In this document: positions 1 through 64,000 of the stretch, one piece after another
Numbering within the stretch: position 1 is the first letter of the stretch
How the letters are laid out: each line of letters begins with the position of its first letter
Translations under genes and position numbers: made by a program
Notes under the pieces: generated by a model
The model's database searches: none
What the model saw: the letters and a program-made list of their open reading frames with translations, nothing else
What the model was told of the DNA's origin: nothing
Origin: Paenibacillus amylolyticus
Lineage (GTDB): Bacteria; Bacillota; Bacilli; Paenibacillales; Paenibacillaceae
Assembly (NCBI RefSeq): GCF_029689945.1
Contig: NZ_CP121451.1
Coordinates: 1,488,001-1,552,000 of the forward strand
Direction of reading: 5' to 3'
Length of the DNA: 64,000 nt

Positions 1-2
1 TC

Positions 3-719
3 CGCTCCCTTATTCATTTCTCAGCTACATTGTCACCCCTTCGCTATTATCGGGATATGCTGGGTGCAGAGGAAGAAGATTATACATTGCAGATTCCCTC
101 ACCATTCCAGCGTGAACAGTTGGATGTGAGACTCATGCCCTTATCCGTGCGTTATAAAGACAGGGAGCAATCCCGGCGTCCCATTGCGGAGATGCTGCAA
201 CAGCTGGTAAGTGAATGGCCGCGCAGCAATCTGATGGTGTTTTTCCCTTCGTATCCTTATATGCGCGAGATCTATGACACCTATGCACAGCTTCCAAGTG
301 AAGCAGATACGGTCATACAGAAGCAGGGCATGAACGAACTGGAACGGGAGCAGTTCCTGGAAGGATTCCAGCCGAACCCTGAACGAACACGATTGGTGTT
401 TGCTGTCATGGGTGGTGTATTCTCGGAGGGTGTCGATCTGCCGGGAGACCGCTTGAATGGCGTGGTTGTAGTAGGTGCGGGGCTGCCGCAGATTGGCCTG
501 GAGAACAACGTACTACGTGATTACTATGACCGGACTGGACGCAACGGATTCAACTATGCCTATATTTTCCCGGGGATGAACAAGGTGTTGCAGGCGGGTG
601 GACGACTGATTCGAACGGAAGAGGACAAGGGTGTGCTCGTGCTGGTGGACGACCGTTTTATCCAAGAACCGTATCGTTCCCTGCTGCCCGAAGAGTGGCG
701 GGACTATAAGCGAATCTGA
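3..719 (+). CDS. DinG/XPD-like ATP-dependent helicase, C-terminal part (cut by window start)
   Basis: The reading frame is open from the first bases of the window, so only the last ~238 residues are present and no start is visible. The visible part matches the second helicase domain (HELICc2) of the DinG/XPD superfamily 2 group: FSATLSP near the start (motif IV region), GVFSEGVDLPGD (motif V) and QAGGRLIRTEEDKG (motif VI, with the arginine finger region). The family unwinds DNA with ATP and many members carry an Fe-S cluster upstream, which cannot be judged here. The family is clear; the exact paralogue (DinG or a YoaA-like protein) is not. A 192-bp palindromic element starts 30 bp after the stop. 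Confidence 0.85.
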   Translation, partial: RSLIHFSATLSPLRYYRDMLGAEEEDYTLQIPSPFQREQLDVRLMPLSVRYKDREQSRRPIAEMLQQLVSEWPRSNLMVFFPSYPYMREIYDTYAQLPSEADTVIQKQGMNELEREQFLEGFQPNPERTRLVFAVMGGVFSEGVDLPGDRLNGVVVVGAGLPQIGLENNVLRDYYDRTGRNGFNYAYIFPGMNKVLQAGGRLIRTEEDKGVLVLVDDRFIQEPYRSLLPEEWRDYKRI

Positions 720-748
720 TGAATGAACTACGTATGAAATGATGCATG

Positions 749-940
749 TATATAAGTTGAACTAATCATTTACACGATAACGGAGAGGATAGAAAAAACC
801 TGAAAAAGCGAAGCGTTCGCCTTTATCCCCGGATTTTCCCCTTCGGAAAAGGGAATCAAAAAATCTGGGGATAACAGCGATTGGAGGGTTGTTCTGTCAT
901 CGTAGTATCAGTGTAAATAATCTTTAGTTCAACTTATATA
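749..940. repeat. Long palindromic dispersed element, copy 1 of 4
   Basis: This 192-bp element has 17-bp perfect terminal inverted repeats: TATATAAGTTGAACTAA at 749-765 and its reverse complement at 924-940. Inside lie further imperfect arms, a small GCGAA/TTCGC hairpin, and a long central stem (TTATCCCCGGATTTT against AAAATCTGGGGATAA) closed by a CTTCGG loop. Three relatives occur near 23183, 27395 and 43236. It lies between the helicase stop and the amylase gene. The remainder of this 366-bp gene-free gap holds only the amylase ribosome binding site. Confidence 0.9.
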
Positions 941-1085
941 GCATATATTTTTTCAGATTTTTTCCTGTACATGATTGAAGGGTAGGGTGAAAGGGTTATA
1001 ACTTGGTTAGCAACGAACGAACAACGGCGATTACCCTATCCGTTCCGCGGTCCGCTTCGATAGCAATCAAGGAGGTCGGTTATTA

Positions 1086-2567
1086 ATGAAGAGAAATCAT
1101 ACCATGATGCAGTTTTTTGAATGGCACCTGGCTGCAGACGGAGATCATTGGAAGCGACTGGCTGAAATGGCCCCGGAACTAAAAGCCAAAGGCATTGACT
1201 CGGTATGGGTACCACCTGTAACCAAGGCAGTGTCAGCAGAAGATACAGGCTATGGTGTATATGATCTGTACGATCTGGGCGAATTTGATCAAAAGGGTAC
1301 CGTACGGACCAAATATGGCACCAAGCAGGAATTGGTGGAGGCCATTGCCGAGTGTCAGAAGAACGGAATTGCCGTCTATGTGGATCTGGTGATGAATCAC
1401 AAGGCCGGAGCTGATGAGACGGAAGTGTTCAAAGTGATCGAGGTTGATCCCAATGATCGAACGAAGGAAATTTCTGAACCTTTCGAGATTGAAGGCTGGA
1501 CCAAATTCACATTCCCGGGTCGCGGTGATCAATACTCCTCCTTTAAGTGGAGCTCTGAACATTTCAACGGTACGGACTATGATGCCAAGGGAGAACGGAC
1601 CGGTGTATTCCGCATCGCAGGTGAGAACAAGAACTGGAATCAGAATGTCGATGATGAGTTCGGCAACTACGATTATCTGATGTTCGCGAATATAGATTAT
1701 AATCACCCGGATGTGCGGCGCGAGATGATTGATTGGGGGAGATGGCTGATTGACACCCTCCAGTGCGGTGGGTTCCGGCTGGATGCCATCAAGCACATTA
1801 ACCATGAATTCATCAAGGAATTTGCAGCAGAGATGATCCGCAAACGCGGTCAGGACTTCTACATCGTAGGTGAATTCTGGAACTCGAACCTGGATGCATG
1901 TCGTGAATTCCTCGATACGGTAGACTACCAGATCGATCTGTTCGATGTGTCTCTTCACTACAAGTTGCATGAGGCTTCGCTTGCGGGCAGAGACTTTGAT
2001 CTCTCCAAAATTTTTGACGACACCTTGGTACAGACCCATCCTACCCATGCAGTAACCTTCGTGGATAATCACGACTCCCAACCTCATGAAGCATTGGAGT
2101 CATGGATTGGAGACTGGTTTAAGCCGAGTGCCTATGCGTTGACGTTATTACGTCGCGATGGTTATCCGGTTGTGTTCTACGGTGATTATTATGGCATTGG
2201 TGGACCTGAACCGGTGGATGGCAAAAAAGAAATTCTGGACATTCTGCTGTCTGCCCGCTGCAACAAGGCATATGGTGAGCAGGAAGATTACTTCGATCAC
2301 GCCAATACGATCGGCTGGGTGCGTCGCGGAGTAGAGGAAATCGAAGGCTCCGGTTGTGCAGTCGTTATCTCCAACGGGGATGACGGTGAGAAAAGAATGT
2401 TCATCGGAGAGCATCGTGCTGGTGAAGTCTGGGTGGATCTGACGAACAGTTGTGAGGATCAGATTACCATCGAGGAAGACGGCTGGGCTACCTTCCATGT
2501 ATGTGGTGGAGGTGTCTCGGTATGGGCCCTGGCTGAGCAGAATGAGGACTGTGCAGACGCGGAGTAA
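1086..2567 (+). CDS. Intracellular alpha-amylase (GH13)
   Basis: This 493-residue protein hydrolyses alpha-1,4 glucans. It starts directly with the catalytic barrel (MMQFFEWH) and has no signal peptide, so it should act in the cytoplasm on maltodextrins or glycogen-like substrates. The four GH13 regions are present: DLVMNHKAGAD (about 100-110), GFRLDAIKH (nucleophile Asp about 232), YIVGEFWNS (acid/base Glu about 263) and FVDNHDSQP (Asp about 330). The length suits the Bacillus liquefying or cytoplasmic alpha-amylase subgroup. An AAGGAGG ribosome binding site lies about 9 bases before the ATG. The gene stands alone, with a palindromic repeat before it and an intrinsic terminator after it. Confidence 0.92.
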   Translation: MKRNHTMMQFFEWHLAADGDHWKRLAEMAPELKAKGIDSVWVPPVTKAVSAEDTGYGVYDLYDLGEFDQKGTVRTKYGTKQELVEAIAECQKNGIAVYVDLVMNHKAGADETEVFKVIEVDPNDRTKEISEPFEIEGWTKFTFPGRGDQYSSFKWSSEHFNGTDYDAKGERTGVFRIAGENKNWNQNVDDEFGNYDYLMFANIDYNHPDVRREMIDWGRWLIDTLQCGGFRLDAIKHINHEFIKEFAAEMIRKRGQDFYIVGEFWNSNLDACREFLDTVDYQIDLFDVSLHYKLHEASLAGRDFDLSKIFDDTLVQTHPTHAVTFVDNHDSQPHEALESWIGDWFKPSAYALTLLRRDGYPVVFYGDYYGIGGPEPVDGKKEILDILLSARCNKAYGEQEDYFDHANTIGWVRRGVEEIEGSGCAVVISNGDDGEKRMFIGEHRAGEVWVDLTNSCEDQITIEEDGWATFHVCGGGVSVWALAEQNEDCADAE

Positions 2568-2641
2568 CGGTATGTGCTAGATAGGATAAGTATAGAGATG
2601 CCGTTAGTTATGAGAATGGTATATAGATCAATCGATAAACC

Positions 2642-2690
2642 ACCTGAACAGGGGAGCAAGCACTCCGATGTTCAGGTTTTTTTGCATTTT
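2642..2690 (+). terminator. Intrinsic terminator of the amylase gene
   Basis: The stem ACCTGAACA / TGTTCAGGT is followed directly by a run of seven T, 75 bp after the amylase stop codon. Confidence 0.85.
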
Positions 2691-2732
2691 TCTATATATG
2701 ACTGAAACACCATCCTAAAGAACCTAGCGCGT

Positions 2733-2930
2733 GCCTAACGAACTCAGCACACCTTATTTGCACCGAATTGGCATTATTGTAATCCTAACGAATCTCAGTA
2801 ACCTTATTACAGCCAAAAGTGATCCGAACAGCGCCAATTGGAGCAATATCAACAGATTAAAGCGTTTGAGATTCGTTAGAATACTGAAACCTAGGATTTC
2901 GATGCATTAAGGCTTCTAAGATTCGTTAGC
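2733..2930. repeat. Four-unit palindromic array A
   Basis: Two forward units (CTAACGAACTCAGCACACC near 2735, CTAACGAATCTCAGTAACC near 2785) are followed by two inverted units ending GAGATTCGTTAG near 2879 and AAGATTCGTTAG near 2929. Forward units end in CTTATT. Starts are about 50 bp apart within each pair. The same layout recurs near 11480, 41647 and 50532. No coding potential is seen. Confidence 0.85.
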
Positions 2931-2984
2931 TTAACTTGGGTTAATGCTCATCATAGGTAAACGAATCACTGCTGCAGATATGAA

Positions 2985-3082
2985 CATGGAGTAAAAAACA
3001 TGAAGTAAGAACATAGAGTAGAAAGATGAAGTAAAGAGACCGAATGAAAACATGAAATGAAACTTGAAGTGAAAATGAAACC
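2985..3082 (+). repeat. Purine-rich imperfect tandem repeat
   Basis: A run of degenerate ~11-17 base units built on ATGAAGTA / ATGGAGTA / ATGAAATGA. It lies between repeat array A and the lipoprotein gene. It is low complexity and no gene is supported here. Confidence 0.5.
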
Positions 3083-3226
3083 GTGGGGTTGTATATCTTA
3101 CTGTGTGGTACAATAATCCAAATATGGAGAGTTAGAATATCAAATGAGAAAAACAGATGTAAAAACCAAATGAGACAATGGAATAAACGATGTTCTTACA
3201 GAGGATTGTAGAAAAGGAGGGGTGGC

Positions 3227-3856
3227 ATGAGCCCGAAAAGAGAGTTGAACCGTTTCTTCCCGTTGGTCATATGTCTAGTGATAGCCCTGTGTCTAGGAGC
3301 ATGCGGTTTGGGAACAAACCAGGGACCAGAGGGCGAACCGAAGCGAACGGATAAATATACATATAATTCGGAGCGTAGAGATTTAAAAGGGCGGGTTACA
3401 AAGGAACTGGAATCGTTTCAGGAGCATTCGCCAGAGGAGTACAATTTGACTGCAACTGTGGATGTGAGTCATGTATCCGGAGTTGACCGGATTTCTTATG
3501 AAATATTGGTAAATGAGGTTCGGGTGCCTATGGTAAATGTTATTCAATCCTTCACCCTCGATCCCGAGATGATGAATCGAATCGATGCTGGAGAGCTATT
3601 TCATTCCAATGTGAGCAATACATACGAGGTAAGTCTGGAGCCGGATAAGGAACCGCTTGGATTGGGTTTGGGCAGGAGTTATACTTTGAAGCCGAAGGTA
3701 GAGATCGACAGCAATATCATCCAGCGTTATACAGATATGTATATCAAAATTTCCTATGGACCTCATGATCAGCGAACGGAAGATTATTTCCTTATCCAGG
3801 CGGAGCCTTCTCTGAGAACAATTGAGCTCATGAAGTTATGGGGAAAAGAAGAATAG
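3227..3856 (+). CDS. Putative lipoprotein of unknown function
   Basis: I do not recognise the family. The 209-residue product starts with positively charged residues, a hydrophobic stretch (FFPLVICLVIALCLGAC) and a lipobox LGAC with Cys about 25, so it should be a lipid-anchored exported protein. The mature part is hydrophilic, with predicted beta-rich stretches (YNLTATVDVSHVSGVDRISY) and no recognised catalytic motif. A strong AAAAGGAGGGG ribosome binding site supports the start. The gene sits alone and converges on the unknown gene at 3934. Confidence 0.75.
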   Translation: MSPKRELNRFFPLVICLVIALCLGACGLGTNQGPEGEPKRTDKYTYNSERRDLKGRVTKELESFQEHSPEEYNLTATVDVSHVSGVDRISYEILVNEVRVPMVNVIQSFTLDPEMMNRIDAGELFHSNVSNTYEVSLEPDKEPLGLGLGRSYTLKPKVEIDSNIIQRYTDMYIKISYGPHDQRTEDYFLIQAEPSLRTIELMKLWGKEE

Positions 3857-3908
3857 AAAAAGGCAGCACACTCCAGTTCCGTAACAGGAACCTGAGTAGA
3901 CGCTGCCG
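3857..3908 (-). terminator. Intrinsic terminator between convergent genes
   Basis: Read on the minus strand, GGCAGC / GCTGCC enclose an inner GGTTCCTG / CGGAACTGG hairpin and are followed by TTTTTC. This suits the end of the minus-strand gene at 3934. The T tract is on the minus side only. Confidence 0.7.
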
Positions 3909-3933
3909 ATTCATCTATTTCAAAATGATAACG

Positions 3934-4236
3934 CTATTTTTCTTCAAAATATTGATTCATCGTATCCCACATGTGATTGAACTCACTGCGTTCCATTGAA
4001 AATGCTCCGGGCTTTTCAGGCTTATGATGAGCAGTCGGCTTGAAGTTTAAGTATTCATGGTGTGTAGTGCACTCATAGTTTTTGCTGTTAACAAGGAATT
4101 CAACTCTATCCTTAAAGGGTCTTTCCAGTAATTTAACCACCATGATGTCTCCACTACTGGTGCTTCTTGCAGGAGAATATATCAAAAAGTAACCTTGTTC
4201 AAATCGATATTCAATAGCGATTACAATTACCTCCAT
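3934..4236 (-). CDS. Hypothetical protein, about 100 residues
   Basis: I do not recognise this protein. It is soluble-looking, rich in aromatic and charged residues (MWDTMNQYFEEK at the C terminus), with no membrane segment or motif I can name. The start is uncertain. The first ATG is immediately followed by GGAGGT, which looks like the ribosome binding site itself, so translation may begin a few codons downstream at a non-ATG codon, or a base may be missing here as in many genes of this window. A terminator follows it on the same strand. Confidence 0.55.
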   Translation of the reverse strand: MEVIVIAIEYRFEQGYFLIYSPARSTSSGDIMVVKLLERPFKDRVEFLVNSKNYECTTHHEYLNFKPTAHHKPEKPGAFSMERSEFNHMWDTMNQYFEEK

Positions 4237-4285
4237 TAGAATATAGATCGAATACGATAATATCCGATACTCTCTCTCCGTTTAC

Positions 4286-5029
4286 CTACTCCAGTTCAAA
4301 GGATTCCAGCGTACCCGCCATCCGCAGAACATGATCGCGGTTGAACTGTTTCCGTTTGTCCGCATCCGCGTACTCATCATGATAATGCATCAACACGGTT
4401 TTCTGTCTTACTTCCGCAGGCAGCTGCTCCAGATCTTTCAGGGAGGTATGAGATTTAATCACCAGATCATGCATATGGCATTCATGGAAAACCAGCTGCA
4501 CATCAGAAGCGACCTGTTCTATCCGTTCCTGATCGAGTGTACTGTCTGCACTGTAATAGAAGTAAGGTTTGGCGAGTAGGCCATTGCTGACCATACCAGG
4601 AACATGCTGCGTTCGAAACGTCTCGAACGTCACGCCGCCCAGCTCGAATGTGCCTCCATCTGGCAGGGGAACGACGTCGTAGTAATCACTCATGGTCCGT
4701 TCACCATCCGTTGTGTAGCGCATGCCGGGGGATAGAATGTTCCAGAGCGGGTCTACCAATTGTTCGTGGATGAACAGACGGGGTTTGCGGTCACCCACAA
4801 TTTGGGCGTAATAACCCAACATCTGTACACCGTTAATATGATCCTCATGCAGGTGGGTAACAAAGACGTTGTGAATAGCGGTCATGGGGAATCCATATTC
4901 CTTGAGTGCCTTGGCATTTGATTCCGGAAAATCAATGACCAGATGCGTGTCTTCGAATTCAGCCAACATACTATTGTGGTGCTGCTCTACGCTGAACATG
5001 TCTCCTGTGCCGAGAAAAGTAATTTTCAT
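4286..5029 (-). CDS. MBL-fold metallo-hydrolase
   Basis: This 247-residue protein belongs to the metallo-beta-lactamase fold, in the RNase Z/phosphodiesterase-like branch. MKITFLGTGDMFS is the usual first strand, and THLHEDH (about 58-64) is the HxHxDH metal-binding motif. Further ligands are plausible at the His and Asp residues of YYYSADST and HECHMHD. It should bind two divalent metals in the cytoplasm; the substrate cannot be read from sequence. It is transcribed divergently from uxaC across a ~200-bp region that carries a cre site. An AAGGAGATGAA ribosome binding site lies just before the ATG. Confidence 0.85.
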   Translation of the reverse strand: MKITFLGTGDMFSVEQHHNSMLAEFEDTHLVIDFPESNAKALKEYGFPMTAIHNVFVTHLHEDHINGVQMLGYYAQIVGDRKPRLFIHEQLVDPLWNILSPGMRYTTDGERTMSDYYDVVPLPDGGTFELGGVTFETFRTQHVPGMVSNGLLAKPYFYYSADSTLDQERIEQVASDVQLVFHECHMHDLVIKSHTSLKDLEQLPAEVRQKTVLMHYHDEYADADKRKQFNRDHVLRMAGTLESFELE

Positions 5030-5124
5030 TGCAAATTCATCTCCTTGTGTGGTCTTCAGATCAGCATTCTTGCGTTAAATCCAGTATACCTTGTTCCCGA
5101 ATATATGCCTAAATCAACCTTTTT

Positions 5125-5138
5125 TGATAACGCTATCA
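5125..5138 (+). promoter_or_regulatory. cre site (CcpA operator) upstream of uxaC
   Basis: TGATAACGCTATCA matches the cre consensus TGWNANCGNTNWCA at every position. It lies about 95 bp before the uxaC start, in the divergent promoter region shared with the metallo-hydrolase. CcpA control of a sugar-acid isomerase is expected biology; actual binding is inferred. Confidence 0.75.
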
Positions 5139-5233
5139 TTTTATATTGAACTTTGATGGCAAACAGTGTAGCGTAAAGATGGGAAGTGAACCCATATGAA
5201 CGTAAACTCACCTAAAGGGAGCGTGCGAGGCGA

Positions 5234-6676
5234 ATGAAATCTTTTCTGGATGAACAATTTCTACTGCACAATGAAACGGCGATCAAGTTATATGAGGATT
5301 ATGCCAAAGACATGCCGATTATTGACTATCATTGCCACCTCAGTCCTCAGGAGATCTACGAGAACAAAACCTTCGGCAACCTTACAGAAGCCTGGTTATA
5401 CGGTGATCACTATAAGTGGCGGCTCATGCGCGCGAACGGAATTGAAGAGCAATATGTGACCGGAGGCGAAGGCGTGACCAATTACGATCGTTTCCTGGCT
5501 TACGCCAAAACGGTACCCATGATGATTGGTAATCCGCTGTATGCCTGGTCTCACTTGGAATTACAACGCTATTTTGGTGTCTATGAAGTATTGAATGAGA
5601 CAAGTGCACCCGCCATCTGGGAAAAGGTAAATGCCAAACTGAACAGTGACGGATTCGGTGCACGTGATCTGATTACCAAATCCAATGTCACTGTTGTGTG
5701 CACAACCGATGATCCAACCGATTCGCTGGAGTATCATCTGAAGATTCAGGAAATCGAGGGCTTTGATACCGCCGTATTGCCATCCTTCCGTCCGGATAAA
5801 GGATTGGAATTGAATCGGGATACGTTCACTGAATGGGTGGGCAAGCTGTCGCAGGCATCCGGCAAGGCAATTTCCGATTATGAATCCTTCCTTGCTGCAT
5901 TGGAGTCCCGGGTGGAATTCTTCCATTCCGTTGGCGGCAGAGTCTCGGACCATGCACTCGATTATGTTCCTTACGGCGTGGCTACTCGCGAAGAGGCGGC
6001 TGCGATCTTTGCGAAGGCTCTTGCAGGTCAGAAGGTAACGCGTGAGGAAGAGGACAAGTATAAGACTGTGACGCTGACATTCCTCGGCAAACTGTATGCA
6101 GAGCGCGGCTGGGTCATGCAGTTCCACATCAATGCAGCTCGTAACAACAATACACGGATGTTTGCCAAGCTTGGACCGGATACCGGTTACGATGCCGTCA
6201 ATGATACACCGTTGTCGTCAGCGATGATCGGATTGCTTGATGCGTTGGAGCAGCAACAGGCGTTGCCCAAAACGATTCTGTATTCTTTGAATCCAAGGGA
6301 CAACGAAGTTCTTGCTGCAATCATTGGCAGCTTCCAGGGCGGAGGTATTCCAGGCAAAATCCAGCTTGGTGCAGCATGGTGGTTCAATGATACGAAGGAT
6401 GGTATGATCGCTCAGATGAAGGCACTGGCGAATGTGGGTCTGCTCAGCCGATTTGTCGGCATGTTAACCGATTCTCGCAGCTTCCTGTCATACACGCGGC
6501 ATGAGTATTTCCGCCGTCTGGTCTGCAATCTCATTGGTGAATGGGCTGAACAGGGCGAGGCACCGCAGGATATGGAGCTGCTTGGTCAGATCGTACAGGG
6601 CATCGCCTACAACAATGCAAAAGAATATTTCCCGTTTGCCTCCGTGCTTAAAACGGTCTCTGCTTCACAGTCTTGA
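5234..6676 (+). CDS. uxaC: Glucuronate isomerase
   Basis: This 480-residue protein isomerises D-glucuronate to D-fructuronate and D-galacturonate to D-tagaturonate, the first cytoplasmic step of hexuronate catabolism. The N-terminal DYHCHLSP (His33 and His35) is the conserved metal-binding motif of the UxaC branch of the amidohydrolase superfamily. WLYGDHYKWRLMRANG and WWFNDTKDGM are also family signatures. Length matches the usual ~470. No uxaB, uxaA or kdg genes lie nearby, so the rest of the pathway must be elsewhere. A perfect cre site upstream suggests glucose repression. The gene is followed by a terminator. Confidence 0.95.
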   Translation: MKSFLDEQFLLHNETAIKLYEDYAKDMPIIDYHCHLSPQEIYENKTFGNLTEAWLYGDHYKWRLMRANGIEEQYVTGGEGVTNYDRFLAYAKTVPMMIGNPLYAWSHLELQRYFGVYEVLNETSAPAIWEKVNAKLNSDGFGARDLITKSNVTVVCTTDDPTDSLEYHLKIQEIEGFDTAVLPSFRPDKGLELNRDTFTEWVGKLSQASGKAISDYESFLAALESRVEFFHSVGGRVSDHALDYVPYGVATREEAAAIFAKALAGQKVTREEEDKYKTVTLTFLGKLYAERGWVMQFHINAARNNNTRMFAKLGPDTGYDAVNDTPLSSAMIGLLDALEQQQALPKTILYSLNPRDNEVLAAIIGSFQGGGIPGKIQLGAAWWFNDTKDGMIAQMKALANVGLLSRFVGMLTDSRSFLSYTRHEYFRRLVCNLIGEWAEQGEAPQDMELLGQIVQGIAYNNAKEYFPFASVLKTVSASQS

Positions 6677-6757
6677 TGCATAACAAGCTCATCTAATCAT
6701 GCAATTTATGCAATAAGAAAGTCCGTCTTGTTTCTTTCATTTTATTTATTATATATA

Positions 6758-6816
6758 AAGCTCCCATGTCATACCCCGGGTTATCATGAACCGGAGGATG
6801 AAATGGGGCTTTTTTG
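6758..6816 (+). terminator. Intrinsic terminator of uxaC
   Basis: AAGCTCCCATGTCAT pairs with ATGAAATGGGGCTT, followed by a T run. The next ~160 bp (6817-6978) are AT-rich, with nothing else recognised. Confidence 0.75.
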
Positions 6817-6978
6817 TGGGTTTTATGGACGGCATTGCACACAATAAATATAACAAGCTTCGATGAAGGTACAAAGAAAAGTCATAGAAGGCAAAAAGAA
6901 AGTAGTCACAAAATCAAGTGCATTTAGGTTCTGGGTTAAAGGGTTATGTTAAAGGATTAATTGGTCATTTTTAGTTGT

Positions 6979-7007
6979 TTGACTTTCGCTATTCGCCAGC
7001 ATATACT
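6979..7007 (+). promoter_or_regulatory. Sigma-A-type promoter of the MarR/ABC operon
   Basis: TTGACT and TATACT are separated by exactly 17 bp and lie about 110 bp before the MarR start codon. Confidence 0.75.
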
Positions 7008-7027
7008 TAGTACACCTAATTAATTGT

Positions 7028-7062
7028 ACATCTATTTAATTGAAGTGCTATTTAATAGATGT
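7028..7062. promoter_or_regulatory. Candidate MarR operator
   Basis: A 9-bp perfect inverted repeat, ACATCTATT at 7028-7036 and AATAGATGT at 7054-7062, begins about 20 bp after the -10 hexamer. This position suits autoregulation by the MarR protein encoded next. Binding is inferred. Confidence 0.5.
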
Positions 7063-7114
7063 CCTATGATGTTGGATGTCTATGAAATGATAAAGAATGA
7101 AGGAGGAATCCATT

Positions 7115-7657
7115 ATGACGGGTATAGATCCGGTCGCTCAGAAGCTTTTGTACTCCATTATGCAGTTTAATAAAGGCAAATGGAGGCAACATAAACCTCA
7201 TGGGCGTAATCACAATGAAATTATGGTGTTGGCTTGTTTGCTGCATGGTACGCATCCAGGAGAACGTCTGGACTGGCGGGATAATCCGCCAGATTTTGAG
7301 AGAGAACTGAATGAGAGTCGCCCAGGGCTAAAAGTATCGGAAATCAGTGCGTTACTGCGGGTGAAATCACCAACCATTACCCCGGTTATTCGTGGGCTTG
7401 AGGATGAAGGGCTTGTCGAACGGACCATGGACCCGACGGATCGCCGTGCTGTGCGTATAACCATTACGGAGGCAGGGCGGAACATTATACGGGCAGCGCA
7501 TGAGGAGCGCATGCAGACGTTTAACCAGCTCGTCCAGCATTTGGGTGAGGAAGAAAGCATTCAATTGACGGAGTTGTTGACCAAGGTTTATACCTTTTTT
7601 GATACAGTGGTTTTCCAACAGACGGAGACGTCCACACAAGGAGATGATACGCCATGA
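7115..7657 (+). CDS. MarR-family transcriptional regulator
   Basis: A 180-residue winged-helix regulator. The DNA-binding part reads LKVSEISALLRVKSPTITPVIRGLEDEGLVERTMDPTDRRAVRITITEAG, split here into its parts: recognition helix around SPTITPVIRGLE, and wing DPTDRRAVRI, the MarR hallmark. I place the start at 7115 because AAGGAGG lies 8 bases before that ATG; an in-frame ATG at 7097 would contain the ribosome binding site. The stop overlaps the start of the ABC exporter gene by four bases, so it is the first gene of that operon and probably represses it until a toxic compound binds. Confidence 0.9.
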   Translation: MTGIDPVAQKLLYSIMQFNKGKWRQHKPHGRNHNEIMVLACLLHGTHPGERLDWRDNPPDFERELNESRPGLKVSEISALLRVKSPTITPVIRGLEDEGLVERTMDPTDRRAVRITITEAGRNIIRAAHEERMQTFNQLVQHLGEEESIQLTELLTKVYTFFDTVVFQQTETSTQGDDTP

Positions 7658-9380
7658 TGAAACTGTTTCGCATGCTGAAGCCTTACCGCATACCCATTAT
7701 CTTCATTCTGGTATTGGTACTGTTTCAGTCGCTTGCTGAATTGTACCTGCCTACGTTAATGGCAGATATCGTGAATTTCGGCATCATTAAAGGGGATATC
7801 CCTTATATTTGGCAGATTGGTGGATGGATGTTGGTCATCGCGATTGGTGGAACAGCGTGTTCGGTGATCGCCAGTTACCTCTCCTCCCGCACGGCGGGTG
7901 GATTTGCCAAACAACTTCGCAGCAGAGTATTCCGTCATGTGGAGAACTTCTCGCTTCAAGAGTTCGATAAGATGGGTACAGCCTCACTGATTACGCGTAC
8001 GACGAATGATATTACGCAGGTGCAGAACGTACTTACGATGATGCTGCGCATGATGATTATGGCTCCGCTCATGTGTATCGGGGGGTCTTCATGGCGGTAT
8101 CGCAGGACGCCAAATTATCTACGATCTTCCTGGTCGTACTGCCTGTACTGGGCGGAGCCATTGCGCTCATTGGTGCCAAGGGTTTGCCTTTGTTCAAAAC
8201 CATTCAGAAAAAGCTGGACCGACTCAACCTGGTGCTGCGTGAGCAGTTAACAGGGATTCGCGTCGTGCGCTCCTTTAACCGTGGAGAGCATGAGCGTGTA
8301 CGCTTTAACGGCGCCAACACGGAACTGAGAGATTCTTCGATCAAAGTCAATGTGCTCATGGCGACCATCATGCCTGTTATGATGCTGGTTATGAACTTTT
8401 CGATGATTGCCATTCTTTATTTTGGCGGAATGCGGATCGACAGTGGCAATATGAACATCGGTGCACTGATTGCCTTCATTCAATATGCGATGCAAATCAT
8501 GTTCTCACTGATTATGGTTTCCATGATCTTTGTCATGATCCCAAGAGCCTCAGCATCGGCAGAACGGATCAACGAAGTGCTTGATATGCAGCCGGATCTT
8601 AGCAATCCCGAGCAGCCTAGTGGCATGAAATCCATGCAGGGCATGATTGAGTTCGACCATGTAACTTTCCGTTATCCGGGCGCCGAGAATCCGGCATTGT
8701 CCGATATATCCTTCACAGCTCGCTCAGGTGAGACAACAGCAATTATTGGGGGTACGGGTTCCGGGAAATCGACATTGCTCAGTCTTATTCCACGATTCTA
8801 TGATGTGACCGAAGGCCGTGTTCGGGTCAATGGTACGGATGTGCGTGAACTTCGGCAGGAAGATCTTCGTGCCAAAATTGGCTTTGTCCCACAGAAGGCA
8901 GTCCTCTTCACAGGTACAATTGCGGAGAATATCCGTCACGGGAAAGACGATGCCACAATGGATGAAGTTGTTCATGCGGCTCGTACGGCCCAGGCAGAGA
9001 ACTTCATTACCGAAATGAAAGACGGATATGACAGCCTTATCGCACAAGGGGGTAACAACGTGTCTGGTGGACAAAAACAACGTCTGTCCATCGCTCGCGC
9101 ACTTGTTCGCCGCCCGGAAGTCTATATCTTTGATGACAGTTTCTCTGCGCTTGATTTCAAAACGGATGCCAAACTTCGTGCTGCGCTGAAGTCCGAAACG
9201 ACAGAAGCGGCTGTGCTGATTGTTGCCCAGCGCGTAAGTACGGTAATGGATGCTGATCGCATTCTGGTCATGGATGAGGGCCGAATTGTCGGTTCAGGAA
9301 CACATAAAGAGCTGCTGGAGCACAATGAAGTGTATCGCGAGATTGTATCCTCCCAGCTGACAGAGGAGGAGATCGCATGA
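7654..9380 (+). CDS. Heterodimeric ABC exporter, degenerate-site subunit (frame broken once)
   Basis: A multidrug-type half-transporter with an N-terminal membrane domain and a C-terminal ATPase. The frame breaks at a run of six G (8080-8085). With seven G the protein reads MCIGGVFMAVSQD without interruption and totals 575 residues, the normal length. The ATPase has Walker A GGTGSGKST, signature VSGGQKQR and Walker B VYIFDDSFSALD. The Asp after the Walker B Asp, in place of the catalytic Glu, is the mark of the degenerate-site partner in BmrCD/TM287-288-type heterodimers. Its stop overlaps the next gene's ATG. The break looks like a sequencing slip rather than real decay. Confidence 0.88.
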
Positions 9381-11254
9381 GCGAACATACAAAACACAAG
9401 TCGCCTCGTCCCCATGGTGGGCCGGGTCCAGGTCCCGGAATGGGCATGCGACCTCCCGCCGAGAAAGCCAAAGATTTCAAAGGTACACTTCGGCGTTTGA
9501 TTCGTTATCTCCAGCCTCATAGTTATCGTCTATTGGGTGTGTTGGTCGCAGCCATTCTGAGTACCGTATTCAGCATCATCAGTCCAAAGATCATGGCAGA
9601 GGGAACGGATATTCTCAGCCAAGGCGCCATTGCCATCCTTCAGGGTGTACAGGGAGCCGGGATTGATTTTCCTGCATTGATGAAAGTGTTATACCTGCTT
9701 GGCGGACTCTATCTGTTCAGTGCTGCATTTATGTATGTTCAGCAATACCTGATGGCCGGTGTGGCCCAACGTGTTGTGTATGACATGCGTGAGCAGATCA
9801 GTGCGAAGGTTGGACGCCTGCCTTTGAAATATTTTGACTCTCGCACGACAGGGGAGACACTAAGCCGTGCTACGAATGACGTGGACAACATCAGTAATAC
9901 ACTTCAGCAAAGTTTGGCACAGTTCATTACGTCCATCGTCACGATTGTCGGCGTAATTATCATGATGCTGACGATTAGTCCATGGATGACCTTAATCACA
10001 ATTTTGACGCTGCCACTCAGTGTGGTGGTTGTTATGCTGGTCGCTTCCCGTTCGCAAAAACACTTTGCAGGCCAACAGAAATCCCTTGGGGAGCTGAATG
10101 GTCATGTCGAAGAGATGTACACGGGACACAAGGTTGTCAAAGCATTTGGACGCGAAGAACAATCGGTACAGCAATTCGAGAAGGTCAATGAAGAGTTGTA
10201 TGAATCTGGCTGGAAAGCCCAGTTTATCTCCGGTATTATTATGCCGCTTATGAGCTTTGTCGGTAATCTGGGTTATGTACTGATCTGTGTGGTTGGTGGG
10301 ATCTTCGTTACACGCGGCTCCATCTCCATCGGGGATATTCTGGCCTTCACACAGTACTCCCGTCAATTCACACAACCGATTAACCAGATCGCAAATATCT
10401 CCAATATCATTCAATCGACGATTGCTTCGGCGGAACGTGTATTCGAGTTGCTGGATGAAGAGGAAGAAGTTCCGGAGTCCAAACAACCCGTGCAATTACA
10501 GCAGCCCAAAGGTGCAGTTGCATTCCAAGGTGTTCAATTTGGATATAAAGAAAATGAACTGCTCATTCAGAACATGAACATTGATGTAAAACCAGGACAG
10601 ACGGTAGCCATTGTTGGACCTACGGGAGCCGGTAAAACCACGCTGATCAACCTGTTAATGCGTTTCTACGAAATTCAGGATGGTCAGATTACGATTGACG
10701 GTGCCGACATTAAGGATATGGAGCGTGGCAAGCTGCGCAGTCTGTTCGGCATGGTACTTCAGGATACCTGGTTGTTCAACGGAACGATTCGGGACAATAT
10801 CGCCTATGGTCGGGAAGGTTCGACGGAAGAGGATGTCATCAAGGCAGCCGTTGCGGCCCATGCGGATCACTTTATTCGTACACTGCCGGATGGTTATGAT
10901 ACGGTGCTGAATGAAGAAGCATCGAACATCTCACAAGGGCAGAAACAGTTGCTCACGATTGCGAGAGCGATTCTGGCGAACCCGGCCATTCTCATTCTGG
11001 ATGAAGCGACGAGTAGCGTGGATACACGGACCGAAGTATTTATCCAAAAAGCGATGAATGATCTGATGAAGGATCGCACGAGCTTTGTCATTGCACACCG
11101 ATTGTCCACCATTCGCGGTGCCGATCTGATCCTGGTGATGGATCATGGTAACGTGATTGAACAGGGTAATCATGATGAATTAATGGCAAGTCAAGGTTTC
11201 TACGCGGATCTGTACAATAGTCAGTTTGCGGAGCAGCAACCGCAGGCGATCTGA
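9377..11254 (+). CDS. Heterodimeric ABC exporter, catalytic-site subunit
   Basis: A 625-residue half-transporter, partner of the preceding gene (ATGA overlap). A Pro/Gly-rich N-terminal tail (HGGPGPGPGMGMRPP) precedes six predicted membrane helices and the ATPase. Walker A is VGPTGAGKTT, and Walker B ILILDEATSSVD keeps the catalytic Glu. Its signature is SNISQGQKQ, diverging from LSGGQ. The divergent signature here and the missing Glu in the partner together build one inactive and one active ATP site, as in TM287/288 and BmrCD. It probably exports lipophilic drugs or lipids under MarR control. Confidence 0.9.
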   Translation: MSEHTKHKSPRPHGGPGPGPGMGMRPPAEKAKDFKGTLRRLIRYLQPHSYRLLGVLVAAILSTVFSIISPKIMAEGTDILSQGAIAILQGVQGAGIDFPALMKVLYLLGGLYLFSAAFMYVQQYLMAGVAQRVVYDMREQISAKVGRLPLKYFDSRTTGETLSRATNDVDNISNTLQQSLAQFITSIVTIVGVIIMMLTISPWMTLITILTLPLSVVVVMLVASRSQKHFAGQQKSLGELNGHVEEMYTGHKVVKAFGREEQSVQQFEKVNEELYESGWKAQFISGIIMPLMSFVGNLGYVLICVVGGIFVTRGSISIGDILAFTQYSRQFTQPINQIANISNIIQSTIASAERVFELLDEEEEVPESKQPVQLQQPKGAVAFQGVQFGYKENELLIQNMNIDVKPGQTVAIVGPTGAGKTTLINLLMRFYEIQDGQITIDGADIKDMERGKLRSLFGMVLQDTWLFNGTIRDNIAYGREGSTEEDVIKAAVAAHADHFIRTLPDGYDTVLNEEASNISQGQKQLLTIARAILANPAILILDEATSSVDTRTEVFIQKAMNDLMKDRTSFVIAHRLSTIRGADLILVMDHGNVIEQGNHDELMASQGFYADLYNSQFAEQQPQAI

Positions 11255-11274
11255 TTACAGATGTAACTAAAAGG

Positions 11275-11312
11275 AATAGCCGGGAGCACCCCAGGGATTC
11301 TCCCGGCTATTT
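11275..11312 (+). terminator. Intrinsic terminator of the ABC exporter operon
   Basis: AATAGCCGGGAG pairs perfectly with CTCCCGGCTATT and is followed by T-rich sequence. Confidence 0.8.
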
Positions 11313-11479
11313 GTCATGTATCCAGAGGAATGGATTCTAAGATGGAGTAGATGAACTAATGAATGAGGATAACATAGCTGGGTTGTGTGGCTGTACCTTG
11401 GTAGAAGAATGGGATTAAATTCAACGGATGATGCGCGATAGTTGTGCATAGTTTGGGTAGGTCTAGCTGCATCTGGCAT

Positions 11480-11673
11480 CTAACGAATCCTAAACACCTT
11501 ATATCGAGGATTGCAACCCACTGTCGATTCTAACGAACTTGAGACACTCTATTGCTCTGAAAAGTAGCGAATAAGCAGCGATAAACGTCAGATTGACGAA
11601 ATAAGGTGTCTACAGTTCGTTACATTTTCGAAATGGCTGAAAATGACCAAATAGCGTGTGCTCGCTTCGTTAG
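11480..11673. repeat. Four-unit palindromic array B
   Basis: Forward units CTAACGAATCCTAAACACC (11480) and CTAACGAACTTGAGACACT (11530) are followed by inverted units ending CTACAGTTCGTTAC (11624) and CTCGCTTCGTTAG (11673). Within-pair spacing is 48-50 bp. It lies between the ABC operon and the convergent gene at 11772. Nothing else is recognised in the 517-bp gap apart from the terminator. Confidence 0.85.
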
Positions 11674-11771
11674 ACCCTTCCCACTACCTTCTCCGAGACC
11701 TGGGTACTCACCCGATATAGAAATAGAGACATCTACTCGTGGTGCCGCCAGTTCAGAACAGTCCAGTCCAT

Positions 11772-12391
11772 TTAGCGACTGTCAGACGACTCCTTCTCAG
11801 GCTCATCCACATCATCTGGGCTGTTACGAGTAGACGATTTAACGTCCAGCTTCTTTTCGTCATTCTTAGCTTCCTCCAGTGCAGACGGAGCGGGTTCACC
11901 CGGGATCAATTCGCGCTGCTCAATCATGCGTTTGACGACTTCATAACAGTCATCCACATGTTTGTTACCCACATATCGCATGGCTGTGAAGCTGAGTGCG
12001 GCAGCCAGTCCCTGTCCAGCAAAAGGGACAAATTTGGCGACGGATTTGGTAGCTACGCGTACGCCGACTCTTTGCAAAACCTGTACAACCAGCTCCTTCG
12101 TCACCATACGGCCGATAACCTTGCTTCCGATGGACATAACGAATCCGTAGATCATGGATTTGGTCTCGGGTCCATGCCATCCAGCTGTTTTTGGGATAAT
12201 CCGAATTTATTATTAATGGCAGGCAACAGCTGCATCAACATTCCCACATCAGCCAGTACATCTGTACCGGGCAGCGGAACGAGTGTTGTGCCGGCGGACG
12301 CGGTAGCTCTTTTGCGAACCATGGTACGGCATTCCTTGCGAACTTGCTCCAATTGTTCCAACGTTGCCGGAATCATAGGGAATCCCTCCAT
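11772..12391 (-). CDS. EcsC-like/DUF697-like membrane-associated protein (frame broken once)
   Basis: Two adjacent frames make one protein. The N-terminal part reads LEQVRKECRTMVRKRATASAG through KQLDGMDP, and the C-terminal part resumes at MIYGFVMSIGSKVIG. Restoring one base (CTCGGG at 12165-12170 to CTCCGGG) joins them as GMDPETKSMIYG, giving 206 residues. Glycine/alanine/valine-rich helices (FVPFAGQGLAAALSF) suggest membrane association. The acidic, serine-rich C-terminal tail looks disordered. The family assignment is tentative and no function is known. The gene converges on the ABC operon across repeat array B. Confidence 0.7.
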
Positions 12392-12690
12392 TCGTATATG
12401 GTATAGATATAACCGTTTTGACTCGATTTGAATGGGTTCTCACCAGCAAAATTTGCAGCCTTTTGACATAAGGTGTGGAGAATCCCTTTTTCTCATGCAT
12501 GGATCTGGTTAAACAAGGAACTGGTTTATTCGATTAACGGGTCATCTAGCTATTACGATTGAATGACGAGTAGGATGCATATCGGATTGGGGAACCTATT
12601 TGGAATGATGAGTGCTTAGCGCAGGAATTGTTTATGGATTCAACCTTCTTGGGTAAAGGTTAACAAGCATTGGAATGGAGGAAGCGAAGG

Positions 12691-13587
12691 ATGGAGTTTA
12701 ACAAAGCGTTGTTCATTCATCATCATCATTCGGGCAAGGCCAATCGTGAGAATACGGTGGGTCTTGTTGCTGGTGTGCTGGCTCCCGCTGTTCATGAACT
12801 CGTTATTGTGCGCACGGACGAACCGGGTGAGGGAGAGAAGTTGTGTCGTGAGCGCGGGGAACAATTCGATGTGGTGTTTATCCTGGGAGGGGATGGCACG
12901 GTGCATGAATGCGTGAATGGACTGGCTGATCTGCAACATCCGCCGTTGATTGGTATACTGCCTGGAGGCACCTGTAATGACTTTGCGCGTTCGCTCGGCA
13001 TTTCACCGGATGCAGAGACTGCGGCACAAGAAATGCTTGTAGGTCGGCTGGTGTCCATTGATGTTGGACGAGCTAACGATCGGGTGTTCACCAACTTTTT
13101 TGGCATTGGTTTAATCAGCGATGCATCGCAGAATATTAACGAGAATCTGAAAGGCGCGCTGGGTAAACTCAGTTATTTTATCAGCACCTTGCAGACGATT
13201 AGTCGTACAGAGCCGTTTCGTTATCAATTGGAGGCGGATGGGAAAGAGATGGAAGGCGACGCGGTAATGATCTATGCAGCCAACGGCCGTTTTCTGGGGA
13301 CGAATGCCCTGCCCTTTGCACCGGATGCCTTGCAGGATGGTGAACTGGACGTGCTCATTATTCATGAGACAGGTATTCCGCTGCTGCGAGAGATTCTGTC
13401 ACATAAGCCGGAGGGAGAATGGCAACCTCAGAGTGAGAGTATTTCATACTTCAGGGCATCTACACTCAAAGTGAAGACAGATACGCCCATGTCAGCCGAT
13501 ATGGATGGCGAATTGTATATGAAGACACCCGCCGAGCTATCCGTACTGACGGGTCATCTGAAATTTCTAACCGGGGAGGCGTACTGA
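12691..13587 (+). CDS. Diacylglycerol kinase-like lipid kinase (YegS/BmrU type)
   Basis: This ~298-residue protein has the diacylglycerol/sphingosine kinase catalytic domain: FILGGDGTVHECVNGL (GGDGT nucleotide-binding loop, about residues 66-70) and LPGGTCNDFARSLG. The C-terminal half is the beta-rich domain found in YegS, BmrU and DgkB. It should phosphorylate a membrane lipid using ATP at the inner membrane face; the substrate is not determined. I choose the ATG at 12691, which follows GGAGG by 8 bases, over an upstream TTG. The terminator hairpin begins inside the last codons. The ~300 bp upstream show nothing notable. Confidence 0.87.
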   Translation: MEFNKALFIHHHHSGKANRENTVGLVAGVLAPAVHELVIVRTDEPGEGEKLCRERGEQFDVVFILGGDGTVHECVNGLADLQHPPLIGILPGGTCNDFARSLGISPDAETAAQEMLVGRLVSIDVGRANDRVFTNFFGIGLISDASQNINENLKGALGKLSYFISTLQTISRTEPFRYQLEADGKEMEGDAVMIYAANGRFLGTNALPFAPDALQDGELDVLIIHETGIPLLREILSHKPEGEWQPQSESISYFRASTLKVKTDTPMSADMDGELYMKTPAELSVLTGHLKFLTGEAY

Positions 13588-13601
13588 GTCCCCGGTTTTT
13601 T
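13571..13601 (+). terminator. Intrinsic terminator of the lipid kinase gene
   Basis: CCGGGGA pairs with TCCCCGG, followed by TTTTTT. The stem includes the final codons and stop of the kinase gene. Confidence 0.8.
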
Positions 13602-13626
13602 GGTTTGATTTTGGCCGATCGACATC

Positions 13627-14217
13627 TCAATCATTCTCTGCTTGATCATTCATATGACGTTGCCTGAACTCATCCTCCAGCATGCTCATCTGAACGGCAT
13701 CATGATATTGATGGTTGTAGAACAAGACATCCCGCTTCACACCCTCACGCTGGAATCCGAGCTTCTCATACGTGCGAATAGCCCGTTCGTTGAAGGCATA
13801 CACCTCAAGCTCGATTCGATGCAAGTTACAGATGCCAAAGCCGTAGTCCAGCATAAGCAGCAAAGCCTCGCTACCGTAGCCTTTTCCCTGATGCTCCGCC
13901 TGATCGATGGCAACACGAATATGTGCACTGCGATTCTTGGCATGCATGTCCATGAGGACAACATCTCCGATGATCTGGTCATTTTCCTGTAAAGCAATCA
14001 GCAGCATGAGTCTGGAGTCATCCTGTACTGCGCTCTCAACATAACGTTCAACCTGAGCGCGTGTGAAGCTGTTCTGTGTTCCCGTCAGCCTACGCATCTC
14101 AGCGTCAAACAGCCCAGGGAAGTAAGTATCCACATCTGTAATCTCGAAAGGACGCAGATATATGCGCGACGTTTCCAGTAGACGGGGGATGCGTGGGGAT
14201 GGTTTTGATTGTGACAT
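13627..14217 (-). CDS. GNAT-family N-acetyltransferase (RimJ/RimL-like)
   Basis: A 196-residue acetyltransferase of the RimJ/RimL/SpeG-like group. The acetyl-CoA binding motif A is seen as IDQAEHQGKGYGSEALLLMLDYGF (Q/RxxGxG/A type), followed by NLHRIELEVYAFNERAIRTYEKLGFQREG, given here in pieces as the family's NxxAIrtYEKlGF motif. The substrate cannot be predicted. An AGGAGGAACAACC ribosome binding site precedes the ATG. It is divergent from the MocR regulator, with a shared 160-bp promoter region holding a palindrome, so it may be that regulator's target. Confidence 0.88.
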   Translation of the reverse strand: MSQSKPSPRIPRLLETSRIYLRPFEITDVDTYFPGLFDAEMRRLTGTQNSFTRAQVERYVESAVQDDSRLMLLIALQENDQIIGDVVLMDMHAKNRSAHIRVAIDQAEHQGKGYGSEALLLMLDYGFGICNLHRIELEVYAFNERAIRTYEKLGFQREGVKRDVLFYNHQYHDAVQMSMLEDEFRQRHMNDQAEND

Positions 14218-14314
14218 GGTTGTTCCTCCTATGGATTCAAGCGTGGGACAGATTGTGATTGCCCTGCTTCTTAAAAATTGACGTTACATATTGATGACAT
14301 GAGTATATCCCAAT

Positions 14315-14338
14315 ACTGTATACTTCCAAATATACAGT
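14315..14338. promoter_or_regulatory. Palindromic operator candidate between GNAT and MocR genes
   Basis: ACTGTATA at 14315-14322 and TATACAGT at 14331-14338 form an 8-bp perfect inverted repeat with an 8-bp spacer, about 43 bp before the MocR start. It is the only strong palindrome in this divergent promoter region. Confidence 0.55.
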
Positions 14339-14380
14339 TTGAATAAATTCTACAGGACAGATGAGGTGTAGTGCATCATT

Positions 14381-15850
14381 ATGATCAAATTACCGAAGCT
14401 GGACGATAACGATAACGCGCCAATCTATGTACAGCTCTCGGATCATATCAAAAGGGAAATCATTCAAGGGGAATGTGCTGAACATAGCCGATTGCCTTCG
14501 GTGCGAAAGCTTGCGGAGATGCTTGGGATTAGCACCACTCCGGTGGAATGGGCCTATCAACAATTGATCGCTGAAGGGTATGTATACAGTCAGCCACGTC
14601 GCGGTTACCGTGTTCGTGCCATGGTAGACAGCTATCATGCCATGCAAATCGAGAAATCAGATACACAGATAGCTGGACAATCTCCCAAGGCTCGAACGAC
14701 CTGGTCAGATCATCTGGCCATACGTCCTGCACGAGCAGTTCAATATGATTTTCATATGTCACGCAACGATTTCAGCCTGTTTCCTACGGCCAAGTGGCAA
14801 CAAATTGTTAATCGGGTCTGGCGGGAAGAAGCGAAGGAGCTTTTGTTCTATGGAGACCCTCAGGGAGAATGGGGCTTACGATGTGAAATTGCTGTCTATC
14901 TGGCGCAGTTCAGAGGAGTCAGCTGTTCTCCCGAGCAGATTGTTGTGGGTGCTGAACAGCATCTGCTGATGTCCCTATTGGCACAGACCCTGCGTCACAA
15001 GGGAGGATCACAATATTCCATCGGTGTAGAGAATCCGGGGTACCGACTGCTACCAGGCACATTCCGAAATTATGGTTATCAGGTTGTCCCGATCTCTCTG
15101 GACCATGATGGCATAAACTTGACGGAGCTGGAACAGACTGGAGTAAAATTGGCAGGAGTGTCACCCTCTCACCAATTTCCACTAGGTATGACGATGCCAA
15201 TTACTCGCAGATTGGCTTTGCTGGATTGGGCGGCACGAACAAAGGCATACCTAATCGAGGATGATTACGATGGGGAGTTCAGGTATTATGGAAGGCCAAT
15301 TCCTTCCATGCAGGGTCTGCGTGATGGAAGTCGTGTGATCTATACGGGTGGTTTCTCGCAGGTACTTGTACCTGCTCTTTGTATACATTACATGGTGCTT
15401 CCCCATGAATTAATGAATCATTTTCGTGAAATGTATAAGACTGTGCTATTCGAGCAATCAGCTTCAAGGCTCCATCAGCGAACGTTGGAGATGTTCATGC
15501 GTGAAGGGGAGCTGGGTAAGCATATCCGTAAGATGCGTAATATCTACAAACGCAAACATGACCTGATTATTCAGGCCATTCAATTACATTTCGGAGATCG
15601 GGTTGAAATAAAGGGTCAGCATTCAGGCTTCCATCTGATATTGCGAATGGTAGCCACACACTCATCTCAAGAATTGGTGACCAAAGCGATAGAAGCAGGG
15701 ATACAGATCAGTTCAACGGAATATTTGTGGGCAAGCGGGAGCGAACCAGCAGACGGCAAAAGAGAGTTCATTATCGGTTTTGCCGGAATAGAGCCAGAAC
15801 GCATCGAACCGGGAATTGCCGCACTAGCTAGGGTCTGGGGCGATCTTTAG
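14381..15850 (+). CDS. MocR-type GntR regulator with aminotransferase-like domain lacking the PLP lysine
   Basis: A 489-residue protein. Residues ~10-80 form a GntR winged helix (SRLPSVRKLAEMLGISTTPVEWAYQQLIAEGY). The rest is a fold-type-I aminotransferase-like domain with YLIEDDYDGEFRYY, as in GabR and PdxR. The loop that holds the Schiff-base lysine in this family, normally close to GTFSKTL, reads TGGFSQVLVPAL. The lysine codon position is CAG (Gln), so PLP could not be bound covalently in the usual way. The frame is intact across the whole gene. Likely targets are itself and the divergent GNAT gene. Confidence 0.88.
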   Translation: MIKLPKLDDNDNAPIYVQLSDHIKREIIQGECAEHSRLPSVRKLAEMLGISTTPVEWAYQQLIAEGYVYSQPRRGYRVRAMVDSYHAMQIEKSDTQIAGQSPKARTTWSDHLAIRPARAVQYDFHMSRNDFSLFPTAKWQQIVNRVWREEAKELLFYGDPQGEWGLRCEIAVYLAQFRGVSCSPEQIVVGAEQHLLMSLLAQTLRHKGGSQYSIGVENPGYRLLPGTFRNYGYQVVPISLDHDGINLTELEQTGVKLAGVSPSHQFPLGMTMPITRRLALLDWAARTKAYLIEDDYDGEFRYYGRPIPSMQGLRDGSRVIYTGGFSQVLVPALCIHYMVLPHELMNHFREMYKTVLFEQSASRLHQRTLEMFMREGELGKHIRKMRNIYKRKHDLIIQAIQLHFGDRVEIKGQHSGFHLILRMVATHSSQELVTKAIEAGIQISSTEYLWASGSEPADGKREFIIGFAGIEPERIEPGIAALARVWGDL

Positions 15851-16472
15851 TTACGCTTAACCGCTCCATCCAGAAACAGGGCTACCAGCTCCCTTGCAAG
15901 TTCCTCGATGCTGCCGCCATTCATATTGCGCACATCTTCGCGGTTGGCCAGCATCAACAGTGACGTAAACGCATGGGCAAGCAGCATGGGACTGGCCACC
16001 CTTAAATAACCATTATCCATCTCCTGCTGGAAGTGTGTGGCAAGCACTTCGAAGATACGAACCTCGGCTTCCCGGATCTGAGCAAGTTGTTCTGTATCCA
16101 GATGTTTTTCGGCTTCTCGCATCATGGTTTCCGTTTCAATATGGGAATGCTGCATCTTCGCTTCCGCTACCTTGATTAGCCGCTCTTGCAACGTACCCGG
16201 CTCATCCAGACGGAGAGCGGTCTGCTGCATGCCCATCGCCATCATGCGGGTAATGGCAACGGTGAACAGTTCGGCTTTGCTGGAAAAGTGATAATAGATC
16301 GATGCTTTGGTTACATTGCATAGTGAAGCGATCTGCTGGAGGGAGACGGGTTCATACCCGTATTCCATAAACAGACGTGACGCAGTCATCAATATGTTGG
16401 TTTGCACAGATGCCTGATCGGCACCCGTTTTGGGTCTGCCCGGTGACCGGGGAATGTTTGTTTTTTACTCAT
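15847..16472 (-). CDS. TetR-family regulator (frame broken once near the start)
   Basis: The TetR helix-turn-helix is clear: ILMTASRLFMEYGYEPVSLQQIASLCNVTKASIYYHF, with the typical ASIYYHF recognition helix, followed by a ligand-binding domain. The best start is the ATG at 16472 with AGAGGT ahead of it. From there the frame reaches the helix-turn-helix only if the T run at 16461-16466 gains one base; the N terminus then reads MSKKTNIPRSPGRPKTGADQ, the usual basic lead-in, for 208 residues in all. It is divergent from the MMPL transporter and probably represses it. Its 3' end overlaps the MocR gene end by four bases. Confidence 0.85.
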
Positions 16473-16650
16473 GGGTACATACCTCTTTACGTATTTAATC
16501 GCTTGTTAGACGTGTTCACAAAAATAAGCATTGCATAATTAACCTTCCGGTATATATAATTAACTCGATTATACTATGACCCGTGGTTCATTACTACAAC
16601 ATCACATAAAATAGGGCTTCATAGAAACAGAATAGGGAGATGAAGAGACA

Positions 16651-18899
16651 ATGCAGGAAGGTTCAGGTTACGGTCGCTGGGTTGCCGGCAAACGAAGCAA
16701 ATGGATTACACTGTTGGTATGGATTATTATCGCCGTTGTGCTTGGCATGGTATGGCCTGCTGTAGGTGATCGTGAAACCAATAACGCACAGGATCTGAGT
16801 GAATCGAAACCATCGGTGCAGGCAGCTGCACTTGCCGAGAAGGAATTCCCTGGTGGTGAGGGATTGCCCGCGCTGATTGTATGGCGCCAAGCCGGCGGTC
16901 TAACAGATGAGCAGATTCAGAACATTCAGGCATTAACAGAACGACTGGATCAAGATCCGGTAGAACAACAGCAGTCTGTTGTGCCACTCTATCAATTGCC
17001 TCCACAGGCATTGAAGGGCCAGCTTTCGGAAGATGGAAGCACCCTGGTTATGCCACTGTTCTTCAATGAAGGTGCTGATTCCGAAAAATTGAAGGAAGGT
17101 ATTGAAGCACTTGAGCAAAAAACACAAGACATCTTCGGGACCAACCCGTTCGATGTAGCTATAGATGATACCAATACACTGATTGCCCGTGTAACAGGGC
17201 CAGTAGGGATATCCATTGATGCGAGCGGACTATTCTCTTCCGCCGATGTATCCTTGTTGATCGCTACGGTTGTATTGGTATTAGTACTGCTGTTGTTGAT
17301 CTATCGCTCGCCAGTACTCGCGATTATCCCAATCATTGCGGTTGGCTTCGCGTATATGGTGACCAGTCCAATTCTCGGTTTCATGGCGGATCAGGGCTGG
17401 ATTACAGTGGACGCACAGTCCATCTCCATCATGACCGTGTTGTTGTTTGGAGCGGGAACGGACTACTGTCTGTTCATGATCTCCAGATACCGCCAAATTC
17501 TCTATCATGAGCCGGACAAAAAGAAAGCCATCTTCCAGGCCATTACCGGATCTTCCGGCGCCATTGCCATGAGTGGATTCACGGTCGTTGCAGCACTGCT
17601 GGTGCTGTTGCTGGCTGAATACGGTGCTTATCAGCGTTTTGCCGTACCATTCAGTCTGTCCATCTTTATTATGTTTATTGCAAGTCTGACGCTGGTTCCG
17701 GCACTCCTCGCGATCTTCGGTCGGGGTTCATTCTATCCATTCGTACCCCGTACACATGAGATGGAAGTGGAACGTGCCAAGAAAAAGGAAAATCGGCTCC
17801 GGCTCCACGCAAAACCAAGGAGAGCTGGATTGGTCGCATTGTCGTAACCAAACCATGGACTATCTTGGCGATCACCGTGATACTGCTGGGAGGACTGGCC
17901 ACATTCTCGACTCAGGTCAAATTCACGTATGATCTGTTATCTTCGTTCCCGGAGGATGTGCCTTCCCGTGAAGGCTTCACAGTCATTGGTGAACAGTTCT
18001 CTCAAGGTGAGCTGGCCCCAGTCAAAGTGATCGTTGATGCTGAAGGCAAAGAAACGGATCTGAAGCAGCGTCTTGAATCGCTGGATTACATTAGCAAAGT
18101 AGGCGATGCCCAGCAGGGTGCCGAGAACGCCAACATTATCGCCTTTGATGTGGAGTTCAATCTGAATCCATATTCCATGGAGGCGATGCAGCATATTCCG
18201 GATCTGCGGGTTACTGCGGAACAGGCGCTTCAAGATGCTGGTGTAGCCAATGTGGACAGTCAGGTCTGGATCGATGGTCAGACGGCTGAGCAATATGATA
18301 TTGAGATGGCAGGGGAACGGGATGCCAAGATCATTATTCCAGTGGTCATCGGCATGATTACATTGTTGCTGCTATTATACTTGCGTTCCGTTGTAGCCAC
18401 AGCGTACCTGATTGCAACGGTTGTTCTCTCGTATTTCTCTGCACTGGGTCTGGGTTGGATCATCATTCACTATGGACTTGGCGCAGATGCCATTCAGGGA
18501 GCGATTCCGCTGTATTCCTTCGTATTCCTGGTGGCATTGGGTGAAGACTACAACATTTTCATGATCTCAAGTATCTGGCAAAAACGCAAAACGATGCCGC
18601 TTCGTCAAGCGATCAGAGAAGGTGTTGGCGAGACCAGTTCGGTTATTACATCTGCAGGTCTGATCTTGGCCGGAACGTTTGCCGTACTTGCTACATTGCC
18701 GATTCAGGTGTTGGTGCAGTTTGGTATTATTACAGCCGTTGGTGTGCTGTTGGATACCTTCCTGGTTCGCCCGTTCATGGTGCCGGCAATTACTACATTG
18801 CTAGGCAAATGGGCTTTCTGGCCAGGCAAGTATGTACCGATTGCGGAGAAGAATGAGAAAAAACAGAAACAGAACCAGAAACAAAACCAGTCCATGTAA
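16651..18899 (+). CDS. MMPL/RND-family transporter (frame broken once)
   Basis: A membrane exporter of the MMPL (YdfJ-like) group with two homologous halves. Each half has one N-terminal helix, an extracytoplasmic domain, and a block of helices with signature loops (GAGTDYCLFMISRYRQ in the first half, GEDYNIFMISSIWQKRK in the second). The two halves are in different frames. One extra A in the AAAA run at 17811-17814 restores HAKTKESWIGRIVVTKPW and a 749-residue protein of normal length. The Lys/Gln-rich C-terminal tail is cytoplasmic. The divergent TetR gene suggests inducible efflux of a lipid or drug; the substrate is unknown. Confidence 0.88.
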
Positions 18900-18915
18900 T
18901 GCATGGATGGGGTGA

Positions 18916-18959
18916 GATGGACGGCGGGGCTTCAAACCTGCTGTCCATTTCTTATTTTT
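18916..18959 (+). terminator. Intrinsic terminator of the MMPL gene
   Basis: ATGGAC-GGC pairs with GCT-GTCCAT, followed by TTTCTTATTTTT. Confidence 0.7.
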
Positions 18960-19156
18960 ATAACCATGAGAGTAGAGCAGTGTGTCCTCCTGAGATGGAA
19001 TGGTGGAACTGTAAAATATCCGCAGGATGAGGCGTGATCCTTGTTTTCTTTGCATAGGGAAGGTTTACGTAGCCAAGGGTTATGGGACATAATAGAGATA
19101 GCGTCGGCTTAGGGCAGACGGATGAATCAACATCAATGGGATAACCAGGGGGAAGG

Positions 19157-20137
19157 ATGAAAGCAAGTATGACGAACCAACTTAATGTGTATTTCAACCA
19201 TGACGGCGGCGTAGATGACCTCGTATCGCTGTTCATGCTTCTGCAAATGGACAATGTACATGTAACCGGGGTATCGGTTATTCCGGCAGACGGATATCTG
19301 GAGCCAGCAACAGATGCCAGCCGTAAAATCATCGATCGTTTCGGTACATATTCCGTAGAGGTATCCAAATCCAACTCCAGAGGAAAAAATCCATTCCCTC
19401 CGGCGTGGAGATTGCATTCCTTCTATGTAGATGCACTTCCTGTACTGAACGAATCCGGCAAAATGGAAGCGCCACTCTCTGCCATTCCGGCACACCAGCA
19501 TCTGATCGAGAAAGTGCGCAATACCGAAGGCAAAACGTTGCTCCTGTTCACAGGCCCGCTGACTGACCTTGCGCGTGCACTGGACGAAGCACCAGACATT
19601 GAAGAGAAAATCGACAAACTGGTATGGATGGGCGGCACATTCGAGCGTGGTAATGTAGAAGAGCCTGAGCATGACGGCACAGCGGAATGGAACGTATTCT
19701 GGGACCCGGAAGCGGCTTACCGTGTATGGCAGAGTGGCATCCAGATCGATCTGGTTGCACTGGAAAGCACGAACAAAGTACCTCTGACTCCAGCCGTTCG
19801 TAACCGTTGGGCAGCAGAGCGTCGCTTCGAAGGCGTGGACTTCCTGGGGAACTGTTACGCAGGTTGTCCGCCACTGGTGTACAGTGAGACAAATTCCACG
19901 TATTATCTGTGGGATGTGCTGACAACGGCTTCCGTTGGACGCGAGGACATCGTGAAGAAGAAAACGGTCAACTGTATTGTCATTCCGGATGGTCCTAGCC
20001 AGGGCCGCACGGTGGAGCAAGCAGACGGACGTCCAGTACAACTGGTGTATGATACCGATCCGGAAGCGTTCTTTACGTACATGACGGATTTGGGTAAAAA
20101 GCTGCTCCGCAGCGCTACTAATTCAGGCAGCCGTTAG
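19157..20137 (+). CDS. Nucleoside hydrolase (IUNH family)
   Basis: This 326-residue protein belongs to the inosine-uridine preferring nucleoside hydrolase family, which splits ribonucleosides into base and ribose. The N-terminal calcium-binding motif is altered: VYFNHDGGVDDLVSL replaces the usual DxDxGxDDA. Other family features are present: LLLFTGPLTDLARAL, KLVWMGGTF and the WNVFWDPEAA region (NxxxDPEAA). The fold is clear but the substrate may be unusual. GGGGGAAGG precedes the ATG. The gene is a single transcription unit with a strong terminator. A second, canonical family member lies at 26418. Confidence 0.87.
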   Translation: MKASMTNQLNVYFNHDGGVDDLVSLFMLLQMDNVHVTGVSVIPADGYLEPATDASRKIIDRFGTYSVEVSKSNSRGKNPFPPAWRLHSFYVDALPVLNESGKMEAPLSAIPAHQHLIEKVRNTEGKTLLLFTGPLTDLARALDEAPDIEEKIDKLVWMGGTFERGNVEEPEHDGTAEWNVFWDPEAAYRVWQSGIQIDLVALESTNKVPLTPAVRNRWAAERRFEGVDFLGNCYAGCPPLVYSETNSTYYLWDVLTTASVGREDIVKKKTVNCIVIPDGPSQGRTVEQADGRPVQLVYDTDPEAFFTYMTDLGKKLLRSATNSGSR

Positions 20138-20167
20138 GCCTGCCATCCTTCGAGGTATACCAAAAAT

Positions 20168-20237
20168 AAAGCCGCAGGCAGTGATCTGGATATGGGGTTA
20201 ACCCCCATGATCCCTTCCCTGCCGTGCGGCTTTTTTG
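20168..20237 (+). terminator. Intrinsic terminator of the nucleoside hydrolase gene
   Basis: AAGCCGCA-GGCAG pairs with CTGCC-GTGCGGCTT, enclosing a TGGGG/CCCCA inner stem, followed by a T run. Confidence 0.85.
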
Positions 20238-20269
20238 TTGTGGGCTGACATCAACAATCTAGCTGCCCG

Positions 20270-21988
20270 CTATATTTTAAATCGACTTATCAATCCGTTC
20301 AGCTCACTGGACAGTACCCGCAGAGATTCTGCGGATGCGTGCATCTCATCCATGGATTGCAGCTGACTTCCGGTAGCATGCGACACCTGCTGGATACTTG
20401 AAGAGGATTCACGCGAGATATGTTCCATATCCTCCACGGAAGCAGATACTTCTTCAGCACTGGCAGACAGCTGTTCGGATGCTGCGGATACTTCGTGCAG
20501 CCGTTCATTGATCGTCTCAATTCCGGTATGGATGGAAGTGAACGAGCGGCCTGCCTCCTGCACGACAGTGAGACCGGACTGGACTGCGGATGTGCTGGCT
20601 GACATATGTTCCGACAACAGGGCAGTTTGGCGTGTCATCTCGGCAATCAGTTCGGTTACATGCTGGGACGATTGCTCCGATTCCCCCGCAAGTTTGCGAA
20701 CCTCTGATGCAACCACTGCGAACCCGCTGCCATATTCTCCTGCACGAGCCGCTTCGATGCTCGCATTAAGTGCGAGCAGATTGGTCTGGGAAGCGATCCC
20801 CTTCATTAGATGTGCCACCGACTCAATTTTATCAGAGTACTGCTCTAGCTGAGTGGTGGAGGCTACCATCTGCACGTTCGCCTGATGAATTTTGTCCATG
20901 CTATCCATTGCCGTGTTAATGTTGGCCTGACCTTGCACGGCATTATTGGTCGTTTCCTGAGAAACATCCGCAACCATTGAAGAAGAATTCGCAATATGCT
21001 GCATGCTGCGCGTAATCTCTTCCATGGCTACGGTGACTTCGCCTGCTCGTGCCACCTGTTCGGCAGCTCCACTGGCCGTATGAGTGGTATGCTCGGCAAT
21101 ACGCTGACTCGCTTCGGCGGTCGTCTGCGAATGTTTTGATACACCTTCTGCAGCCTGTAGCAGAGAATCGGAGCTTTGGCGGATACCTGTCATGACATCT
21201 CGGGTACCTGTAACCAGATGTTTAAACTCCGAAGCAAGTTGTCCCACCTCGTCCTTTCGTCCAAGTTCGACGTTGACGGTCAGGTCCCCTTTTCCCACTT
21301 CAGCAATTAACTTTTTCAGCTTCACCAACGGTCGAGTCAAGTAGTGAGCGAATCCATATACGAGCAAAACACTGAGCAGCACAATAGCCAAAGCCGTCCA
21401 GATCATGGTCATACGGTTGCGAGACATCAGTTCATACACCGCAGTGGAGTCCAGATCCGCACCGACTAACCCCAGCACTTTCCCGTCAGCCCCATGGATG
21501 GGCACATACGCTGTAATGGTAGCTCCATAGTCATCCTGGGTGAGTTCGCCTCGAATAGGTTCATTCTGCTCAAAAGCCTGTAACATACCCTCGTAAAGGG
21601 TCTCTTCTGCGGAACCGTAAGGGGAGAAGTCATCTTCTGCCACATCGGCAGCTGCTCCATCCACAACGTAGAAATATGTAGCTGCCCCATTTACTTCGCG
21701 TGTACCGAGTGTGTACAGATACTTGAGTCCATTGGCCTCCCGCAGCTGGCTGAGCTGCTCACGCAATGTGCCATAATACGCTGTTTCGTTCTGTCCTGTA
21801 CTGAGTGGTGCGTACAGGGAGGTATCAATCAATGCTGCTGCCCGTTCGGCCACAGCCTGTGCCTGCATGCCCATGGACTGCTCGACCAGTTGGGCCGATG
21901 AACGGTACATCGTAATGCCAAGAACCGCACCCGCGGCCAGCATCAGACAGGAAAAGAATAAAAAGATCCGCATAAACAAACTGTTCAT
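20270..21988 (-). CDS. Methyl-accepting chemotaxis protein
   Basis: A 572-residue transmembrane chemoreceptor. It has an N-terminal helix ([18 protein letters not shown]), an extracellular sensing domain of about 150 residues resembling a single Cache fold ([15 protein letters not shown] at its end), a second helix ([19 protein letters not shown]), a HAMP domain ([20 protein letters not shown]), and a long cytoplasmic coiled coil. The conserved signaling tip reads [28 protein letters not shown] sequence, here [20 protein letters not shown]. The ligand is not predictable. It is monocistronic, with GGGGGAACAC before the start. Confidence 0.95.
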
Positions 21989-22135
21989 TGGTAAAAGTGT
22001 TCCCCCTTGATCTGTTGAATCGATCGTCTCTTTCTCTCTTTATGTGGTGCTTGTCGTTCTTCTTTGGTTCCTATGTATGGTATATCAGATATACACTTTT
22101 CTACTTGAAGTATCGGCATCTGGGCAATAAAGAAT

Positions 22136-22168
22136 TAGCCCCCGAGTCAATTTGATTCGGGAGCCGGT
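22136..22168 (-). terminator. Terminator of the DUF3105 gene
   Basis: Inverted repeat GCCCCCGAGTCAA / TTGATTCGGGAGC lies 36 bp after the stop of the minus-strand gene. The T tail is weak (AATTCTTT on the minus strand). Confidence 0.55.
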
Positions 22169-22203
22169 TTCGTTTCAATACGGTTCAGTTTAGTATAACG
22201 TCA

Positions 22204-22949
22204 TTACATCGTTCCGCCGCCCTGGCGAACAGAGGCAGGAATCTTCTCAGGTCCCTGATTAATATATCTATTGATAAAAGTACCGACTTTGGCATCATCG
22301 AATTGATCGAGCTTCATCGTTTTGGTCCAAGCGGTCACGACGACTTCACTGCCTTCGGGAATGTCCTTGTTGGGCACGGCCAGTATACCTGCTCCGGCTT
22401 CACGGAATTTGACGAGGTATTTCAGATGCTCCTTCAAGTCCTCGCTTGCATTCTCACGATAATAGATGATGATATCCCCATGCTCCAGATTGTGCACCAG
22501 ATAATTATAGCCCGGGAAGTCGGTGTAAAATCCAAACTTGATATCATGCGGATTATGGGGCCCAGAAGTTGGGATCTTCATTTCATACTGGATGGGGTCC
22601 TCTGTATGCTCTGCCCCATAGTATTTATCGTCCGTCACATCAATGGTCGCATCGGCATCCAGATCGGCTACATTATATTTTGTCCCTGCACCCTGCAGGA
22701 AGAACAGACCAAGCGTAACAATCGACACAGCCATCAATGAATGTGCAACCAGCCGAAGGGATCGACTTTTCTGTGGATGTCCGCCCGTTCCTTCTTTTTC
22801 ATGTGGCCCAGAACTTTGCCTTGTGTGCGTGATGCCCAGATATAAGCGGCGATGGAGAACAGTAATACGATTGCACCTACGATGAGCCACAGGTAGGAAG
22901 TACCTGCCTCGTGTTCCATTTGCATATGATTCATATGAGTCATGTCCAT
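22204..22949 (-). CDS. DUF3105 membrane-anchored protein (frame broken once)
   Basis: The protein has a His/Met-rich N terminus (MDMTHMNHMQMEHEAG), a first membrane helix (YLWLIVGAIVLLFSIAAYIW), a basic loop, a second hydrophobic stretch (SLMAVSIVTLGLFFL) and the extracytoplasmic DUF3105 domain (LVHNLEHGDIIIYY, with conserved His). The two parts are in different frames. Adding one base to the TTTT at 22767-22770 joins HRKSRSLRLVAHS and gives 248 residues. I place the start at 22949, after AGAGGAA. The His/Met-rich start might bind copper or another metal, which is inference. Two CACTAC/GTAGTG palindromes lie upstream. The function of DUF3105 is not established. Confidence 0.8.
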
Positions 22950-22989
22950 AGAGAGTTCCTCTGCTTTCTTCGTAAAATGAATGATCAAT

Positions 22990-23008
22990 ACACTACATGA
23001 CGTAGTGT
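22990..23008. promoter_or_regulatory. Palindrome upstream of DUF3105 gene, site 1
   Basis: ACACTAC-ATGAC-GTAGTGT is a perfect 7-bp inverted repeat, 40 bp before the start codon of the minus-strand gene. It resembles BlaI/CopY-type operators (TACTACATATGTAGTA style). Confidence 0.5.
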
Positions 23009-23089
23009 TGATGGCAATATTAAATGATCTCATGATGTAAACGCGCGTTGCTGAATCGGTTTGTTACGTAAATAAGAACATACCTATTG

Positions 23090-23121
23090 CACTACACATT
23101 ATAGTGTATGAAATATGCCCA
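23090..23121 (-). promoter_or_regulatory. Candidate promoter with overlapping palindrome, site 2
   Basis: On the minus strand TATAAT (around 23097-23102) is preceded 18 bp upstream by TTGCGC. CACTA (23090-23094) and TAGTG (23102-23106), a degenerate copy of site 1, straddle the -10 hexamer. A repressor bound here would block RNA polymerase. Confidence 0.45.
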
Positions 23122-23145
23122 GCGCAACGATGTCTTAGAAAACAT

Positions 23146-23180
23146 AAAAAAGACCTTCCCGGCGTGAGCAGGGAAAGCCT
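23146..23180 (-). terminator. Intrinsic terminator of the zinc-ribbon protein gene
   Basis: Minus-strand AGGCTTTCCC / GGGAAGGTCT hairpin followed by TTTTTT. The palindromic element copy 2 lies between this hairpin and the gene's stop codon. Confidence 0.7.
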
Positions 23181-23182
23181 AG

Positions 23183-23366
23183 TATGAATCTAAAGATTTA
23201 CACGAAAACGTAGAGGACAGAAAGAACCTGAAGAAGCAGAAGCGTTCGCCTTTATCTCCAGATTTTCACCTTTGTAAAAGTGAATAAAAAAATCTGGAGA
23301 TAACAGCGATCGGAAGGTTGTTCTGTCATCGAAGTAACAAGCGTAAATCAGCTTTATTCCAATTAA
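23183..23366. repeat. Long palindromic dispersed element, copy 2 of 4
   Basis: Outer arms TAAAGATTTACAC and its near complement GCGTAAATCAGCTTTA, then GACAGAA / TTCTGTC, then a core stem TCTCCAGATTTT / AAAATCTGGAGA with a CAC/GTG tip. Compared with copy 1, paired bases have changed together. It begins 7 bp after the stop codon of the minus-strand gene at 23373. Confidence 0.85.
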
Positions 23367-23372
23367 ACGCGT

Positions 23373-24287
23373 TTACAGACGGCCAAACGGTGACATCATC
23401 AATCCGATCAGTCCAATAATAACTTCACCCAGCAAGCGATACAGAATGAAGAAGACGACCGCATTGGCGATCAGCATGCTGTACATGCTGTCGATGGCTG
23501 CTTTGGTGCGATTCAGTGGATATTGAAGCAATACTGAATTCAAAGCGACAAAGACAATGATATACGAGACAGCAAGCAAGGAGATTGCGATGGAATACGA
23601 GATGATAATAAACAGATTCGCCAGAACAAGGGATGCGACAGCAGGAACAAGCAATGTACCGAACTGGGCAACCAGTGATTTTGGACGGAATGTAATTTTC
23701 TCGATCTTTAGAATAGCGTACATTAGCGCAATAGAGGCGATCAGGATAATGGCGGTGAACAGCAGCGGCCGGATAAATCCACTAATGAACAAGCCGTCCA
23801 TGCCTATGCGACTAAAGGTAATGATGAAGTATGTAGAAGATAGGACTGCAAATAGTGCCATCGTTAGCCATCCGTTTAGTGAATGCTGGTCGCCAACGGT
23901 TCTCATCGCCTGATAAGGACGTGCCAATACACTGAGGAAATAGGATAGATACTGTTTGCTGACTTCTTTGGCTTGCTGAACCTTCTCGTTCTGTACAATG
24001 TTATTCCACTGATTGGAACTGGCGTCCCCTGCAGAAGCATGTTCATTGGTGCCTGTTGATTCTGTAGTCTGTTGCTTCTGAGTAGAGACGGACGGTGTGC
24101 TGGTTGGAACTGGTGCTTGGGAAGATGCGGCCTGTGTGCTGGACCAACGGGTGTATTCCGATTCAGGAGCAGCAGACTCGGGATTCGGTACAGGCGTTGG
24201 CGAAGAAGTTGTCTGCGTTAGATCAGAGCCACACCTCTCGCAAAAATGGGCATCTCCATTTTCATGATTACATACTGGACATTTCAT
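23373..24287 (-). CDS. Zinc-ribbon membrane protein of unknown function
   Basis: A 304-residue protein. It begins with a zinc ribbon, CPVCNHENGDAHFCERCG (two CxxC pairs, residues 3-20), followed by ~80 Ser/Thr/Pro/Gln-rich residues that look disordered. The C-terminal half has about five predicted membrane helices (for example LTMALFAVLSSTYFIITF and PLLFTAIILIASIALMYAIL), resembling Yip1-like or YckC-like membrane domains. The zinc ribbon and linker should be cytoplasmic. The function is unknown. AGGTTTAACCC precedes the ATG. The 3' region holds palindromic element copy 2 and then a terminator. Confidence 0.8.
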   Translation of the reverse strand: MKCPVCNHENGDAHFCERCGSDLTQTTSSPTPVPNPESAAPESEYTRWSSTQAASSQAPVPTSTPSVSTQKQQTTESTGTNEHASAGDASSNQWNNIVQNEKVQQAKEVSKQYLSYFLSVLARPYQAMRTVGDQHSLNGWLTMALFAVLSSTYFIITFSRIGMDGLFISGFIRPLLFTAIILIASIALMYAILKIEKITFRPKSLVAQFGTLLVPAVASLVLANLFIIISYSIAISLLAVSYIIVFVALNSVLLQYPLNRTKAAIDSMYSMLIANAVVFFILYRLLGEVIIGLIGLMMSPFGRL

Positions 24288-24661
24288 GGGTTAAACCTCC
24301 AATTTCTAGAAAATAAAAACAGGTAAACATTGTGTCTCATTTTAACGGTTAATGACGAAGTTTGTCTATGTTTCGCAGGAATAAATACCCTAATTGGGAG
24401 AGTTGAAACGATGACTCGAATCTTGTGTATTAAAATGGAGTGCAGAACTAACAATAGTATATGACTGACATGCAGACATATTATTGTAAATTACAATGAA
24501 GATAAGACGAATTGTTTATAGGTGTATATGTCTTATCGTTCGCTTCTGTGTGTGATTTACATGTTAACTATATCTTTTGGGTTGCCTATGATCGCATATT
24601 TATGTATAATCAATCGTGTTAACACGTCGAATGTACGGTAGTAAGAGATGTGGGTGAGTTC
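24288..24661. other. Gene-free stretch
   Basis: This AT-rich 374-bp divergent region presumably holds promoters for the genes at 23373 and 24662. I see no open frame, repeat copy or clear operator in it. Confidence 0.5.
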
Positions 24662-25006
24662 ATGGAACTACTGGACAGCAATGAGAGCAAGAAGAAGATG
24701 TGCCAGTATTATAACGAAATCTCGAAGGAACTGTTCGGATTTGGCACCACTCTCCTGAGAGTGACCATTGACCAGAATATTGTGACCTTCTACGCGAAGC
24801 ACCGACGTTCACCGCGCTCTGATGCCCTGGAAGGGGAGGCCCCCGGCTTAAAGCTGGAAGTGGACTTCCGCATGTCTGTCTTATATAAGAAGAAATTCCG
24901 GGAGAAGCTCGAGCAACACATGGGTTTGCCAATTGAAGCCATATTGCGGGATTACGATGCGTCCACCCAGTGGGCCATTACGAATGTGATTCTGGAACAG
25001 GCCTAA
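24662..25006 (+). CDS. DUF2294-family protein
   Basis: A 114-residue soluble protein with the pattern of DUF2294. It has an N-terminal helix (KKKMCQYYNEISKELFGFG), a strand pair containing LLRVTIDQNIVTFYAKHRRSP, a central helix (SVLYKKKFREKLEQHMG), and a C-terminal WAITNVILE strand. The family occurs in Firmicutes and cyanobacteria and has no settled function. The ATG at 24662 is preferred over the in-frame GTG at 24650, although the ribosome binding site (GGGTGAG) is weak. It ends 160 bp before a strong hairpin upstream of the purine ABC operon. Confidence 0.72.
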   Translation: MELLDSNESKKKMCQYYNEISKELFGFGTTLLRVTIDQNIVTFYAKHRRSPRSDALEGEAPGLKLEVDFRMSVLYKKKFREKLEQHMGLPIEAILRDYDASTQWAITNVILEQA

Positions 25007-25169
25007 GAATGGATCGGCAGGATTGATCCTGTTGATGTATACGAAGGTCATGGCCCGGATGCATAATCAGGTTCCGTACAATTTCATATGATGGCGTCTG
25101 TCTTTGGATTGATTCTGAAGCAGAAACCGATGATGTACCGGCAGCGGGTGTCGCTTTCCTTTGTTTACG

Positions 25170-25216
25170 AAGAAAAGTGTTCTTGTTTATACAAGAATGC
25201 TTTTCTTTTGTTTTTT
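25170..25216 (+). terminator. Strong hairpin-T tract at the head of the purine ABC operon
   Basis: AAGAAAAG-TGTTCTTG pairs with CAAGAAT-GCTTTTCTT, followed by TTTTGTTTTTT, ending about 33 bp before the substrate-binding protein start. It may simply end the DUF2294 transcript. Its position right before the operon's ribosome binding site also fits a leader attenuator. The ~160-nt leader (25007-25169) contains a GAAACCGA / TCGCTTTC stem, but I cannot assign a known riboswitch class. Confidence 0.6.
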
Positions 25217-25248
25217 ACACATCACATATATCAGGGGGAATCAGGATC

Positions 25249-26319
25249 ATGATGAAAAAGTGGATTAGCGGTTTGGCAGCAGTGGCAATGACATCGGTAT
25301 TACTTGCAGGTTGTGGCAGCACAGAAGATGCAACAGGCGGATCAGGCAATGGAGGAACGGCAGCTACCAAATTGGTTATCTCCACTTGGGGATTCTCGGA
25401 AGATTTCTTCAATGAATCGGTATTTGGTCCCTTTGAAAAAGAACATAATGTGGACATCGTGCTTGAAGTCGGCAATAACGCTGAGCGCCTGAACAAAATC
25501 CGTCAGGGTACATCGAATGTCGATGTTATCTACCTGTCTGACTACTATGCACAACAAGGTATCGATGAAGATCTGTTTGAGAAAATCGACCGCTCCAAAA
25601 TTCCGAATGTAAATGACATCTATGATATTGCCAAAGCACCGCTTGGTGAAGATTATGGCCCGGCTTACACGGTTGGACAGCTTGGTATCGCTTATAACCC
25701 GGACCTCGTTTCCAAAGAAGTGACTTCATGGAGTGACCTGTGGGACCCGGCGTTCGAGGGTAATCTGACTATCCCGAATATTACGGCAACAGCCGGACCG
25801 ATGGTTGTGGATGCAGCTTCTCGTGTAGCTGGTAATGAAACGTTTAATGAAGACGCGGCATTTGCTGAACTGAAAAAACTGAGCGGCAATGTGGTGAAAT
25901 TCTACAGCCAAACGTCCGAGTTCGTGAACATGTTCTCCCAGGAGGAGATTGCAGGCGGACCGATCATGGAAATGTATTTCAAAGATCTGAAAGCAGCCGT
26001 GCCTAATGCGAAGTTTGTTACACCTAGCGAAGGTGCATATGCCGTAATGAACACGATCAATGTCGTGAAAGGCAGCAAAAACAAAGAACTGGCTGAAGAG
26101 TTCATCAACTGGCAGCTTAGCCAGGATGTACAAGCGAAATCCGCTAAAGCCAAAGTCGATTCCCCGGTAAACACCAAGGTTGAACTGACTGCTGAAGAAG
26201 CAGAAGGTGTAACCTATGGCGCTGACGTTGTTGAGAAGCTCAACAAGCTGGATATGGAATTCGTAAACCAACAGGTTAAAGGCTGGACAGATCGCTGGAA
26301 CCGTGAGATTGCACAATAA
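25249..26319 (+). CDS. PotD-type ABC transporter substrate-binding lipoprotein
   Basis: An extracytoplasmic binding protein of ~356 residues. It has a signal peptide with lipobox (AMTSVLLAGCG, Cys about 23) and a Gly/Thr-rich linker. The binding fold begins KLVISTWGFSEDFFNESVFGPF and continues with VDVIYLSDYYAQQGIDEDLF. WSDLWDPAFEGNLTIPN is typical of the spermidine/putrescine binding family. The start at 25249 follows AGGGGGAATCAGGATC. It heads an operon with nucleoside hydrolase, two permeases, an ATPase and adenine deaminase. The family normally binds polyamines; the neighbours suggest a purine or nucleoside ligand here, which is inference. Confidence 0.88.
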   Translation: MMKKWISGLAAVAMTSVLLAGCGSTEDATGGSGNGGTAATKLVISTWGFSEDFFNESVFGPFEKEHNVDIVLEVGNNAERLNKIRQGTSNVDVIYLSDYYAQQGIDEDLFEKIDRSKIPNVNDIYDIAKAPLGEDYGPAYTVGQLGIAYNPDLVSKEVTSWSDLWDPAFEGNLTIPNITATAGPMVVDAASRVAGNETFNEDAAFAELKKLSGNVVKFYSQTSEFVNMFSQEEIAGGPIMEMYFKDLKAAVPNAKFVTPSEGAYAVMNTINVVKGSKNKELAEEFINWQLSQDVQAKSAKAKVDSPVNTKVELTAEEAEGVTYGADVVEKLNKLDMEFVNQQVKGWTDRWNREIAQ

Positions 26320-26417
26320 GACATGTATCAAATTTCTTAAAAGTTACCTTTGATCGATATGTTGAACTTATATCATTTGCAGCAAGCAACCAATCACCGT
26401 ATAGGAGTTGAGAACGG

Positions 26418-27356
26418 ATGAGTGAATCGCTGAATCGCATCATTATGGATGTGGACACGGGGATTGACGATGCACTGGCGATTTTACTGGCGGTCAAAAG
26501 CCGGAAGCTGGACATTCTCGGTATCACCACAGTCTGTGGGAACGTATCACTCCAGCAGGCAACAGAGAATACGTGCAAAATTCTTGAACTTGCGGATGCA
26601 CCTGAAATTCCGGTGATTGCCGGAGCGGCAGGACCCCTTACTCGCAAGTCGCATTATGAACACCGGGTACATGGACAGGATGGATTGGGCGGTGCGCTGC
26701 CTGATCCGGCGGTGTCCAAGCAAGCCGAGGAAGGTTTTGCACCGGACTTTATCGTGGAGCAAGCCAAGTTATATCCAGGCGAACTGACGTTGATTATGAC
26801 CGCCCCATTAACGAATCTGGCACTCGCGCTGATGAAGTGTCCTGAACTGCCTTCTTTATTGAAAGAAGTCATCTTCATGGGTGGTGTCGTTCGCGGGCAT
26901 GGTAACATTACACCGACAGCCGAGTACAACACATACGCTGATCCAGAGGCGGCACGCATCGTATTGCACGCCGGCATCGAGAAACTTACGCAAGTCGGAC
27001 TGGATGTGACGCGTCAAACACTGCTGAATGAAGCAACGATTGAACGTCTCACTGATCCTGCACTACGCGCATACGTGGCTCAGAGCACGGAGATCTACAT
27101 CAACCGGTATGAACAAATGAATGGCGTAAGGGCTTGTGCCCTGCATGATCCACTGGCCGTGGGCGTAGCCCTTGCCCCCGAACTCGTTGGACGCAAATCG
27201 TATTACGTCGATGTCGAAACCGCCAGCCGCCTGTGCGATGGCCAGATGGTATGCGACTTCCAAAACCGTCTGGGCGAGCCGCCCAACACCCTCGTCTGCG
27301 AAACCGTAGACGCAGAAGCGTTACTTGAACTGTTTATTAACGCCTTAAACGCGTAG
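26418..27356 (+). CDS. Nucleoside hydrolase (purine/pyrimidine ribonucleoside)
   Basis: A canonical 312-residue IUNH family enzyme that cleaves the N-glycosidic bond of ribonucleosides. The calcium site DVDTGIDDALAILLA lies at residues ~11-25, followed by GVTTVCGN-type sequence (GITTVCGN), GPLTRKSHYEHRVHGQDGLGG, the EYNTYADPEAA motif and the C-terminal ALHDPLAVG with the catalytic-region His. It has an AGGAGTTGAGAACGG ribosome binding site. It sits between the binding protein and permease genes of a PotABCD-type importer, so it probably acts on an imported nucleoside to release the base for adenine deaminase or salvage. Confidence 0.92.
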   Translation: MSESLNRIIMDVDTGIDDALAILLAVKSRKLDILGITTVCGNVSLQQATENTCKILELADAPEIPVIAGAAGPLTRKSHYEHRVHGQDGLGGALPDPAVSKQAEEGFAPDFIVEQAKLYPGELTLIMTAPLTNLALALMKCPELPSLLKEVIFMGGVVRGHGNITPTAEYNTYADPEAARIVLHAGIEKLTQVGLDVTRQTLLNEATIERLTDPALRAYVAQSTEIYINRYEQMNGVRACALHDPLAVGVALAPELVGRKSYYVDVETASRLCDGQMVCDFQNRLGEPPNTLVCETVDAEALLELFINALNA

Positions 27357-27394
27357 TTATGATCTTCACGGCATTGGGGTTCAATTAGAAAATT

Positions 27395-27565
27395 ACTCCT
27401 TACGTATTGCGCTGGTAGTGTAGGGGACGAAATCGATTCTGAAGAAGCGAAGCGTTCGCCTTTATCCTTGGATTTTTCCTTCTATTAAGAAGGAGATCAA
27501 GAAAATCCAAGGATAACAGCGATCGTAAGAACGATTCGTAACCGGAACGGCTGATGCGGTGAACG
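27395..27565. repeat. Long palindromic dispersed element, copy 3 of 4
   Basis: The core stem reads TCCTTGGATTTT / AAAATCCAAGGA with tip CCTTC/GAAGG. Where copies 1 and 4 have CCCCGG/CCGGGG-type pairs, both sides have changed to TT/AA. The outer arms have diverged and the boundaries are approximate. It lies inside the purine operon, between the nucleoside hydrolase and the first permease. Confidence 0.8.
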
Positions 27566-27635
27566 TGGATATTTTTTGAAATGTGCGCCAGTGAAACGTG
27601 TGAATAAAACCATTTTAAAAGTCAGGAGTATCGCG

Positions 27636-28457
27636 ATGAAGAAATCAGTAATCTACTGGCTACTGCTGCCGGGATTCGTGTTTTTGGCGGCATTTATGAT
27701 CATTCCGATTGTCCTGACGATCGGGTCGACGTTTTTTCAGGAAAACTCCTTCACGTTTGAAGGCTACATGCATTTTTTCAGAGACCCATACTTTTTGAAA
27801 ATATTGCTTACGACGCTGCAAGTCAGCGTGGTCACCACGATTGTCTGTGTGGTGCTCGGATTCCCGACAGCTTATTATATTTCGCAGAAAGCGCCGCGGC
27901 GCAAAGGCATTTTGCTGGCACTGGCGATCTTCCCACTGCTGACAAGCCCGGTTGTACGCTCGTTTAGCTGGATGATCATCCTTGGACGCAAAGGGCTGAT
28001 CAATAACACCCTGGTTGGCTTGGGCATCGTGGACAAGCCGCTGGATATTCTGTATACGCCAGCAGCGATGATGATCGGTCTGACGCACCTGTTTCTGCCA
28101 CTGATGATTATCTCTCTGGTGGGTGTGCTAGAGAACATTGACGGTGATCTGCTCAAAGCAGCACAAAGTCTGGGGGCATCGCGCATTACGGCATTCCGCC
28201 GGGTCGTATTCCCGCTGGCTGTGCCGGGACTGGTGATCGGAGCTGTGCTTGTCTTTGTCGGAAGCCTGACGGCGTATACCACACCTGCCCTCCTTGGAGG
28301 CAAGCAGCGCGTGATTGCTACGTTCCTGTATCAGAACGCCATGACCCTCAACGACTGGTATCTGGCCTCGGTTGTTGCCGCGATTATGATTGTCATTACA
28401 TTCGTCGTGGTTGGTGTTATGAACAAAATGGCCAAAACTTTAAATCCGAAGGGGTAG
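27636..28457 (+). CDS. ABC transporter permease, PotB type
   Basis: A 273-residue inner-membrane permease with about six helices. It has the binding-protein-dependent transport motif near residues 180-200 (LLKAAQSLGASRITAFRRVVFPLAVPG, the EAA loop that contacts the ATPase). The start at 27636 follows CAGGAGT by 8 bases; longer in-frame starts would run into the repeat element. The next gene starts 4 bp after its stop. It forms the channel with the PotC-type subunit. Confidence 0.9.
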   Translation: MKKSVIYWLLLPGFVFLAAFMIIPIVLTIGSTFFQENSFTFEGYMHFFRDPYFLKILLTTLQVSVVTTIVCVVLGFPTAYYISQKAPRRKGILLALAIFPLLTSPVVRSFSWMIILGRKGLINNTLVGLGIVDKPLDILYTPAAMMIGLTHLFLPLMIISLVGVLENIDGDLLKAAQSLGASRITAFRRVVFPLAVPGLVIGAVLVFVGSLTAYTTPALLGGKQRVIATFLYQNAMTLNDWYLASVVAAIMIVITFVVVGVMNKMAKTLNPKG

Positions 28458-28461
28458 ACAT

Positions 28462-29253
28462 ATGCGGGAGAAACATATCGGGCTGGGCCTGTTCAGTCTG
28501 CTGGTCTTTATCTTTCTGCTGGGCCCGCTTCTGATCATATCGGTCACTTCGTTTGAACCGGGAACGGTACTCAAATTTCCGCCGGAAGGTTTCTCCTTCC
28601 GCTGGTATGAGAATATTTTCAACACAGGCGGTTTCCTTCGCACGTTCCAGACGTCCATCATCATATCCCTGCTGGGGAACCTGTTGGCACTGGTGCTCGG
28701 AGTACCGGCTGCGTATGCACTCAGTCGTTACGATTTCAAAGGCAAGTCCGTGCTGAACGCACTGTTCCTGTCCCCGGTACTGATCCCGGGAATCGTGCTT
28801 GGTTTTACATTAATGAAATATCTGATCGTAATTTACCATCTGCCGATGTATCTCGGATTGTTGATCGGTCATACAATTATCATGCTGCCATTCATCATTC
28901 GGGTTATCGCATCGAGTCTGTCGAGCTTTGACTTTGCCGTGGAAGAAGCTGCGCTGAGTCTTGGGGCGGGACGGGTAAGAACGTTCTTCACGATTGTGCT
29001 TCCCAACATCCGCTCAGGCATTATCGCTGCGGTGCTGATTGCCTTCCTGGAGTCGTTCAACAACGTGGATATCTCCGTGTTCATGACCGGCCCAGGGGTA
29101 AGCACATTGCCAATTCAGATGCTGACCTATGTCGAGAATTACTTTGACCCGACGATTGCAGCCATTTCCGTGCTGTTAATGGTACTGACCGGACTCTTAA
29201 TGTTCGTGATCGAACGGATCATGGGCGGATTTTCATACTTTACTAAACGTTAA
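28462..29253 (+). CDS. ABC transporter permease, PotC type
   Basis: A 263-residue permease with six predicted helices. It starts with a short cytoplasmic tail and the helix GLGLFSLLVFIFLLGPLLII. The EAA loop reads VEEAALSLGAGRVRTFFTIVLPNIRSG, whose key part is EEAALSLGAG. It pairs with the preceding PotB-type subunit and the following ATPase. Tight spacing on both sides (4 bp upstream, 18 bp downstream) shows one operon. Confidence 0.9.
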   Translation: MREKHIGLGLFSLLVFIFLLGPLLIISVTSFEPGTVLKFPPEGFSFRWYENIFNTGGFLRTFQTSIIISLLGNLLALVLGVPAAYALSRYDFKGKSVLNALFLSPVLIPGIVLGFTLMKYLIVIYHLPMYLGLLIGHTIIMLPFIIRVIASSLSSFDFAVEEAALSLGAGRVRTFFTIVLPNIRSGIIAAVLIAFLESFNNVDISVFMTGPGVSTLPIQMLTYVENYFDPTIAAISVLLMVLTGLLMFVIERIMGGFSYFTKR

Positions 29254-29271
29254 TTGGAGGCGCAGAACGCT

Positions 29272-30329
29272 ATGGCATTGCTGACATTAGACCACGTATC
29301 CGTGGCATACGACAAGCAGACAATCCTGAAGGATTTTCAGTTGGATCTGGAAAAAGGTAAGCTGCTCTCCCTGCTCGGACCGAGCGGTTGCGGCAAAACA
29401 ACTACGCTGCGCCTCATCGCCGGATTCCTGGAAGCATCGCAGGGCAAGTTTATGTTCGGCGGCAAGGATTATACGAAGCTTCCGGCGAACAAGCGGAACT
29501 TCGGATTTGTATTTCAGAGTTATGCGTTATTCCCGCATCTGTCTGTCTATGACAACGTGGCCTTTGGCCTACGGATGCGCAAGGTGAAAGACAAGGATAT
29601 CTCATCCCGTGTGATGCGAATCCTTGAGGTGGTTAACCTGAATGGATTTGAGAAACGTTTTCCACAAGAACTGTCGGGTGGACAACGTCAGCGTGTGGCG
29701 ATTGCCCGCGCGTTGGTCATCGAGCCTGATCTGCTCTTGTTCGACGAACCGCTCAGTAATCTGGATGCGAACCTGCGACTCAACATGCGGGTCGAGATTC
29801 GCCGGATTCAGCAAGAGCTGGGCATTACAACGCTGTATGTCTCGCATGACCAGGAAGAGTGCTTCTCGATCTCGGATCAGGTCGCGATTATGAACAAAGG
29901 CGTAGTCGAGCAGCTCGACCGCCCGGAAACGATTTTCAAATATCCGGCAACGGAGTTTGTCGCACGATTCATCGGCTTCCATAATTTTATTGAATTTGCG
30001 GATCGCAGCGATGCAGGTGAACTTATCACTTTGCATGCGGGTGGACGTACATTTACAGCAACTGCACATCCCGGAACAGCACGTCCCGGTGCACGTAAAG
30101 GCGCGATTCGCCCGGATGATCTGATCGTTAGTGGAGATACTTCTGCGGATGTGGTGAACGCCTTGCCCGGGATTATCAAAGTCAGCACCTATCTGGGCGC
30201 AGCTATCAGTATGTGATTGAGACGGAACTGGGTGACTTTACAGCCAATCAGGAGATGGAGACACCGTACCTTAGTGGACAGCGTGTTAACCTGATTTTCC
30301 CACAGGATAAGCTTGTGCTGGTGGAGTAG
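29272..30329 (+). CDS. ABC transporter ATP-binding protein, PotA type (frame broken once)
   Basis: The ATPase powers the importer. Walker A is GPSGCGKTT, signature [15 protein letters not shown], Walker B LLLFDEPLSNLD and switch His VSHDQEE. A C-terminal TOBE/MOP-like regulatory domain follows. The frame stops early after STYLGAA. One missing base near 30199-30204 restores YQYVIETELGDFTAN and the usual C terminus, for a 352-residue protein ending at 30329. I place the start at 29272 because TTGGAGG lies about 11 bases before it. It is the fifth gene of the operon. Confidence 0.9.
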
Positions 30330-30503
30330 TCGTGAATGTAGGGAATAGCTTTACGAAATAAAAGCAGCAAAGAAGGCATTTCATGCGATGATTCCGGGTG
30401 ATGGCAGTGGTGTGCAGTCTGTGCAGTACAGCAGATTAAAGTGCAGGTTCATTGTCCGGTTCGGATCGCGGTGAAATGCTTGTGAAGAAGGAGATTATGC
30501 CCC

Positions 30504-32244
30504 ATGCGTGCAGATCAACTAATTGTGAATGTACATGTGTATAACAGTTATTATAAACGGTTTGAGATGAACAATGTTGCTGTGCTCGACGGCAGATTCC
30601 TGTATGTTGGACCCGGCGGTCCGGAGATGATTCAGGCAGACGAGGTCATCGATGCGCGGGAAAGATACTTGATTCCCGGCTTGATTGATATTCATCTGCA
30701 TATCGAAAGTACGATGGTGACACCGGAAACCTTTTCCCATGGTCTGATTGGCTGCGGGGTAACATCCATTGTCGCAGAACCGCATGAGATGGCGAATGTG
30801 TTCGGGCTCGAAGGGGTGCAGGAGATGATGGCCGCGAGTCGGGAGACGACGGTGGACATGTTCTATGCGATCCCAAGCTCCGTTCCGGCAACCCCGATGG
30901 AGACAACAGGCGGTTCGATTGAGATCGAAGATATGGATGTGCTGCTCGCCACTGGCGAGATCATCTGTCTGGGTGAGATCATGAACTATGTCGATGTCAT
31001 CCGTGATCCGGAGTGCAAGACGAACCAGATTTTACAGCATATCCGCAAAAACTATCCTGATCTCGTGATCGAAGGACATACACCGAAACTGCTTGGACTC
31101 GATCTGCATCGACTGATCTACGCAGGTATTGATTCCGATCATACCCATCAGAGCATTGAGGGATTGCAGGCGCGGATCGCAGCAGGCATGTTCATTGAGA
31201 TTCAGGAGAAATCGATGACACCAGAGGTCATGGAGTATCTGATTCAACATGATGTGGCACAGCATTTCTGCTTCGTAACGGATGATGTGATGCCGGATTC
31301 ACTGGTGGAGCGAGGTCATCTGGATCATATCGTACGCAAGGCCATTCAGATGGGGATGCGTCCGGAAGATGCGATCTACGCAGCAACGTCTACCCCTGCT
31401 TCCCGTATGAAAATGACCGACCGCGGTCGCATTGCCCCAGGCAAAGTGGCCGACTATGTGCTGATATCCAACCTGGAGGAGCTGACGATTGATCAGGTGT
31501 ACAAAAACGGCCGCAAAGCTTATGACAATTACGAACCGTATAAGCAGGAACGAATCACCGGGCAGTTTCCACCTCACTTCTATAAGAGCGTACAGTTGGA
31601 AAAGCTGGGTGCAGCAGACTTTGCAATTCAGTTGTCAGACCAGAAAGTCAGTGGATCAGGTGTTGATCTCGCTGGGGAAGGTGAATATCAATGCCGTGTG
31701 ATGATGGTCAAGGATGGTTCTACGTTTGTGGAAGAGCATATTGCACCGGTTCAGTCTTCGGAGGGCGAATTGCGCTGGGAAGAAAGCGGATATGCACAGA
31801 TCGCAACCTTTGAACGTTATGGCGTGAACGGCAATCATGCACATGGTCTGATCGGTGGAGACACCATCAAGCGCGGCGCCATTGCAACAACATATTCACA
31901 CGACAATCATAACCTGCTGGTTGTGGGACGCAATCGTGAAGATATGATATTGGCAGCTAACACCGTAATTTCGAGCCAAGGTGGATTCTGTGTGGTGGAA
32001 GATGGCAAGGTGCTGTCCCATCTGGAACTTCCTGTAGGTGGCATTTTGACGGAAGAACCTCTTGCAGTTGTGTCCCATCAAGTGAAGGAATTACGTGCAG
32101 CTGATGTTGTCTCTTGGATATGTACACTACAACCCGATTATGTCGCTCAGTACTCACTCTCTTGCGGTAAGTCCGGCGCTGAAGATTACGGACCATGGCT
32201 TGATTGATGTGAATGCAGGCAAGGTTGTATCTTTGATTGTTTAA
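30504..32244 (+). CDS. ade: Adenine deaminase (frame broken once near the C terminus)
   Basis: This ~579-residue amidohydrolase converts adenine to hypoxanthine and ammonia in purine salvage. Metal ligands are visible in PGLIDIHLHIESTM (HxH) and AEPHEMANVFG, with VIEGHTPKL, DSDHTHQ and FVTDDVMPD further on. GNHAHGLIGG and FCVVEDGKV belong to the C-terminal domain. Near 32097-32106 one extra base (or two missing) throws the frame off. In the other frame the family's normal ending appears, LGYVHYNPIMSLSTHSL then VSPALKITDHGLIDV, to the stop at 32244. An AAGGAG ribosome binding site is 10 bases upstream. It ends the purine ABC operon. Confidence 0.93.
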
Positions 32245-32338
32245 TTTGAATTAGAAAATGTAGAGCACCTCAGTTCACAATGATTTATGTTGTGGAAAGG
32301 GGTGCTTTATGTCTTATAAAAATTGCTTGATGTTCAAA

Positions 32339-32524
32339 TTATAATAATTTCTCTGGATTCTTCACCTTAACGGAGACCACTTCTCCGCAATCCAAACACA
32401 CGGTATATACTCTTTCTGAACCAATCGACAATTTCTTATCCAATGGACGAAGGTTGATGAAGTCGGATGCCCGTACGAAAGACGTGCCTCCACAATCGGT
32501 ACATTTCTCTACTGTAGTACTCAT
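32339..32524 (-). CDS. Small zinc-ribbon protein
   Basis: A 61-residue protein with two CxxCG pairs (CTDCGG near the N terminus and CLDCGE about 35 residues later). This is a single zinc ribbon, with the basic C-terminal tail KVKNPEKLL. I choose the ATG at 32524 because AAAGGTGG lies 9 bases before it; the upstream ATG at 32548 has no ribosome binding site. The function is unknown. Confidence 0.65.
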   Translation of the reverse strand: MSTTVEKCTDCGGTSFVRASDFINLRPLDKKLSIGSERVYTVCLDCGEVVSVKVKNPEKLL

Positions 32525-32707
32525 ATGTTCATTCCACCTTTTAATCATTTTGGGTTTGATCCTTAATAAATTATATTCCAGTAACTGGGATGTGGCAATT
32601 ATTGATTGTCCACATTTACCATATCCCTTTTGGACGAAGAAACGGATTACATATATAGTAATAAGAAGAGAATGCTTGAGACAGAAGCAGGAGGATTAGT
32701 AATTACT

Positions 32708-33445
32708 ATGAATATACAACATAATGCCAAAACCATATTTTTCGATGTGGATGATACTTTATATGATCACTTACAGCCGCTTCGTGGGGCGTTGCAGGAT
32801 GTTCTCGGCCTGCCGGATGATTTTCCTTTTGCCGATGCCTATCACCGTTTTCGTTATTACAGTGACTGGCTGTCTGCACAAGAAGATCTGTCTGCTGTGC
32901 CGGAGCCGGATGCGGTGGAGCGAATGCGCCGTCGGAGGTTTGAATTGACGATGGAGGAGTTTGGACTCCCTCTACAATCGGGACAGGCTGAAGAACTGCA
33001 AGCTCAGTACCTGAGCAGACAGTTTGAGATTGTGCCTTTTGAAGGAGCATACGAGTTGATCAGAAGGCTTCAGGCAGAGGGACATACCGTTGGACTAATC
33101 ACCAATGGAGAAGGAGAGCATCAGCGGCGCAAGCTTGAAGCACTGGATGTGCTCAGTCTCGTGGACGAGCATCTGATCTTCATTTCCGGTATGACCGGTT
33201 ATGCGAAGCCGGATCGCAGGTTGTTTGACTATGTGAGCAAGCAGACCGGGACAGATGCCCATTCCAGCTATTACATTGGAGATTCATGGCGTAATGATGT
33301 GGTAGGTGCAGTGGATGCGGGATGGACAGTCATTTGGTTCAACCATCGGGAGGCACTGCCTGAGTCTGATCATCAGCCCCATTTTGTAGCATCGAGCTAT
33401 GAGGAGATCAGTCGTATTCTAACTTTTGAAGTTGTCCGAGTTTAA
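32708..33445 (+). CDS. HAD-superfamily hydrolase (YjjG-like)
   Basis: A 245-residue phosphatase-type protein. All four HAD motifs are visible: FFDVDDTLYD (nucleophile Asp), VGLITNGEGEHQ (motif II Thr), GYAKPDRRLF (motif III Lys), and YYIGDSWRNDVVGA (motif IV, acidic pair). A helical cap lies between motifs I and II (residues ~20-95). YjjG and related enzymes dephosphorylate nucleotides or sugar phosphates, but the substrate here is not known. AGGAGGA lies 13 bases before the chosen ATG, a long spacing, so the start is slightly uncertain. A terminator follows. Confidence 0.87.
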   Translation: MNIQHNAKTIFFDVDDTLYDHLQPLRGALQDVLGLPDDFPFADAYHRFRYYSDWLSAQEDLSAVPEPDAVERMRRRRFELTMEEFGLPLQSGQAEELQAQYLSRQFEIVPFEGAYELIRRLQAEGHTVGLITNGEGEHQRRKLEALDVLSLVDEHLIFISGMTGYAKPDRRLFDYVSKQTGTDAHSSYYIGDSWRNDVVGAVDAGWTVIWFNHREALPESDHQPHFVASSYEEISRILTFEVVRV

Positions 33446-33464
33446 GGAGATATATGTTTAAAGG

Positions 33465-33503
33465 AGCAGTCCTGTTACCTTTTTAGGTGCAGGTCTGCTT
33501 TTT
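33465..33503 (+). terminator. Intrinsic terminator of the HAD hydrolase gene
   Basis: AGCAGTCCTG and CAGGTCTGCT form the stem, followed by TTTTT. Confidence 0.7.
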
Positions 33504-33540
33504 AGTGTTAAAAAAGACTCTATTGTTTACGTTATATCTG

Positions 33541-33891
33541 CTATAAAGGCATTAATAATGAGGTGTCTAACTCTTCACTTTCAATTACAATGGCGGTGAG
33601 TCCGGTTTCTGTTTTGGTTTCGTGCCATTCATGTGTATCCCACAGTACCGCTTCGCCACAATGAACTTTGATGTATTCATTGGCTTCGCCTCTAACCCAA
33701 CCTTCTCCATTAACGATCAAAAGGAGTTGCGGAACCACAGCTTGGTGATAACCGATTACTCCACCCTCAGCCAAGTGCATACATCCGATATGAGCGGGTT
33801 TGTCGGTCTGCGTAATACGTGACATGACGAAATTGGAATCAAATTTGGTAATCTTCTTCCCTGACTCTTGTTTAAATTGAAATATCCTCAT
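33541..33891 (-). CDS. Cupin-domain protein
   Basis: A 116-residue single-domain cupin. The first motif region is GGVIGYHQAVVPQLLLIVNGEGWV and the second is VLWDTHEWHETKTETGLTAI; only some of the metal ligands (His in GYHQ, THEWHE) are conserved. Such small cupins bind a metal or small ligand in the cytoplasm, and no reaction can be assigned. It is transcribed away from the dps gene. The ~230 bp from 33892 to about 34119 hold no convincing gene or signal; a 79-codon frame there has no ribosome binding site. Confidence 0.78.
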   Translation of the reverse strand: MRIFQFKQESGKKITKFDSNFVMSRITQTDKPAHIGCMHLAEGGVIGYHQAVVPQLLLIVNGEGWVRGEANEYIKVHCGEAVLWDTHEWHETKTETGLTAIVIESEELDTSLLMPL

Positions 33892-34119
33892 ATTTACCTC
33901 CGCAATCGTGACTAAGTTAAATTCCTACAATGGCAACGTTCCTTATGATGGTATCATCCTACTCCAAAAAAATATGGAGACCCAATCTGATGAGTCTATC
34001 ATAGCTCCAATCATTGAGGAACCATTTGTTTACAATTCTCTCTTTGTTAACTGTCTGTGCCTTGATTTCTATGAAGCTGCACTTCATGTAATCTTCATTC
34101 AGAAGACCGTGCAAAAGCC

Positions 34120-34148
34120 TTCCCAAACCTTAAATACGGTGTTATAAT
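34120..34148 (+). promoter_or_regulatory. Promoter of dps
   Basis: TTCCCA, 17-bp spacer, then a perfect TATAAT at 34143-34148, about 100 bp before the dps start. Confidence 0.6.
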
Positions 34149-34157
34149 TAAAACAAG

Positions 34158-34176
34158 ATTTAGATTAAGTCTAAAT
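34158..34176. promoter_or_regulatory. Palindromic operator downstream of the dps -10 (PerR/Fur-like)
   Basis: ATTTAGA-TTAAG-TCTAAAT, a 7-bp perfect inverted repeat covering the expected transcription start region. Its core partly resembles a PerR box (TTATAATTATTATAA). Peroxide control of dps/mrgA by PerR is known in Bacillus; here it is inferred. Confidence 0.5.
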
Positions 34177-34250
34177 TAAAATAATGAATCAAGACAAAGC
34201 TACAACAATCATTCACATTCAATTTTTATATTCGAGAGGGGATAAATTCC

Positions 34251-34730
34251 ATGAGCACAATCCAAACTAGAAATAACACTTTTGCTAACGATGCCACAAC
34301 ACTTCAAGATACCCTGAACCGTCAGATCGCAGGTTGGTCCGTGTTGTACACGAAACTTCATAACTTCCACTGGTATGTCCAAGGACCTCATTTCTTCACA
34401 CTGCATGCCAAATTCGAAGAACTGTACAACCTTGCTACGGCGAATATGGACGAGGTTGCAGAACGTTTGCTGGCTATTGGTGGACGTCCGGTGGCTACGA
34501 TGGGTGAACAACTGCGTCTGTCTCCCATTGAAGAGGCACAAGGCCAGTTGTCTGCTGAGCGTATGGTAGAGTCGGTGGTTGCTGATCTGCGTACAATGGT
34601 AGAAGTGATTCACCAAGGCATTCACGAAGCTGGAGAAGCAGAGGATAACGCAACGGAAGATATGCTGATTGGTTTCACCGCTGCGCTGGATAAAGAGATC
34701 TGGATGTTAAGCGCATTTCTGGGCAAATAA
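34251..34730 (+). CDS. dps: Dps-family ferritin-like DNA-protection protein
   Basis: A 159-residue four-helix-bundle protein that forms a dodecamer, oxidises Fe(II) with peroxide and protects DNA. The intersubunit ferroxidase motif is seen as KLHNFHWYVQGPHFFTLH followed by FEELYN and MDEVAERLLAIGG (His, Asp and Glu ligands). GAGAGGGG precedes the ATG. It is probably induced by oxidative stress through the upstream palindrome. The nitric oxide synthase gene follows after 127 bp with its own promoter. Confidence 0.94.
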   Translation: MSTIQTRNNTFANDATTLQDTLNRQIAGWSVLYTKLHNFHWYVQGPHFFTLHAKFEELYNLATANMDEVAERLLAIGGRPVATMGEQLRLSPIEEAQGQLSAERMVESVVADLRTMVEVIHQGIHEAGEAEDNATEDMLIGFTAALDKEIWMLSAFLGK

Positions 34731-34791
34731 GCAAGGTTACCCTTCATCTTGACAACGATATGTAGAGTCCGTGAACAAAGTGTCCGTTCGC

Positions 34792-34820
34792 TTACAAATC
34801 CGGTGCGCTTGCCGTATAAT
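34792..34820 (+). promoter_or_regulatory. Promoter of nos
   Basis: TTACAA, exactly 17 bp, then TATAAT, 37 bp before the nitric oxide synthase start codon. Confidence 0.7.
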
Positions 34821-34857
34821 GATGGCATCCAAGATGTACAGAATGGTGGAATGAATG

Positions 34858-36069
34858 ATGCGGTCAGACCTGGAACAATTGCAGGAAGAAGCTGAACGGT
34901 TTATATATACATGTTATGAAGAGCTGGGCCATTCGCGTGAAGACGCGCAGGCCCGGCTTGTTGTTGTTAAGGGCGAGATTGAAGTAACGGGTACTTATGT
35001 GCATACCACAGAGGAATTGGAGCAAGGTTGCAAAATGGCCTGGCGGAACAGCAACCGCTGTATCGGGCGGCTGTTCTGGGATAAATTGCGGATCGTGGAT
35101 GCCCGTCATGCCGATACGGCAGGAAGGTCTGCGGATGCTGTGCTGAATCATATCCATGTGGCATCCAATGGAGGCAAAGTCATTCCGATGATTACGATCC
35201 TTCCACCGGATGGACCGAAAGGAGCACCGGTACGTGTCTGGAATCATCAGCTCATTCGTTATGCTGGATATGAGACAGAGCAAGGCGTTATTGGAGATCC
35301 TGCTTCCGTGGAGCTGACCAAGGTAGCCATATCCCTTGGCTGGCAAGGAGCAGGTGGCTCTTATGATGTGTTACCGCTCATTATACAGGCACAAGGACAA
35401 GTGCCAGAGTGGTATGTTATACCCGAAGAAGAGATTGTAGAAGTGATGATTGAGCACCCGGAGCAGAAGGAGATTGCTGAACTGGGTATGCGCTGGTATG
35501 GTGTGCCGATGATTGCCGATATGCGTCTGGAGATTGGCGGTATATCCTACCCGGCAGCGCCGTTCAATGGTTGGTATATGGGTACGGAGATCGGCGCCCG
35601 TAATCTGGCAGATACATTCCGGTACAACAAGCTGCCTGCGGTGGCGGCAGCATTTGGTTTGAATACGTCAAGCGAAACGACATTGTGGAAGGATCGGGCG
35701 TTGGTGGAGTTAAATGTCGCTGTGCTGCATTCGTTTAAGAAAGCAGGCGTGAGCATTGTCGATCACCACACGGCGGCAGCGCAGTTCGCGCTCTTTGAAC
35801 AGCGGGAAGAGAAGGCTGGACGTGAGCTGACCGGGGATTGGGTGTGGCTGATTCCGCCAGTCTCCCCGGCGACAACGCATATTTTCCACAGCTCGTATCG
35901 CAATGAGATTGTGAAGCCGAACTTTTTCCATCAGGATCAGGCGTATACGCTGAAAGATGGCGTGGCATCTGCCGCAGAGCTGCGAAGCAGCGAGCAGCAG
36001 AATGCACAGGTAGAGCATCCCCAGTCACAGGCCGGAGATGCACCAATGAAATGCCCGTTTGCACATTAA
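34858..36069 (+). CDS. nos: Bacterial nitric oxide synthase (oxygenase)
   Basis: An oxygenase-only NOS of ~403 residues, making NO from arginine with electrons from a partner reductase. The heme-Cys motif reads CKMAWRNSNRCIGRLFWDK (the proximal ligand is the Cys in NRCIGR, about residue 67). Substrate-site residues occur in PFNGWYMGTEIGARNL, a hallmark with the arginine-binding Glu, and the pterin/dimer part includes WVWLIPPVSPATTHIFH. A ~35-residue C-terminal tail ending MKCPFAH goes beyond the usual bacterial length. The start is ATG at 34858 or 34855; GGTGGA favours 34858. In Bacillus NO protects against oxidants and antibiotics, which fits the dps neighbour. Confidence 0.95.
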   Translation: MRSDLEQLQEEAERFIYTCYEELGHSREDAQARLVVVKGEIEVTGTYVHTTEELEQGCKMAWRNSNRCIGRLFWDKLRIVDARHADTAGRSADAVLNHIHVASNGGKVIPMITILPPDGPKGAPVRVWNHQLIRYAGYETEQGVIGDPASVELTKVAISLGWQGAGGSYDVLPLIIQAQGQVPEWYVIPEEEIVEVMIEHPEQKEIAELGMRWYGVPMIADMRLEIGGISYPAAPFNGWYMGTEIGARNLADTFRYNKLPAVAAAFGLNTSSETTLWKDRALVELNVAVLHSFKKAGVSIVDHHTAAAQFALFEQREEKAGRELTGDWVWLIPPVSPATTHIFHSSYRNEIVKPNFFHQDQAYTLKDGVASAAELRSSEQQNAQVEHPQSQAGDAPMKCPFAH

Positions 36070-36092
36070 ATTGTGCAAGCGGGTTATTTTTT
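36054..36092 (+). terminator. Intrinsic terminator of nos
   Basis: CCCGTTTGCACA pairs with TGTGCAAGCGGG, followed by TTATTTTTT. The left arm includes the last codons of nos. Confidence 0.85.
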
Positions 36093-36117
36093 GTAATCTT
36101 TTTTTCAAAAGGCAGGG

Positions 36118-37343
36118 CTATCCCTCTTTCAATCGGTACCGACTGCGCATCACACCCTGAACGGCAATGGCTACCGCAATCAGCACCAGATTGAACACAA
36201 ACACGGAGTAGAGTGAGCCAACCTCCATCAGCAGCGCTGCAACCAATGGAGATACGATGGAGCCGATCTCGGCAGATGAGACAATTTTGCCTATGACAGA
36301 GCTTCGACTCTCGTCTGGAATATGATCACCGATATGAGCAAAGAACGAATCCATGTAACATGCACCGCCAACCCCGCCAATCAGCATGCCAATGTAGACC
36401 CATAGAGGGGAGGACGTACTTAGAAATACGGCAACTTCGATGCCAATCAGGAACATGCCGAGCATACAAAGCAACAGACGATCGCCTAAGCGGTCAGAGA
36501 GATAACCGACAAAGGGGCAGCGGCAAGCGTAGAGATGCCGGATACGGTGAAAGCGAGACTGGTGGCAAAGGGGTCCCAATGCATGATGTGAGCCGCATAC
36601 AGTGCGAAGTAGGTGAGAAACACCGCATAGGCGCTCATCTCCAGAAAATGTACCGTACCGTAGCCGAGAAGCTGTTGACGCTGGGTAAGCTCTGTAGTTG
36701 GGCTGATCGTTGTTGAGTCCGGAGCTTGATTGGATTGAGAGATATCCGTACCTTGCGTATGCAGTGCATCAGATGTTGCTGAAGGTAAAGGCGGGGCCGT
36801 CATCTTCATCCCCATCGCAGCGACTACAGCCATCAGACAACATAACGTAACAAGCAGAAAAGGAACGGACAAGGGCCAATGCAGTGCGAGCCAGCCACTG
36901 ATGACCGGACCGAGCACCATGCCGCCACCCTCACTGCTGCTGATATACCCATTGTACAGTCCGCGATTATCCACATTGCCTTCATCTCCTATGATAGAAC
37001 GCACGACCACGGTAAGCCCGGTGGAAGCGAGTCCTTGCAGCAGTCGGAGCAGGCCGAACAACACCGCAGCAGAAGACAGAGCGAAGCCACCCATACAGAC
37101 AGCGAGCAGTAACAGCATGAGGATGAGCGTGCGTTTACCCCCGAGTTTCTTATAGATTGCTGCAGCAGGAACACCACCAATGACTTTCCCTACATAAAAG
37201 AGTGCAAAAATAACCCCCATCATCCAGCCGGACAGTCCGAATTCCTCGATAAACAAAGGAAACAGGGGCAGGATCATGAATCCGCCCATCTGACTTAGGA
37301 AACAAATGGTCATCAGCAAAGGCAGGTTACGACGAATATTCAA
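36118..37343 (-). CDS. MFS transporter (frame broken once)
   Basis: A 12-helix major facilitator. The N-terminal half has PLFPLFIEEFGLSGWMMG and the loop-2 signature GKVIGGVPAAAIYKKLGGKR. A Ser/Thr/Gln-rich central cytoplasmic loop (about 195-235) joins the second half with GYLSDRLGDR. The frame breaks at GGGG (36514-36517); a fifth G restores STLAAAPFVGYLSDRLGD and a 408-residue protein of normal length. It is probably a drug or metabolite efflux carrier with unknown substrate. It converges on nos and is divergent from potABCD. Confidence 0.87.
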
Positions 37344-37488
37344 GAGTCAAGACTCCTCTCACGCCTAAAATGCACTCCTAAATAGGCTTCAATTCCAAAG
37401 GAATGCGTAGATATCGACATATACCCGTAATGTATGCAGAATTCATGAAAATAAGAAGAAATGAGACGTGGTGTTTACATCAAAACCA

Positions 37489-37516
37489 TTGCGGTTATAC
37501 CTGAATCATATATAAT
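37489..37516 (+). promoter_or_regulatory. Promoter of potABCD
   Basis: TTGCGG, 16-bp spacer, perfect TATAAT, about 80 bp before potA. Confidence 0.6.
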
Positions 37517-37597
37517 AGATGGGTTATCTATAAGGATGCATGAACAAAAGTGTACAGAATAAAGAGGTACCTCAAGTATAAGGGGGCGATGTGAAGC

Positions 37598-38707
37598 ATG
37601 TCAGAACAACAACCGATTATCCGCTTCGAAGCGGTGACTCAGCAATACGATCAGGATGAAGCCGTATTGAAGGCCGTCAGCTTTGAGATTGAGCGGGGTA
37701 AATTTTATACGCTTCTTGGCCCATCGGGCTGCGGGAAAACCACGATATTGCGCTTGATTGCCGGTTTTGCGGAGCCGACACAGGGCAGTATTTATTTTAA
37801 CGGTGCGCTCATCAACAAGGTGCCTGCACACCAGCGGCAGGTGAATACCGTATTTCAGGATTATGCGTTATTTCCACATTTGAATGTATTTGAGAACGTA
37901 GCTTTTGGTCTGCGGATCAAAAAGATGAAAACGGCTGATATTCGCAGCAAAGTATTGGAAGCCCTCAAGTTCGTCAATCTGTCCGGTTATGAGAACCGTG
38001 AAATTGGCGAGATGTCCGGTGGGCAACGGCAGCGTGTTGCGATTGCACGCGCAATTGTGAACGAACCGGAGATTTTGTTGCTGGACGAGCCTTTATCCGC
38101 ACTCGATCTGAAGCTGCGGACCGAAATGCAGTATGAATTGCGGGAGCTGCAACAGCGACTGGGTATCACGTTTATCTTTGTTACGCATGATCAGGAAGAG
38201 GCCTTGGCGATGTCGGATGAGATCTTTGTCCTGAATGGCGGCGTGATTCAACAGAGCGGTACACCGAATGATATTTATGATGAGCCGATTAACCGCTTTG
38301 TGGCGGACTTTATCGGGGAATCGAACATTGTATCGGGCAAAATGAAGCAGGACTTCGTGGTGGAATTTGCTGGCGCACAGCACGAGTGTGTCGACCAGGG
38401 TCTCCAGCCGGACGAGCCGGTAGAGATTGTCATTCGCCCAGAGGATCTGGAGATTACAACGGAAGAACAGGGCAAGCTGAAGGTCAATGTAGACTCCCAG
38501 TTATTCCGCGGGGTGCATTACGAGATATCCACGTACGATGATGCGGGCAATGAGTGGCTTGTGCATTCAACGAAGAAAGCCATTGTTGGCGCGCGGATTG
38601 GACTCTATTTTGACCCGGAAGCTGTACATGTCATGCGCTTTAACGAGACTGAGGAAGAGTTCGACAAACGACTCGAAGCATATCAAGAGGCCGCTCATGC
38701 AGACTAA
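37598..38707 (+). CDS. potA: Spermidine/putrescine ABC transporter ATP-binding protein
   Basis: A 369-residue ATPase energising polyamine import. Walker A is GPSGCGKTT (about 40-48), Q-loop FQDYALFPH, signature [15 protein letters not shown], Walker [13 protein letters not shown] and switch [11 protein letters not shown]-terminal TOBE domain (from ~240) ends with a short charged tail. It is the first gene of a four-gene operon; potB starts inside its last codons (11-bp overlap). Ribosome binding site GGGGGCGATG is slightly degenerate. Confidence 0.93.
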
Positions 38708-39530
38708 GGCCAGCACACGCAATGCGTATCTGATTCCATATGTATTATGGATGGTGTTGTTCGTTGTGGCTCCGGTTCTGCTGGTCATCTATTATTCATT
38801 CTTCGATGTGGAGGGCAACTTCACGTTTGGCAACTACGCCCGGTTCTTCACGCCGGTGTACTTGCAGATGACGCTCAGTTCGTTCTGGTATGCATTTCTG
38901 ATTACGGCGTTCTCGCTGCTGATCTCGTATCCAACGGCGTATATGCTGACCCGGACGAAGCACAAGCAGCTGTGGTTGCTGCTGATCATTCTGCCAAGTT
39001 GGATCAATCTCCTGTTAAAAGCGTACGCCTTCATCGGCCTGTTTGGAACGTATGGTTTGACCAACTCCCTGCTTGAAGTTGTGGGGATTGGCACACAGCA
39101 GATTTTGTTCACCGACTTCAGTTTTATCTTTGTCTCGGTGTACATCTTCATTCCATTCATGATTCTGCCGATCTTCAATGCGCTGGAAGAGATGAATCCA
39201 TCGTTGATCTACGCGGCGCGTGATCTGGGTGCTTCATCGTGGCTGACATTCCGCCGGGTGATCTTTCCGCTCACGATTAGCGGGGTGAAATCAGGCTGTC
39301 AGGCTGTATTTATTCCTGCGCTCTCCCTGTTCATGATTACCCGCCTGATTGCGGGAAACCGTGTAATTACGCTGGGAACAGCGATTGAACAGCATTTTCT
39401 CGTCACCCAGGACTGGGGGATGGGGTCAACGATTGCCGTCTTTTTGATTATTGCGATGGCGATTATTATGTTCCTGACCGGATCAGGCAAGAAGGAGGTG
39501 CGTAATGGGAAGAAACGGAAAGCTGTCTAA
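38697..39530 (+). CDS. potB: Spermidine/putrescine ABC transporter permease PotB
   Basis: A 277-residue permease starting at the ATG at 38697 ([19 protein letters not shown]), which overlaps the end of potA and implies translational coupling. Six helices are predicted. The EAA loop is [27 protein letters not shown], containing AARDLGAS. The C terminus overlaps potC by 26 bp. It forms the membrane channel with PotC. Confidence 0.92.
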
Positions 39531-40314
39531 CGTCTATCTGGCCGTTGTATTCGCCATTCTGTACGCACCGATTGCGTATCTGATCTTCTACTCCTTCAAC
39601 AGCGGCGGCCATATGCGCAGCTTCGAAGGATTCACGCTTGAATGGTACAGAGAGGTGTTCGCCGATACACGGCTGCTCATCATTGTGCTGAATACATTTA
39701 TCATTGCACTCCTGTCATCAGCAATCTCGACAATCCTTGGTGTAGCAGGAGCACTGGCGATCTATCATGTGCGTCGCAAACAGACCAAGAATACGCTGCT
39801 GTCACTCAACAACGTGCTGATCGTGAGTCCCGATGTCATCATTGGTGCGTCATTCCTGATTCTGTTCACCATGATTGGCATCAAACTGGGCTTCACCTCG
39901 GTTCTGCTATCTCATATCGCATTCAGCGTACCTATTGTTGTGATCATGGTGCTGCCTAAGCTGCAAGAGATGAGTCCAACACTGATGGATGCAGCGCGTG
40001 ATCTGGGTGCTGGATCATGGCAGATTCTGACGCGTGTGGTGCTGCCATACGTGAAACCAGGTATTTTTGCCGGATTTTTCATGGCCTTGACGTACTCGCT
40101 CGATGATTTTGCAGTAACATTCTTTGTCACGGGTAATGGATATTCCACACTCTCGGTAGAGATATACTCCAGAGCAAGGCAGGGCGTTTCGTTGTCCATT
40201 AATGCGTTGTCTACCTTGCTATTCCTGCTTACGGTGCTGCTGGTGGTCGGATATTACTTCATTAACCGCCGTGCAACACGGATACCACCCGGAGGAAAGG
40301 GGCTGCGTCCATGA
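39505..40314 (+). CDS. potC: Spermidine/putrescine ABC transporter permease PotC
   Basis: A 269-residue permease with six predicted helices and the PotC-typical N terminus (IAYLIFYSFNSGGHMRSFEGFTLEWY, containing the YSFN element). The EAA loop is LMDAARDLGAGSWQILTRVVLP. The start overlaps potB by 26 bp and follows AAGGAGG 6 bases upstream; the stop overlaps potD's ATG. The basic C-terminal tail (NRRATRIPPGGKG) is cytoplasmic. Confidence 0.92.
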   Translation: MGRNGKLSNVYLAVVFAILYAPIAYLIFYSFNSGGHMRSFEGFTLEWYREVFADTRLLIIVLNTFIIALLSSAISTILGVAGALAIYHVRRKQTKNTLLSLNNVLIVSPDVIIGASFLILFTMIGIKLGFTSVLLSHIAFSVPIVVIMVLPKLQEMSPTLMDAARDLGAGSWQILTRVVLPYVKPGIFAGFFMALTYSLDDFAVTFFVTGNGYSTLSVEIYSRARQGVSLSINALSTLLFLLTVLLVVGYYFINRRATRIPPGGKGLRP

Positions 40315-41383
40315 AGCAACTGGTACGGACATTTGCGCTTGTTTTTGTGGCCGCCTTTGCTCTTATGATCCTGGCTTCGTATCTGAACAAGAGTCAGGGT
40401 TATTCTGGCGGCAACACACTGACCATCTATAACTGGGGCGATTATATCGACCCCGATCTGCTCAAGGAGTTTGAGGATGAGACAGGTATTAAGGTGATCT
40501 ATCAGACGTTTGACTCCAATGAAGCGATGCTGACTAAGATTGAGCAGGGGGTACGACGTTTGATGTGGCGATTCCTTCCGAATATGCGATTAGCAAAATG
40601 AAAGAGGAAGACCTGCTCGTTCCACTCGATCATAGCAAATTAACCAACCTGGACAACATTGATCCGCGATTCATGGACTTGTCCTTTGATGAAGGCAACA
40701 AGTACTCCATCCCGTATTTCTGGGGCACGGTGGGGATTGTATATAATCCCGAACTGGTGGATGGATTGACATTTGATAGCTGGAATGACCTGTGGGACCC
40801 GCGTCTGAAAAATCAAATCCTGCTCCTTGATGGCGCACGTGAAGTCATTGGGATGGGATTGAACAGTCTTGGGTATTCCTTGAACGATACCAACGAAGAC
40901 CATCTGCAAGAAGCGCTGAAGAAGTTGTCTACATTGACACCGAACGTCAGAGCGATTGTGGGTGACGAGATCAAGATGCTGCTTGCGAACGAGGAAGCGG
41001 CAGTTGGACTTGTATGGTCCGGGGATGCGTCGGAGATTATGGATGAGAATGACAAGCTGGATTATATGGTGCCGGAAGAAGGCTCAAACCTCTGGTTTGA
41101 TAACATGGTTATTCCGAAGACGGCGACGAATATTGAAGGGGCGCACCAGTTTATCAACTTCATGCTGGACCCGGATCATGCCGCTCGCAATGCGGAGTAC
41201 GTTGGGTATTCCACACCGAACGCCGAGGCTCTTAAGCTGCTGCCAGAGGACATCTCGGAGGATGAGCGTTTCTATCCAGACGAGACACTGACAGGCAAGC
41301 TGGAGGTCTACGATAATCTGGGCAAAAAAATGCTCTCGCATTATAACGACCTGTTCCTGGAGTTTAAAATGCATAGTAAATAA
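40311..41383 (+). CDS. potD: Spermidine/putrescine-binding protein PotD (frame broken once)
   Basis: The extracytoplasmic receptor of the system. The binding fold starts NTLTIYNWGDYIDPDLLKEFE, whose core YNWGDYIDP is diagnostic of PotD/PotF. FWGTVGIVYNP and WNDLWDPRLKNQILLLD follow. The frame breaks at GGGGG (40547-40551); a sixth G gives EQGGTTFDVAIPSEYA and 357 residues. The N-terminal hydrophobic segment (FALVFVAAFALMILASYL) lacks a lipobox Cys, so this PotD may stay attached by an uncleaved N-terminal helix rather than by lipid. It ends the operon. Confidence 0.9.
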
Positions 41384-41420
41384 GGACGTCAGGCAAGTTG
41401 GCTGAATAAACGGGGAGGCG

Positions 41421-41522
41421 ATGGTTGCAATGCAACGGAGTGGAACGCATCGTATGAGACCAATTGCAGAGGTATTCACTGGATTGATTTCAGCAAATGC
41501 TGTGGAGGATGCAGCTTCTTAA
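41421..41522 (+). CDS. Possible 33-codon small ORF after potD
   Basis: A short frame (MVAMQRSGTHRMRPIAEVF at its start) begins after GGGGAGG, 38 bp downstream of potD. The spacing to the first ATG is too short (2 bases) but fits the second ATG at 41430 (11 bases). Without a homologue it cannot be called a gene with confidence. Confidence 0.25.
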   Translation: MVAMQRSGTHRMRPIAEVFTGLISANAVEDAAS

Positions 41523-41532
41523 GCTGCCTTCT

Positions 41533-41608
41533 GCGCATGTGTATCGATACACATGACGCTGTCATCGTTCACTCCGATATATCATCCTGATGATGTATCG
41601 GAATGAAC
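41533..41608 (+). terminator. Two successive strong hairpins after the pot operon
   Basis: A perfect 20-base palindrome CATGTGTATCGATACACATG (41536-41555, extended by GCG/CGC) is followed by GTTCACTCCGATATATCATC against GATGTATCGGAATGAAC (41567-41608). There is no clear T run, so they may act as transcript-end stabilisers or factor-assisted terminators rather than simple intrinsic terminators. Confidence 0.5.
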
Positions 41609-41646
41609 GTGCGTTTCAATTTCAACGTTGTATGTACGTTGGATCT

Positions 41647-41781
41647 GCTAACGAATCTACCGCACCTTATTGAGCTGATTAACTTCGATTACGAATTCTA
41701 ACGAATCTCAACAGCGTTATTGGTTCATATAGTGGGTGATAAGCGGTAAAATGCCGCTATTCACACAGAATAACGTCTCTC
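41647..41781. repeat. Four-unit palindromic array C, left part (split by IS3 element)
   Basis: Forward units CTAACGAATCTACCGCACC (about 41648) and CTAACGAATCTCAACAGCG (about 41698), plus the first half of the third, inverted unit (AATAACGTCT at 41769-41778). The remainder resumes after the IS element at 43069. Confidence 0.8.
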
Positions 41782-41806
41782 TGGACCTATGTCAAAAAAG
41801 TAGACA

Positions 41807-42643
41807 CTACGCTGCGGATTTGTCCGTAAAATTCATCGCAAAACGAGCAGGGGAAAGATAACCTAGTGAGCTATGCATTCGCTTACGGTTGTAGTAGAAC
41901 TCAATGTATTGGTAGATAGCGGTATAGGCCTCTTCCATCGTCTTAAACCGAGGGTTACAGTAAATGAGTTCCTTCTTTAAAATACTGTGCCATGACTCAA
42001 TACAGGCGTTATCGTAACAGTTTCCTCGGCGGCTCATACTGGATTCCATACCGTATAATTTCAGTTGCTCCACGTATTCTTTTGACGTGTACTGAGAGCC
42101 GCGATCCGAGTGATGGAGTAATCCCGGAGCGGGGCGTTTGGCCTTATAAGCTTCCTCCAATGCACCCATCACCAAACTGGTTTCCATATGGTTATATAGA
42201 CGCCAGCCTACAATTTCCCGTGTGCACAAATCCAGAACGCTGGCGAGGTAAAGACGACCTCCTCGGCAAGGAATGTAAGTGATGTCGGTAACCCATACGG
42301 TATTCGGTTTGGATGTTTTGAATTGCTGATTCAGCGTATTCGGCGCAAGGGGATGGTCGTGTTTGGAATCCGTCGTCTGAACGCGATATTTGGGCATGAC
42401 CACGGAACGTAGATTCATTTGACGCATGTATATACTGACGGTACGTGAAGAGATTCGCAACCCTTCTAAATGGAGCAGATACGTAATTTTGGGGCTTCCA
42501 CACCGCATCTGGTGGTCGTAAAAATGATAACGAATACGCTTCATAACCTCGTCTTTGCGGTTCTGCCGCTTGCCGGTTCGGTCCATTCGCCATTTGTAAT
42601 ATCCGCTCCGTGATACTTGAAAGGTTCTGCACATCTTCTCCAA
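41807..42643 (-). CDS. IS3-family transposase, OrfB (DDE catalytic part)
   Basis: A 278-residue integrase-core protein. The catalytic triad is visible: VWVTDITYIP (first Asp), LLHHSDRGSQYTS (second Asp) and ESWHSILKKELIY (Glu, 35 residues later). The HTH_21 region lies near the start (SRSGYYKWRMDRTGK). It is normally made as an OrfAB fusion by programmed -1 frameshifting; the frame is open upstream of the ATG as far as the slippery site at about 42714-42721. Confidence 0.93.
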   Translation of the reverse strand: MEKMCRTFQVSRSGYYKWRMDRTGKRQNRKDEVMKRIRYHFYDHQMRCGSPKITYLLHLEGLRISSRTVSIYMRQMNLRSVVMPKYRVQTTDSKHDHPLAPNTLNQQFKTSKPNTVWVTDITYIPCRGGRLYLASVLDLCTREIVGWRLYNHMETSLVMGALEEAYKAKRPAPGLLHHSDRGSQYTSKEYVEQLKLYGMESSMSRRGNCYDNACIESWHSILKKELIYCNPRFKTMEEAYTAIYQYIEFYYNRKRMHSSLGYLSPARFAMNFTDKSAA

Positions 42644-42681
42644 AGGAAACTCGGAGCGATGGTCTTCTACAAACTGAAATC

Positions 42682-42999
42682 TTAGCTCTTTGGTTTGCTG
42701 AAGATGTGCACTGCTTTTTTTACAATCGCCAGTTCTTCTTGTGTATCCGCAAGCGTGTGCTCTTTCTCTTGAAGCAACCGACGCATCTCTTGAAGCTCTG
42801 CTTCCAGTTCCTTCACTCGATCTACGCTAGCAACAGGCTCATGTTTTAGTTCGCGGTACTTACTCATCCATTGGTGTAACGTACTTTTTGGAATGTTGAG
42901 TTCTTCTGCCAAATCTCCAAGTGTCTTTGTCTGCTCTTGAATGAATTTGACCGTTTGTTTCTTGAATTCTTCGTTATATCGTTGCCGCTGTTCACCCAT
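42682..42999 (-). CDS. IS3-family transposase, OrfA (DNA-binding part)
   Basis: A 105-residue protein with a helix-turn-helix (LGDLAEELNIPKSTLHQWMSKY) and a leucine-zipper-like coiled coil (VKELEAELQEMRRLLQEKE). It recognises the element ends. GGAGGT lies before the ATG. Near its 3' end the minus strand reads A7G (A AAA AAG slippery heptamer). Slipping -1 continues as VKKSSAHLQQTKELRF into OrfB, giving a fusion of about 397 residues. Confidence 0.92.
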   Translation of the reverse strand: MGEQRQRYNEEFKKQTVKFIQEQTKTLGDLAEELNIPKSTLHQWMSKYRELKHEPVASVDRVKELEAELQEMRRLLQEKEHTLADTQEELAIVKKAVHIFSKPKS

Positions 43000-43068
43000 G
43001 TGGACACCTCCGTTAATCTTATTATCCTTCCGTCCGTTAACGGGTGTCCACTTTTTATTCTAGCTCCA

Positions 43069-43136
43069 TCTGATTCGTTAAAACTCAAATGCAGGTAAAT
43101 AACCGCTAATAGCGTGTACACAGTTCGTTAGATCCT
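43069..43136. repeat. Four-unit palindromic array C, right part
   Basis: The rest of the third unit (TCTGATTCGTTA at 43069-43080) and the fourth, inverted unit (AATAGCGTGTACACAGTTCG, from 43113, ending in TTAG) follow the IS3 right end. Confidence 0.8.
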
Positions 43137-43147
43137 CAAAAAGACAG

Positions 43148-43200
43148 AAAGGGTAGCTGCTCGTCATTTCATTCTGAATGATGAGCAGCTACCCTTTTTT
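43148..43200 (-). terminator. Strong bidirectional terminator
   Basis: A 21-bp near-perfect stem (AAAGGGTAGCTGCTCGTCATT with its complement) is followed by TTTTTT on the plus strand and by a T-rich tract on the minus strand. It serves the minus-strand gene ending at 43434, with palindromic element copy 4 in between. Confidence 0.85.
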
Positions 43201-43235
43201 AGTTACCTACTTCAGAGCAAAAGCGCTTGAAGTGC

Positions 43236-43426
43236 CATATAAGATGAACATTTAAGATCAAACGTTAACGGAGGGGACAGAAAAAACTGAAGAAGCGAAG
43301 CGCTCGCCTTTATCCCCGGATTTTCCCATTGCTAGATAGGATTCAAAAAAATCCGGGGATAACAGCGATCAGAAGTTGTTCTGTCACCGCAGTGGCTTAG
43401 TTGATCCCGCCTACTTATCTTATATG
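43236..43426. repeat. Long palindromic dispersed element, copy 4 of 4
   Basis: This 191-bp element has terminal repeats CATATAAGAT (43236-43245) and ATCTTATATG (43417-43426), close to those of copy 1. The core stem is TCCCCGGATTTT / AAAATCCGGGGA. It ends 7 bp before the stop codon (minus strand) of the gene at 43434, the same arrangement as copy 2. Confidence 0.9.
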
Positions 43427-43433
43427 AATGCCA

Positions 43434-43934
43434 CTACATGCGTTTTTTGCGACCTACCATGATCCATGCCCCACCCATAATCAGCATAATCGCCACGAAA
43501 GGCTGGATAAAGCTCAAGCTGCTCAGCATCGTGCCAATCGACATCACGGCGAAGAACAGCAGTGATATAACCGTTAGAATGTTGATGGGGATCAGCAACC
43601 ATTTGTTCCGACCACCGAACCAGTACAATTCGAACAAACCAACAGCTACAGCCAGAATGAAGCCGGGCCACATCGTACCCCAGTTGTTAAACAGCATGGC
43701 GATCTGACAGACAATACCGACAGTGAGTAACAATCCACCGGGAACCAGCAGTCCAACCCCTCTGCCAATCAGGGAGAAGTACAGCCAATGGAAGAACAGT
43801 CCGAGCGGAATCACGAATAACGTGGGCCAGAAGGTCGCAAAGATTGTACCCGGACCGAGTGAACCTCCCTGGTTCAGAATCAGGTACACGCCCAGCAAAA
43901 TGAGAACAGGCGCAAAGATCGTACGTTTAGCCAT
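43434..43934 (-). CDS. Multi-helix membrane protein (LiaI/LiaF-TM-like, DUF5668 type)
   Basis: A 166-residue integral membrane protein with about five helices. It begins IFAPVLILLGVYLILNQGG, the repeated PvlLIllGvylLL pattern of LiaI/LiaF-type membrane domains, and contains NNWGTMWPGFILAVAVGLFELYWFG, with the WP motif of that group. The start is placed at 43934 after AAGGAGA. These domains often accompany cell-envelope stress systems, but no histidine kinase is adjacent here. Function unknown. Confidence 0.75.
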   Translation of the reverse strand: MAKRTIFAPVLILLGVYLILNQGGSLGPGTIFATFWPTLFVIPLGLFFHWLYFSLIGRGVGLLVPGGLLLTVGIVCQIAMLFNNWGTMWPGFILAVAVGLFELYWFGGRNKWLLIPINILTVISLLFFAVMSIGTMLSSLSFIQPFVAIMLIMGGAWIMVGRKKRM

Positions 43935-44150
43935 AATATCTCTCCTTCTCAATACAAGATCAAATGTCCGAACGGTCGTATGTAGAGCAATTACTTTTGT
44001 TACTCACAGCATACCATGAAGTGGAAAAGTTGATCCTCGGTCTTTGGAGTTAAAGTGAACCTAGACCAAAGTCTAGGTGCGAAATAGACTTTTTCATGTA
44101 TACACGCATGGCATCCTACAAGCTGTACCTATAAGATGTTCGTAATCGGT

Positions 44151-45196
44151 TTACTCCGGTGCAGGCTGGATATGCTGCTTCAGGTCTGCGCGGTATTGCC
44201 CAGGCGTCTGACCAGTCCACTTTTTGAAGGCATTCTGAAATGCGCTTTGCTCCGAAAAATGCAGGGCATAGGCAATATCCCCCAGCGAATAGGTTCCTTT
44301 CTGCAAATAACGCAGTGCCAGTTCCATGCGTACCTGAACGGAAATCTTGTTATACGTTGTATTTTCTTCACGTAATCGGCTTTGTAGTGTGCGAATACTC
44401 ACGCCCAGATGCTCAGCGGTGTGTTGTAATGTGGGAAAAAGGTTGGAAGGCTCTCCATCATCCACCGACTTACTTTGCCGGAGAAGGGTTGAGAGGAATG
44501 CAGCTCATCCTTGCTTTCCTGAGCCATGGTTTCAAAGACCCTCAGCATTTTTGCATCTGAATATAATACCGGCTGCTCCAGAATATCTTTATGCATCCGC
44601 AGAACTGTATGGGTATCCCCGAATTGAGGCACTATTCCGAACATGCCAACATAAGGAGATAGATCGCCTGAAACAGCGGGTGCTTGATGACTAAACCGGA
44701 CCTCTTTCAATTCCACCCGGCGATTCGCCAGTTTGCTAACCAAATACACTATGGAGACGGCCATATCCTCCACGCAATGACGGGACATCTGCTTCTCCGA
44801 TTTGTGCAAAGACAATTGGAGGATCAAATCCTCTCCGCTTACGTCCCAACTCAGATTGAATCCGCTATATAGAATGATGTTATATCGTTGATAAGCAGCG
44901 AGTGCATCTCCAATCGTCTTGGAATGCATCATGACGTAACCGGGAAGTCCCAGATCCGCGAAGTCCAGCAGCTGTCCCTGGTTCAATCCAAAATACAGAT
45001 CATCTGCATATTGGGCAGCATACTGCATAATACGTTCCAATTCTTCAACCGGAATTCGGGCTTCTGGATTCTGCATCATAGCAGGATCTAAGCCAGCGTA
45101 CTCAAAAAACGCATTAGGTTCATGTCCTTTGTTCACCAGCGTCTTCATAATGGGATACAACATGGAAATGGACACACCGTGATTGTGGTTACTCAT
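44151..45196 (-). CDS. AraC-family regulator (frame broken once)
   Basis: A 348-residue regulator. The N-terminal ~200 residues resemble the arabinose-binding-like domain of OruR/ToxT-type AraC proteins (ISMLYPIMKTLVNKGHEPNAFFEYAGLD). The C-terminal double helix-turn-helix includes TAEHLGVSIRTLQSRLREEN and YALHFSEQSAFQNAFKKWTGQTPGQYR. The frame breaks in the A run at 44436-44440; one more A gives SLPTFFPTLQHTAEHLG. I place the start at 45196 after AAAGGGGGTAGC. The divergent flavoprotein gene at 45331 is the likely target. Confidence 0.85.
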
Positions 45197-45330
45197 GCTA
45201 CCCCCTTTTGCGCAAATCAGCAATGTTTTGGCGTCGTTGATCATTTGTTTATGTATAACATCACTTTATGCTTGTGATATGCCTGCTTCTTCGGCCTTCA
45301 TGAACATAATTATACAGGAGGAACAGATGT

Positions 45331-45928
45331 ATGAAATCAAATATTCTGGTGATTAATGGCCACCCTGATCCGCAAAGTTACTGCAAAGCACTAACGGAAG
45401 CCTATATAAAAGGAGCCCGGAAATCAGGCAGCTTAGTGGAGTTGGTGGATTTGAGCCACATTCAGTTCAATCCCAATCTTCAGTACGGGTACCGTCAGCG
45501 GACGGAACTGGAGCCTGATTTGGTGAAAGCTCAGGAATGGATCCGATGGGCGGATCATTTGGTGTTTGTCTATCCGACGTGGTGGGGAACGATGCCCGCG
45601 ATTCTGAAAGGGTTTATTGATCGGTGTTTTTGCCCGACTTCGCGATGAAATATCGGGACAACTCGCCGCTGTGGGACAAATTGTTGAAAGGGAAGTCCGC
45701 TCATATCATCGTGACCATGGATACGCCCCGCTGGTACAATCGATTCATCTACAGACATGCAGGTCATCGGGTTATGAAAACAAATATTCTTCAATTCTGT
45801 GGCGTATCCCCGTACGTGTGACCGAGATTAGTCCAATCAGGAACTCAACCGAAGTGTTTCGTCAGAAATGGCTGGATAAATTAATGGAAATGGGGGTGAA
45901 GCAGGGGGGAGGAAATAAACCCCTATGA
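45331..45928 (+). CDS. NAD(P)H:quinone oxidoreductase-like flavoprotein (two frame breaks)
   Basis: A flavodoxin-fold protein (KefF/YwrO/MdaB-like). VINGHPDPQSYCKAL is the phosphate-binding loop, FVYPTWWGTMPAILKGFIDR the FMN and active-site region, and MDTPRWYNRFIY follows. Two missing bases split it: GG at 45623-45624 (restoring FIDRVFLPDFAMKYRD) and near 45811-45812 (restoring GVSPVRVTEISPIRN). With both, the protein is 199 residues, the family norm. It should reduce quinones or nitro compounds with NAD(P)H and FMN. It is divergent from the AraC gene, with an AGGAGGAACAG ribosome binding site. Confidence 0.87.
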
Positions 45929-46026
45929 CGACCAGTCAGTGCATTCCAACCAACGAGTTTAGCGCAGCCATTCAGCAGCTGATGTAGTTAGCTTTAGCTA
46001 TATCACATCGTTAGCTACGTAAAGAT

Positions 46027-46057
46027 GCCCACTCCGCGAAGAGTGGGCCTTTTCTCA
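46027..46057. terminator. Intrinsic terminator between convergent genes
   Basis: GCCCACTC pairs with GAGTGGGC, followed by CTTTTCTCATTT on the plus strand. It lies 20 bp before the end of the convergent cation efflux gene. Confidence 0.75.
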
Positions 46058-46077
46058 TTTATAGAAGACGGTAATTC

Positions 46078-47078
46078 TTATTTCACCACATCGGAATGCT
46101 TCTTGCCCCAGCTGTTCACACCGTCATCTTCAATGATGGAGATGGCTGCGTCGGCGATGTCGGGATTCGTCATCAGTTTCTCCTGAATACGGAACTTGAT
46201 GTCATCCGCATCCGCCAGGCTTAGTCCTTTGGTCAACTCAATCAGACCTTCCACATGATAATAACGGCCTTCCTGAATGATACGCATCATCTGAATATCG
46301 GCAACGTGTGAGTCTGCCAGAATGGTTTGGGACACTTTGTCCTCAATATCCTGGGGAGCCGCTACCCCGATTAATCCGATCATATTATCATAACCGACAC
46401 GGAAGGCTACAGCGATCATCAGACATCCAATAATTGTCGTCACGATCCCATCAAGCAATGCAAAGTTGGTCAAGGCAATAACCACGACAGAGATTAACGC
46501 GAGCGTGGCACCCAGTACAGCAACAACATCTTCGTAGAATACGAGACGGGTTGGTGGCGCAGCACGGCCTACATTTTTGATGGCAGCAGGGACCAAGGCC
46601 AATCCGGAAGCTTTGGGTGCGCGGGCTTCTTTTAGAATTTCCTTCATGGCTTTGATCAAAATGGCCCCATCGATCAGAATGTTCAAGACGAGCACACCGA
46701 TGTTAATCCAGAGACCCCGGAATGGCCGGCAGGATGCTGGAGCAGGTGAATCCCCTCATGAATGGTCTCATAGGCCATAATGGTCACGACAATCACGGCG
46801 ATCATGCAGAAAATGTTAATGACCCGTCCGAATCCGGTCGGGAAGCGGCGTGTAGGTTTTTTCTCAGACAACACACTTCCGACAAAGACAAATCCTTGGT
46901 TAATGGCATCGGCCAATGAGTGCATCGCCGAAGCGAACATGGCGCCACTGCCACTGAATAGGAAGGCTCCCCCTTTGCAGAGAGCAAGAACCGCATTGCC
47001 TGCCATCGCTACGGCGGAGGATGTGTTTCCTTTTTTGACGAGAGACATAAAGCTCTCAGACTTCGGTTGTTCAGCCAC
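46078..47078 (-). CDS. Cation diffusion facilitator transporter (frame broken once)
   Basis: A 333-residue CDF-family metal exporter with six helices and a C-terminal cytoplasmic domain. FASAMHSLADAINQG carries the HxxxD metal-site pair of helix II, and YEDVVAVLGATLALI the helix V pair. The C-terminal ferredoxin-like domain starts near VAAPQDIEDKVSQTIL. The frame breaks near 46724-46730; one extra base restores PFRGLWINIGVLVLNILIDG. It probably exports Zn, Fe or another divalent cation in exchange for protons; the metal is not predictable. Confidence 0.87.
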
Positions 47079-47221
47079 TTCGGTTGTTCCTCCCAGATCA
47101 ATGAATTAGGTGTAGAAAAGGCAGTCTTATCTAACAGCATGTGCATTTCCACTAAATGTTATTATAACCGCTTTGACATATCCCAGCATTATGCAAAAAA
47201 GGTCATATCATCATAGGGGTC

Positions 47222-47818
47222 TCAGTATTCAATGGCATCCAAAGCACGTAAGTTCCGGTTGGATTGTTCCAAAAGCTCCGTAAACGTTCCAGCCACGTAG
47301 TACACAAAATCCGGATCATGCACGTACATAATAATTTGCCCGTATGAACCTTCTTCTGTCGGATCAAAGTCGAACATCAGATACAGTGATCCACCTCCGA
47401 GCATGCCAAACGTAACCCATTTTTTCTGAAAAAGGTAGGGTTTGATTCGGGGATCAAGTTCTCTGATTTCTTCTTCGGTAAAATAATCATCCATGCGGTT
47501 CTCCACCAGCGTGGACTGCCCTTGTTGAATCCTTTCCAGGGACAACAGATAAAATGGCTCCGATTCCTGTCCATTCTCAAGGCTTGGATACAAGACGTGA
47601 AAGGCATAACCGCTCCCATTTTTACGTTTATAAAACGCACGAAAATCAGAAGGGAAACGAATGCCGTGTTCCTGCTCGAATGCGTCGAGCTGCTCATCCG
47701 TCACGCCTTCAAACTGGCGATATGCCTCCAGAAGCTCCCGGTTTTCCTCATCCTGGACCTTTTCCTCCAGCAACATATCCAGTTCATCCATCAATTCATA
47801 TATACGTTGTTCTGACAT
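47222..47818 (-). CDS. SMI1/KNR4-family protein
   Basis: A 198-residue SMI1/KNR4 (SUKH) domain protein. The N-terminal acidic helix is followed by GVTDEQLDAFEQEHGIRFPSDFRAFYKRKNG, the characteristic FEQEHGIxFPsDFRaFY region, then an aromatic-rich second half (YVHDPDFVYYVAGTFTELLE). SUKH proteins are often immunity proteins to polymorphic toxins, but no toxin gene lies next to it, so it may be an orphan or a housekeeping member. GGAGGGAATGGC precedes the start. The 329-bp gap upstream of it contains only the terminator at 48052. Confidence 0.87.
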   Translation of the reverse strand: MSEQRIYELMDELDMLLEEKVQDEENRELLEAYRQFEGVTDEQLDAFEQEHGIRFPSDFRAFYKRKNGSGYAFHVLYPSLENGQESEPFYLLSLERIQQGQSTLVENRMDDYFTEEEIRELDPRIKPYLFQKKWVTFGMLGGGSLYLMFDFDPTEEGSYGQIIMYVHDPDFVYYVAGTFTELLEQSNRNLRALDAIEY

Positions 47819-48051
47819 GCCATTCCCTCCGTATGAGCTATTCAGATAATATGGTGAGTGATATGCGAGCCTACTGTGCCTGATTTCACCTCATATTATA
47901 GTTATAATCCGCAAAAGCACACAAGAAACCGGAGTCCTTGCTTACATCCGACAATGGTCTCATTATTCAAAGGCGGTTGTTGCATAAATCGCACATCTGG
48001 CCCCATCCCAATCGATTATGTACAACCATCACGAAAGTCGCTCCTAACAAC

Positions 48052-48102
48052 AAATAAGCATGGTTTACAGGGGCAGCCCATGTAAACCACGCTTACTTAT
48101 TT
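48052..48102 (-). terminator. Intrinsic terminator of the dioxygenase operon
   Basis: AATAAGC-TGGTTTACA pairs with TGTAAACCA-GCTTATT around GGGGCAGCCCA. It lies 45 bp after the stop of the minus-strand dioxygenase gene. Confidence 0.7.
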
Positions 48103-48147
48103 ATCTATCTACTATATAAATGAAACTAACCTTTTACATCGTCCCCT

Positions 48148-48918
48148 TTACTCAAACTTCCAACAGGACAAGCTCAGGTTGCCATACTGATAGGCTTTGA
48201 ACAGCAGGGATGCCTGCTTATTCTGGTCTCCCGCGCCCATGGCGAGCAAAAGCGGTACAAAATGCTCCGGCGTAGGCACGGCGGCTTGCGCTGAAGGCGC
48301 CAGTGTATCATAAGAGAAGAGAGACTCTGTATCCCAACACACCAGTTTGTCATGCAGCCAGTTATCGAACTCGGATGCCCACGGATCAACGCCGTTACTT
48401 TCCCAGTTCAATCGACGCAGGTTGTGAACGGTTCCGCCGCTGCCAATCACAAGAATGTCTTGCTCCCGCAAGGAAGCGAGCGCCTGACCAACCTGGTATT
48501 GCTGCTCACCTGTCAGATAACGATTCACAGACAAGGCAACTACGGGAATATCCGCATCCGGGTAAAGCAAGCGCAGAACAACCCAGGCACCGTGGTCCAG
48601 GCCACGAACATCATCCGTTTGTACCGGAATCCCGGCTTCTGCCAACAAACGCTCTACTTCGGCAGTGGTTTCTGCCTGCCCTTGAGCTGGATATTTAATC
48701 TGATATAGTTCAGGCTGGAAACCGCCAAAATCATAAATGGTTTCGTAATTGGCTACGGAAGATACAAGCTGAGTTGTGGATTCCCAGTGAGCAGAGAACA
48801 ATACGATGGCTTTGGGTTTCGGTAGCTCCTGTCCAAGTTTCTGTAAAAATTCAGTATACGCATTCTCCTCGAGCGCCAGTGATGGGGCACCGTGAGCAAT
48901 AAACAGGGATGGCATCAT
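48148..48918 (-). CDS. ygiD: LigB/DODA-type extradiol ring-cleavage dioxygenase
   Basis: A 256-residue protein of the 4,5-DOPA dioxygenase group, which opens catechol-type rings with non-heme iron or zinc. LFIAHGAPSLAL and IVLFSAHWEST carry the metal-ligand His residues, GLDHGAWVVLRLLYPDADIPV the third, and VIGSGGTVHNLR is also conserved. It matches E. coli YgiD in length and motifs. The physiological substrate is uncertain. Its ATG overlaps the stop of the esterase gene (TAATG), so both are made from one transcript. Confidence 0.88.
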   Translation of the reverse strand: MMPSLFIAHGAPSLALEENAYTEFLQKLGQELPKPKAIVLFSAHWESTTQLVSSVANYETIYDFGGFQPELYQIKYPAQGQAETTAEVERLLAEAGIPVQTDDVRGLDHGAWVVLRLLYPDADIPVVALSVNRYLTGEQQYQVGQALASLREQDILVIGSGGTVHNLRRLNWESNGVDPWASEFDNWLHDKLVCWDTESLFSYDTLAPSAQAAVPTPEHFVPLLLAMGAGDQNKQASLLFKAYQYGNLSLSCWKFE

Positions 48919-49616
48919 TATGAGTTCAGTCCTTTCAGATCTTCATTAGGATTTTCGTTCAGGTCTTCGGTAGTCAGATTGGCATCCACCCGAAGCCATT
49001 GTTGGAATCGTTGATATAGATCGGGAGTCACCTGATGCCCACCGTTGTAAGGAACATAGGTGACATGATCGGTATGTTGACGGAAGAATTCGGCGTTGTC
49101 TTCGCCCAGTTGCAGCGGGAATAGATGATCCTGATCCCCATGGGAAATGAACACAGACAGCTCCGGGTCGGGTTGCAGCTTGTACTCGTCTTTCACAAAT
49201 TGCGGGATGTACCCACTCATCGCCACAATGCCTTTGATGGCATCGCCCATCACCAGCGATAGGGTCATCGCCATAATGGCGCCCTGGCTGAATCCGGCGA
49301 TATAACGCCGCGTGGGATCAATTGCATATTTGCCGGACAGATCAACAATCAATTGTTGTAGTCCCAGCACGGAGGCATCATACAATTCACGGATGGGGTT
49401 GCCAATGCTTTTGATCTGAAAATAAGCATAACCACTACCCTGAACGACAGGTCCACGGATGGCAACAATAATAAAATCAGACTGCAGGGGCTCCATTAAA
49501 CGAAGCATATCTTGCTCATCGGATCCCATGCCATGTAAGGCGAAGATGACAGGATAACGCTGATCTGAATTGTAATGGGACGGTAATCGGACTTCATGTA
49601 TATAAGGAGAATTCAT
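48918..49616 (-). CDS. Alpha/beta-hydrolase, phospholipase/carboxylesterase family
   Basis: A ~232-residue esterase. The catalytic triad is visible: YIAGFSQGAIMAM (nucleophile Ser in GFSQG), SHGDQDHLFPL (Asp) and YNGGHQVTPD (His). VIFALHGMGSDEQDMLRL supplies the oxyanion loop. I place the start at 49616 (MNSPYIHEV), since the upstream in-frame GTG lies inside the AGGTGG ribosome binding site. Coupling to the dioxygenase suggests hydrolysis of an aromatic ester or of a ring-cleavage product, which is inference. Confidence 0.87.
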   Translation of the reverse strand: MNSPYIHEVRLPSHYNSDQRYPVIFALHGMGSDEQDMLRLMEPLQSDFIIVAIRGPVVQGSGYAYFQIKSIGNPIRELYDASVLGLQQLIVDLSGKYAIDPTRRYIAGFSQGAIMAMTLSLVMGDAIKGIVAMSGYIPQFVKDEYKLQPDPELSVFISHGDQDHLFPLQLGEDNAEFFRQHTDHVTYVPYNGGHQVTPDLYQRFQQWLRVDANLTTEDLNENPNEDLKGLNS

Positions 49617-49724
49617 TGAAAACACCACCTGATGAGGATTGAGTTACAACTATCGTTTCGTCAATAAAGTTCACTAATATGAAATAAATATTCTTATTTA
49701 TGAACAAAATTTATCATGCTTTCA

Positions 49725-49753
49725 TTGTAGGGTCAATACTTTTTTTGTATGAT
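49725..49753 (+). promoter_or_regulatory. Promoter of the XRE-cupin regulator
   Basis: TTGTAG, exactly 17 bp, TATGAT, 160 bp before the gene start. It lies in the divergent region with the esterase/dioxygenase operon. Confidence 0.55.
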
Positions 49754-49912
49754 GAATATATGTTGTTTATAAGAAACCTTGAATGGGTTTGTTTTAAAAG
49801 GAGTTTCGCTGTGTAATCGGATGATATTTGTAGAGACACGTGGCAAATGGATAAACCTGAAGACAACAAGCGTGCGCCTGGTGTCTTATATAGAGAAGGG
49901 GAGGGACGCCAT

Positions 49913-50452
49913 ATGGATATTGGCTTGGCAATTCGTACGATCCGCAAGCAGAAACAGATTACAATCATGCAGATGTGTGAGGGAACCGGTTTGTCCAAAG
50001 GTTTTATCAGCAACGTAGAAAATAACAAAACGTCACCTTCCATTGCTACCCTTGAAAGTATTGCGGATTATCTGGAGGTGCCACTTCCCTACTTGCTGCT
50101 GTCACCGGAGCAACGGATGAACGTGGTACGCAAGAACGAGCGCAAGGAAACGACGGCCGGAAGTGGTCAGATCAAAGTGCAGCACCTTACCGCCAAAGGC
50201 GCCATGCGTATGTCCATTGTAGAATTGCCCCCAGGCGCATCAACAGGGATTAGCAAACATGCCGGGGAGGAGAGCCATCTGGTGTTGCAGGGCCAGATTC
50301 GTGCGGAGCAATGCGAAGATGTCGAAATTCTTGAAGCGGGGGATTCGTTCACCTGGAATGCGATTGTGCCCCATGAAGTGACCAATATCGGGGAGGAGCC
50401 TGCGGTGGTACTTATCGCGGTGTCCAAGGAATTAGGTCTGGATCATTTATAG
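49913..50452 (+). CDS. XRE-family regulator with C-terminal cupin domain
   Basis: A 179-residue regulator. The helix-turn-helix occupies ~1-60 (IGLAIRTIRKQKQITIMQMCEGTG, then SKGFISNVENNKTSPSIATLESIADYL). The cupin sensor is about 95-179 (MSIVELPPGASTGISKHAGEESHLVLQG and GDSFTWNAIVPHEVTN). The start at 49913 follows GGGGAGGG. This architecture is common in regulators of amino-acid, polyamine or aldehyde metabolism. The divergent esterase/dioxygenase operon is its likely target. Confidence 0.9.
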   Translation: MDIGLAIRTIRKQKQITIMQMCEGTGLSKGFISNVENNKTSPSIATLESIADYLEVPLPYLLLSPEQRMNVVRKNERKETTAGSGQIKVQHLTAKGAMRMSIVELPPGASTGISKHAGEESHLVLQGQIRAEQCEDVEILEAGDSFTWNAIVPHEVTNIGEEPAVVLIAVSKELGLDHL

Positions 50453-50457
50453 CATAT

Positions 50458-50526
50458 AAAAAGGACGTCGCCCCAGGCATGAACATGCGGACATGCATAC
50501 ATGTACAATGGGGAAACGTCCTTTTC
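50458..50526 (+). terminator. Intrinsic terminator of the XRE-cupin gene
   Basis: AAGGACGT-CCCC pairs with GGGG-ACGTCCTT, enclosing a CATGNACATG-rich loop, and ends in TTTTC. Confidence 0.75.
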
Positions 50527-50531
50527 ATATT

Positions 50532-50727
50532 TCTAACGAACTGAGTGAGCCTTATTAGATGATTCTAAGCAGATATTGTGATGTAACGAATCTCAGACGC
50601 TTTATTGCACTACTCTGCATCTAATTGGGCTATTTTCCACATCCTTCTGGCGGAATAACATCGCTGGGATTCGTTACGTTTCTCATTTCCTGCAAAAGAG
50701 CACAATAAGGTGCTAGAGATTCGTTAG
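50532..50727. repeat. Four-unit palindromic array D
   Basis: Forward units CTAACGAACTGAGTGAGCC (50532) and GTAACGAATCTCAGACGC (50583) precede inverted units ending TGGGATTCGTTAC (50677) and TAGAGATTCGTTAG (50728). Within-pair spacing is 51 bp for both pairs. It fills the gap between convergent XRE and SDR genes. Confidence 0.87.
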
Positions 50728-50774
50728 AAGGGTTAGCACGGTTAGAATCGTCAGAAAGGGCTTGAACACGCTAT

Positions 50775-51494
50775 CTATTGTGGATTGGTTGTCCAGATGC
50801 CTGCGGCTTTAACGAAGACACGATCGGACAGTTTAAGTGTTGCGAGTGCCAGTTCAGCTACATCTTCCGCTTGCATCATGCGATCTTCGTCGCCAATTTT
50901 CAGTCCGGCATTGGTCGCAAGCTCCGTATTGACTGTACTTGGTGTCAGCGCCGTTACACGAATGTTGGACTTGCGTACCTCCTGCATCAGGGATTCGGTC
51001 ATGCCAAGTAGCGCAAACTTGGATGCACAGTATGCCGAACCAGTAGCGAATCCGCGTTCACCTGCAGTGGAGGCGATATTGATGATGCTGCCGCTGCTTT
51101 CCTTGATCATGCTTGGAAGGACAGCGCGTGTGACGTAATATGTACCCATAACGTTAACATGCAGAATGCGTTCCCACTCTTCCGGGTCCATGTCCAGCAA
51201 TGTGCCGAAGCTTGCGATACCTGCATTATTGATCAGGATATCCACCGCACCGAGCTCCATCTCAATGGCTGCTACAGCGGCTTCCGCCTGTGTGCGATCC
51301 GAGATATCTGCTGCAGCACTGGTCACTTTCACACCGTATTCTTCACTAAGAGACTGCTGAAGAGCCTGAAGATCCGAAGCGGTACGTGCGATAAGACCGA
51401 GGTGCACACCTTCTTTGGCAAGTGCCTCAGCGATGGCACGGCCAATACCTTTACCGGCACCTGTGATAATAGCTGTTTTATTTTTAAGTTCCAT
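50775..51494 (-). CDS. Short-chain dehydrogenase/reductase (FabG-like)
   Basis: A 239-residue classical SDR. ITGAGKGIGRAIAEAL is the cofactor-binding TGxxxGIG motif, LINNAGIASFG the NNAG motif, and IINIASTAGERGFATGSAYCASKFAL carries the catalytic Ser and YxxxK (Tyr-Lys). It reduces or oxidises a carbonyl/alcohol with NAD(P)(H). It resembles 3-oxoacyl-ACP reductase paralogues rather than the FabG of a fatty-acid operon. AAGGAGGAATT precedes the ATG. It is monocistronic. Confidence 0.9.
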   Translation of the reverse strand: MELKNKTAIITGAGKGIGRAIAEALAKEGVHLGLIARTASDLQALQQSLSEEYGVKVTSAAADISDRTQAEAAVAAIEMELGAVDILINNAGIASFGTLLDMDPEEWERILHVNVMGTYYVTRAVLPSMIKESSGSIINIASTAGERGFATGSAYCASKFALLGMTESLMQEVRKSNIRVTALTPSTVNTELATNAGLKIGDEDRMMQAEDVAELALATLKLSDRVFVKAAGIWTTNPQ

Positions 51495-51571
51495 GTGGGT
51501 AATTCCTCCTTAGAATTGGACTGGCATTTGATTATACTATATTACCCACAGTTCGGAAATTTGCTTCATTA

Positions 51572-52470
51572 CTATTTGGTAATCTCGATGCTACCCGAAG
51601 AGGTACGGGCTTTGATCACTTCCCGGCTTACCATTGGCGATTCAGGTACATCTACATCTCCGGAAGTAGCTCTAGCATCATAGATTCCGTCAAAATCAGG
51701 TGCAGCTTGAATGAAAATATCGCCTGATGTTCCGGAAGCATTAATCGGGCGGAATGGGACTGTTCAATATGAATGCTGCCCGAAGTGAATTGAACATCCG
51801 CCGGGCCGTTTAACTCCGTAATCTCAATATCTCCTGATTGAATCTTACTATTTACATGACCAGCTACCTGATCCGCAGTGAAGCTACCTGATGTCTGTTT
51901 CACGGTCATGTCTCCATTGATCAAGGAAGCGTTAATGTCACCTGAAGTTAGCGAAAGTTCAATAGTAGGTACCTTGATGTTTTCCAGACGTATGGAACCT
52001 GAGGTGTTATTCAGCTCAAGCTGTTTGGCAGTCAGGTCTGTCAGATGCCAGTCACTTGAAGAAGAGTCCAGCGTAACCTCATTTAATTGATGTCCTTCAG
52101 GCAGGGCCACGGTTATTGTGGAGTTTTGATCATTCCAGTACAGGGTGAAAAATTGCAATCGTTCACGTTCTGTCTGGGACAGTTGGAACGTGCCGTTGGA
52201 TAGGGTGGCTTGTTCGAAGCTCTTGACTACGGCCGGGTCAAATTTTCCATCCACTTCGATATATCCGTTCGAATCCGGACTTGCTACAAATTCAATATCT
52301 GCGCTGAAATTGGCATTCATGATAATATTCTGCAATTCATTCGCCTTGAAATCCCATCGTTTGGAATAGCTCTCCCGTTGATCTCCGAACTGAACGCCAT
52401 AGATGGATGTTCCGAGCAAACCGATTCCGATACAGATCACGGCTAAAGCAAGCCATTTCTTGGTACTCAT
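51572..52470 (-). CDS. DUF4097-family adhesin-like protein (frame broken once)
   Basis: A protein of 299 residues after repair. It has an N-terminal signal anchor (WLALAVICIGIGLLGTSIYG) followed by a right-handed beta-repeat domain of DUF4097 type, with recurring TSGSI/TSGDI turns (NNTSGSIRLENI, SLTSGDINASL, KQTSGSFTADQV, QSGDIEITEL, FTSGSIHIEQ). The frame is lost after IEQSHSAR. One extra base near 51744-51749 continues the pattern as INASGTSGDIFIQ and ends with SSGSIEITK. It overlaps the DUF1700 gene by 4 bp. Its exact role is unknown; such proteins are often linked to envelope stress sensing. Confidence 0.82.
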
Positions 52471-53060
52471 GAGGATACATCCCCTTTCATCATATTTTTA
52501 TTCCAGTTAATGTATTGAAGCGTGATGCTTTTGAAGGCTCTATACACGGACTTCGATGCAAGGGCAAACAAAATGCCGACACCGAATGCGCCAATCGCCA
52601 CGAAAATCTCAGCCTTATCCAGTTGACCCAGGAAGACGAAGTCCACAACCGCTGCGACAGGTGCAAGCACCAGTAAGGACAAGCTGGCAATCGTAAGCCA
52701 TACGGACCACAGGGTTAGACCGAGAGGGATGCCAAGGATGAGATTCAGGAATAACAGGCCGATGGCTGTGAAGAAGTTGCGAGTCGCTTTGGTGCTGTTT
52801 CTGGGTGTCCGCATTTCCTGATACGTCGGTGCATAGAATGCATCTGAACCTGGTGTATGAGCGTCATAACGATCACCGAGTGCTTCCTTGGCGATCTCTT
52901 CCGGTTGTCCGAGTTCCCAAGCGATCTCTTCTTCCCGCCGTCCTTCTCGGAGTCCAAGCTCAAAATGTTGATCATAGTCGGCGAGCAGCTCCGCCCGTTC
53001 GAATGGGTCCATCGGCCGGAGATGAACTTCCATGGCTTTCATAAATTGTTGTCTATTCAT
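52467..53060 (-). CDS. DUF1700-family membrane protein
   Basis: A 197-residue protein. The cytoplasmic N-terminal region has the DUF1700 pattern (FERAELLADYDQHFELGLREG, then EEEIAWELGQPEEIAKEAL), followed by three or four helices (FFTAIGLLFLNLILGIPLGL, WLTIASLSLLVLAPVAAVV, AIGAFGVGILFALA). It stands in the standard PadR-DUF1700-DUF4097 order, overlapping both neighbours by 4-8 bp, so the three are co-expressed and probably autoregulated by PadR. Confidence 0.88.
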   Translation of the reverse strand: MNRQQFMKAMEVHLRPMDPFERAELLADYDQHFELGLREGRREEEIAWELGQPEEIAKEALGDRYDAHTPGSDAFYAPTYQEMRTPRNSTKATRNFFTAIGLLFLNLILGIPLGLTLWSVWLTIASLSLLVLAPVAAVVDFVFLGQLDKAEIFVAIGAFGVGILFALASKSVYRAFKSITLQYINWNKNMMKGDVSS

Positions 53061-53381
53061 TAGGGGTTCCTTCCTCCATCAGATTTGCGACATTGCGCAC
53101 AAATTCATTCCATTCCGTCGTCAATGCCGTCATGTATTCACGACCTGTATCGGACAGTCGGTAATACTTGCGCGGCGGTCCTTCAGTTGATTCTTGCAAG
53201 TAGGTGGTGCAGTACCCGTCATTGACAAGACGTCGAAGCAAGGGATATAGCGCACCTTCAGCAACTTCTATATGTTTGGAGACCGCCTGAGCCAGTTCGT
53301 AGCCATACCGATCCTGGCGGTTAATTAATACCAGGACGCACAGCTCCAATACTCCTTTTTGAACTGGATGTTCACATTCAC
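53053..53381 (-). CDS. PadR-family regulator (frame broken once near the start)
   Basis: A 109-residue winged-helix repressor. GYELAQAVSKHIEVAEGALYPLLRRLVNDGYC is the PadR recognition region, and GPPRKYYRLSDTGREYM the wing. The natural start is a GTG at 53381, seven bases after AAGGAGG, but it is out of frame with the rest. One extra base in the CC at 53354-53355 gives MNVNIQFKKGVLELCVL, the classic PadR N terminus. It is first gene of the PadR/DUF1700/DUF4097 operon. The 308 bp upstream hold its promoter region and the terminator at 53582. Confidence 0.87.
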
Positions 53382-53581
53382 ACAGGTTCCTCCTTCATAG
53401 CTTCATGAATTGCTAGTGTGTATTGTTCAGTAGTAGTGGATTCATCATAGCACTCAGTACTGTTTAATGCAAGGTAGTGATTTTAAAATAGTTCCATATC
53501 ATGATTTACCGTCTATAACGTTTGTTTGGTGGGGATGGAGACGCAGCCGAAATAGTTTATTTAGCTATCATTCAGCATACG

Positions 53582-53630
53582 TAAAAACCGGATCGGTTGC
53601 TTCCGTCTGGAGGCGGATTCCGATCCGGTC
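53582..53630 (-). terminator. Intrinsic terminator of the FAD/Rieske gene
   Basis: Minus-strand ACCGGATCGG pairs with CCGATCCGGT, followed by TTTTTAC. Confidence 0.75.
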
Positions 53631-53689
53631 TGAGAGATGAACTTTGGTTCTGCGATTTACACATTCACATTACAATCCCTGCACGTTAG

Positions 53690-55233
53690 TTAGTCTTGTG
53701 CGTCGAGAACTTTAAGGTCCTCTACGGCAGGACCTTCAATGACATGGCCTGCATAATCGAAGCGGGAACCGTGGCACGGGCAATCCCATGAACGCTCGCC
53801 CTCGTTCCATTCCACTTCGCAACCCAGATGGGTGCAGGTGGTATCCACCAGAAACAGCTTGCCGCTGGTGTCTTTGTACGCGCCAGCCCTTATGCCGTTA
53901 TGACGAACGACGGCTCCTTCATCTTCGCCAATATCACTGACCTTTTTATGCACGATACCTACTTTACCGGAGATTAATTCTTTGGCTACATTCACATTTT
54001 CCACAATAAAGTGCTTCATGCCAGGGTCAGCTTTGAATCTTGCCGGATCGAATACAGCGGCATGTGGATTATCACGTCCAGTGATGCGATCCGCAAGAAT
54101 ATGTCCTGCCATCGTGCCAGTCGTCATCCCCCATTTGGCAAACCCGGTCGCTACATAGACACGTTCATGTCTGCCGGTAATCGGTCCAATGTAAGGTACC
54201 TTGTCGATGGAGATCAGATCCTGAGCTGACCAGCGATATGGAATGTTGCGGATCCCAAAAGTTTCTGCTGCGAACTGCTCGAGACGTTCATAATGACCGA
54301 AGGTACAGATGCCTTGTCCGGTTTTATGATTTTCACCGCCGAAGAGAATAAGTTCCTTCCCATCATGAAGGACAGAGCGCAGAGAGCGGTACGGTGTATC
54401 GTCCGAAATGTACATGCCGCCAGCGTAGGATTTCACCGGCTCGACTAATACGGCGTAGGACCGTTCGGCGTGTAACCGTGTGAAATAAAACCCGGGGTCA
54501 TAGACGGGAAAATGGGAAGCTACGACAACATGTTCCGCTGTAACAGATGGTCCATCGCCATAAGTTCGCACATGCAGTGAAGCATCTTCCTCCACATCCG
54601 TAACTGTCGTATGCTCGTAGATCTGAACCCCTTGTTTCACAGCAGAATCCAGCAAGTAGTGCAGATAGGCCAGCGGATCAAAGCGTGCCTGACCCGGCAT
54701 GCGAATACCTGCCCTGGCGGGAACCGGAATCGGGAGTGGGTCTACCCATTCGCCAGGAATATGGAGTTTGCCGTAGGCGGTCAGCTCAATCTCCAGTTTC
54801 TTGATGTTATCCTCCGATTGAATGTAGACGTAGGCATCTTCCTCTGCCCATTGGCAATCAATCTGTTTTTCCTTCACCAGATTGCGCATCCACTTCGCGG
54901 CATCGGCATTGCCTTCATAGTACATCCGGGCTTGTTCTTGTCCGAAGTGATGCATAATCTCATCAAATATGACACCATGCTGTGCAGATACTTTGGCCGT
55001 GGTATGGCCGGTCGTGCCATCCAGTACTTTTCCAGCCTCCAGTACGACCACACGCAGTCCCGTCTGCGCCAGCAGATAAGCGGTAGTAATCCCTGCAATC
55101 CCGGCACCGATAATCGCTACATCGGCGGTGATATCTTCGGTCAGTTTAGGATAGGCATTGAATTCATGCGTAGCACGCCACAATGATTCGGGGACGGGGG
55201 CAGACCCGTCTGGGGGTGCTTATTGTCGCTCAT
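53690..55233 (-). CDS. FAD-dependent oxidoreductase with C-terminal Rieske domain (frame broken once)
   Basis: A DAO-fold flavoprotein fused to a Rieske [2Fe-2S] domain. The FAD site is ADVAIIGAGIAGITTAYLL with VVVLEAGK. A second conserved block is GFAKWGMTTGTMAG. The Rieske ligands are CTHLGC and CPCHGSRF near the C terminus. The best start is the ATG at 55233 after GAGGAGGAATAG. From there one extra base at CG (55189-55190) gives LPPSPESLWRATHEF and 514 residues. This fusion is common in Bacillales (YhfW-like); the substrate is unknown. Confidence 0.88.
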
Positions 55234-55552
55234 TTCTATTCCTCCTCGGTTATCTTCCTTCGGTTGATTCGCTTATCGTTCAGTGCACATCGTTGTACTC
55301 TTATCCATGATTGCCAGACTATGCCAGGGTAAAACGGTACTGTTCAGATTTTATAGAGGACTGTTCACAATTTCCTGCGGAGCAGATCTGTTTTTTTTAC
55401 TAAACATGCTATATGATAAGATTACCGAAACCGTTTTAGGTTTTGAAAAGGAGATAAAGTTTAACACCTGTAAACACTGATTATATAAGGATTAATTTGA
55501 TCCATTAGATGAACGTTTTAGTCTAATTTTACCCCTGTTTTTTATTGATATA

Positions 55553-55566
55553 TGTATTCGCTATCA
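55553..55566 (+). promoter_or_regulatory. cre-like site upstream of GH3 gene
   Basis: TGTATTCGCTATCA matches the cre consensus TGWNANCGNTNWCA at all but one position, 39 bp before the GH3 start codon. The remainder of the 371-bp gap shows no other clear element. Confidence 0.45.
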
Positions 55567-55604
55567 TTTTTTTGTTAAATACCGATAACCAAAGGAGATT
55601 CCAT

Positions 55605-58427
55605 ATGACGACCAACCAAACGAAATATCCGTTTCAAGATACAGCACTGGCATTAGACACCCGGGTGAAGGACCTTGTATCGCGCTTGACTGAAGATGAA
55701 AAAATCGAATCCATGCTGCAATATCAACCGGCAGTAGACCGCCTGGGTGTGCCTGCATACAAACATGGTACAGAAGCCGCCCACGGCTTGGCCTGGCTTG
55801 GAGAAGCAACGTCTTTCCCACAGCCGGTGGGGCTGGCATGCACATGGGATGCAGATCTGATGAAGGAGATTGGCTCCGTTCTCGGAGACGAGGCACGTGT
55901 TTTTTATAAACGAAATCCGGCAGTGAACGGGCTTACACTGTGGGCACCTACAGTAGATATGGAACGTGACCCGCGCTGGGGACGGAATGAAGAGGCGTAT
56001 GGTGAAGATCCGGAACTGACAGCGGAGCTGACGACCGCATTGGTCAAAGGGATTCAGGGCGACCATCCGAAGTATTACAAAGCGGTTGCTACGTTGAAGC
56101 ATTTCCTCGCGAACAACAATGAAGTGGATCGTGGAAGTGGTTCGTCCAGTATTGATCCCCGCAACATGCGTGAATATTATCTGAAGGCATTCGAGAAGCC
56201 ATTTAAAGAAGGCGGCGCACAGTCGATGATGACTGCGTACAACTCCATTAATGGTACGCCAGCGTTGTTGCATCCTTTTGTGAACGAGATCGTCAAAGGC
56301 GAATGGGGTATGGATGGTTTCATTGTCAGTGATGCAGGCGACGTAATGGGCATCAAGAACGATCATCAGTACTATGATTCCCACACACCGGGTACGGTAG
56401 AGTCCGTAAAGGCAGGAATTGATAGCATCACCGATGATGCTGAGCTGTCCAAACAGGCACTGCATGAAGGGTTGGAACAAGGCACACTCACGATGGATGA
56501 CATCGACAAGGCGTTGTTTAATACGTTCCGTGTGCGTTTCCGTCTGGGCGAGTTCGATCCGGAAGAAGGTAATCCATACGCGGCTATTGGTGAAGAGTCC
56601 ATGATGACGGAGAAAGCAAAAGAATTGTCGCTTCGAGCTGCGAGAGAACAAGTGGTATTGCTCAAAAACGACAAAGGCACACTGCCGCTGGACAAGACGA
56701 AAGCAGGTAAAGTGGCTGTCATTGGTCAATTGGGCGGAACCGTCTATCGTGACTGGTATGCAGGTACCATGCCGTATAACGTAACCCCGCTTGAAGCAAT
56801 CCGTGGCAAAGTAGGCAGCGATAACGTGGCGTTCAAGGATGGAAATGATCGCATTACGTTAACTTCCGTAGCTAATGGGAAGAAGATTGGACTGGCGGAT
56901 GGTGAGAAATCACCTGTTATTGCATCGGGAGAAGCGGAGACGTTCATGGTGTCCGACTGGGGCTTCGGAAGTTATACTTTGCAGGCCGAAAGTAACGGCA
57001 AATATCTAACGACTGATGAAGAGACCGTAACGGCTTCCGCTGATGAAGTGTATGGCTGGTTCGTGAAGGAAGTATTCCACCTGTTGCCACAACAGGATGG
57101 CAGTATAGGTCTGACTACATGGAATGGCAAAACGGTGACTGCACCTAATGGTGGAAACGATGCATTCGCAGTGTCAGAAGAACTGAAGACTTTCGGTGCC
57201 ACAGAAACATTCAAGCAGGATGTGGTTGTGAACGGAATTGAGGAAGCGGTAGCAGCTGCCAAGGCTGCGGAAACGGCGATTGTCTTTGTTGGTAATAATC
57301 CGCTTGTCAATGGGAAAGAAGAGATCGACCGTCCAAGTCTGGATTTGGCTGAATCCCAGCAACGTCTGGTTGAGGCAGTCTATGCCGCGAACCCGAATAC
57401 GGTAGTTGTCATCGTGGGAAGTTACCCGTTCACGTCCAACTGGGTTCAGGAGAATATCCCGGCGGTATTATATACCTCACACGCAGGACAGGAACTGGGT
57501 AACGCAGTAGCAGACGTATTGTATGGCGACTACGCGCCTGCAGGCCGTCTGAACATGACGTGGGTACAATCCGAAGATCAACTGACCGACATCAAGGATT
57601 ATGATATTATTCAATCGGGTCGGACGTATCAATATTTTGAAGGCAATGTATTGTATCCGTTTGGACATGGTCTGACGTATGCAACGTTTAAATACAGTAA
57701 TTTGCATCTTAGCCCGGCTCAAGTGGGTACAGAGGGTAACGTTACGGTAACTGTAGATGTGACCAATACCAGTTCAATCGCCAGTGACGAGGTTGTACAG
57801 TTGTACGTTCGTGCAGGCAAATCCCGGGTGAAACGTCCTCTCAAAACGTTAAAAGGATTCCGTCGTCTTCATATCGAAGCGGGAGCTACAGTTAAAGTCA
57901 GCTTGACCTTGCCTGTTCAGGAACTGGCCATCTGGGATGTAACTCGTGATCGATACGTCGTGGAAAGTGGAACTTACTCCATTATGGTGGCCAAGTCATC
58001 CTCCGATGTACAATTGGTTGCAGACCTGACGGTAGAAGGAGAGACGATCCCTGCTCGTAATCTGGGCGTGGCTACCCGTGCCGAGAATTATGATGCTTAC
58101 CTGGGTGTTGACCTGGATGAGAGCAAAGAGCGCGGCAGTGCTGTCCGTGTAGTGGGTGAGCAAGGATGGATTGCCTTCAACGATGCTGATCTGGGTAGTG
58201 GGGCAGCAGCAATGGAAGCTCGTGTCTCTGCAGAACAAGCAGGCGCTGTGTTGGAAGTGCGACTCGGCTCACCGGATGGAACACTCGCAGGACGTGTGGA
58301 ACTGGCACAAGGTGAGGCCCGGCAGTGGTCTACCGTTAAGGCTGAACTCACGGGTGCATCAGGTGCACAGGATGTATATATTCTACTGTCCGCAGGTGTA
58401 CGTATCAGTCACTTCGAGATTCGTTAA
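55605..58427 (+). CDS. Glycoside hydrolase family 3 protein (beta-glucosidase/xylosidase-like)
   Basis: A ~940-residue multidomain enzyme, cytoplasmic by absence of a signal peptide. The (beta/alpha)8 domain has NGLTLWAPTVDMERDPRWGRNEE, KHFLANNNE and GFIVSDAGDV (nucleophile Asp about 245). The alpha/beta sandwich domain (from ~370) is interrupted by ~130 residues resembling a beta-trefoil/fascin-like insert (SYTLQAESNGKYLTTDE). A fibronectin-III-like domain (VTVDVTNTSSIASDEVVQLYV) and a C-terminal CBM6-like domain follow. The start is at 55605 after AAAGGAG. It probably trims beta-linked oligosaccharides taken up by the cell; linkage specificity is not predictable. Confidence 0.9.
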   Translation: MTTNQTKYPFQDTALALDTRVKDLVSRLTEDEKIESMLQYQPAVDRLGVPAYKHGTEAAHGLAWLGEATSFPQPVGLACTWDADLMKEIGSVLGDEARVFYKRNPAVNGLTLWAPTVDMERDPRWGRNEEAYGEDPELTAELTTALVKGIQGDHPKYYKAVATLKHFLANNNEVDRGSGSSSIDPRNMREYYLKAFEKPFKEGGAQSMMTAYNSINGTPALLHPFVNEIVKGEWGMDGFIVSDAGDVMGIKNDHQYYDSHTPGTVESVKAGIDSITDDAELSKQALHEGLEQGTLTMDDIDKALFNTFRVRFRLGEFDPEEGNPYAAIGEESMMTEKAKELSLRAAREQVVLLKNDKGTLPLDKTKAGKVAVIGQLGGTVYRDWYAGTMPYNVTPLEAIRGKVGSDNVAFKDGNDRITLTSVANGKKIGLADGEKSPVIASGEAETFMVSDWGFGSYTLQAESNGKYLTTDEETVTASADEVYGWFVKEVFHLLPQQDGSIGLTTWNGKTVTAPNGGNDAFAVSEELKTFGATETFKQDVVVNGIEEAVAAAKAAETAIVFVGNNPLVNGKEEIDRPSLDLAESQQRLVEAVYAANPNTVVVIVGSYPFTSNWVQENIPAVLYTSHAGQELGNAVADVLYGDYAPAGRLNMTWVQSEDQLTDIKDYDIIQSGRTYQYFEGNVLYPFGHGLTYATFKYSNLHLSPAQVGTEGNVTVTVDVTNTSSIASDEVVQLYVRAGKSRVKRPLKTLKGFRRLHIEAGATVKVSLTLPVQELAIWDVTRDRYVVESGTYSIMVAKSSSDVQLVADLTVEGETIPARNLGVATRAENYDAYLGVDLDESKERGSAVRVVGEQGWIAFNDADLGSGAAAMEARVSAEQAGAVLEVRLGSPDGTLAGRVELAQGEARQWSTVKAELTGASGAQDVYILLSAGVRISHFEIR

Positions 58428-58441
58428 GCGAATAGCTCATG

Positions 58442-58475
58442 AAAAAGCCTCCGAATGTATTCGGAGGCTTTTGTT
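58442..58475. terminator. Bidirectional intrinsic terminator
   Basis: AAAAGCCTCCGAA-TGTA-TTCGGAGGCTTTT with T tracts on both strands, between convergent genes. Confidence 0.9.
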
Positions 58476-58536
58476 TGTTGTGTGGTGATGAGCACTTTGC
58501 ATAAATCCCCAATATGCCTTGCCATCTCACTTCTTT

Positions 58537-59376
58537 TTATTTCCCGTCAAACGAAATCATTTTTTGCACAAATTGCTTCAATTGCTTGTTGGTTTCATTC
58601 AATTGCTCAATCGTACTCATAAAATTGTTAACCAGCTCAGCCTGCTCTTGAGAACTCGCCGTGATCTCCCCAAGTTCATTCTCCATGCCTTGTATGGATT
58701 GGCGGACCGAGAGAAGAGAATCTTCAATACGGGCCGTTGCTTCTTTGGTATCCACAGACAGTTTGCGAATCTCTTTGGCAACAACGCCAAAACCTGCACC
58801 TGCTTCACCGACACGAGCAGCTTCAATGGCTGCATTCAAGCCAAGCAGATTGGTCTGTTCGGAGATTTCACGAATGAAGCTGGCGACCTGAGTTACATTT
58901 CCTGATTTTTGTACAGCTTGTTTGGAGTTGTTCCGGATCTCTTCGGTCGTGGCACTGAGTTCCTCGGAGTGTGCGGCTACATGCTGTACACTGTCAATTA
59001 ATTGATTGGTCAAATTCTCGGTAGCATCCATGAGCTGTTGCAGCTGGTCCTGGTCATCCATACTGTAGAGCAGGTTGAACAGGGCGATGACTTCACCTTG
59101 TTCATTTTTAATAGGAATAAAAGCCACGTCAAACGGAATACCGAATAGATCTTTAGGATAGTGATCGAATCGTTTGACGGTACCGCCTTTCAAATCTGCA
59201 AAATTTCGATTTTCATCCAATAGCGGATCGCCGGGTTGATAATTCAGTTGCTTTAACGATTCTCCTGCGGAGAAATATAAAAATTTTTCATGATCAATAA
59301 CGGAGAGGGTGACATCCTGACGAATCGTATCTCGAAAGAAAGGCATACATGTAATTAATGCTTGAACAATATCCAT
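58537..59376 (-). CDS. Soluble methyl-accepting chemotaxis-like protein (YfmS type)
   Basis: A 279-residue protein without membrane segments. The N-terminal ~115 residues form a small sensing domain (PAS-like: [21 protein letters not shown] through [10 protein letters not shown]). The C-terminal half is a short chemoreceptor signaling coiled coil, with tip [23 protein letters not shown] and QVASFIREI. It lacks HAMP and transmembrane parts, like B. subtilis YfmS. It probably feeds an intracellular signal to CheA. A near-cre sequence (TGTAAACGGTTTAA, 59407-59420) lies upstream of the start. Confidence 0.88.
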
Positions 59377-59579
59377 ATAACAGATGATTCCTCCCTAATT
59401 ACCTTATGTAAACGGTTTAATTTTTAAAGCTAAATAGTATCTGCCTATATAATATATCGTCATGCAATAGAGAAGGGAATAGATAGAATGGTTAAAACTT
59501 ATTTCTTTAAGGCAGGTCTTCACGAATGCTTCAATTACAGGAGAGAGCCCTATGAGCAATTAGATAGGACATTTTATTT

Positions 59580-59600
59580 ACAAACCGTCAGTCGGTTTGT
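59580..59600. promoter_or_regulatory. TetR-type operator for the TetR/DoxX operon
   Basis: ACAAACCG-TCAGT-CGGTTTGT is an 8-bp perfect inverted repeat, 45 bp before the TetR start. Its core (CNGTCAGTCNG) is typical of TetR-family operators. Confidence 0.65.
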
Positions 59601-59644
59601 AAATATCGATAAAGAGTGGTGTGCAAACAAGGGAGGAAACGTGC

Positions 59645-60247
59645 TTGAAGAATGAAGACAGACGGAAACAGACAACGGCTCAGTTATTGGGGGCTACCAA
59701 GGAACTATTACAGGAGAAAGCCTGCCATGCGATTACCTTAAAAGAGGTCATGGAGCTCTCTGGATTATCCAAAGGGGCGATTTTTCATTATGTGAGAAGC
59801 AAGGACGAAATCTTTATCTGGATACTGATGGAGCATCTGGAGACGGTGCACTCTGCCGTTCTGTCAACCATTGCCGAAGCAGATATCAAGACGTTTGAAG
59901 GTCCGATGCAGATGATCGCTGGGAATTTGGTCGGACTGGAGGAAGCGGGGTCAATAACCAATAAGGTCTTGCTCTATTTGCTGGGCAAAGAGGATGAGCC
60001 TCAGGTATCCGAAGCACTTCAGCAATTTCACGATAGGTCGGTCAGCTACTCCATGAAATGGATTGAGTTGGGAATAAAACATGGAGTGATAGATAGCTCG
60101 ATTAATGCTGAGCAGATGGGTGAACTTTTTGTACTGCTCTCCATGGGACTGCGGGTACGGACCTCAATGCATACAAGTGGACGGTCACGCTTGACCTCTA
60201 CAGATATAGCCAATTTCATGTCTACTTTGCTTAAGCAACATGACTGA
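59645..60247 (+). CDS. TetR-family regulator
   Basis: A 200-residue regulator. The helix-turn-helix is TTAQLLGATKELLQEKACHAITLKEVMELSGLSKGAIFHYVRSKDE, recognisable by GAIFHYVRSKDE. A C-terminal ligand-binding domain follows. The start is a TTG at 59645, chosen because GGGAGG sits 8 bases upstream and the basic lead-in KNEDRRKQTT begins there. It precedes the DoxX-like gene by 41 bp in one operon, and the palindrome just upstream suggests autorepression. Confidence 0.88.
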   Translation: MKNEDRRKQTTAQLLGATKELLQEKACHAITLKEVMELSGLSKGAIFHYVRSKDEIFIWILMEHLETVHSAVLSTIAEADIKTFEGPMQMIAGNLVGLEEAGSITNKVLLYLLGKEDEPQVSEALQQFHDRSVSYSMKWIELGIKHGVIDSSINAEQMGELFVLLSMGLRVRTSMHTSGRSRLTSTDIANFMSTLLKQHD

Positions 60248-60288
60248 CATGAATCTTTTTAACTAAACATGATGAAGGAGGAATAGAT

Positions 60289-60735
60289 ATGTCACCGCTT
60301 ATTGCTTTATGCACAACTTTTATTATACTTCGGGGGATCGGTTGGCTTGGCGTTCCGATGTTGGATCATTGGCATCCTGCGTTGCAAGGTGCGGTTATTG
60401 TCATGTTTTTGTTGACCGCATCCGCACATTGGGGCAAACGCAGATCCGATATGGTTAAGATGGTTCCTCATGGAATAGTTCACAAAGAGAAAATGGTCAC
60501 GTGGACTGGAATCCTGGAGATTGCAGGCGCAGTTGGTTTGCTCATTCCTGGTGTTGCATGGATTGCCGCTGCAGGGTTATTGCTCATGCTGATTGTCATG
60601 TTTCCGGCTAATGTCCAAGCGGCCCGTGAGAAGTTGACAATAGGCGGCAAGCCAGTATGGCCAGTTTTTCCACGTCTGATGCTCCAACTGCTGTTCATTA
60701 CAGCAGTTGTACTCGCTTCGCCATGGTTTGGGTAA
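60289..60735 (+). CDS. DoxX-like membrane protein
   Basis: A 148-residue protein with four predicted helices (LIALCTTFIILRGIGWLGV, GAVIVMFLLTASAHWG, GILEIAGAVGLLIPGVAWIAAAGLLLMLIVMFP, LMLQLLFITAVVLASPWFG). LEIAGAVGLLIPG and MFPANV are DoxX/DUF417-like signatures. Its role is poorly defined; relatives are linked to thiol or quinone redox stress. It is co-transcribed with the upstream TetR gene (AAGGAGGAATAG ribosome binding site). Confidence 0.85.
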   Translation: MSPLIALCTTFIILRGIGWLGVPMLDHWHPALQGAVIVMFLLTASAHWGKRRSDMVKMVPHGIVHKEKMVTWTGILEIAGAVGLLIPGVAWIAAAGLLLMLIVMFPANVQAAREKLTIGGKPVWPVFPRLMLQLLFITAVVLASPWFG

Positions 60736-60744
60736 TATTATGCC

Positions 60745-61248
60745 TCATATGAGTCTGTGCGTCACAATGGTGTGCTGTGCCATCGTGCCAGCCACATCAA
60801 TCAAACGTTGATTCCGACTGCCGCGGAAGGGCAGGGAGACATCACGCTCTGCTTCAACATATCGCCCGTCGATAATGACGTCGCACAAGCGGGCAAGCTC
60901 GGCTCTCGCAGGATCGGTGACCAACTCTTCATATTCGAATCCCGTATAAGCCCATACCGTCAGATCAGGACGTGCAGCGCGGAGCTGCTGAACCCATGAC
61001 GTACATTCTGCTGCCGAGAAAAAGGGATCACCGCCACATAACGTAACGCCATCCAGCAACGGATGGGTCGTCACTTCATGCAGAATCTGTTGCTGTCGCT
61101 CCTCCGTAAAAGGTTCACCCGCTCGAAAGCTCCATGAATCCGGGCTGAAGCAGCCCGGACAGGCGTGTCGACACCCGCTGATGAACAGCACGGCACGCAG
61201 GCCTGGCCCTTCATTGACCGATTCCGGGATGTATCCATACAGATTCAT
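60745..61248 (-). CDS. nrdG: Anaerobic ribonucleotide reductase activating protein
   Basis: A 167-residue radical-SAM activase. The [4Fe-4S] motif is CRHACPGC (CxxxCxxC) near residues 26-33, preceded by NEGPGLRAVLFISG. VTLCGGDPFF is the SAM-binding GGE-like motif, and VWAYTGFEYEEL follows. It generates the glycyl radical on NrdD under anaerobic conditions. Its ATG overlaps the nrdD stop by 4 bp, so both are translated from one mRNA. Confidence 0.95.
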   Translation of the reverse strand: MNLYGYIPESVNEGPGLRAVLFISGCRHACPGCFSPDSWSFRAGEPFTEERQQQILHEVTTHPLLDGVTLCGGDPFFSAAECTSWVQQLRAARPDLTVWAYTGFEYEELVTDPARAELARLCDVIIDGRYVEAERDVSLPFRGSRNQRLIDVAGTMAQHTIVTHRLI

Positions 61249-63206
61249 CGGTGTTTCACCCGATCGCGTACTTCGGCCTGCTTCGCAGCATTGAAGCGTA
61301 CTTTGTAATCACCAGTCAGATAACCCGTTACACGGCGTAACCGCTGAAAGTGCACATGGTCCTCATGGACTTCACAATTTGGGCATACATCTCCGATGAC
61401 CCCTTCATAACCACATGCAGGGCAGCGATCAATCGGATGATTAATGGAAAAATAACCGATATCCTGTGCCAGTGCATACTGCACGATTCGCAGGAAAGCT
61501 GCAGTGTTGGCTCGAACGTTACCGTCCAGCTCCACATAGGAGATTGCTCCCGCATTACATAACGTATGAAACGGGGCCTCCAGCTCAATCTTCCGATAAG
61601 CTGGAAGGGTATGATAGACCGGGATATGGAATGAATTCGTATAGTATTCCCGATCATTAACTCCGGCAATGAGGCCATAACGCTCTCTGTCGATCTTCGT
61701 GAATTTGCCCGATAAGCCTTCCGCAGGTGTGGCAAACAGGGTGATATTCAGGTTATGCTGCTCGCTCATCCGGTCACAGAACTCCCTCATCGTCCGAATG
61801 ATATTCAGTGCTTCACGATGCACATGAGGGTCCTGTCCATGATGGCGCCCATACAGAGCGGTCATACACTCTGCGAGACCGATAAAACCTAGGGATAACG
61901 TTCCATGCTTTAACAGATCGGCAACGGGCTCGTTCGGGGCAAGCTGTTCTCCACCTTCCCATACACCTTCCCGCATCATGAAGTCCGAAGCCTTGGCAGG
62001 CTGTGCGGTCTGAATACGATAGCGATGCAGCAGGCCAGAAGCGGCATTATGCATCACCGATTCCAAAGCAGTGTAGAATCCAGCCCGATCCGCAACAGCT
62101 CTGGCACCTTGGCAGATGCCAAACCGAATGCCGAGCTTGACCAGATTGATGGTGTTGAAGGACAGATTGCCTTTACCGCTTTGACGATTGCGGCCGAATC
62201 GGTCAGCCAGTGTACGTGTGCGGCATCCCATGGTTGCAATGATCGTATCCGGATCTTCCGGATGATAATAAGGCAGATTGAAGGAGGCATCCACATTGAC
62301 AAAGTTAGGATACATCCGCCGGGATGAACAGGTGACTGCGAGCCGGAACAAGTCATAGTTCGGCTCGCCTTGAGCCTGATTGACCCCCTGTTTACATTGG
62401 AAGATATGCTGTGGGAACACGGGAGTCTCCCCATTGCCCAGGCCACGAATCGTTGCTTCGAGCAATGAACGCGATACCAACCGTCCTTCCGCAGAAGTAC
62501 ATAAACCATAATTCAGTGATGTGAATGGAATCTGTCCACCCGCCCGACTGCTCATCGTATTCAGGTTATGAATCAGTGATTCAGCAGCTTGTCCTGTCTC
62601 CAGTTCAGTCTCTTCGTAGGCGAAGGCATATGCCCGCGGACACTGATTCTTCGCTTCGATGCTGTCCAGATGAAGCTGTTCATCTTCAAGCAGGACATGC
62701 TCACCAAAGAGGCGTTGACCTTTGCGATAATGCTTGCGGAACGATCGCTGAACATAAGGGGCCAAATCCCAGTCAATTTTATTCGCCGATACCCCGCCAT
62801 ACTGACTGTTCTGCTGGGATTGGAAGATGATCGCAACCAAAGCCATGGCAGACATGATGGTCTGAGGTGTGCGAACCGATCCGTTGCCTGTATTGAAACC
62901 CGCAGCAAGGAGACGGTCAAACGGGATAAAGATGCAGTTGGTTGTGCCAAGCGCATACTGATCCAGATCATGTACATACAGATCCCCGTTCTCCACAGCT
63001 TGGGCAAGCTCTTCCGGCAACACATGACGCAGAGCATGCCATTTGGCGGTCTCCGAACCGAGCCTGCTCATTTTTCCGCTGAAGGAATCCCCGTTCAGAT
63101 TTGCATTTTCCCTCAGCGTATCAGCGTCTTCTGCGCCAATAATGCGTCTTCCCAGGTCGGATAATAGATCGGATGCCGGTGGAGTGGCATGCTCAAGCAT
63201 GTTCAT
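61245..63206 (-). CDS. nrdD: Anaerobic (class III) ribonucleoside-triphosphate reductase
   Basis: A 653-residue glycyl-radical enzyme making dNTPs without oxygen. The N terminus starts close to the catalytic domain, with little room for an ATP-cone. ENGDLYVHDLDQYALGTTNCIFI and SAMALVAIIFQSQQNSQYGG are NrdD signatures. The zinc site is CPACGYEGVIGDVCPNC near the C terminus, and the radical glycine lies in RVTGYLTGDY. Two NrdR-type boxes occur ~50-95 bp upstream, so NrdR repression is likely. It forms an operon with nrdG. Confidence 0.95.
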   Translation of the reverse strand: MNMLEHATPPASDLLSDLGRRIIGAEDADTLRENANLNGDSFSGKMSRLGSETAKWHALRHVLPEELAQAVENGDLYVHDLDQYALGTTNCIFIPFDRLLAAGFNTGNGSVRTPQTIMSAMALVAIIFQSQQNSQYGGVSANKIDWDLAPYVQRSFRKHYRKGQRLFGEHVLLEDEQLHLDSIEAKNQCPRAYAFAYEETELETGQAAESLIHNLNTMSSRAGGQIPFTSLNYGLCTSAEGRLVSRSLLEATIRGLGNGETPVFPQHIFQCKQGVNQAQGEPNYDLFRLAVTCSSRRMYPNFVNVDASFNLPYYHPEDPDTIIATMGCRTRTLADRFGRNRQSGKGNLSFNTINLVKLGIRFGICQGARAVADRAGFYTALESVMHNAASGLLHRYRIQTAQPAKASDFMMREGVWEGGEQLAPNEPVADLLKHGTLSLGFIGLAECMTALYGRHHGQDPHVHREALNIIRTMREFCDRMSEQHNLNITLFATPAEGLSGKFTKIDRERYGLIAGVNDREYYTNSFHIPVYHTLPAYRKIELEAPFHTLCNAGAISYVELDGNVRANTAAFLRIVQYALAQDIGYFSINHPIDRCPACGYEGVIGDVCPNCEVHEDHVHFQRLRRVTGYLTGDYKVRFNAAKQAEVRDRVKHR

Positions 63207-63254
63207 ATAATTTTCCTCCTATAATGATTATGAATATCATTTAACTCACGTTAA

Positions 63255-63302
63255 ACACTATATGTAGATTCGTATTATCCATTTATAAACTATATGTGGT
63301 TT
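63255..63302 (-). promoter_or_regulatory. Pair of NrdR-type boxes upstream of nrdDG
   Basis: ACACTATATGTAGATT (from 63255) and AACTATATGTGGTT (from 63288) both match the NrdR box pattern ACACTATATATAGTGT in part. Their shared ACTATATGT cores start 32 bp apart, three helical turns, as expected for paired NrdR sites. The remaining ~385 bp up to 63686 show no other clear element. Confidence 0.7.
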
Positions 63303-63686
63303 TTGGGTGTGATAATGATCACACCACGTAATGGGCAAAGTGCACTTTCCTTTAATTGCTGGGGATAAAGGTTTCCAAAGTCTGTGCAGAAGCGTATAAT
63401 TTCTAGTTATCCTGCAAGGATAATAATTAAAGTGAGACAAGATGGACGTTAACCAAGCTGAAAAGGCGGTTTGCAAACCATTTTCCGTTGGCAAGCCATC
63501 AGCTTAAGACTACATTTTTCCAAAAATGGCCTATGGGCAGAGAGTATGATTCTCTTTTACTTCTACGGTGTTAATCATATAAGTATAGATTGTGACAGCT
63601 ATTCGGATTTTTGGTGAACCCCTGTACGTGATTAAACATTCTGATAAATAGATTCGAAAGTGCAGCTAAGATAAGAGGGGTGAATC

Positions 63687-64000
63687 ATGGGAACGGCAGA
63701 AGGCATTACGACAGGCTTCTATGAAGATATAACGGAAGCAGCGGCCCATATCGTAGACGTATTAAGCGGTGTACTGAAGGTCAATACGATCTTTGTTGCC
63801 ACCAATGACGGGGTGACCAATGTTATTTTGGAGGCCTTTAACCGTACGGAAGAGTTGATTGTGAAAGGAAGTGTGCTTTCTTTTAACGAATCATATTGCA
63901 GCCTGGTATTAAGAGACACAAGCAGTGTTCTTACCATCCAGAACACATGTGAACATCCGATGACACGATCCATGGATGTTACTAACGGACTCGGCAATCG
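63687..64000 (+). CDS. GAF-domain protein, N-terminal part (cut by window end)
   Basis: An ATG at 63687 after GAGGGGTG opens a frame that runs off the window. The first ~104 residues read as the start of a GAF sensor domain: KVNTIFVATNDGVTNVILEAFN, then GSVLSFNESYCSLVLRD, where SYCSLVL is the common SxC motif, and PMTRSMDVTNGLG. GAF domains often precede diguanylate cyclase, kinase or phosphatase outputs, which lie beyond the window. The output domain cannot be told. Confidence 0.8.
   Translation, partial: MGTAEGITTGFYEDITEAAAHIVDVLSGVLKVNTIFVATNDGVTNVILEAFNRTEELIVKGSVLSFNESYCSLVLRDTSSVLTIQNTCEHPMTRSMDVTNGLGN

Follow-up and report, generated by a model that had tools for sequence, protein, structure and literature searches.

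Four-unit arrays in the window

Four arrays of a 24-bp unit are found in the window (the whole 64,000-nucleotide stretch of Paenibacillus amylolyticus DNA analyzed here), and in each of them, A through D, two forward units are followed by two inverted ones, as the initial annotation had described. Array A lies at 2735..2929 (F1 2735-2758, F2 2785-2808, R3 2856-2879, R4 2906-2929), array B at 11480..11673 (F1 11480-11503, F2 11530-11553, R3 11600-11623, R4 11650-11673) and array D at 50533..50727 (F1 50533-50556, F2 50583-50606, R3 50654-50677, R4 50704-50727). The start-to-start spacing is 50/71/50 bp in A and D, each a 195-bp dyad of the form F-50-F-71-R-50-R, and 50/70/50 bp in B, which is 194 bp long with a centre of 70; this is tighter than the 48-51 bp originally claimed. 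Array C (41648..43131; F1 41648-41671, F2 41698-41721, R4 43108-43131) is interrupted within R3, which is split into a left piece at 41769-41781 and a right piece at 43069-43081, by an IS3-family insertion sequence on the minus strand (41782..43068). The ends of this element were taken from comparison with three other copies and are good to a base or two; it carries two transposase genes, both also on the minus strand, rve (41807-42643) and HTH_Tnp_1 (42682-42999).

The unit reads CTAACG..CGTTATT and is an imperfect palindrome, TAACG-N11-CGTTA. The outer units of the arrays are inverted copies, in the manner of MITE-type terminal inverted repeats. By our own simple gene caller, arrays B, C and D lie between convergent genes, in agreement with the three of four placed there in the initial annotation, and A lies between tandem genes. 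Judged by eye, arrays A and D come directly after terminator-like hairpins.

Abundance and genomic position

The strict pattern originally proposed for the arrays has three matches in the window and none in 100 shuffles, and a slightly looser pattern has 26 matches across the genome and none in a reversed control. We built a unit matrix from 19 arrays of this genome with exact geometry, and these same 19 arrays served for the model, the covariation count and the first period test; array B and three arrays shifted by one base fall outside this set. Partial or decayed arrays are also present in the genome. In a contiguous 700 kb, 92 units score at least 12 bits, versus none in one Markov-resampled copy. 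Twenty-two intact arrays account for 88 of them, three are pieces of array C, and the remaining one, at C1:1577382, is the sole strong unit in the 700 kb away from four-unit arrays. The refuting pattern named in the initial annotation, units mostly solitary or at random spacing, was looked for across these 700 kb and further stretches and did not turn up.

At least 94 arrays could be placed in the 6.8-Mb genome. None of 35 arrays overlaps a called gene, and 19 of the 35 lie between convergent genes versus an expected 18.6%, the enrichment that had been anticipated. We put the origin near 1.06 Mb on the basis of skew and of the noc region, the genome encoding a Noc of its own close to the origin; the identification of one ORF as dnaA was dropped, as that ORF is a gluconate transporter. 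The origin half holds 71 of 93 listed arrays and the terminus half 22, five of the 93 (38341, 211900, 369690, 1039300 and 1529648) having been added only from the origin-bearing part of the map; without these five, the origin half holds 66 of 88. The 94th array, near C1:6648636, is also in the origin half. The same bias is seen in two other genomes (24 of 27 arrays in G025 and 23 of 24 in G011), and amounts to depletion near the terminus, not absence.

Distribution and conservation

Of 392 genomes in the order, 172 have the strict pattern and 220 lack it. It is missing from G031, G042 and G051, yet arrays are present in these by the model. One genome from another order has 13 arrays, and four viral contigs carry an array.

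Array A keeps its position across relatives with 78-93% coding identity: of 21 loci from close relatives, 10 have an ortholog there, and one of these orthologs is decayed. Its units are selected in place: among the orthologs, units exceed spacers in conservation in 45 of 45 pairs (units 83%, spacers 66%). In relatives whose units read TAACGAT (see below), the spacers of the array A orthologs have 49-54% identity to those of the window. In L212 and L220, 7-mers from unit ends occur where array A would lie; considered as scars, they are at chance level, two or more occurring in 157 of 500 shuffles. Among the same 21 loci, array B has an ortholog only in L211. Array D has filled orthologs in G002 and G023 and is deleted in G011, G016 and G022, where 11 bases of unit F1 are left as a scar; its unit/spacer contrast is weaker, with spacers more alike than units in one of three pairs. 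As single arrays have been lost and the strict pattern is missing from many genomes, the arrays are dispensable.

Dispersed copies also occur. One family consists of eight arrays inside a repeat of about 297 bp. In another, family ii, similarity stops at the array edges or a few bp from them, and no target duplication was seen by eye around the copies. Similar dispersed copies are present in G184, G244, G071 and G224. No clean insertion site was found at B or D, and no longer element that begins and ends in array halves was seen in the scanned 700 kb and further stretches of this genome.

Helical spacing and phased spacers

The centre spacing of 184 distinct arrays falls into two classes, with 111 arrays at 69-72 bp, 73 at 60-61 bp and none at 62-68 bp. 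The resulting 185-bp form, common in other families, has a centre one helical turn shorter than that of the 195-bp form. The exceptions among the places listed are centres of 65 and 63, both in G063, and a centre of 55 in G226.

The letters of the spacers are unconserved, as had been claimed, with 34% identity between paralogous arrays (sd 5%, maximum 49%). Their A/T content is periodic, at 10.00 and 10.02 bp for the respective size classes (bootstrap intervals of 9.98-10.04 and 9.98-10.06 once columns 46-50 are excluded; with all columns kept, the 185-bp bootstrap extends to 12.38), and the A/T power observed in the 19 arrays was reached by 0 of 2000 shuffles. Together with the genome-wide letter described next, the two helical centre classes and the 10.0-bp phasing strongly support one of the two readings first offered for the arrays, protein binding on one helix face.

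A one-letter difference in specificity

In 40 genomes the half-arrays counted are close to uniform in type: 472 of 473 read TAACGAT in five genomes, and 1173 of 1177 read TAACGAA in 35 others. The array A orthologs of the TAACGAT relatives carry the other letter in place, with all four units switched. Some genomes mix several unit types, occasionally inside a single array. The near-uniform letter per genome indicates that one trans-acting recognizer changed its specificity, and the one-base difference is a natural experiment in which a DNA-binding protein co-evolves with scores of its sites.

A proposed wrapped four-site complex and its alternatives

We think it likely that each array is bound by a single putative protein that acts in trans, is sequence-specific and is probably a dimer, and which would wrap the element as a chromosome-structuring site. 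Each 24-bp unit would take one dimer, and the four dimers would sit on one face of the helix, spaced by five turns inside each half and by six or seven across the centre. The whole 185 or 195 bp could then be wound around the four dimers with its A/T-rich stretches facing inward every 10.0 bp, in a nucleosome-like and probably left-handed manner. There would be about a hundred such complexes per cell, intergenic and mostly in the origin-proximal half, and they would most likely serve to mark, compact or anchor the chromosome, or to retain supercoils; by analogy, our preferred guess is a role in occlusion or anchoring, as for the Noc, SlmA and RacA sites. We give about even chances to a more specific version, a sequence-programmed bacterial nucleosome analogue, in which a dedicated putative protein winds the hundred or so elements left-handed, organizing or marking the origin-proximal chromosome, and in which its specificity drifts and the sites follow by parallel substitution.

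We looked for the putative binder among genes that recur next to arrays, and no promising one emerged. The most widespread family in 75 loci with 1.5-kb flanks (seven loci, five genomes) looks AraC-like by eye, an abundant kind, and those in 20 loci of about 15-20 kb resemble, again by eye, components of ABC transporters and other common proteins. The translations of eleven start-side neighbours in this genome, judged by eye, include no obvious candidate. Among the matches listed in PMC full text for Paenibacillus intergenic, interspersed or palindromic repeats, MITEs and nucleoid-associated proteins, and for nucleosome-like repeats, nothing was on point. If the wrapped complex is real, bacteria would have a nucleosome-like wrapping element addressed by sequence; the exact geometry makes its putative binder findable by pull-down, and a possible role in chromosome organization or division, raised by the origin-rich pattern, is testable.

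The main rival is a selfish, non-autonomous mobile element, the units of which would be transposase sites of a transpososome, with geometry and phasing kept only because transposing lineages leave copies. The patchy presence, the several unit types per genome and the 13 arrays in a genome beyond the order would fit this idea, as would the look-alike copies dispersed in four genomes (those listed above), the family ii copies, in which similarity ends so close to the array edges, and the family iii copies that sit inside a MITE-like repeat. Array A, however, stays put across relatives with its units conserved above its spacers, and all four of its units have switched type in place; the three genomes that lack array D show a deletion with a scar and not an empty target; no target duplication was seen by eye around family ii; and the stretches read show no longer element bounded by array halves. 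We consider a selfish element unlikely, while giving it far more weight than the remaining alternatives.

Among these, we think it quite improbable that preferred letters spread between arrays by gene conversion, with the binder cutting the units or recombining at them. Such homing would account for the concerted letter across whole genomes and for paralogous copies that are alike only inside the array, but the 49-54% spacer identity of the array A orthologs, against a paralog mean of 34% (sd 5%, maximum 49%), indicates that arrays are not replaced whole. The arrays might instead be strong gyrase (or topoisomerase IV) sites of the Mu SGS or BIME-2 kind; in favour are the convergent genes on either side of many arrays and the gyrase motif, which likewise has phased GC/AT content (PMC6379681). 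Power at 10.75 bp, the period of that motif, nevertheless reaches 0.14 of the 10.0-bp value in the 195-bp form and 0.22 in the 185-bp form, and a conserved enzyme leaves the 24-bp specific units and the genome-wide letter difference unexplained, making this reading very improbable. Least credible of all is a structured RNA or single-strand hairpin (a terminator, or REPIN-like), in which units 1-4 and 2-3 form nested stems. The units are inverted copies that can pair as the initial annotation said, A and D follow terminator-like hairpins, and arrays often lie between convergent genes, but the pairing is only what four copies of a motif would give: in the 19 arrays, 78.9% of pairs are standard versus 79.3% with partners shuffled, and compensatory changes are not in excess. 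We reject the hairpin on this covariation count, and the structured transcript end first proposed is not supported. Phasing at 10.0 bp is, moreover, a property of duplex DNA; the window has no match to 4227 Rfam models at gathering score; and a link to a REP-associated tyrosine transposase, likewise rejected, failed to appear, with none found in this genome and one in 12 of 20 array-bearing versus 9 of 20 array-less genomes.

Comparison with known systems

Nucleosomes and Lrp-family wrapping have A/T phasing near 10 bp, dyad symmetry and possibly four dimers. The proposed complex resembles them in all three respects, although its positions are set by four sequence-specific sites. MITEs, and transposon ends in which transposase sites are repeated, have inverted outer units and dispersed copies, as do the arrays, which differ in that no target duplication was seen by eye around family ii, in the retention of array A between species and in the deletion scar at D.

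REP, BIME and REPIN sequences share with the arrays their many intergenic copies, inverted arrangement and targeting by insertion sequences (PMC1525189, PMC3116915). The arrays are unlike them in having four sites, fixed helical spacing over 185-195 bp and duplex phasing, in that no selection for pairing was seen, and in that the Y1 transposase was not found in this genome. The gyrase motif has a GC/AT period of 10.75 bp (PMC6379681). That motif, Mu SGS and BIME-2 are like the arrays in their phased GC/AT content about a centre; the motif has no 24-bp sequence-specific units, whereas the arrays have such units and a period of 10.0 bp.

The RacA ram sites are tens of scattered palindromes for one protein, depleted near the terminus, and the Noc, SlmA and RacA sites are all single short palindromes. 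The Noc (NBS) and SlmA (SBS) sites are likewise palindromes, dispersed in their tens, each set serving one protein and depleted near the terminus (PMC4331003, PMC4117426). The arrays are likewise dispersed, palindromic and depleted near the terminus, and are set apart from the sites of these three proteins by having four sites over 195 bp in place of a single short palindrome.

Array architecture and placement in the home genome

The window (C1:1488001-1552000 of the 6.83-Mb home genome) carries four arrays, each of two forward 24-bp units (F1, F2) followed by two inverted ones (R3, R4). In arrays A (2735..2929) and D (50533..50727) the units start at +0, +50, +121 and +171; array B (11480..11673) follows this plan with a centre spacing of 70 instead of 71, and array C (41648..43131) keeps it with R3 split by a 1.29-kb IS3-family element (41782-43068). 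Columns 2-6 and 18-22 of the unit form an imperfect palindrome, TAACG-N11-CGTTA, which suggests one dimer per unit. The window also holds a second repeat family with the inverted repeat CGTTCGCCTTTATCC..GGATAACAGCGATCG, in three or four copies (800-910, 23229-23339, 27439-27529 and 43287-43397), and a metallo-hydrolase on the minus strand (4286-5029) matching the anti-Pycsar Apyc1 model PF23023 at 112.7 bits (cut-off 50).

As the initial annotation anticipated, units in the stretches scanned are not mostly single or randomly spaced. In a contiguous 700 kb, 88 of the 92 units scoring at least 12 bits fall into 22 intact arrays, three are pieces of array C, and one lies outside any four-unit array; one Markov-resampled copy of 700 kb yielded no such unit. 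Between 3.2 and 3.6 Mb (400 kb), all 12 units of at least 12 bits belong to three arrays. A genome-wide search with a model built from 19 home-genome arrays gave at least 150 scored matches, many arrays being matched on both strands, and together with other scans it placed at least 93 arrays, plus a 94th. Partial or decayed arrays are present (loci L311, L313, L325 and L327). Tandem arrays at a pitch of about 196-350 bp occur at C1:1381949, 1382277 and 1382603, in locus L284 (17793-18521) and in genome G036 (C1:411033-411892).

None of 35 arrays in 1.23 Mb overlaps a gene called by a simple caller, which called 75% of bases genic. Enrichment between convergent genes is supported: 19 of the 35 lie there, against 18.6% expected from the room available for a 195-bp element between genes (p = 2e-6, or 2e-5 with a tandem triple counted once), with 14 tandem and 2 divergent placements against 62% and 19% expected. 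We placed the origin near 1.06 Mb, guided by the flip in skew, by DnaA boxes and by noc lying next to another ParB-family gene; dnaA itself was not found. The origin-proximal half holds 71 of 93 placed arrays (at least 93 exist), or 66 of 88 without five added arrays, which come from a scan covering C1 only up to 3.28 Mb. Counting TAACGAA pairs, 24 of 27 arrays in G025 and 23 of 24 in G011 lie in the origin half, the origin being assumed at the contig start, as suggested by arrays shared with the home genome. This bias could reflect older, stable DNA near the origin.

Distribution among relatives

Within the order, 172 of 392 genomes and 32 of 49 genera contain a generic pattern made of two TAACG copies 50 bp apart plus the inverse; the reversed control gave no matches across the order's genomes. 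Among 35 further genomes of the genus, 20 match the 19-array model. Of 398 genomes drawn from the class, 28 match, and the sole one outside the order is G431 (family f29), with 13 arrays. These are of the CTAACGGACAT type, family members G411 and G474 in the draw have none, and the G431 arrays may have been acquired by transfer. In nine genomes of other families, picked because they match, most matches span about 185 bp. The ~185- and ~195-bp sizes can share one genus (G003, G072, G077). Alternative unit cores in these other families include CTAACGGAAC, CTAACGGACAC, CTAACGGCGG and CTAACGGTTG; a single core throughout an array is frequent, and mixed arrays are also found, for example in G105, G115 and G122.

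Helical phasing

Centre spacing was scanned from 58 to 75 in all loci of our collection scoring at least 52, many of them from the home genome. Among 184 distinct arrays it is 71 in 94, 70 in 14, 72 in two, 69 in one, 61 in 60 and 60 in 13. No spacing falls at 62-68, between the clusters at 69-72 and 60-61, so the two array sizes lie about one helical turn apart. This two-class rule is not absolute. Among the matches listed, the spacing is 65 and 63 in two G063 arrays (C1:1778563 and 3228001) and 55 in a G226 array (C1:1490104); G063 also has a similar-looking copy, of centre 71, at 6179046.

Spacers are indeed unconserved in letters, paralogous arrays agreeing at 34%. Their A/T content has maxima near columns 32-33, 42-43, 82-83 and 92-93, separated by troughs. 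With columns 46-50, which adjoin the second unit, omitted, the period is 10.00 in the 195-bp class (bootstrap 9.98-10.04; 47 non-redundant arrays) and 10.02 in the 185-bp class (9.98-10.06; 36 arrays); with all columns kept it is 10.02 (10.00-10.06) and 10.04 (10.00-12.38). Periodicity power in 19 arrays is 1.23, against a maximum of 0.13 among 2000 spacer-letter shuffles. Left-handed wrapping, the nucleosome being one example, gives a DNA period below 10.5, and we infer that a wrap here would be left-handed. The gyrase motif differs, with a period of 10.75 bp (PMC6379681) against about 10.0 in the arrays.

The alternative of a structured transcript end, with nested stems between units 1-4 and 2-3, did not survive: in 19 arrays 78.9% of partner-unit cells pair, shuffled partners reach 79.3%, no measure departs from its shuffles, and an Rfam search of the window gave no matches.

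Maintenance, change in place and dispersal

We collected 21 loci, from 80 fetched, with a uxaC protein at least 90% identical. Array A occupies the same intergenic region in 10 of them, decayed at R4 in L211, and the other 11 do not have it. Over 45 pairs (the window and nine intact orthologs), units average 83% identity and spacers 66%, with units ahead of spacers in all 45. For array B, L211 holds the sole ortholog among these loci. G002 and G023 carry a filled array D (units 91-93% and spacers 81-86% identical to the window), while between these two the spacers (92%) exceed the units (90%). It is missing in G011, G016 and G022 (L356, L354 and L357, compared with L352 and L353). Because the first 11 bases of F1 stay there as a scar, array D was once present and then deleted. 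The comparison supports maintenance by selection, at least for array A.

Of 44 array-bearing genus genomes (43 of 69 by the generic pattern, plus G031 by the model), we searched 40, leaving out G075, G328, G344 and G393, and counted half-arrays (two same-strand units 50 bp apart) with the same letter in both units, mixed or other letters being excluded. Five genomes (G010, G020, G029, G159 and G245) have 472 TAACGAT half-arrays against one TAACGAA; the remaining 35 have 1173 TAACGAA against four TAACGAT. Array A shows the letter change in place. In the relatives L223, L224 and L225 it is flanked by the same genes, each of its four units reads CTAACGAT, and its spacers are 49-54% identical to the window, against 34% (sd 5%, maximum 49%) between paralogs. 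This pattern argues for arrays read by one trans-acting protein whose specificity changes.

Arrays evidently do spread, and so the reading that they are a selfish mobile element keeps weight. Seven compared copies (family ii) share about 200 bp, the array alone, and no target duplication was seen by eye around them. Eight dispersed copies (family iii; L287-L294, C1:224000-3050800) share about 297 bp, the array being enclosed in a MITE-like repeat with ends GGCTGTCTC.., and similar dispersed copies occur in G184, G244, G071 and G224. The insertion sequence in array C has four genome copies, matched by the left end (C1:38508, 1529783, 1758248 and 6648701): three lie within arrays, two of them close to a unit centre, and the fourth sits some 30 bp away from an array. 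The chance of this coincidence, an after-the-fact figure, is about 2e-10, or 5e-8 if insertion is open to only a quarter of the genome. REP elements are targets of other insertion sequences (PMC1525189). At G025 C1:449822-451304 the array halves lie 1290 bp farther apart than usual, perhaps through the same insertion.

Comparison with known systems

Taken together, these observations support a protein complex on four sites, with the DNA wound around it. Among the array-flanking genes examined, none was identified as coding for the binder. The novelty is in the architecture: none of the tested known families fits, and we found no earlier report of it in the PMC full-text literature. The arrays do share a terminus-poor distribution with Noc and SlmA sites (PMC4331003, PMC4117426), and because of this resemblance our first guess is that they might serve in chromosome marking or anchoring.
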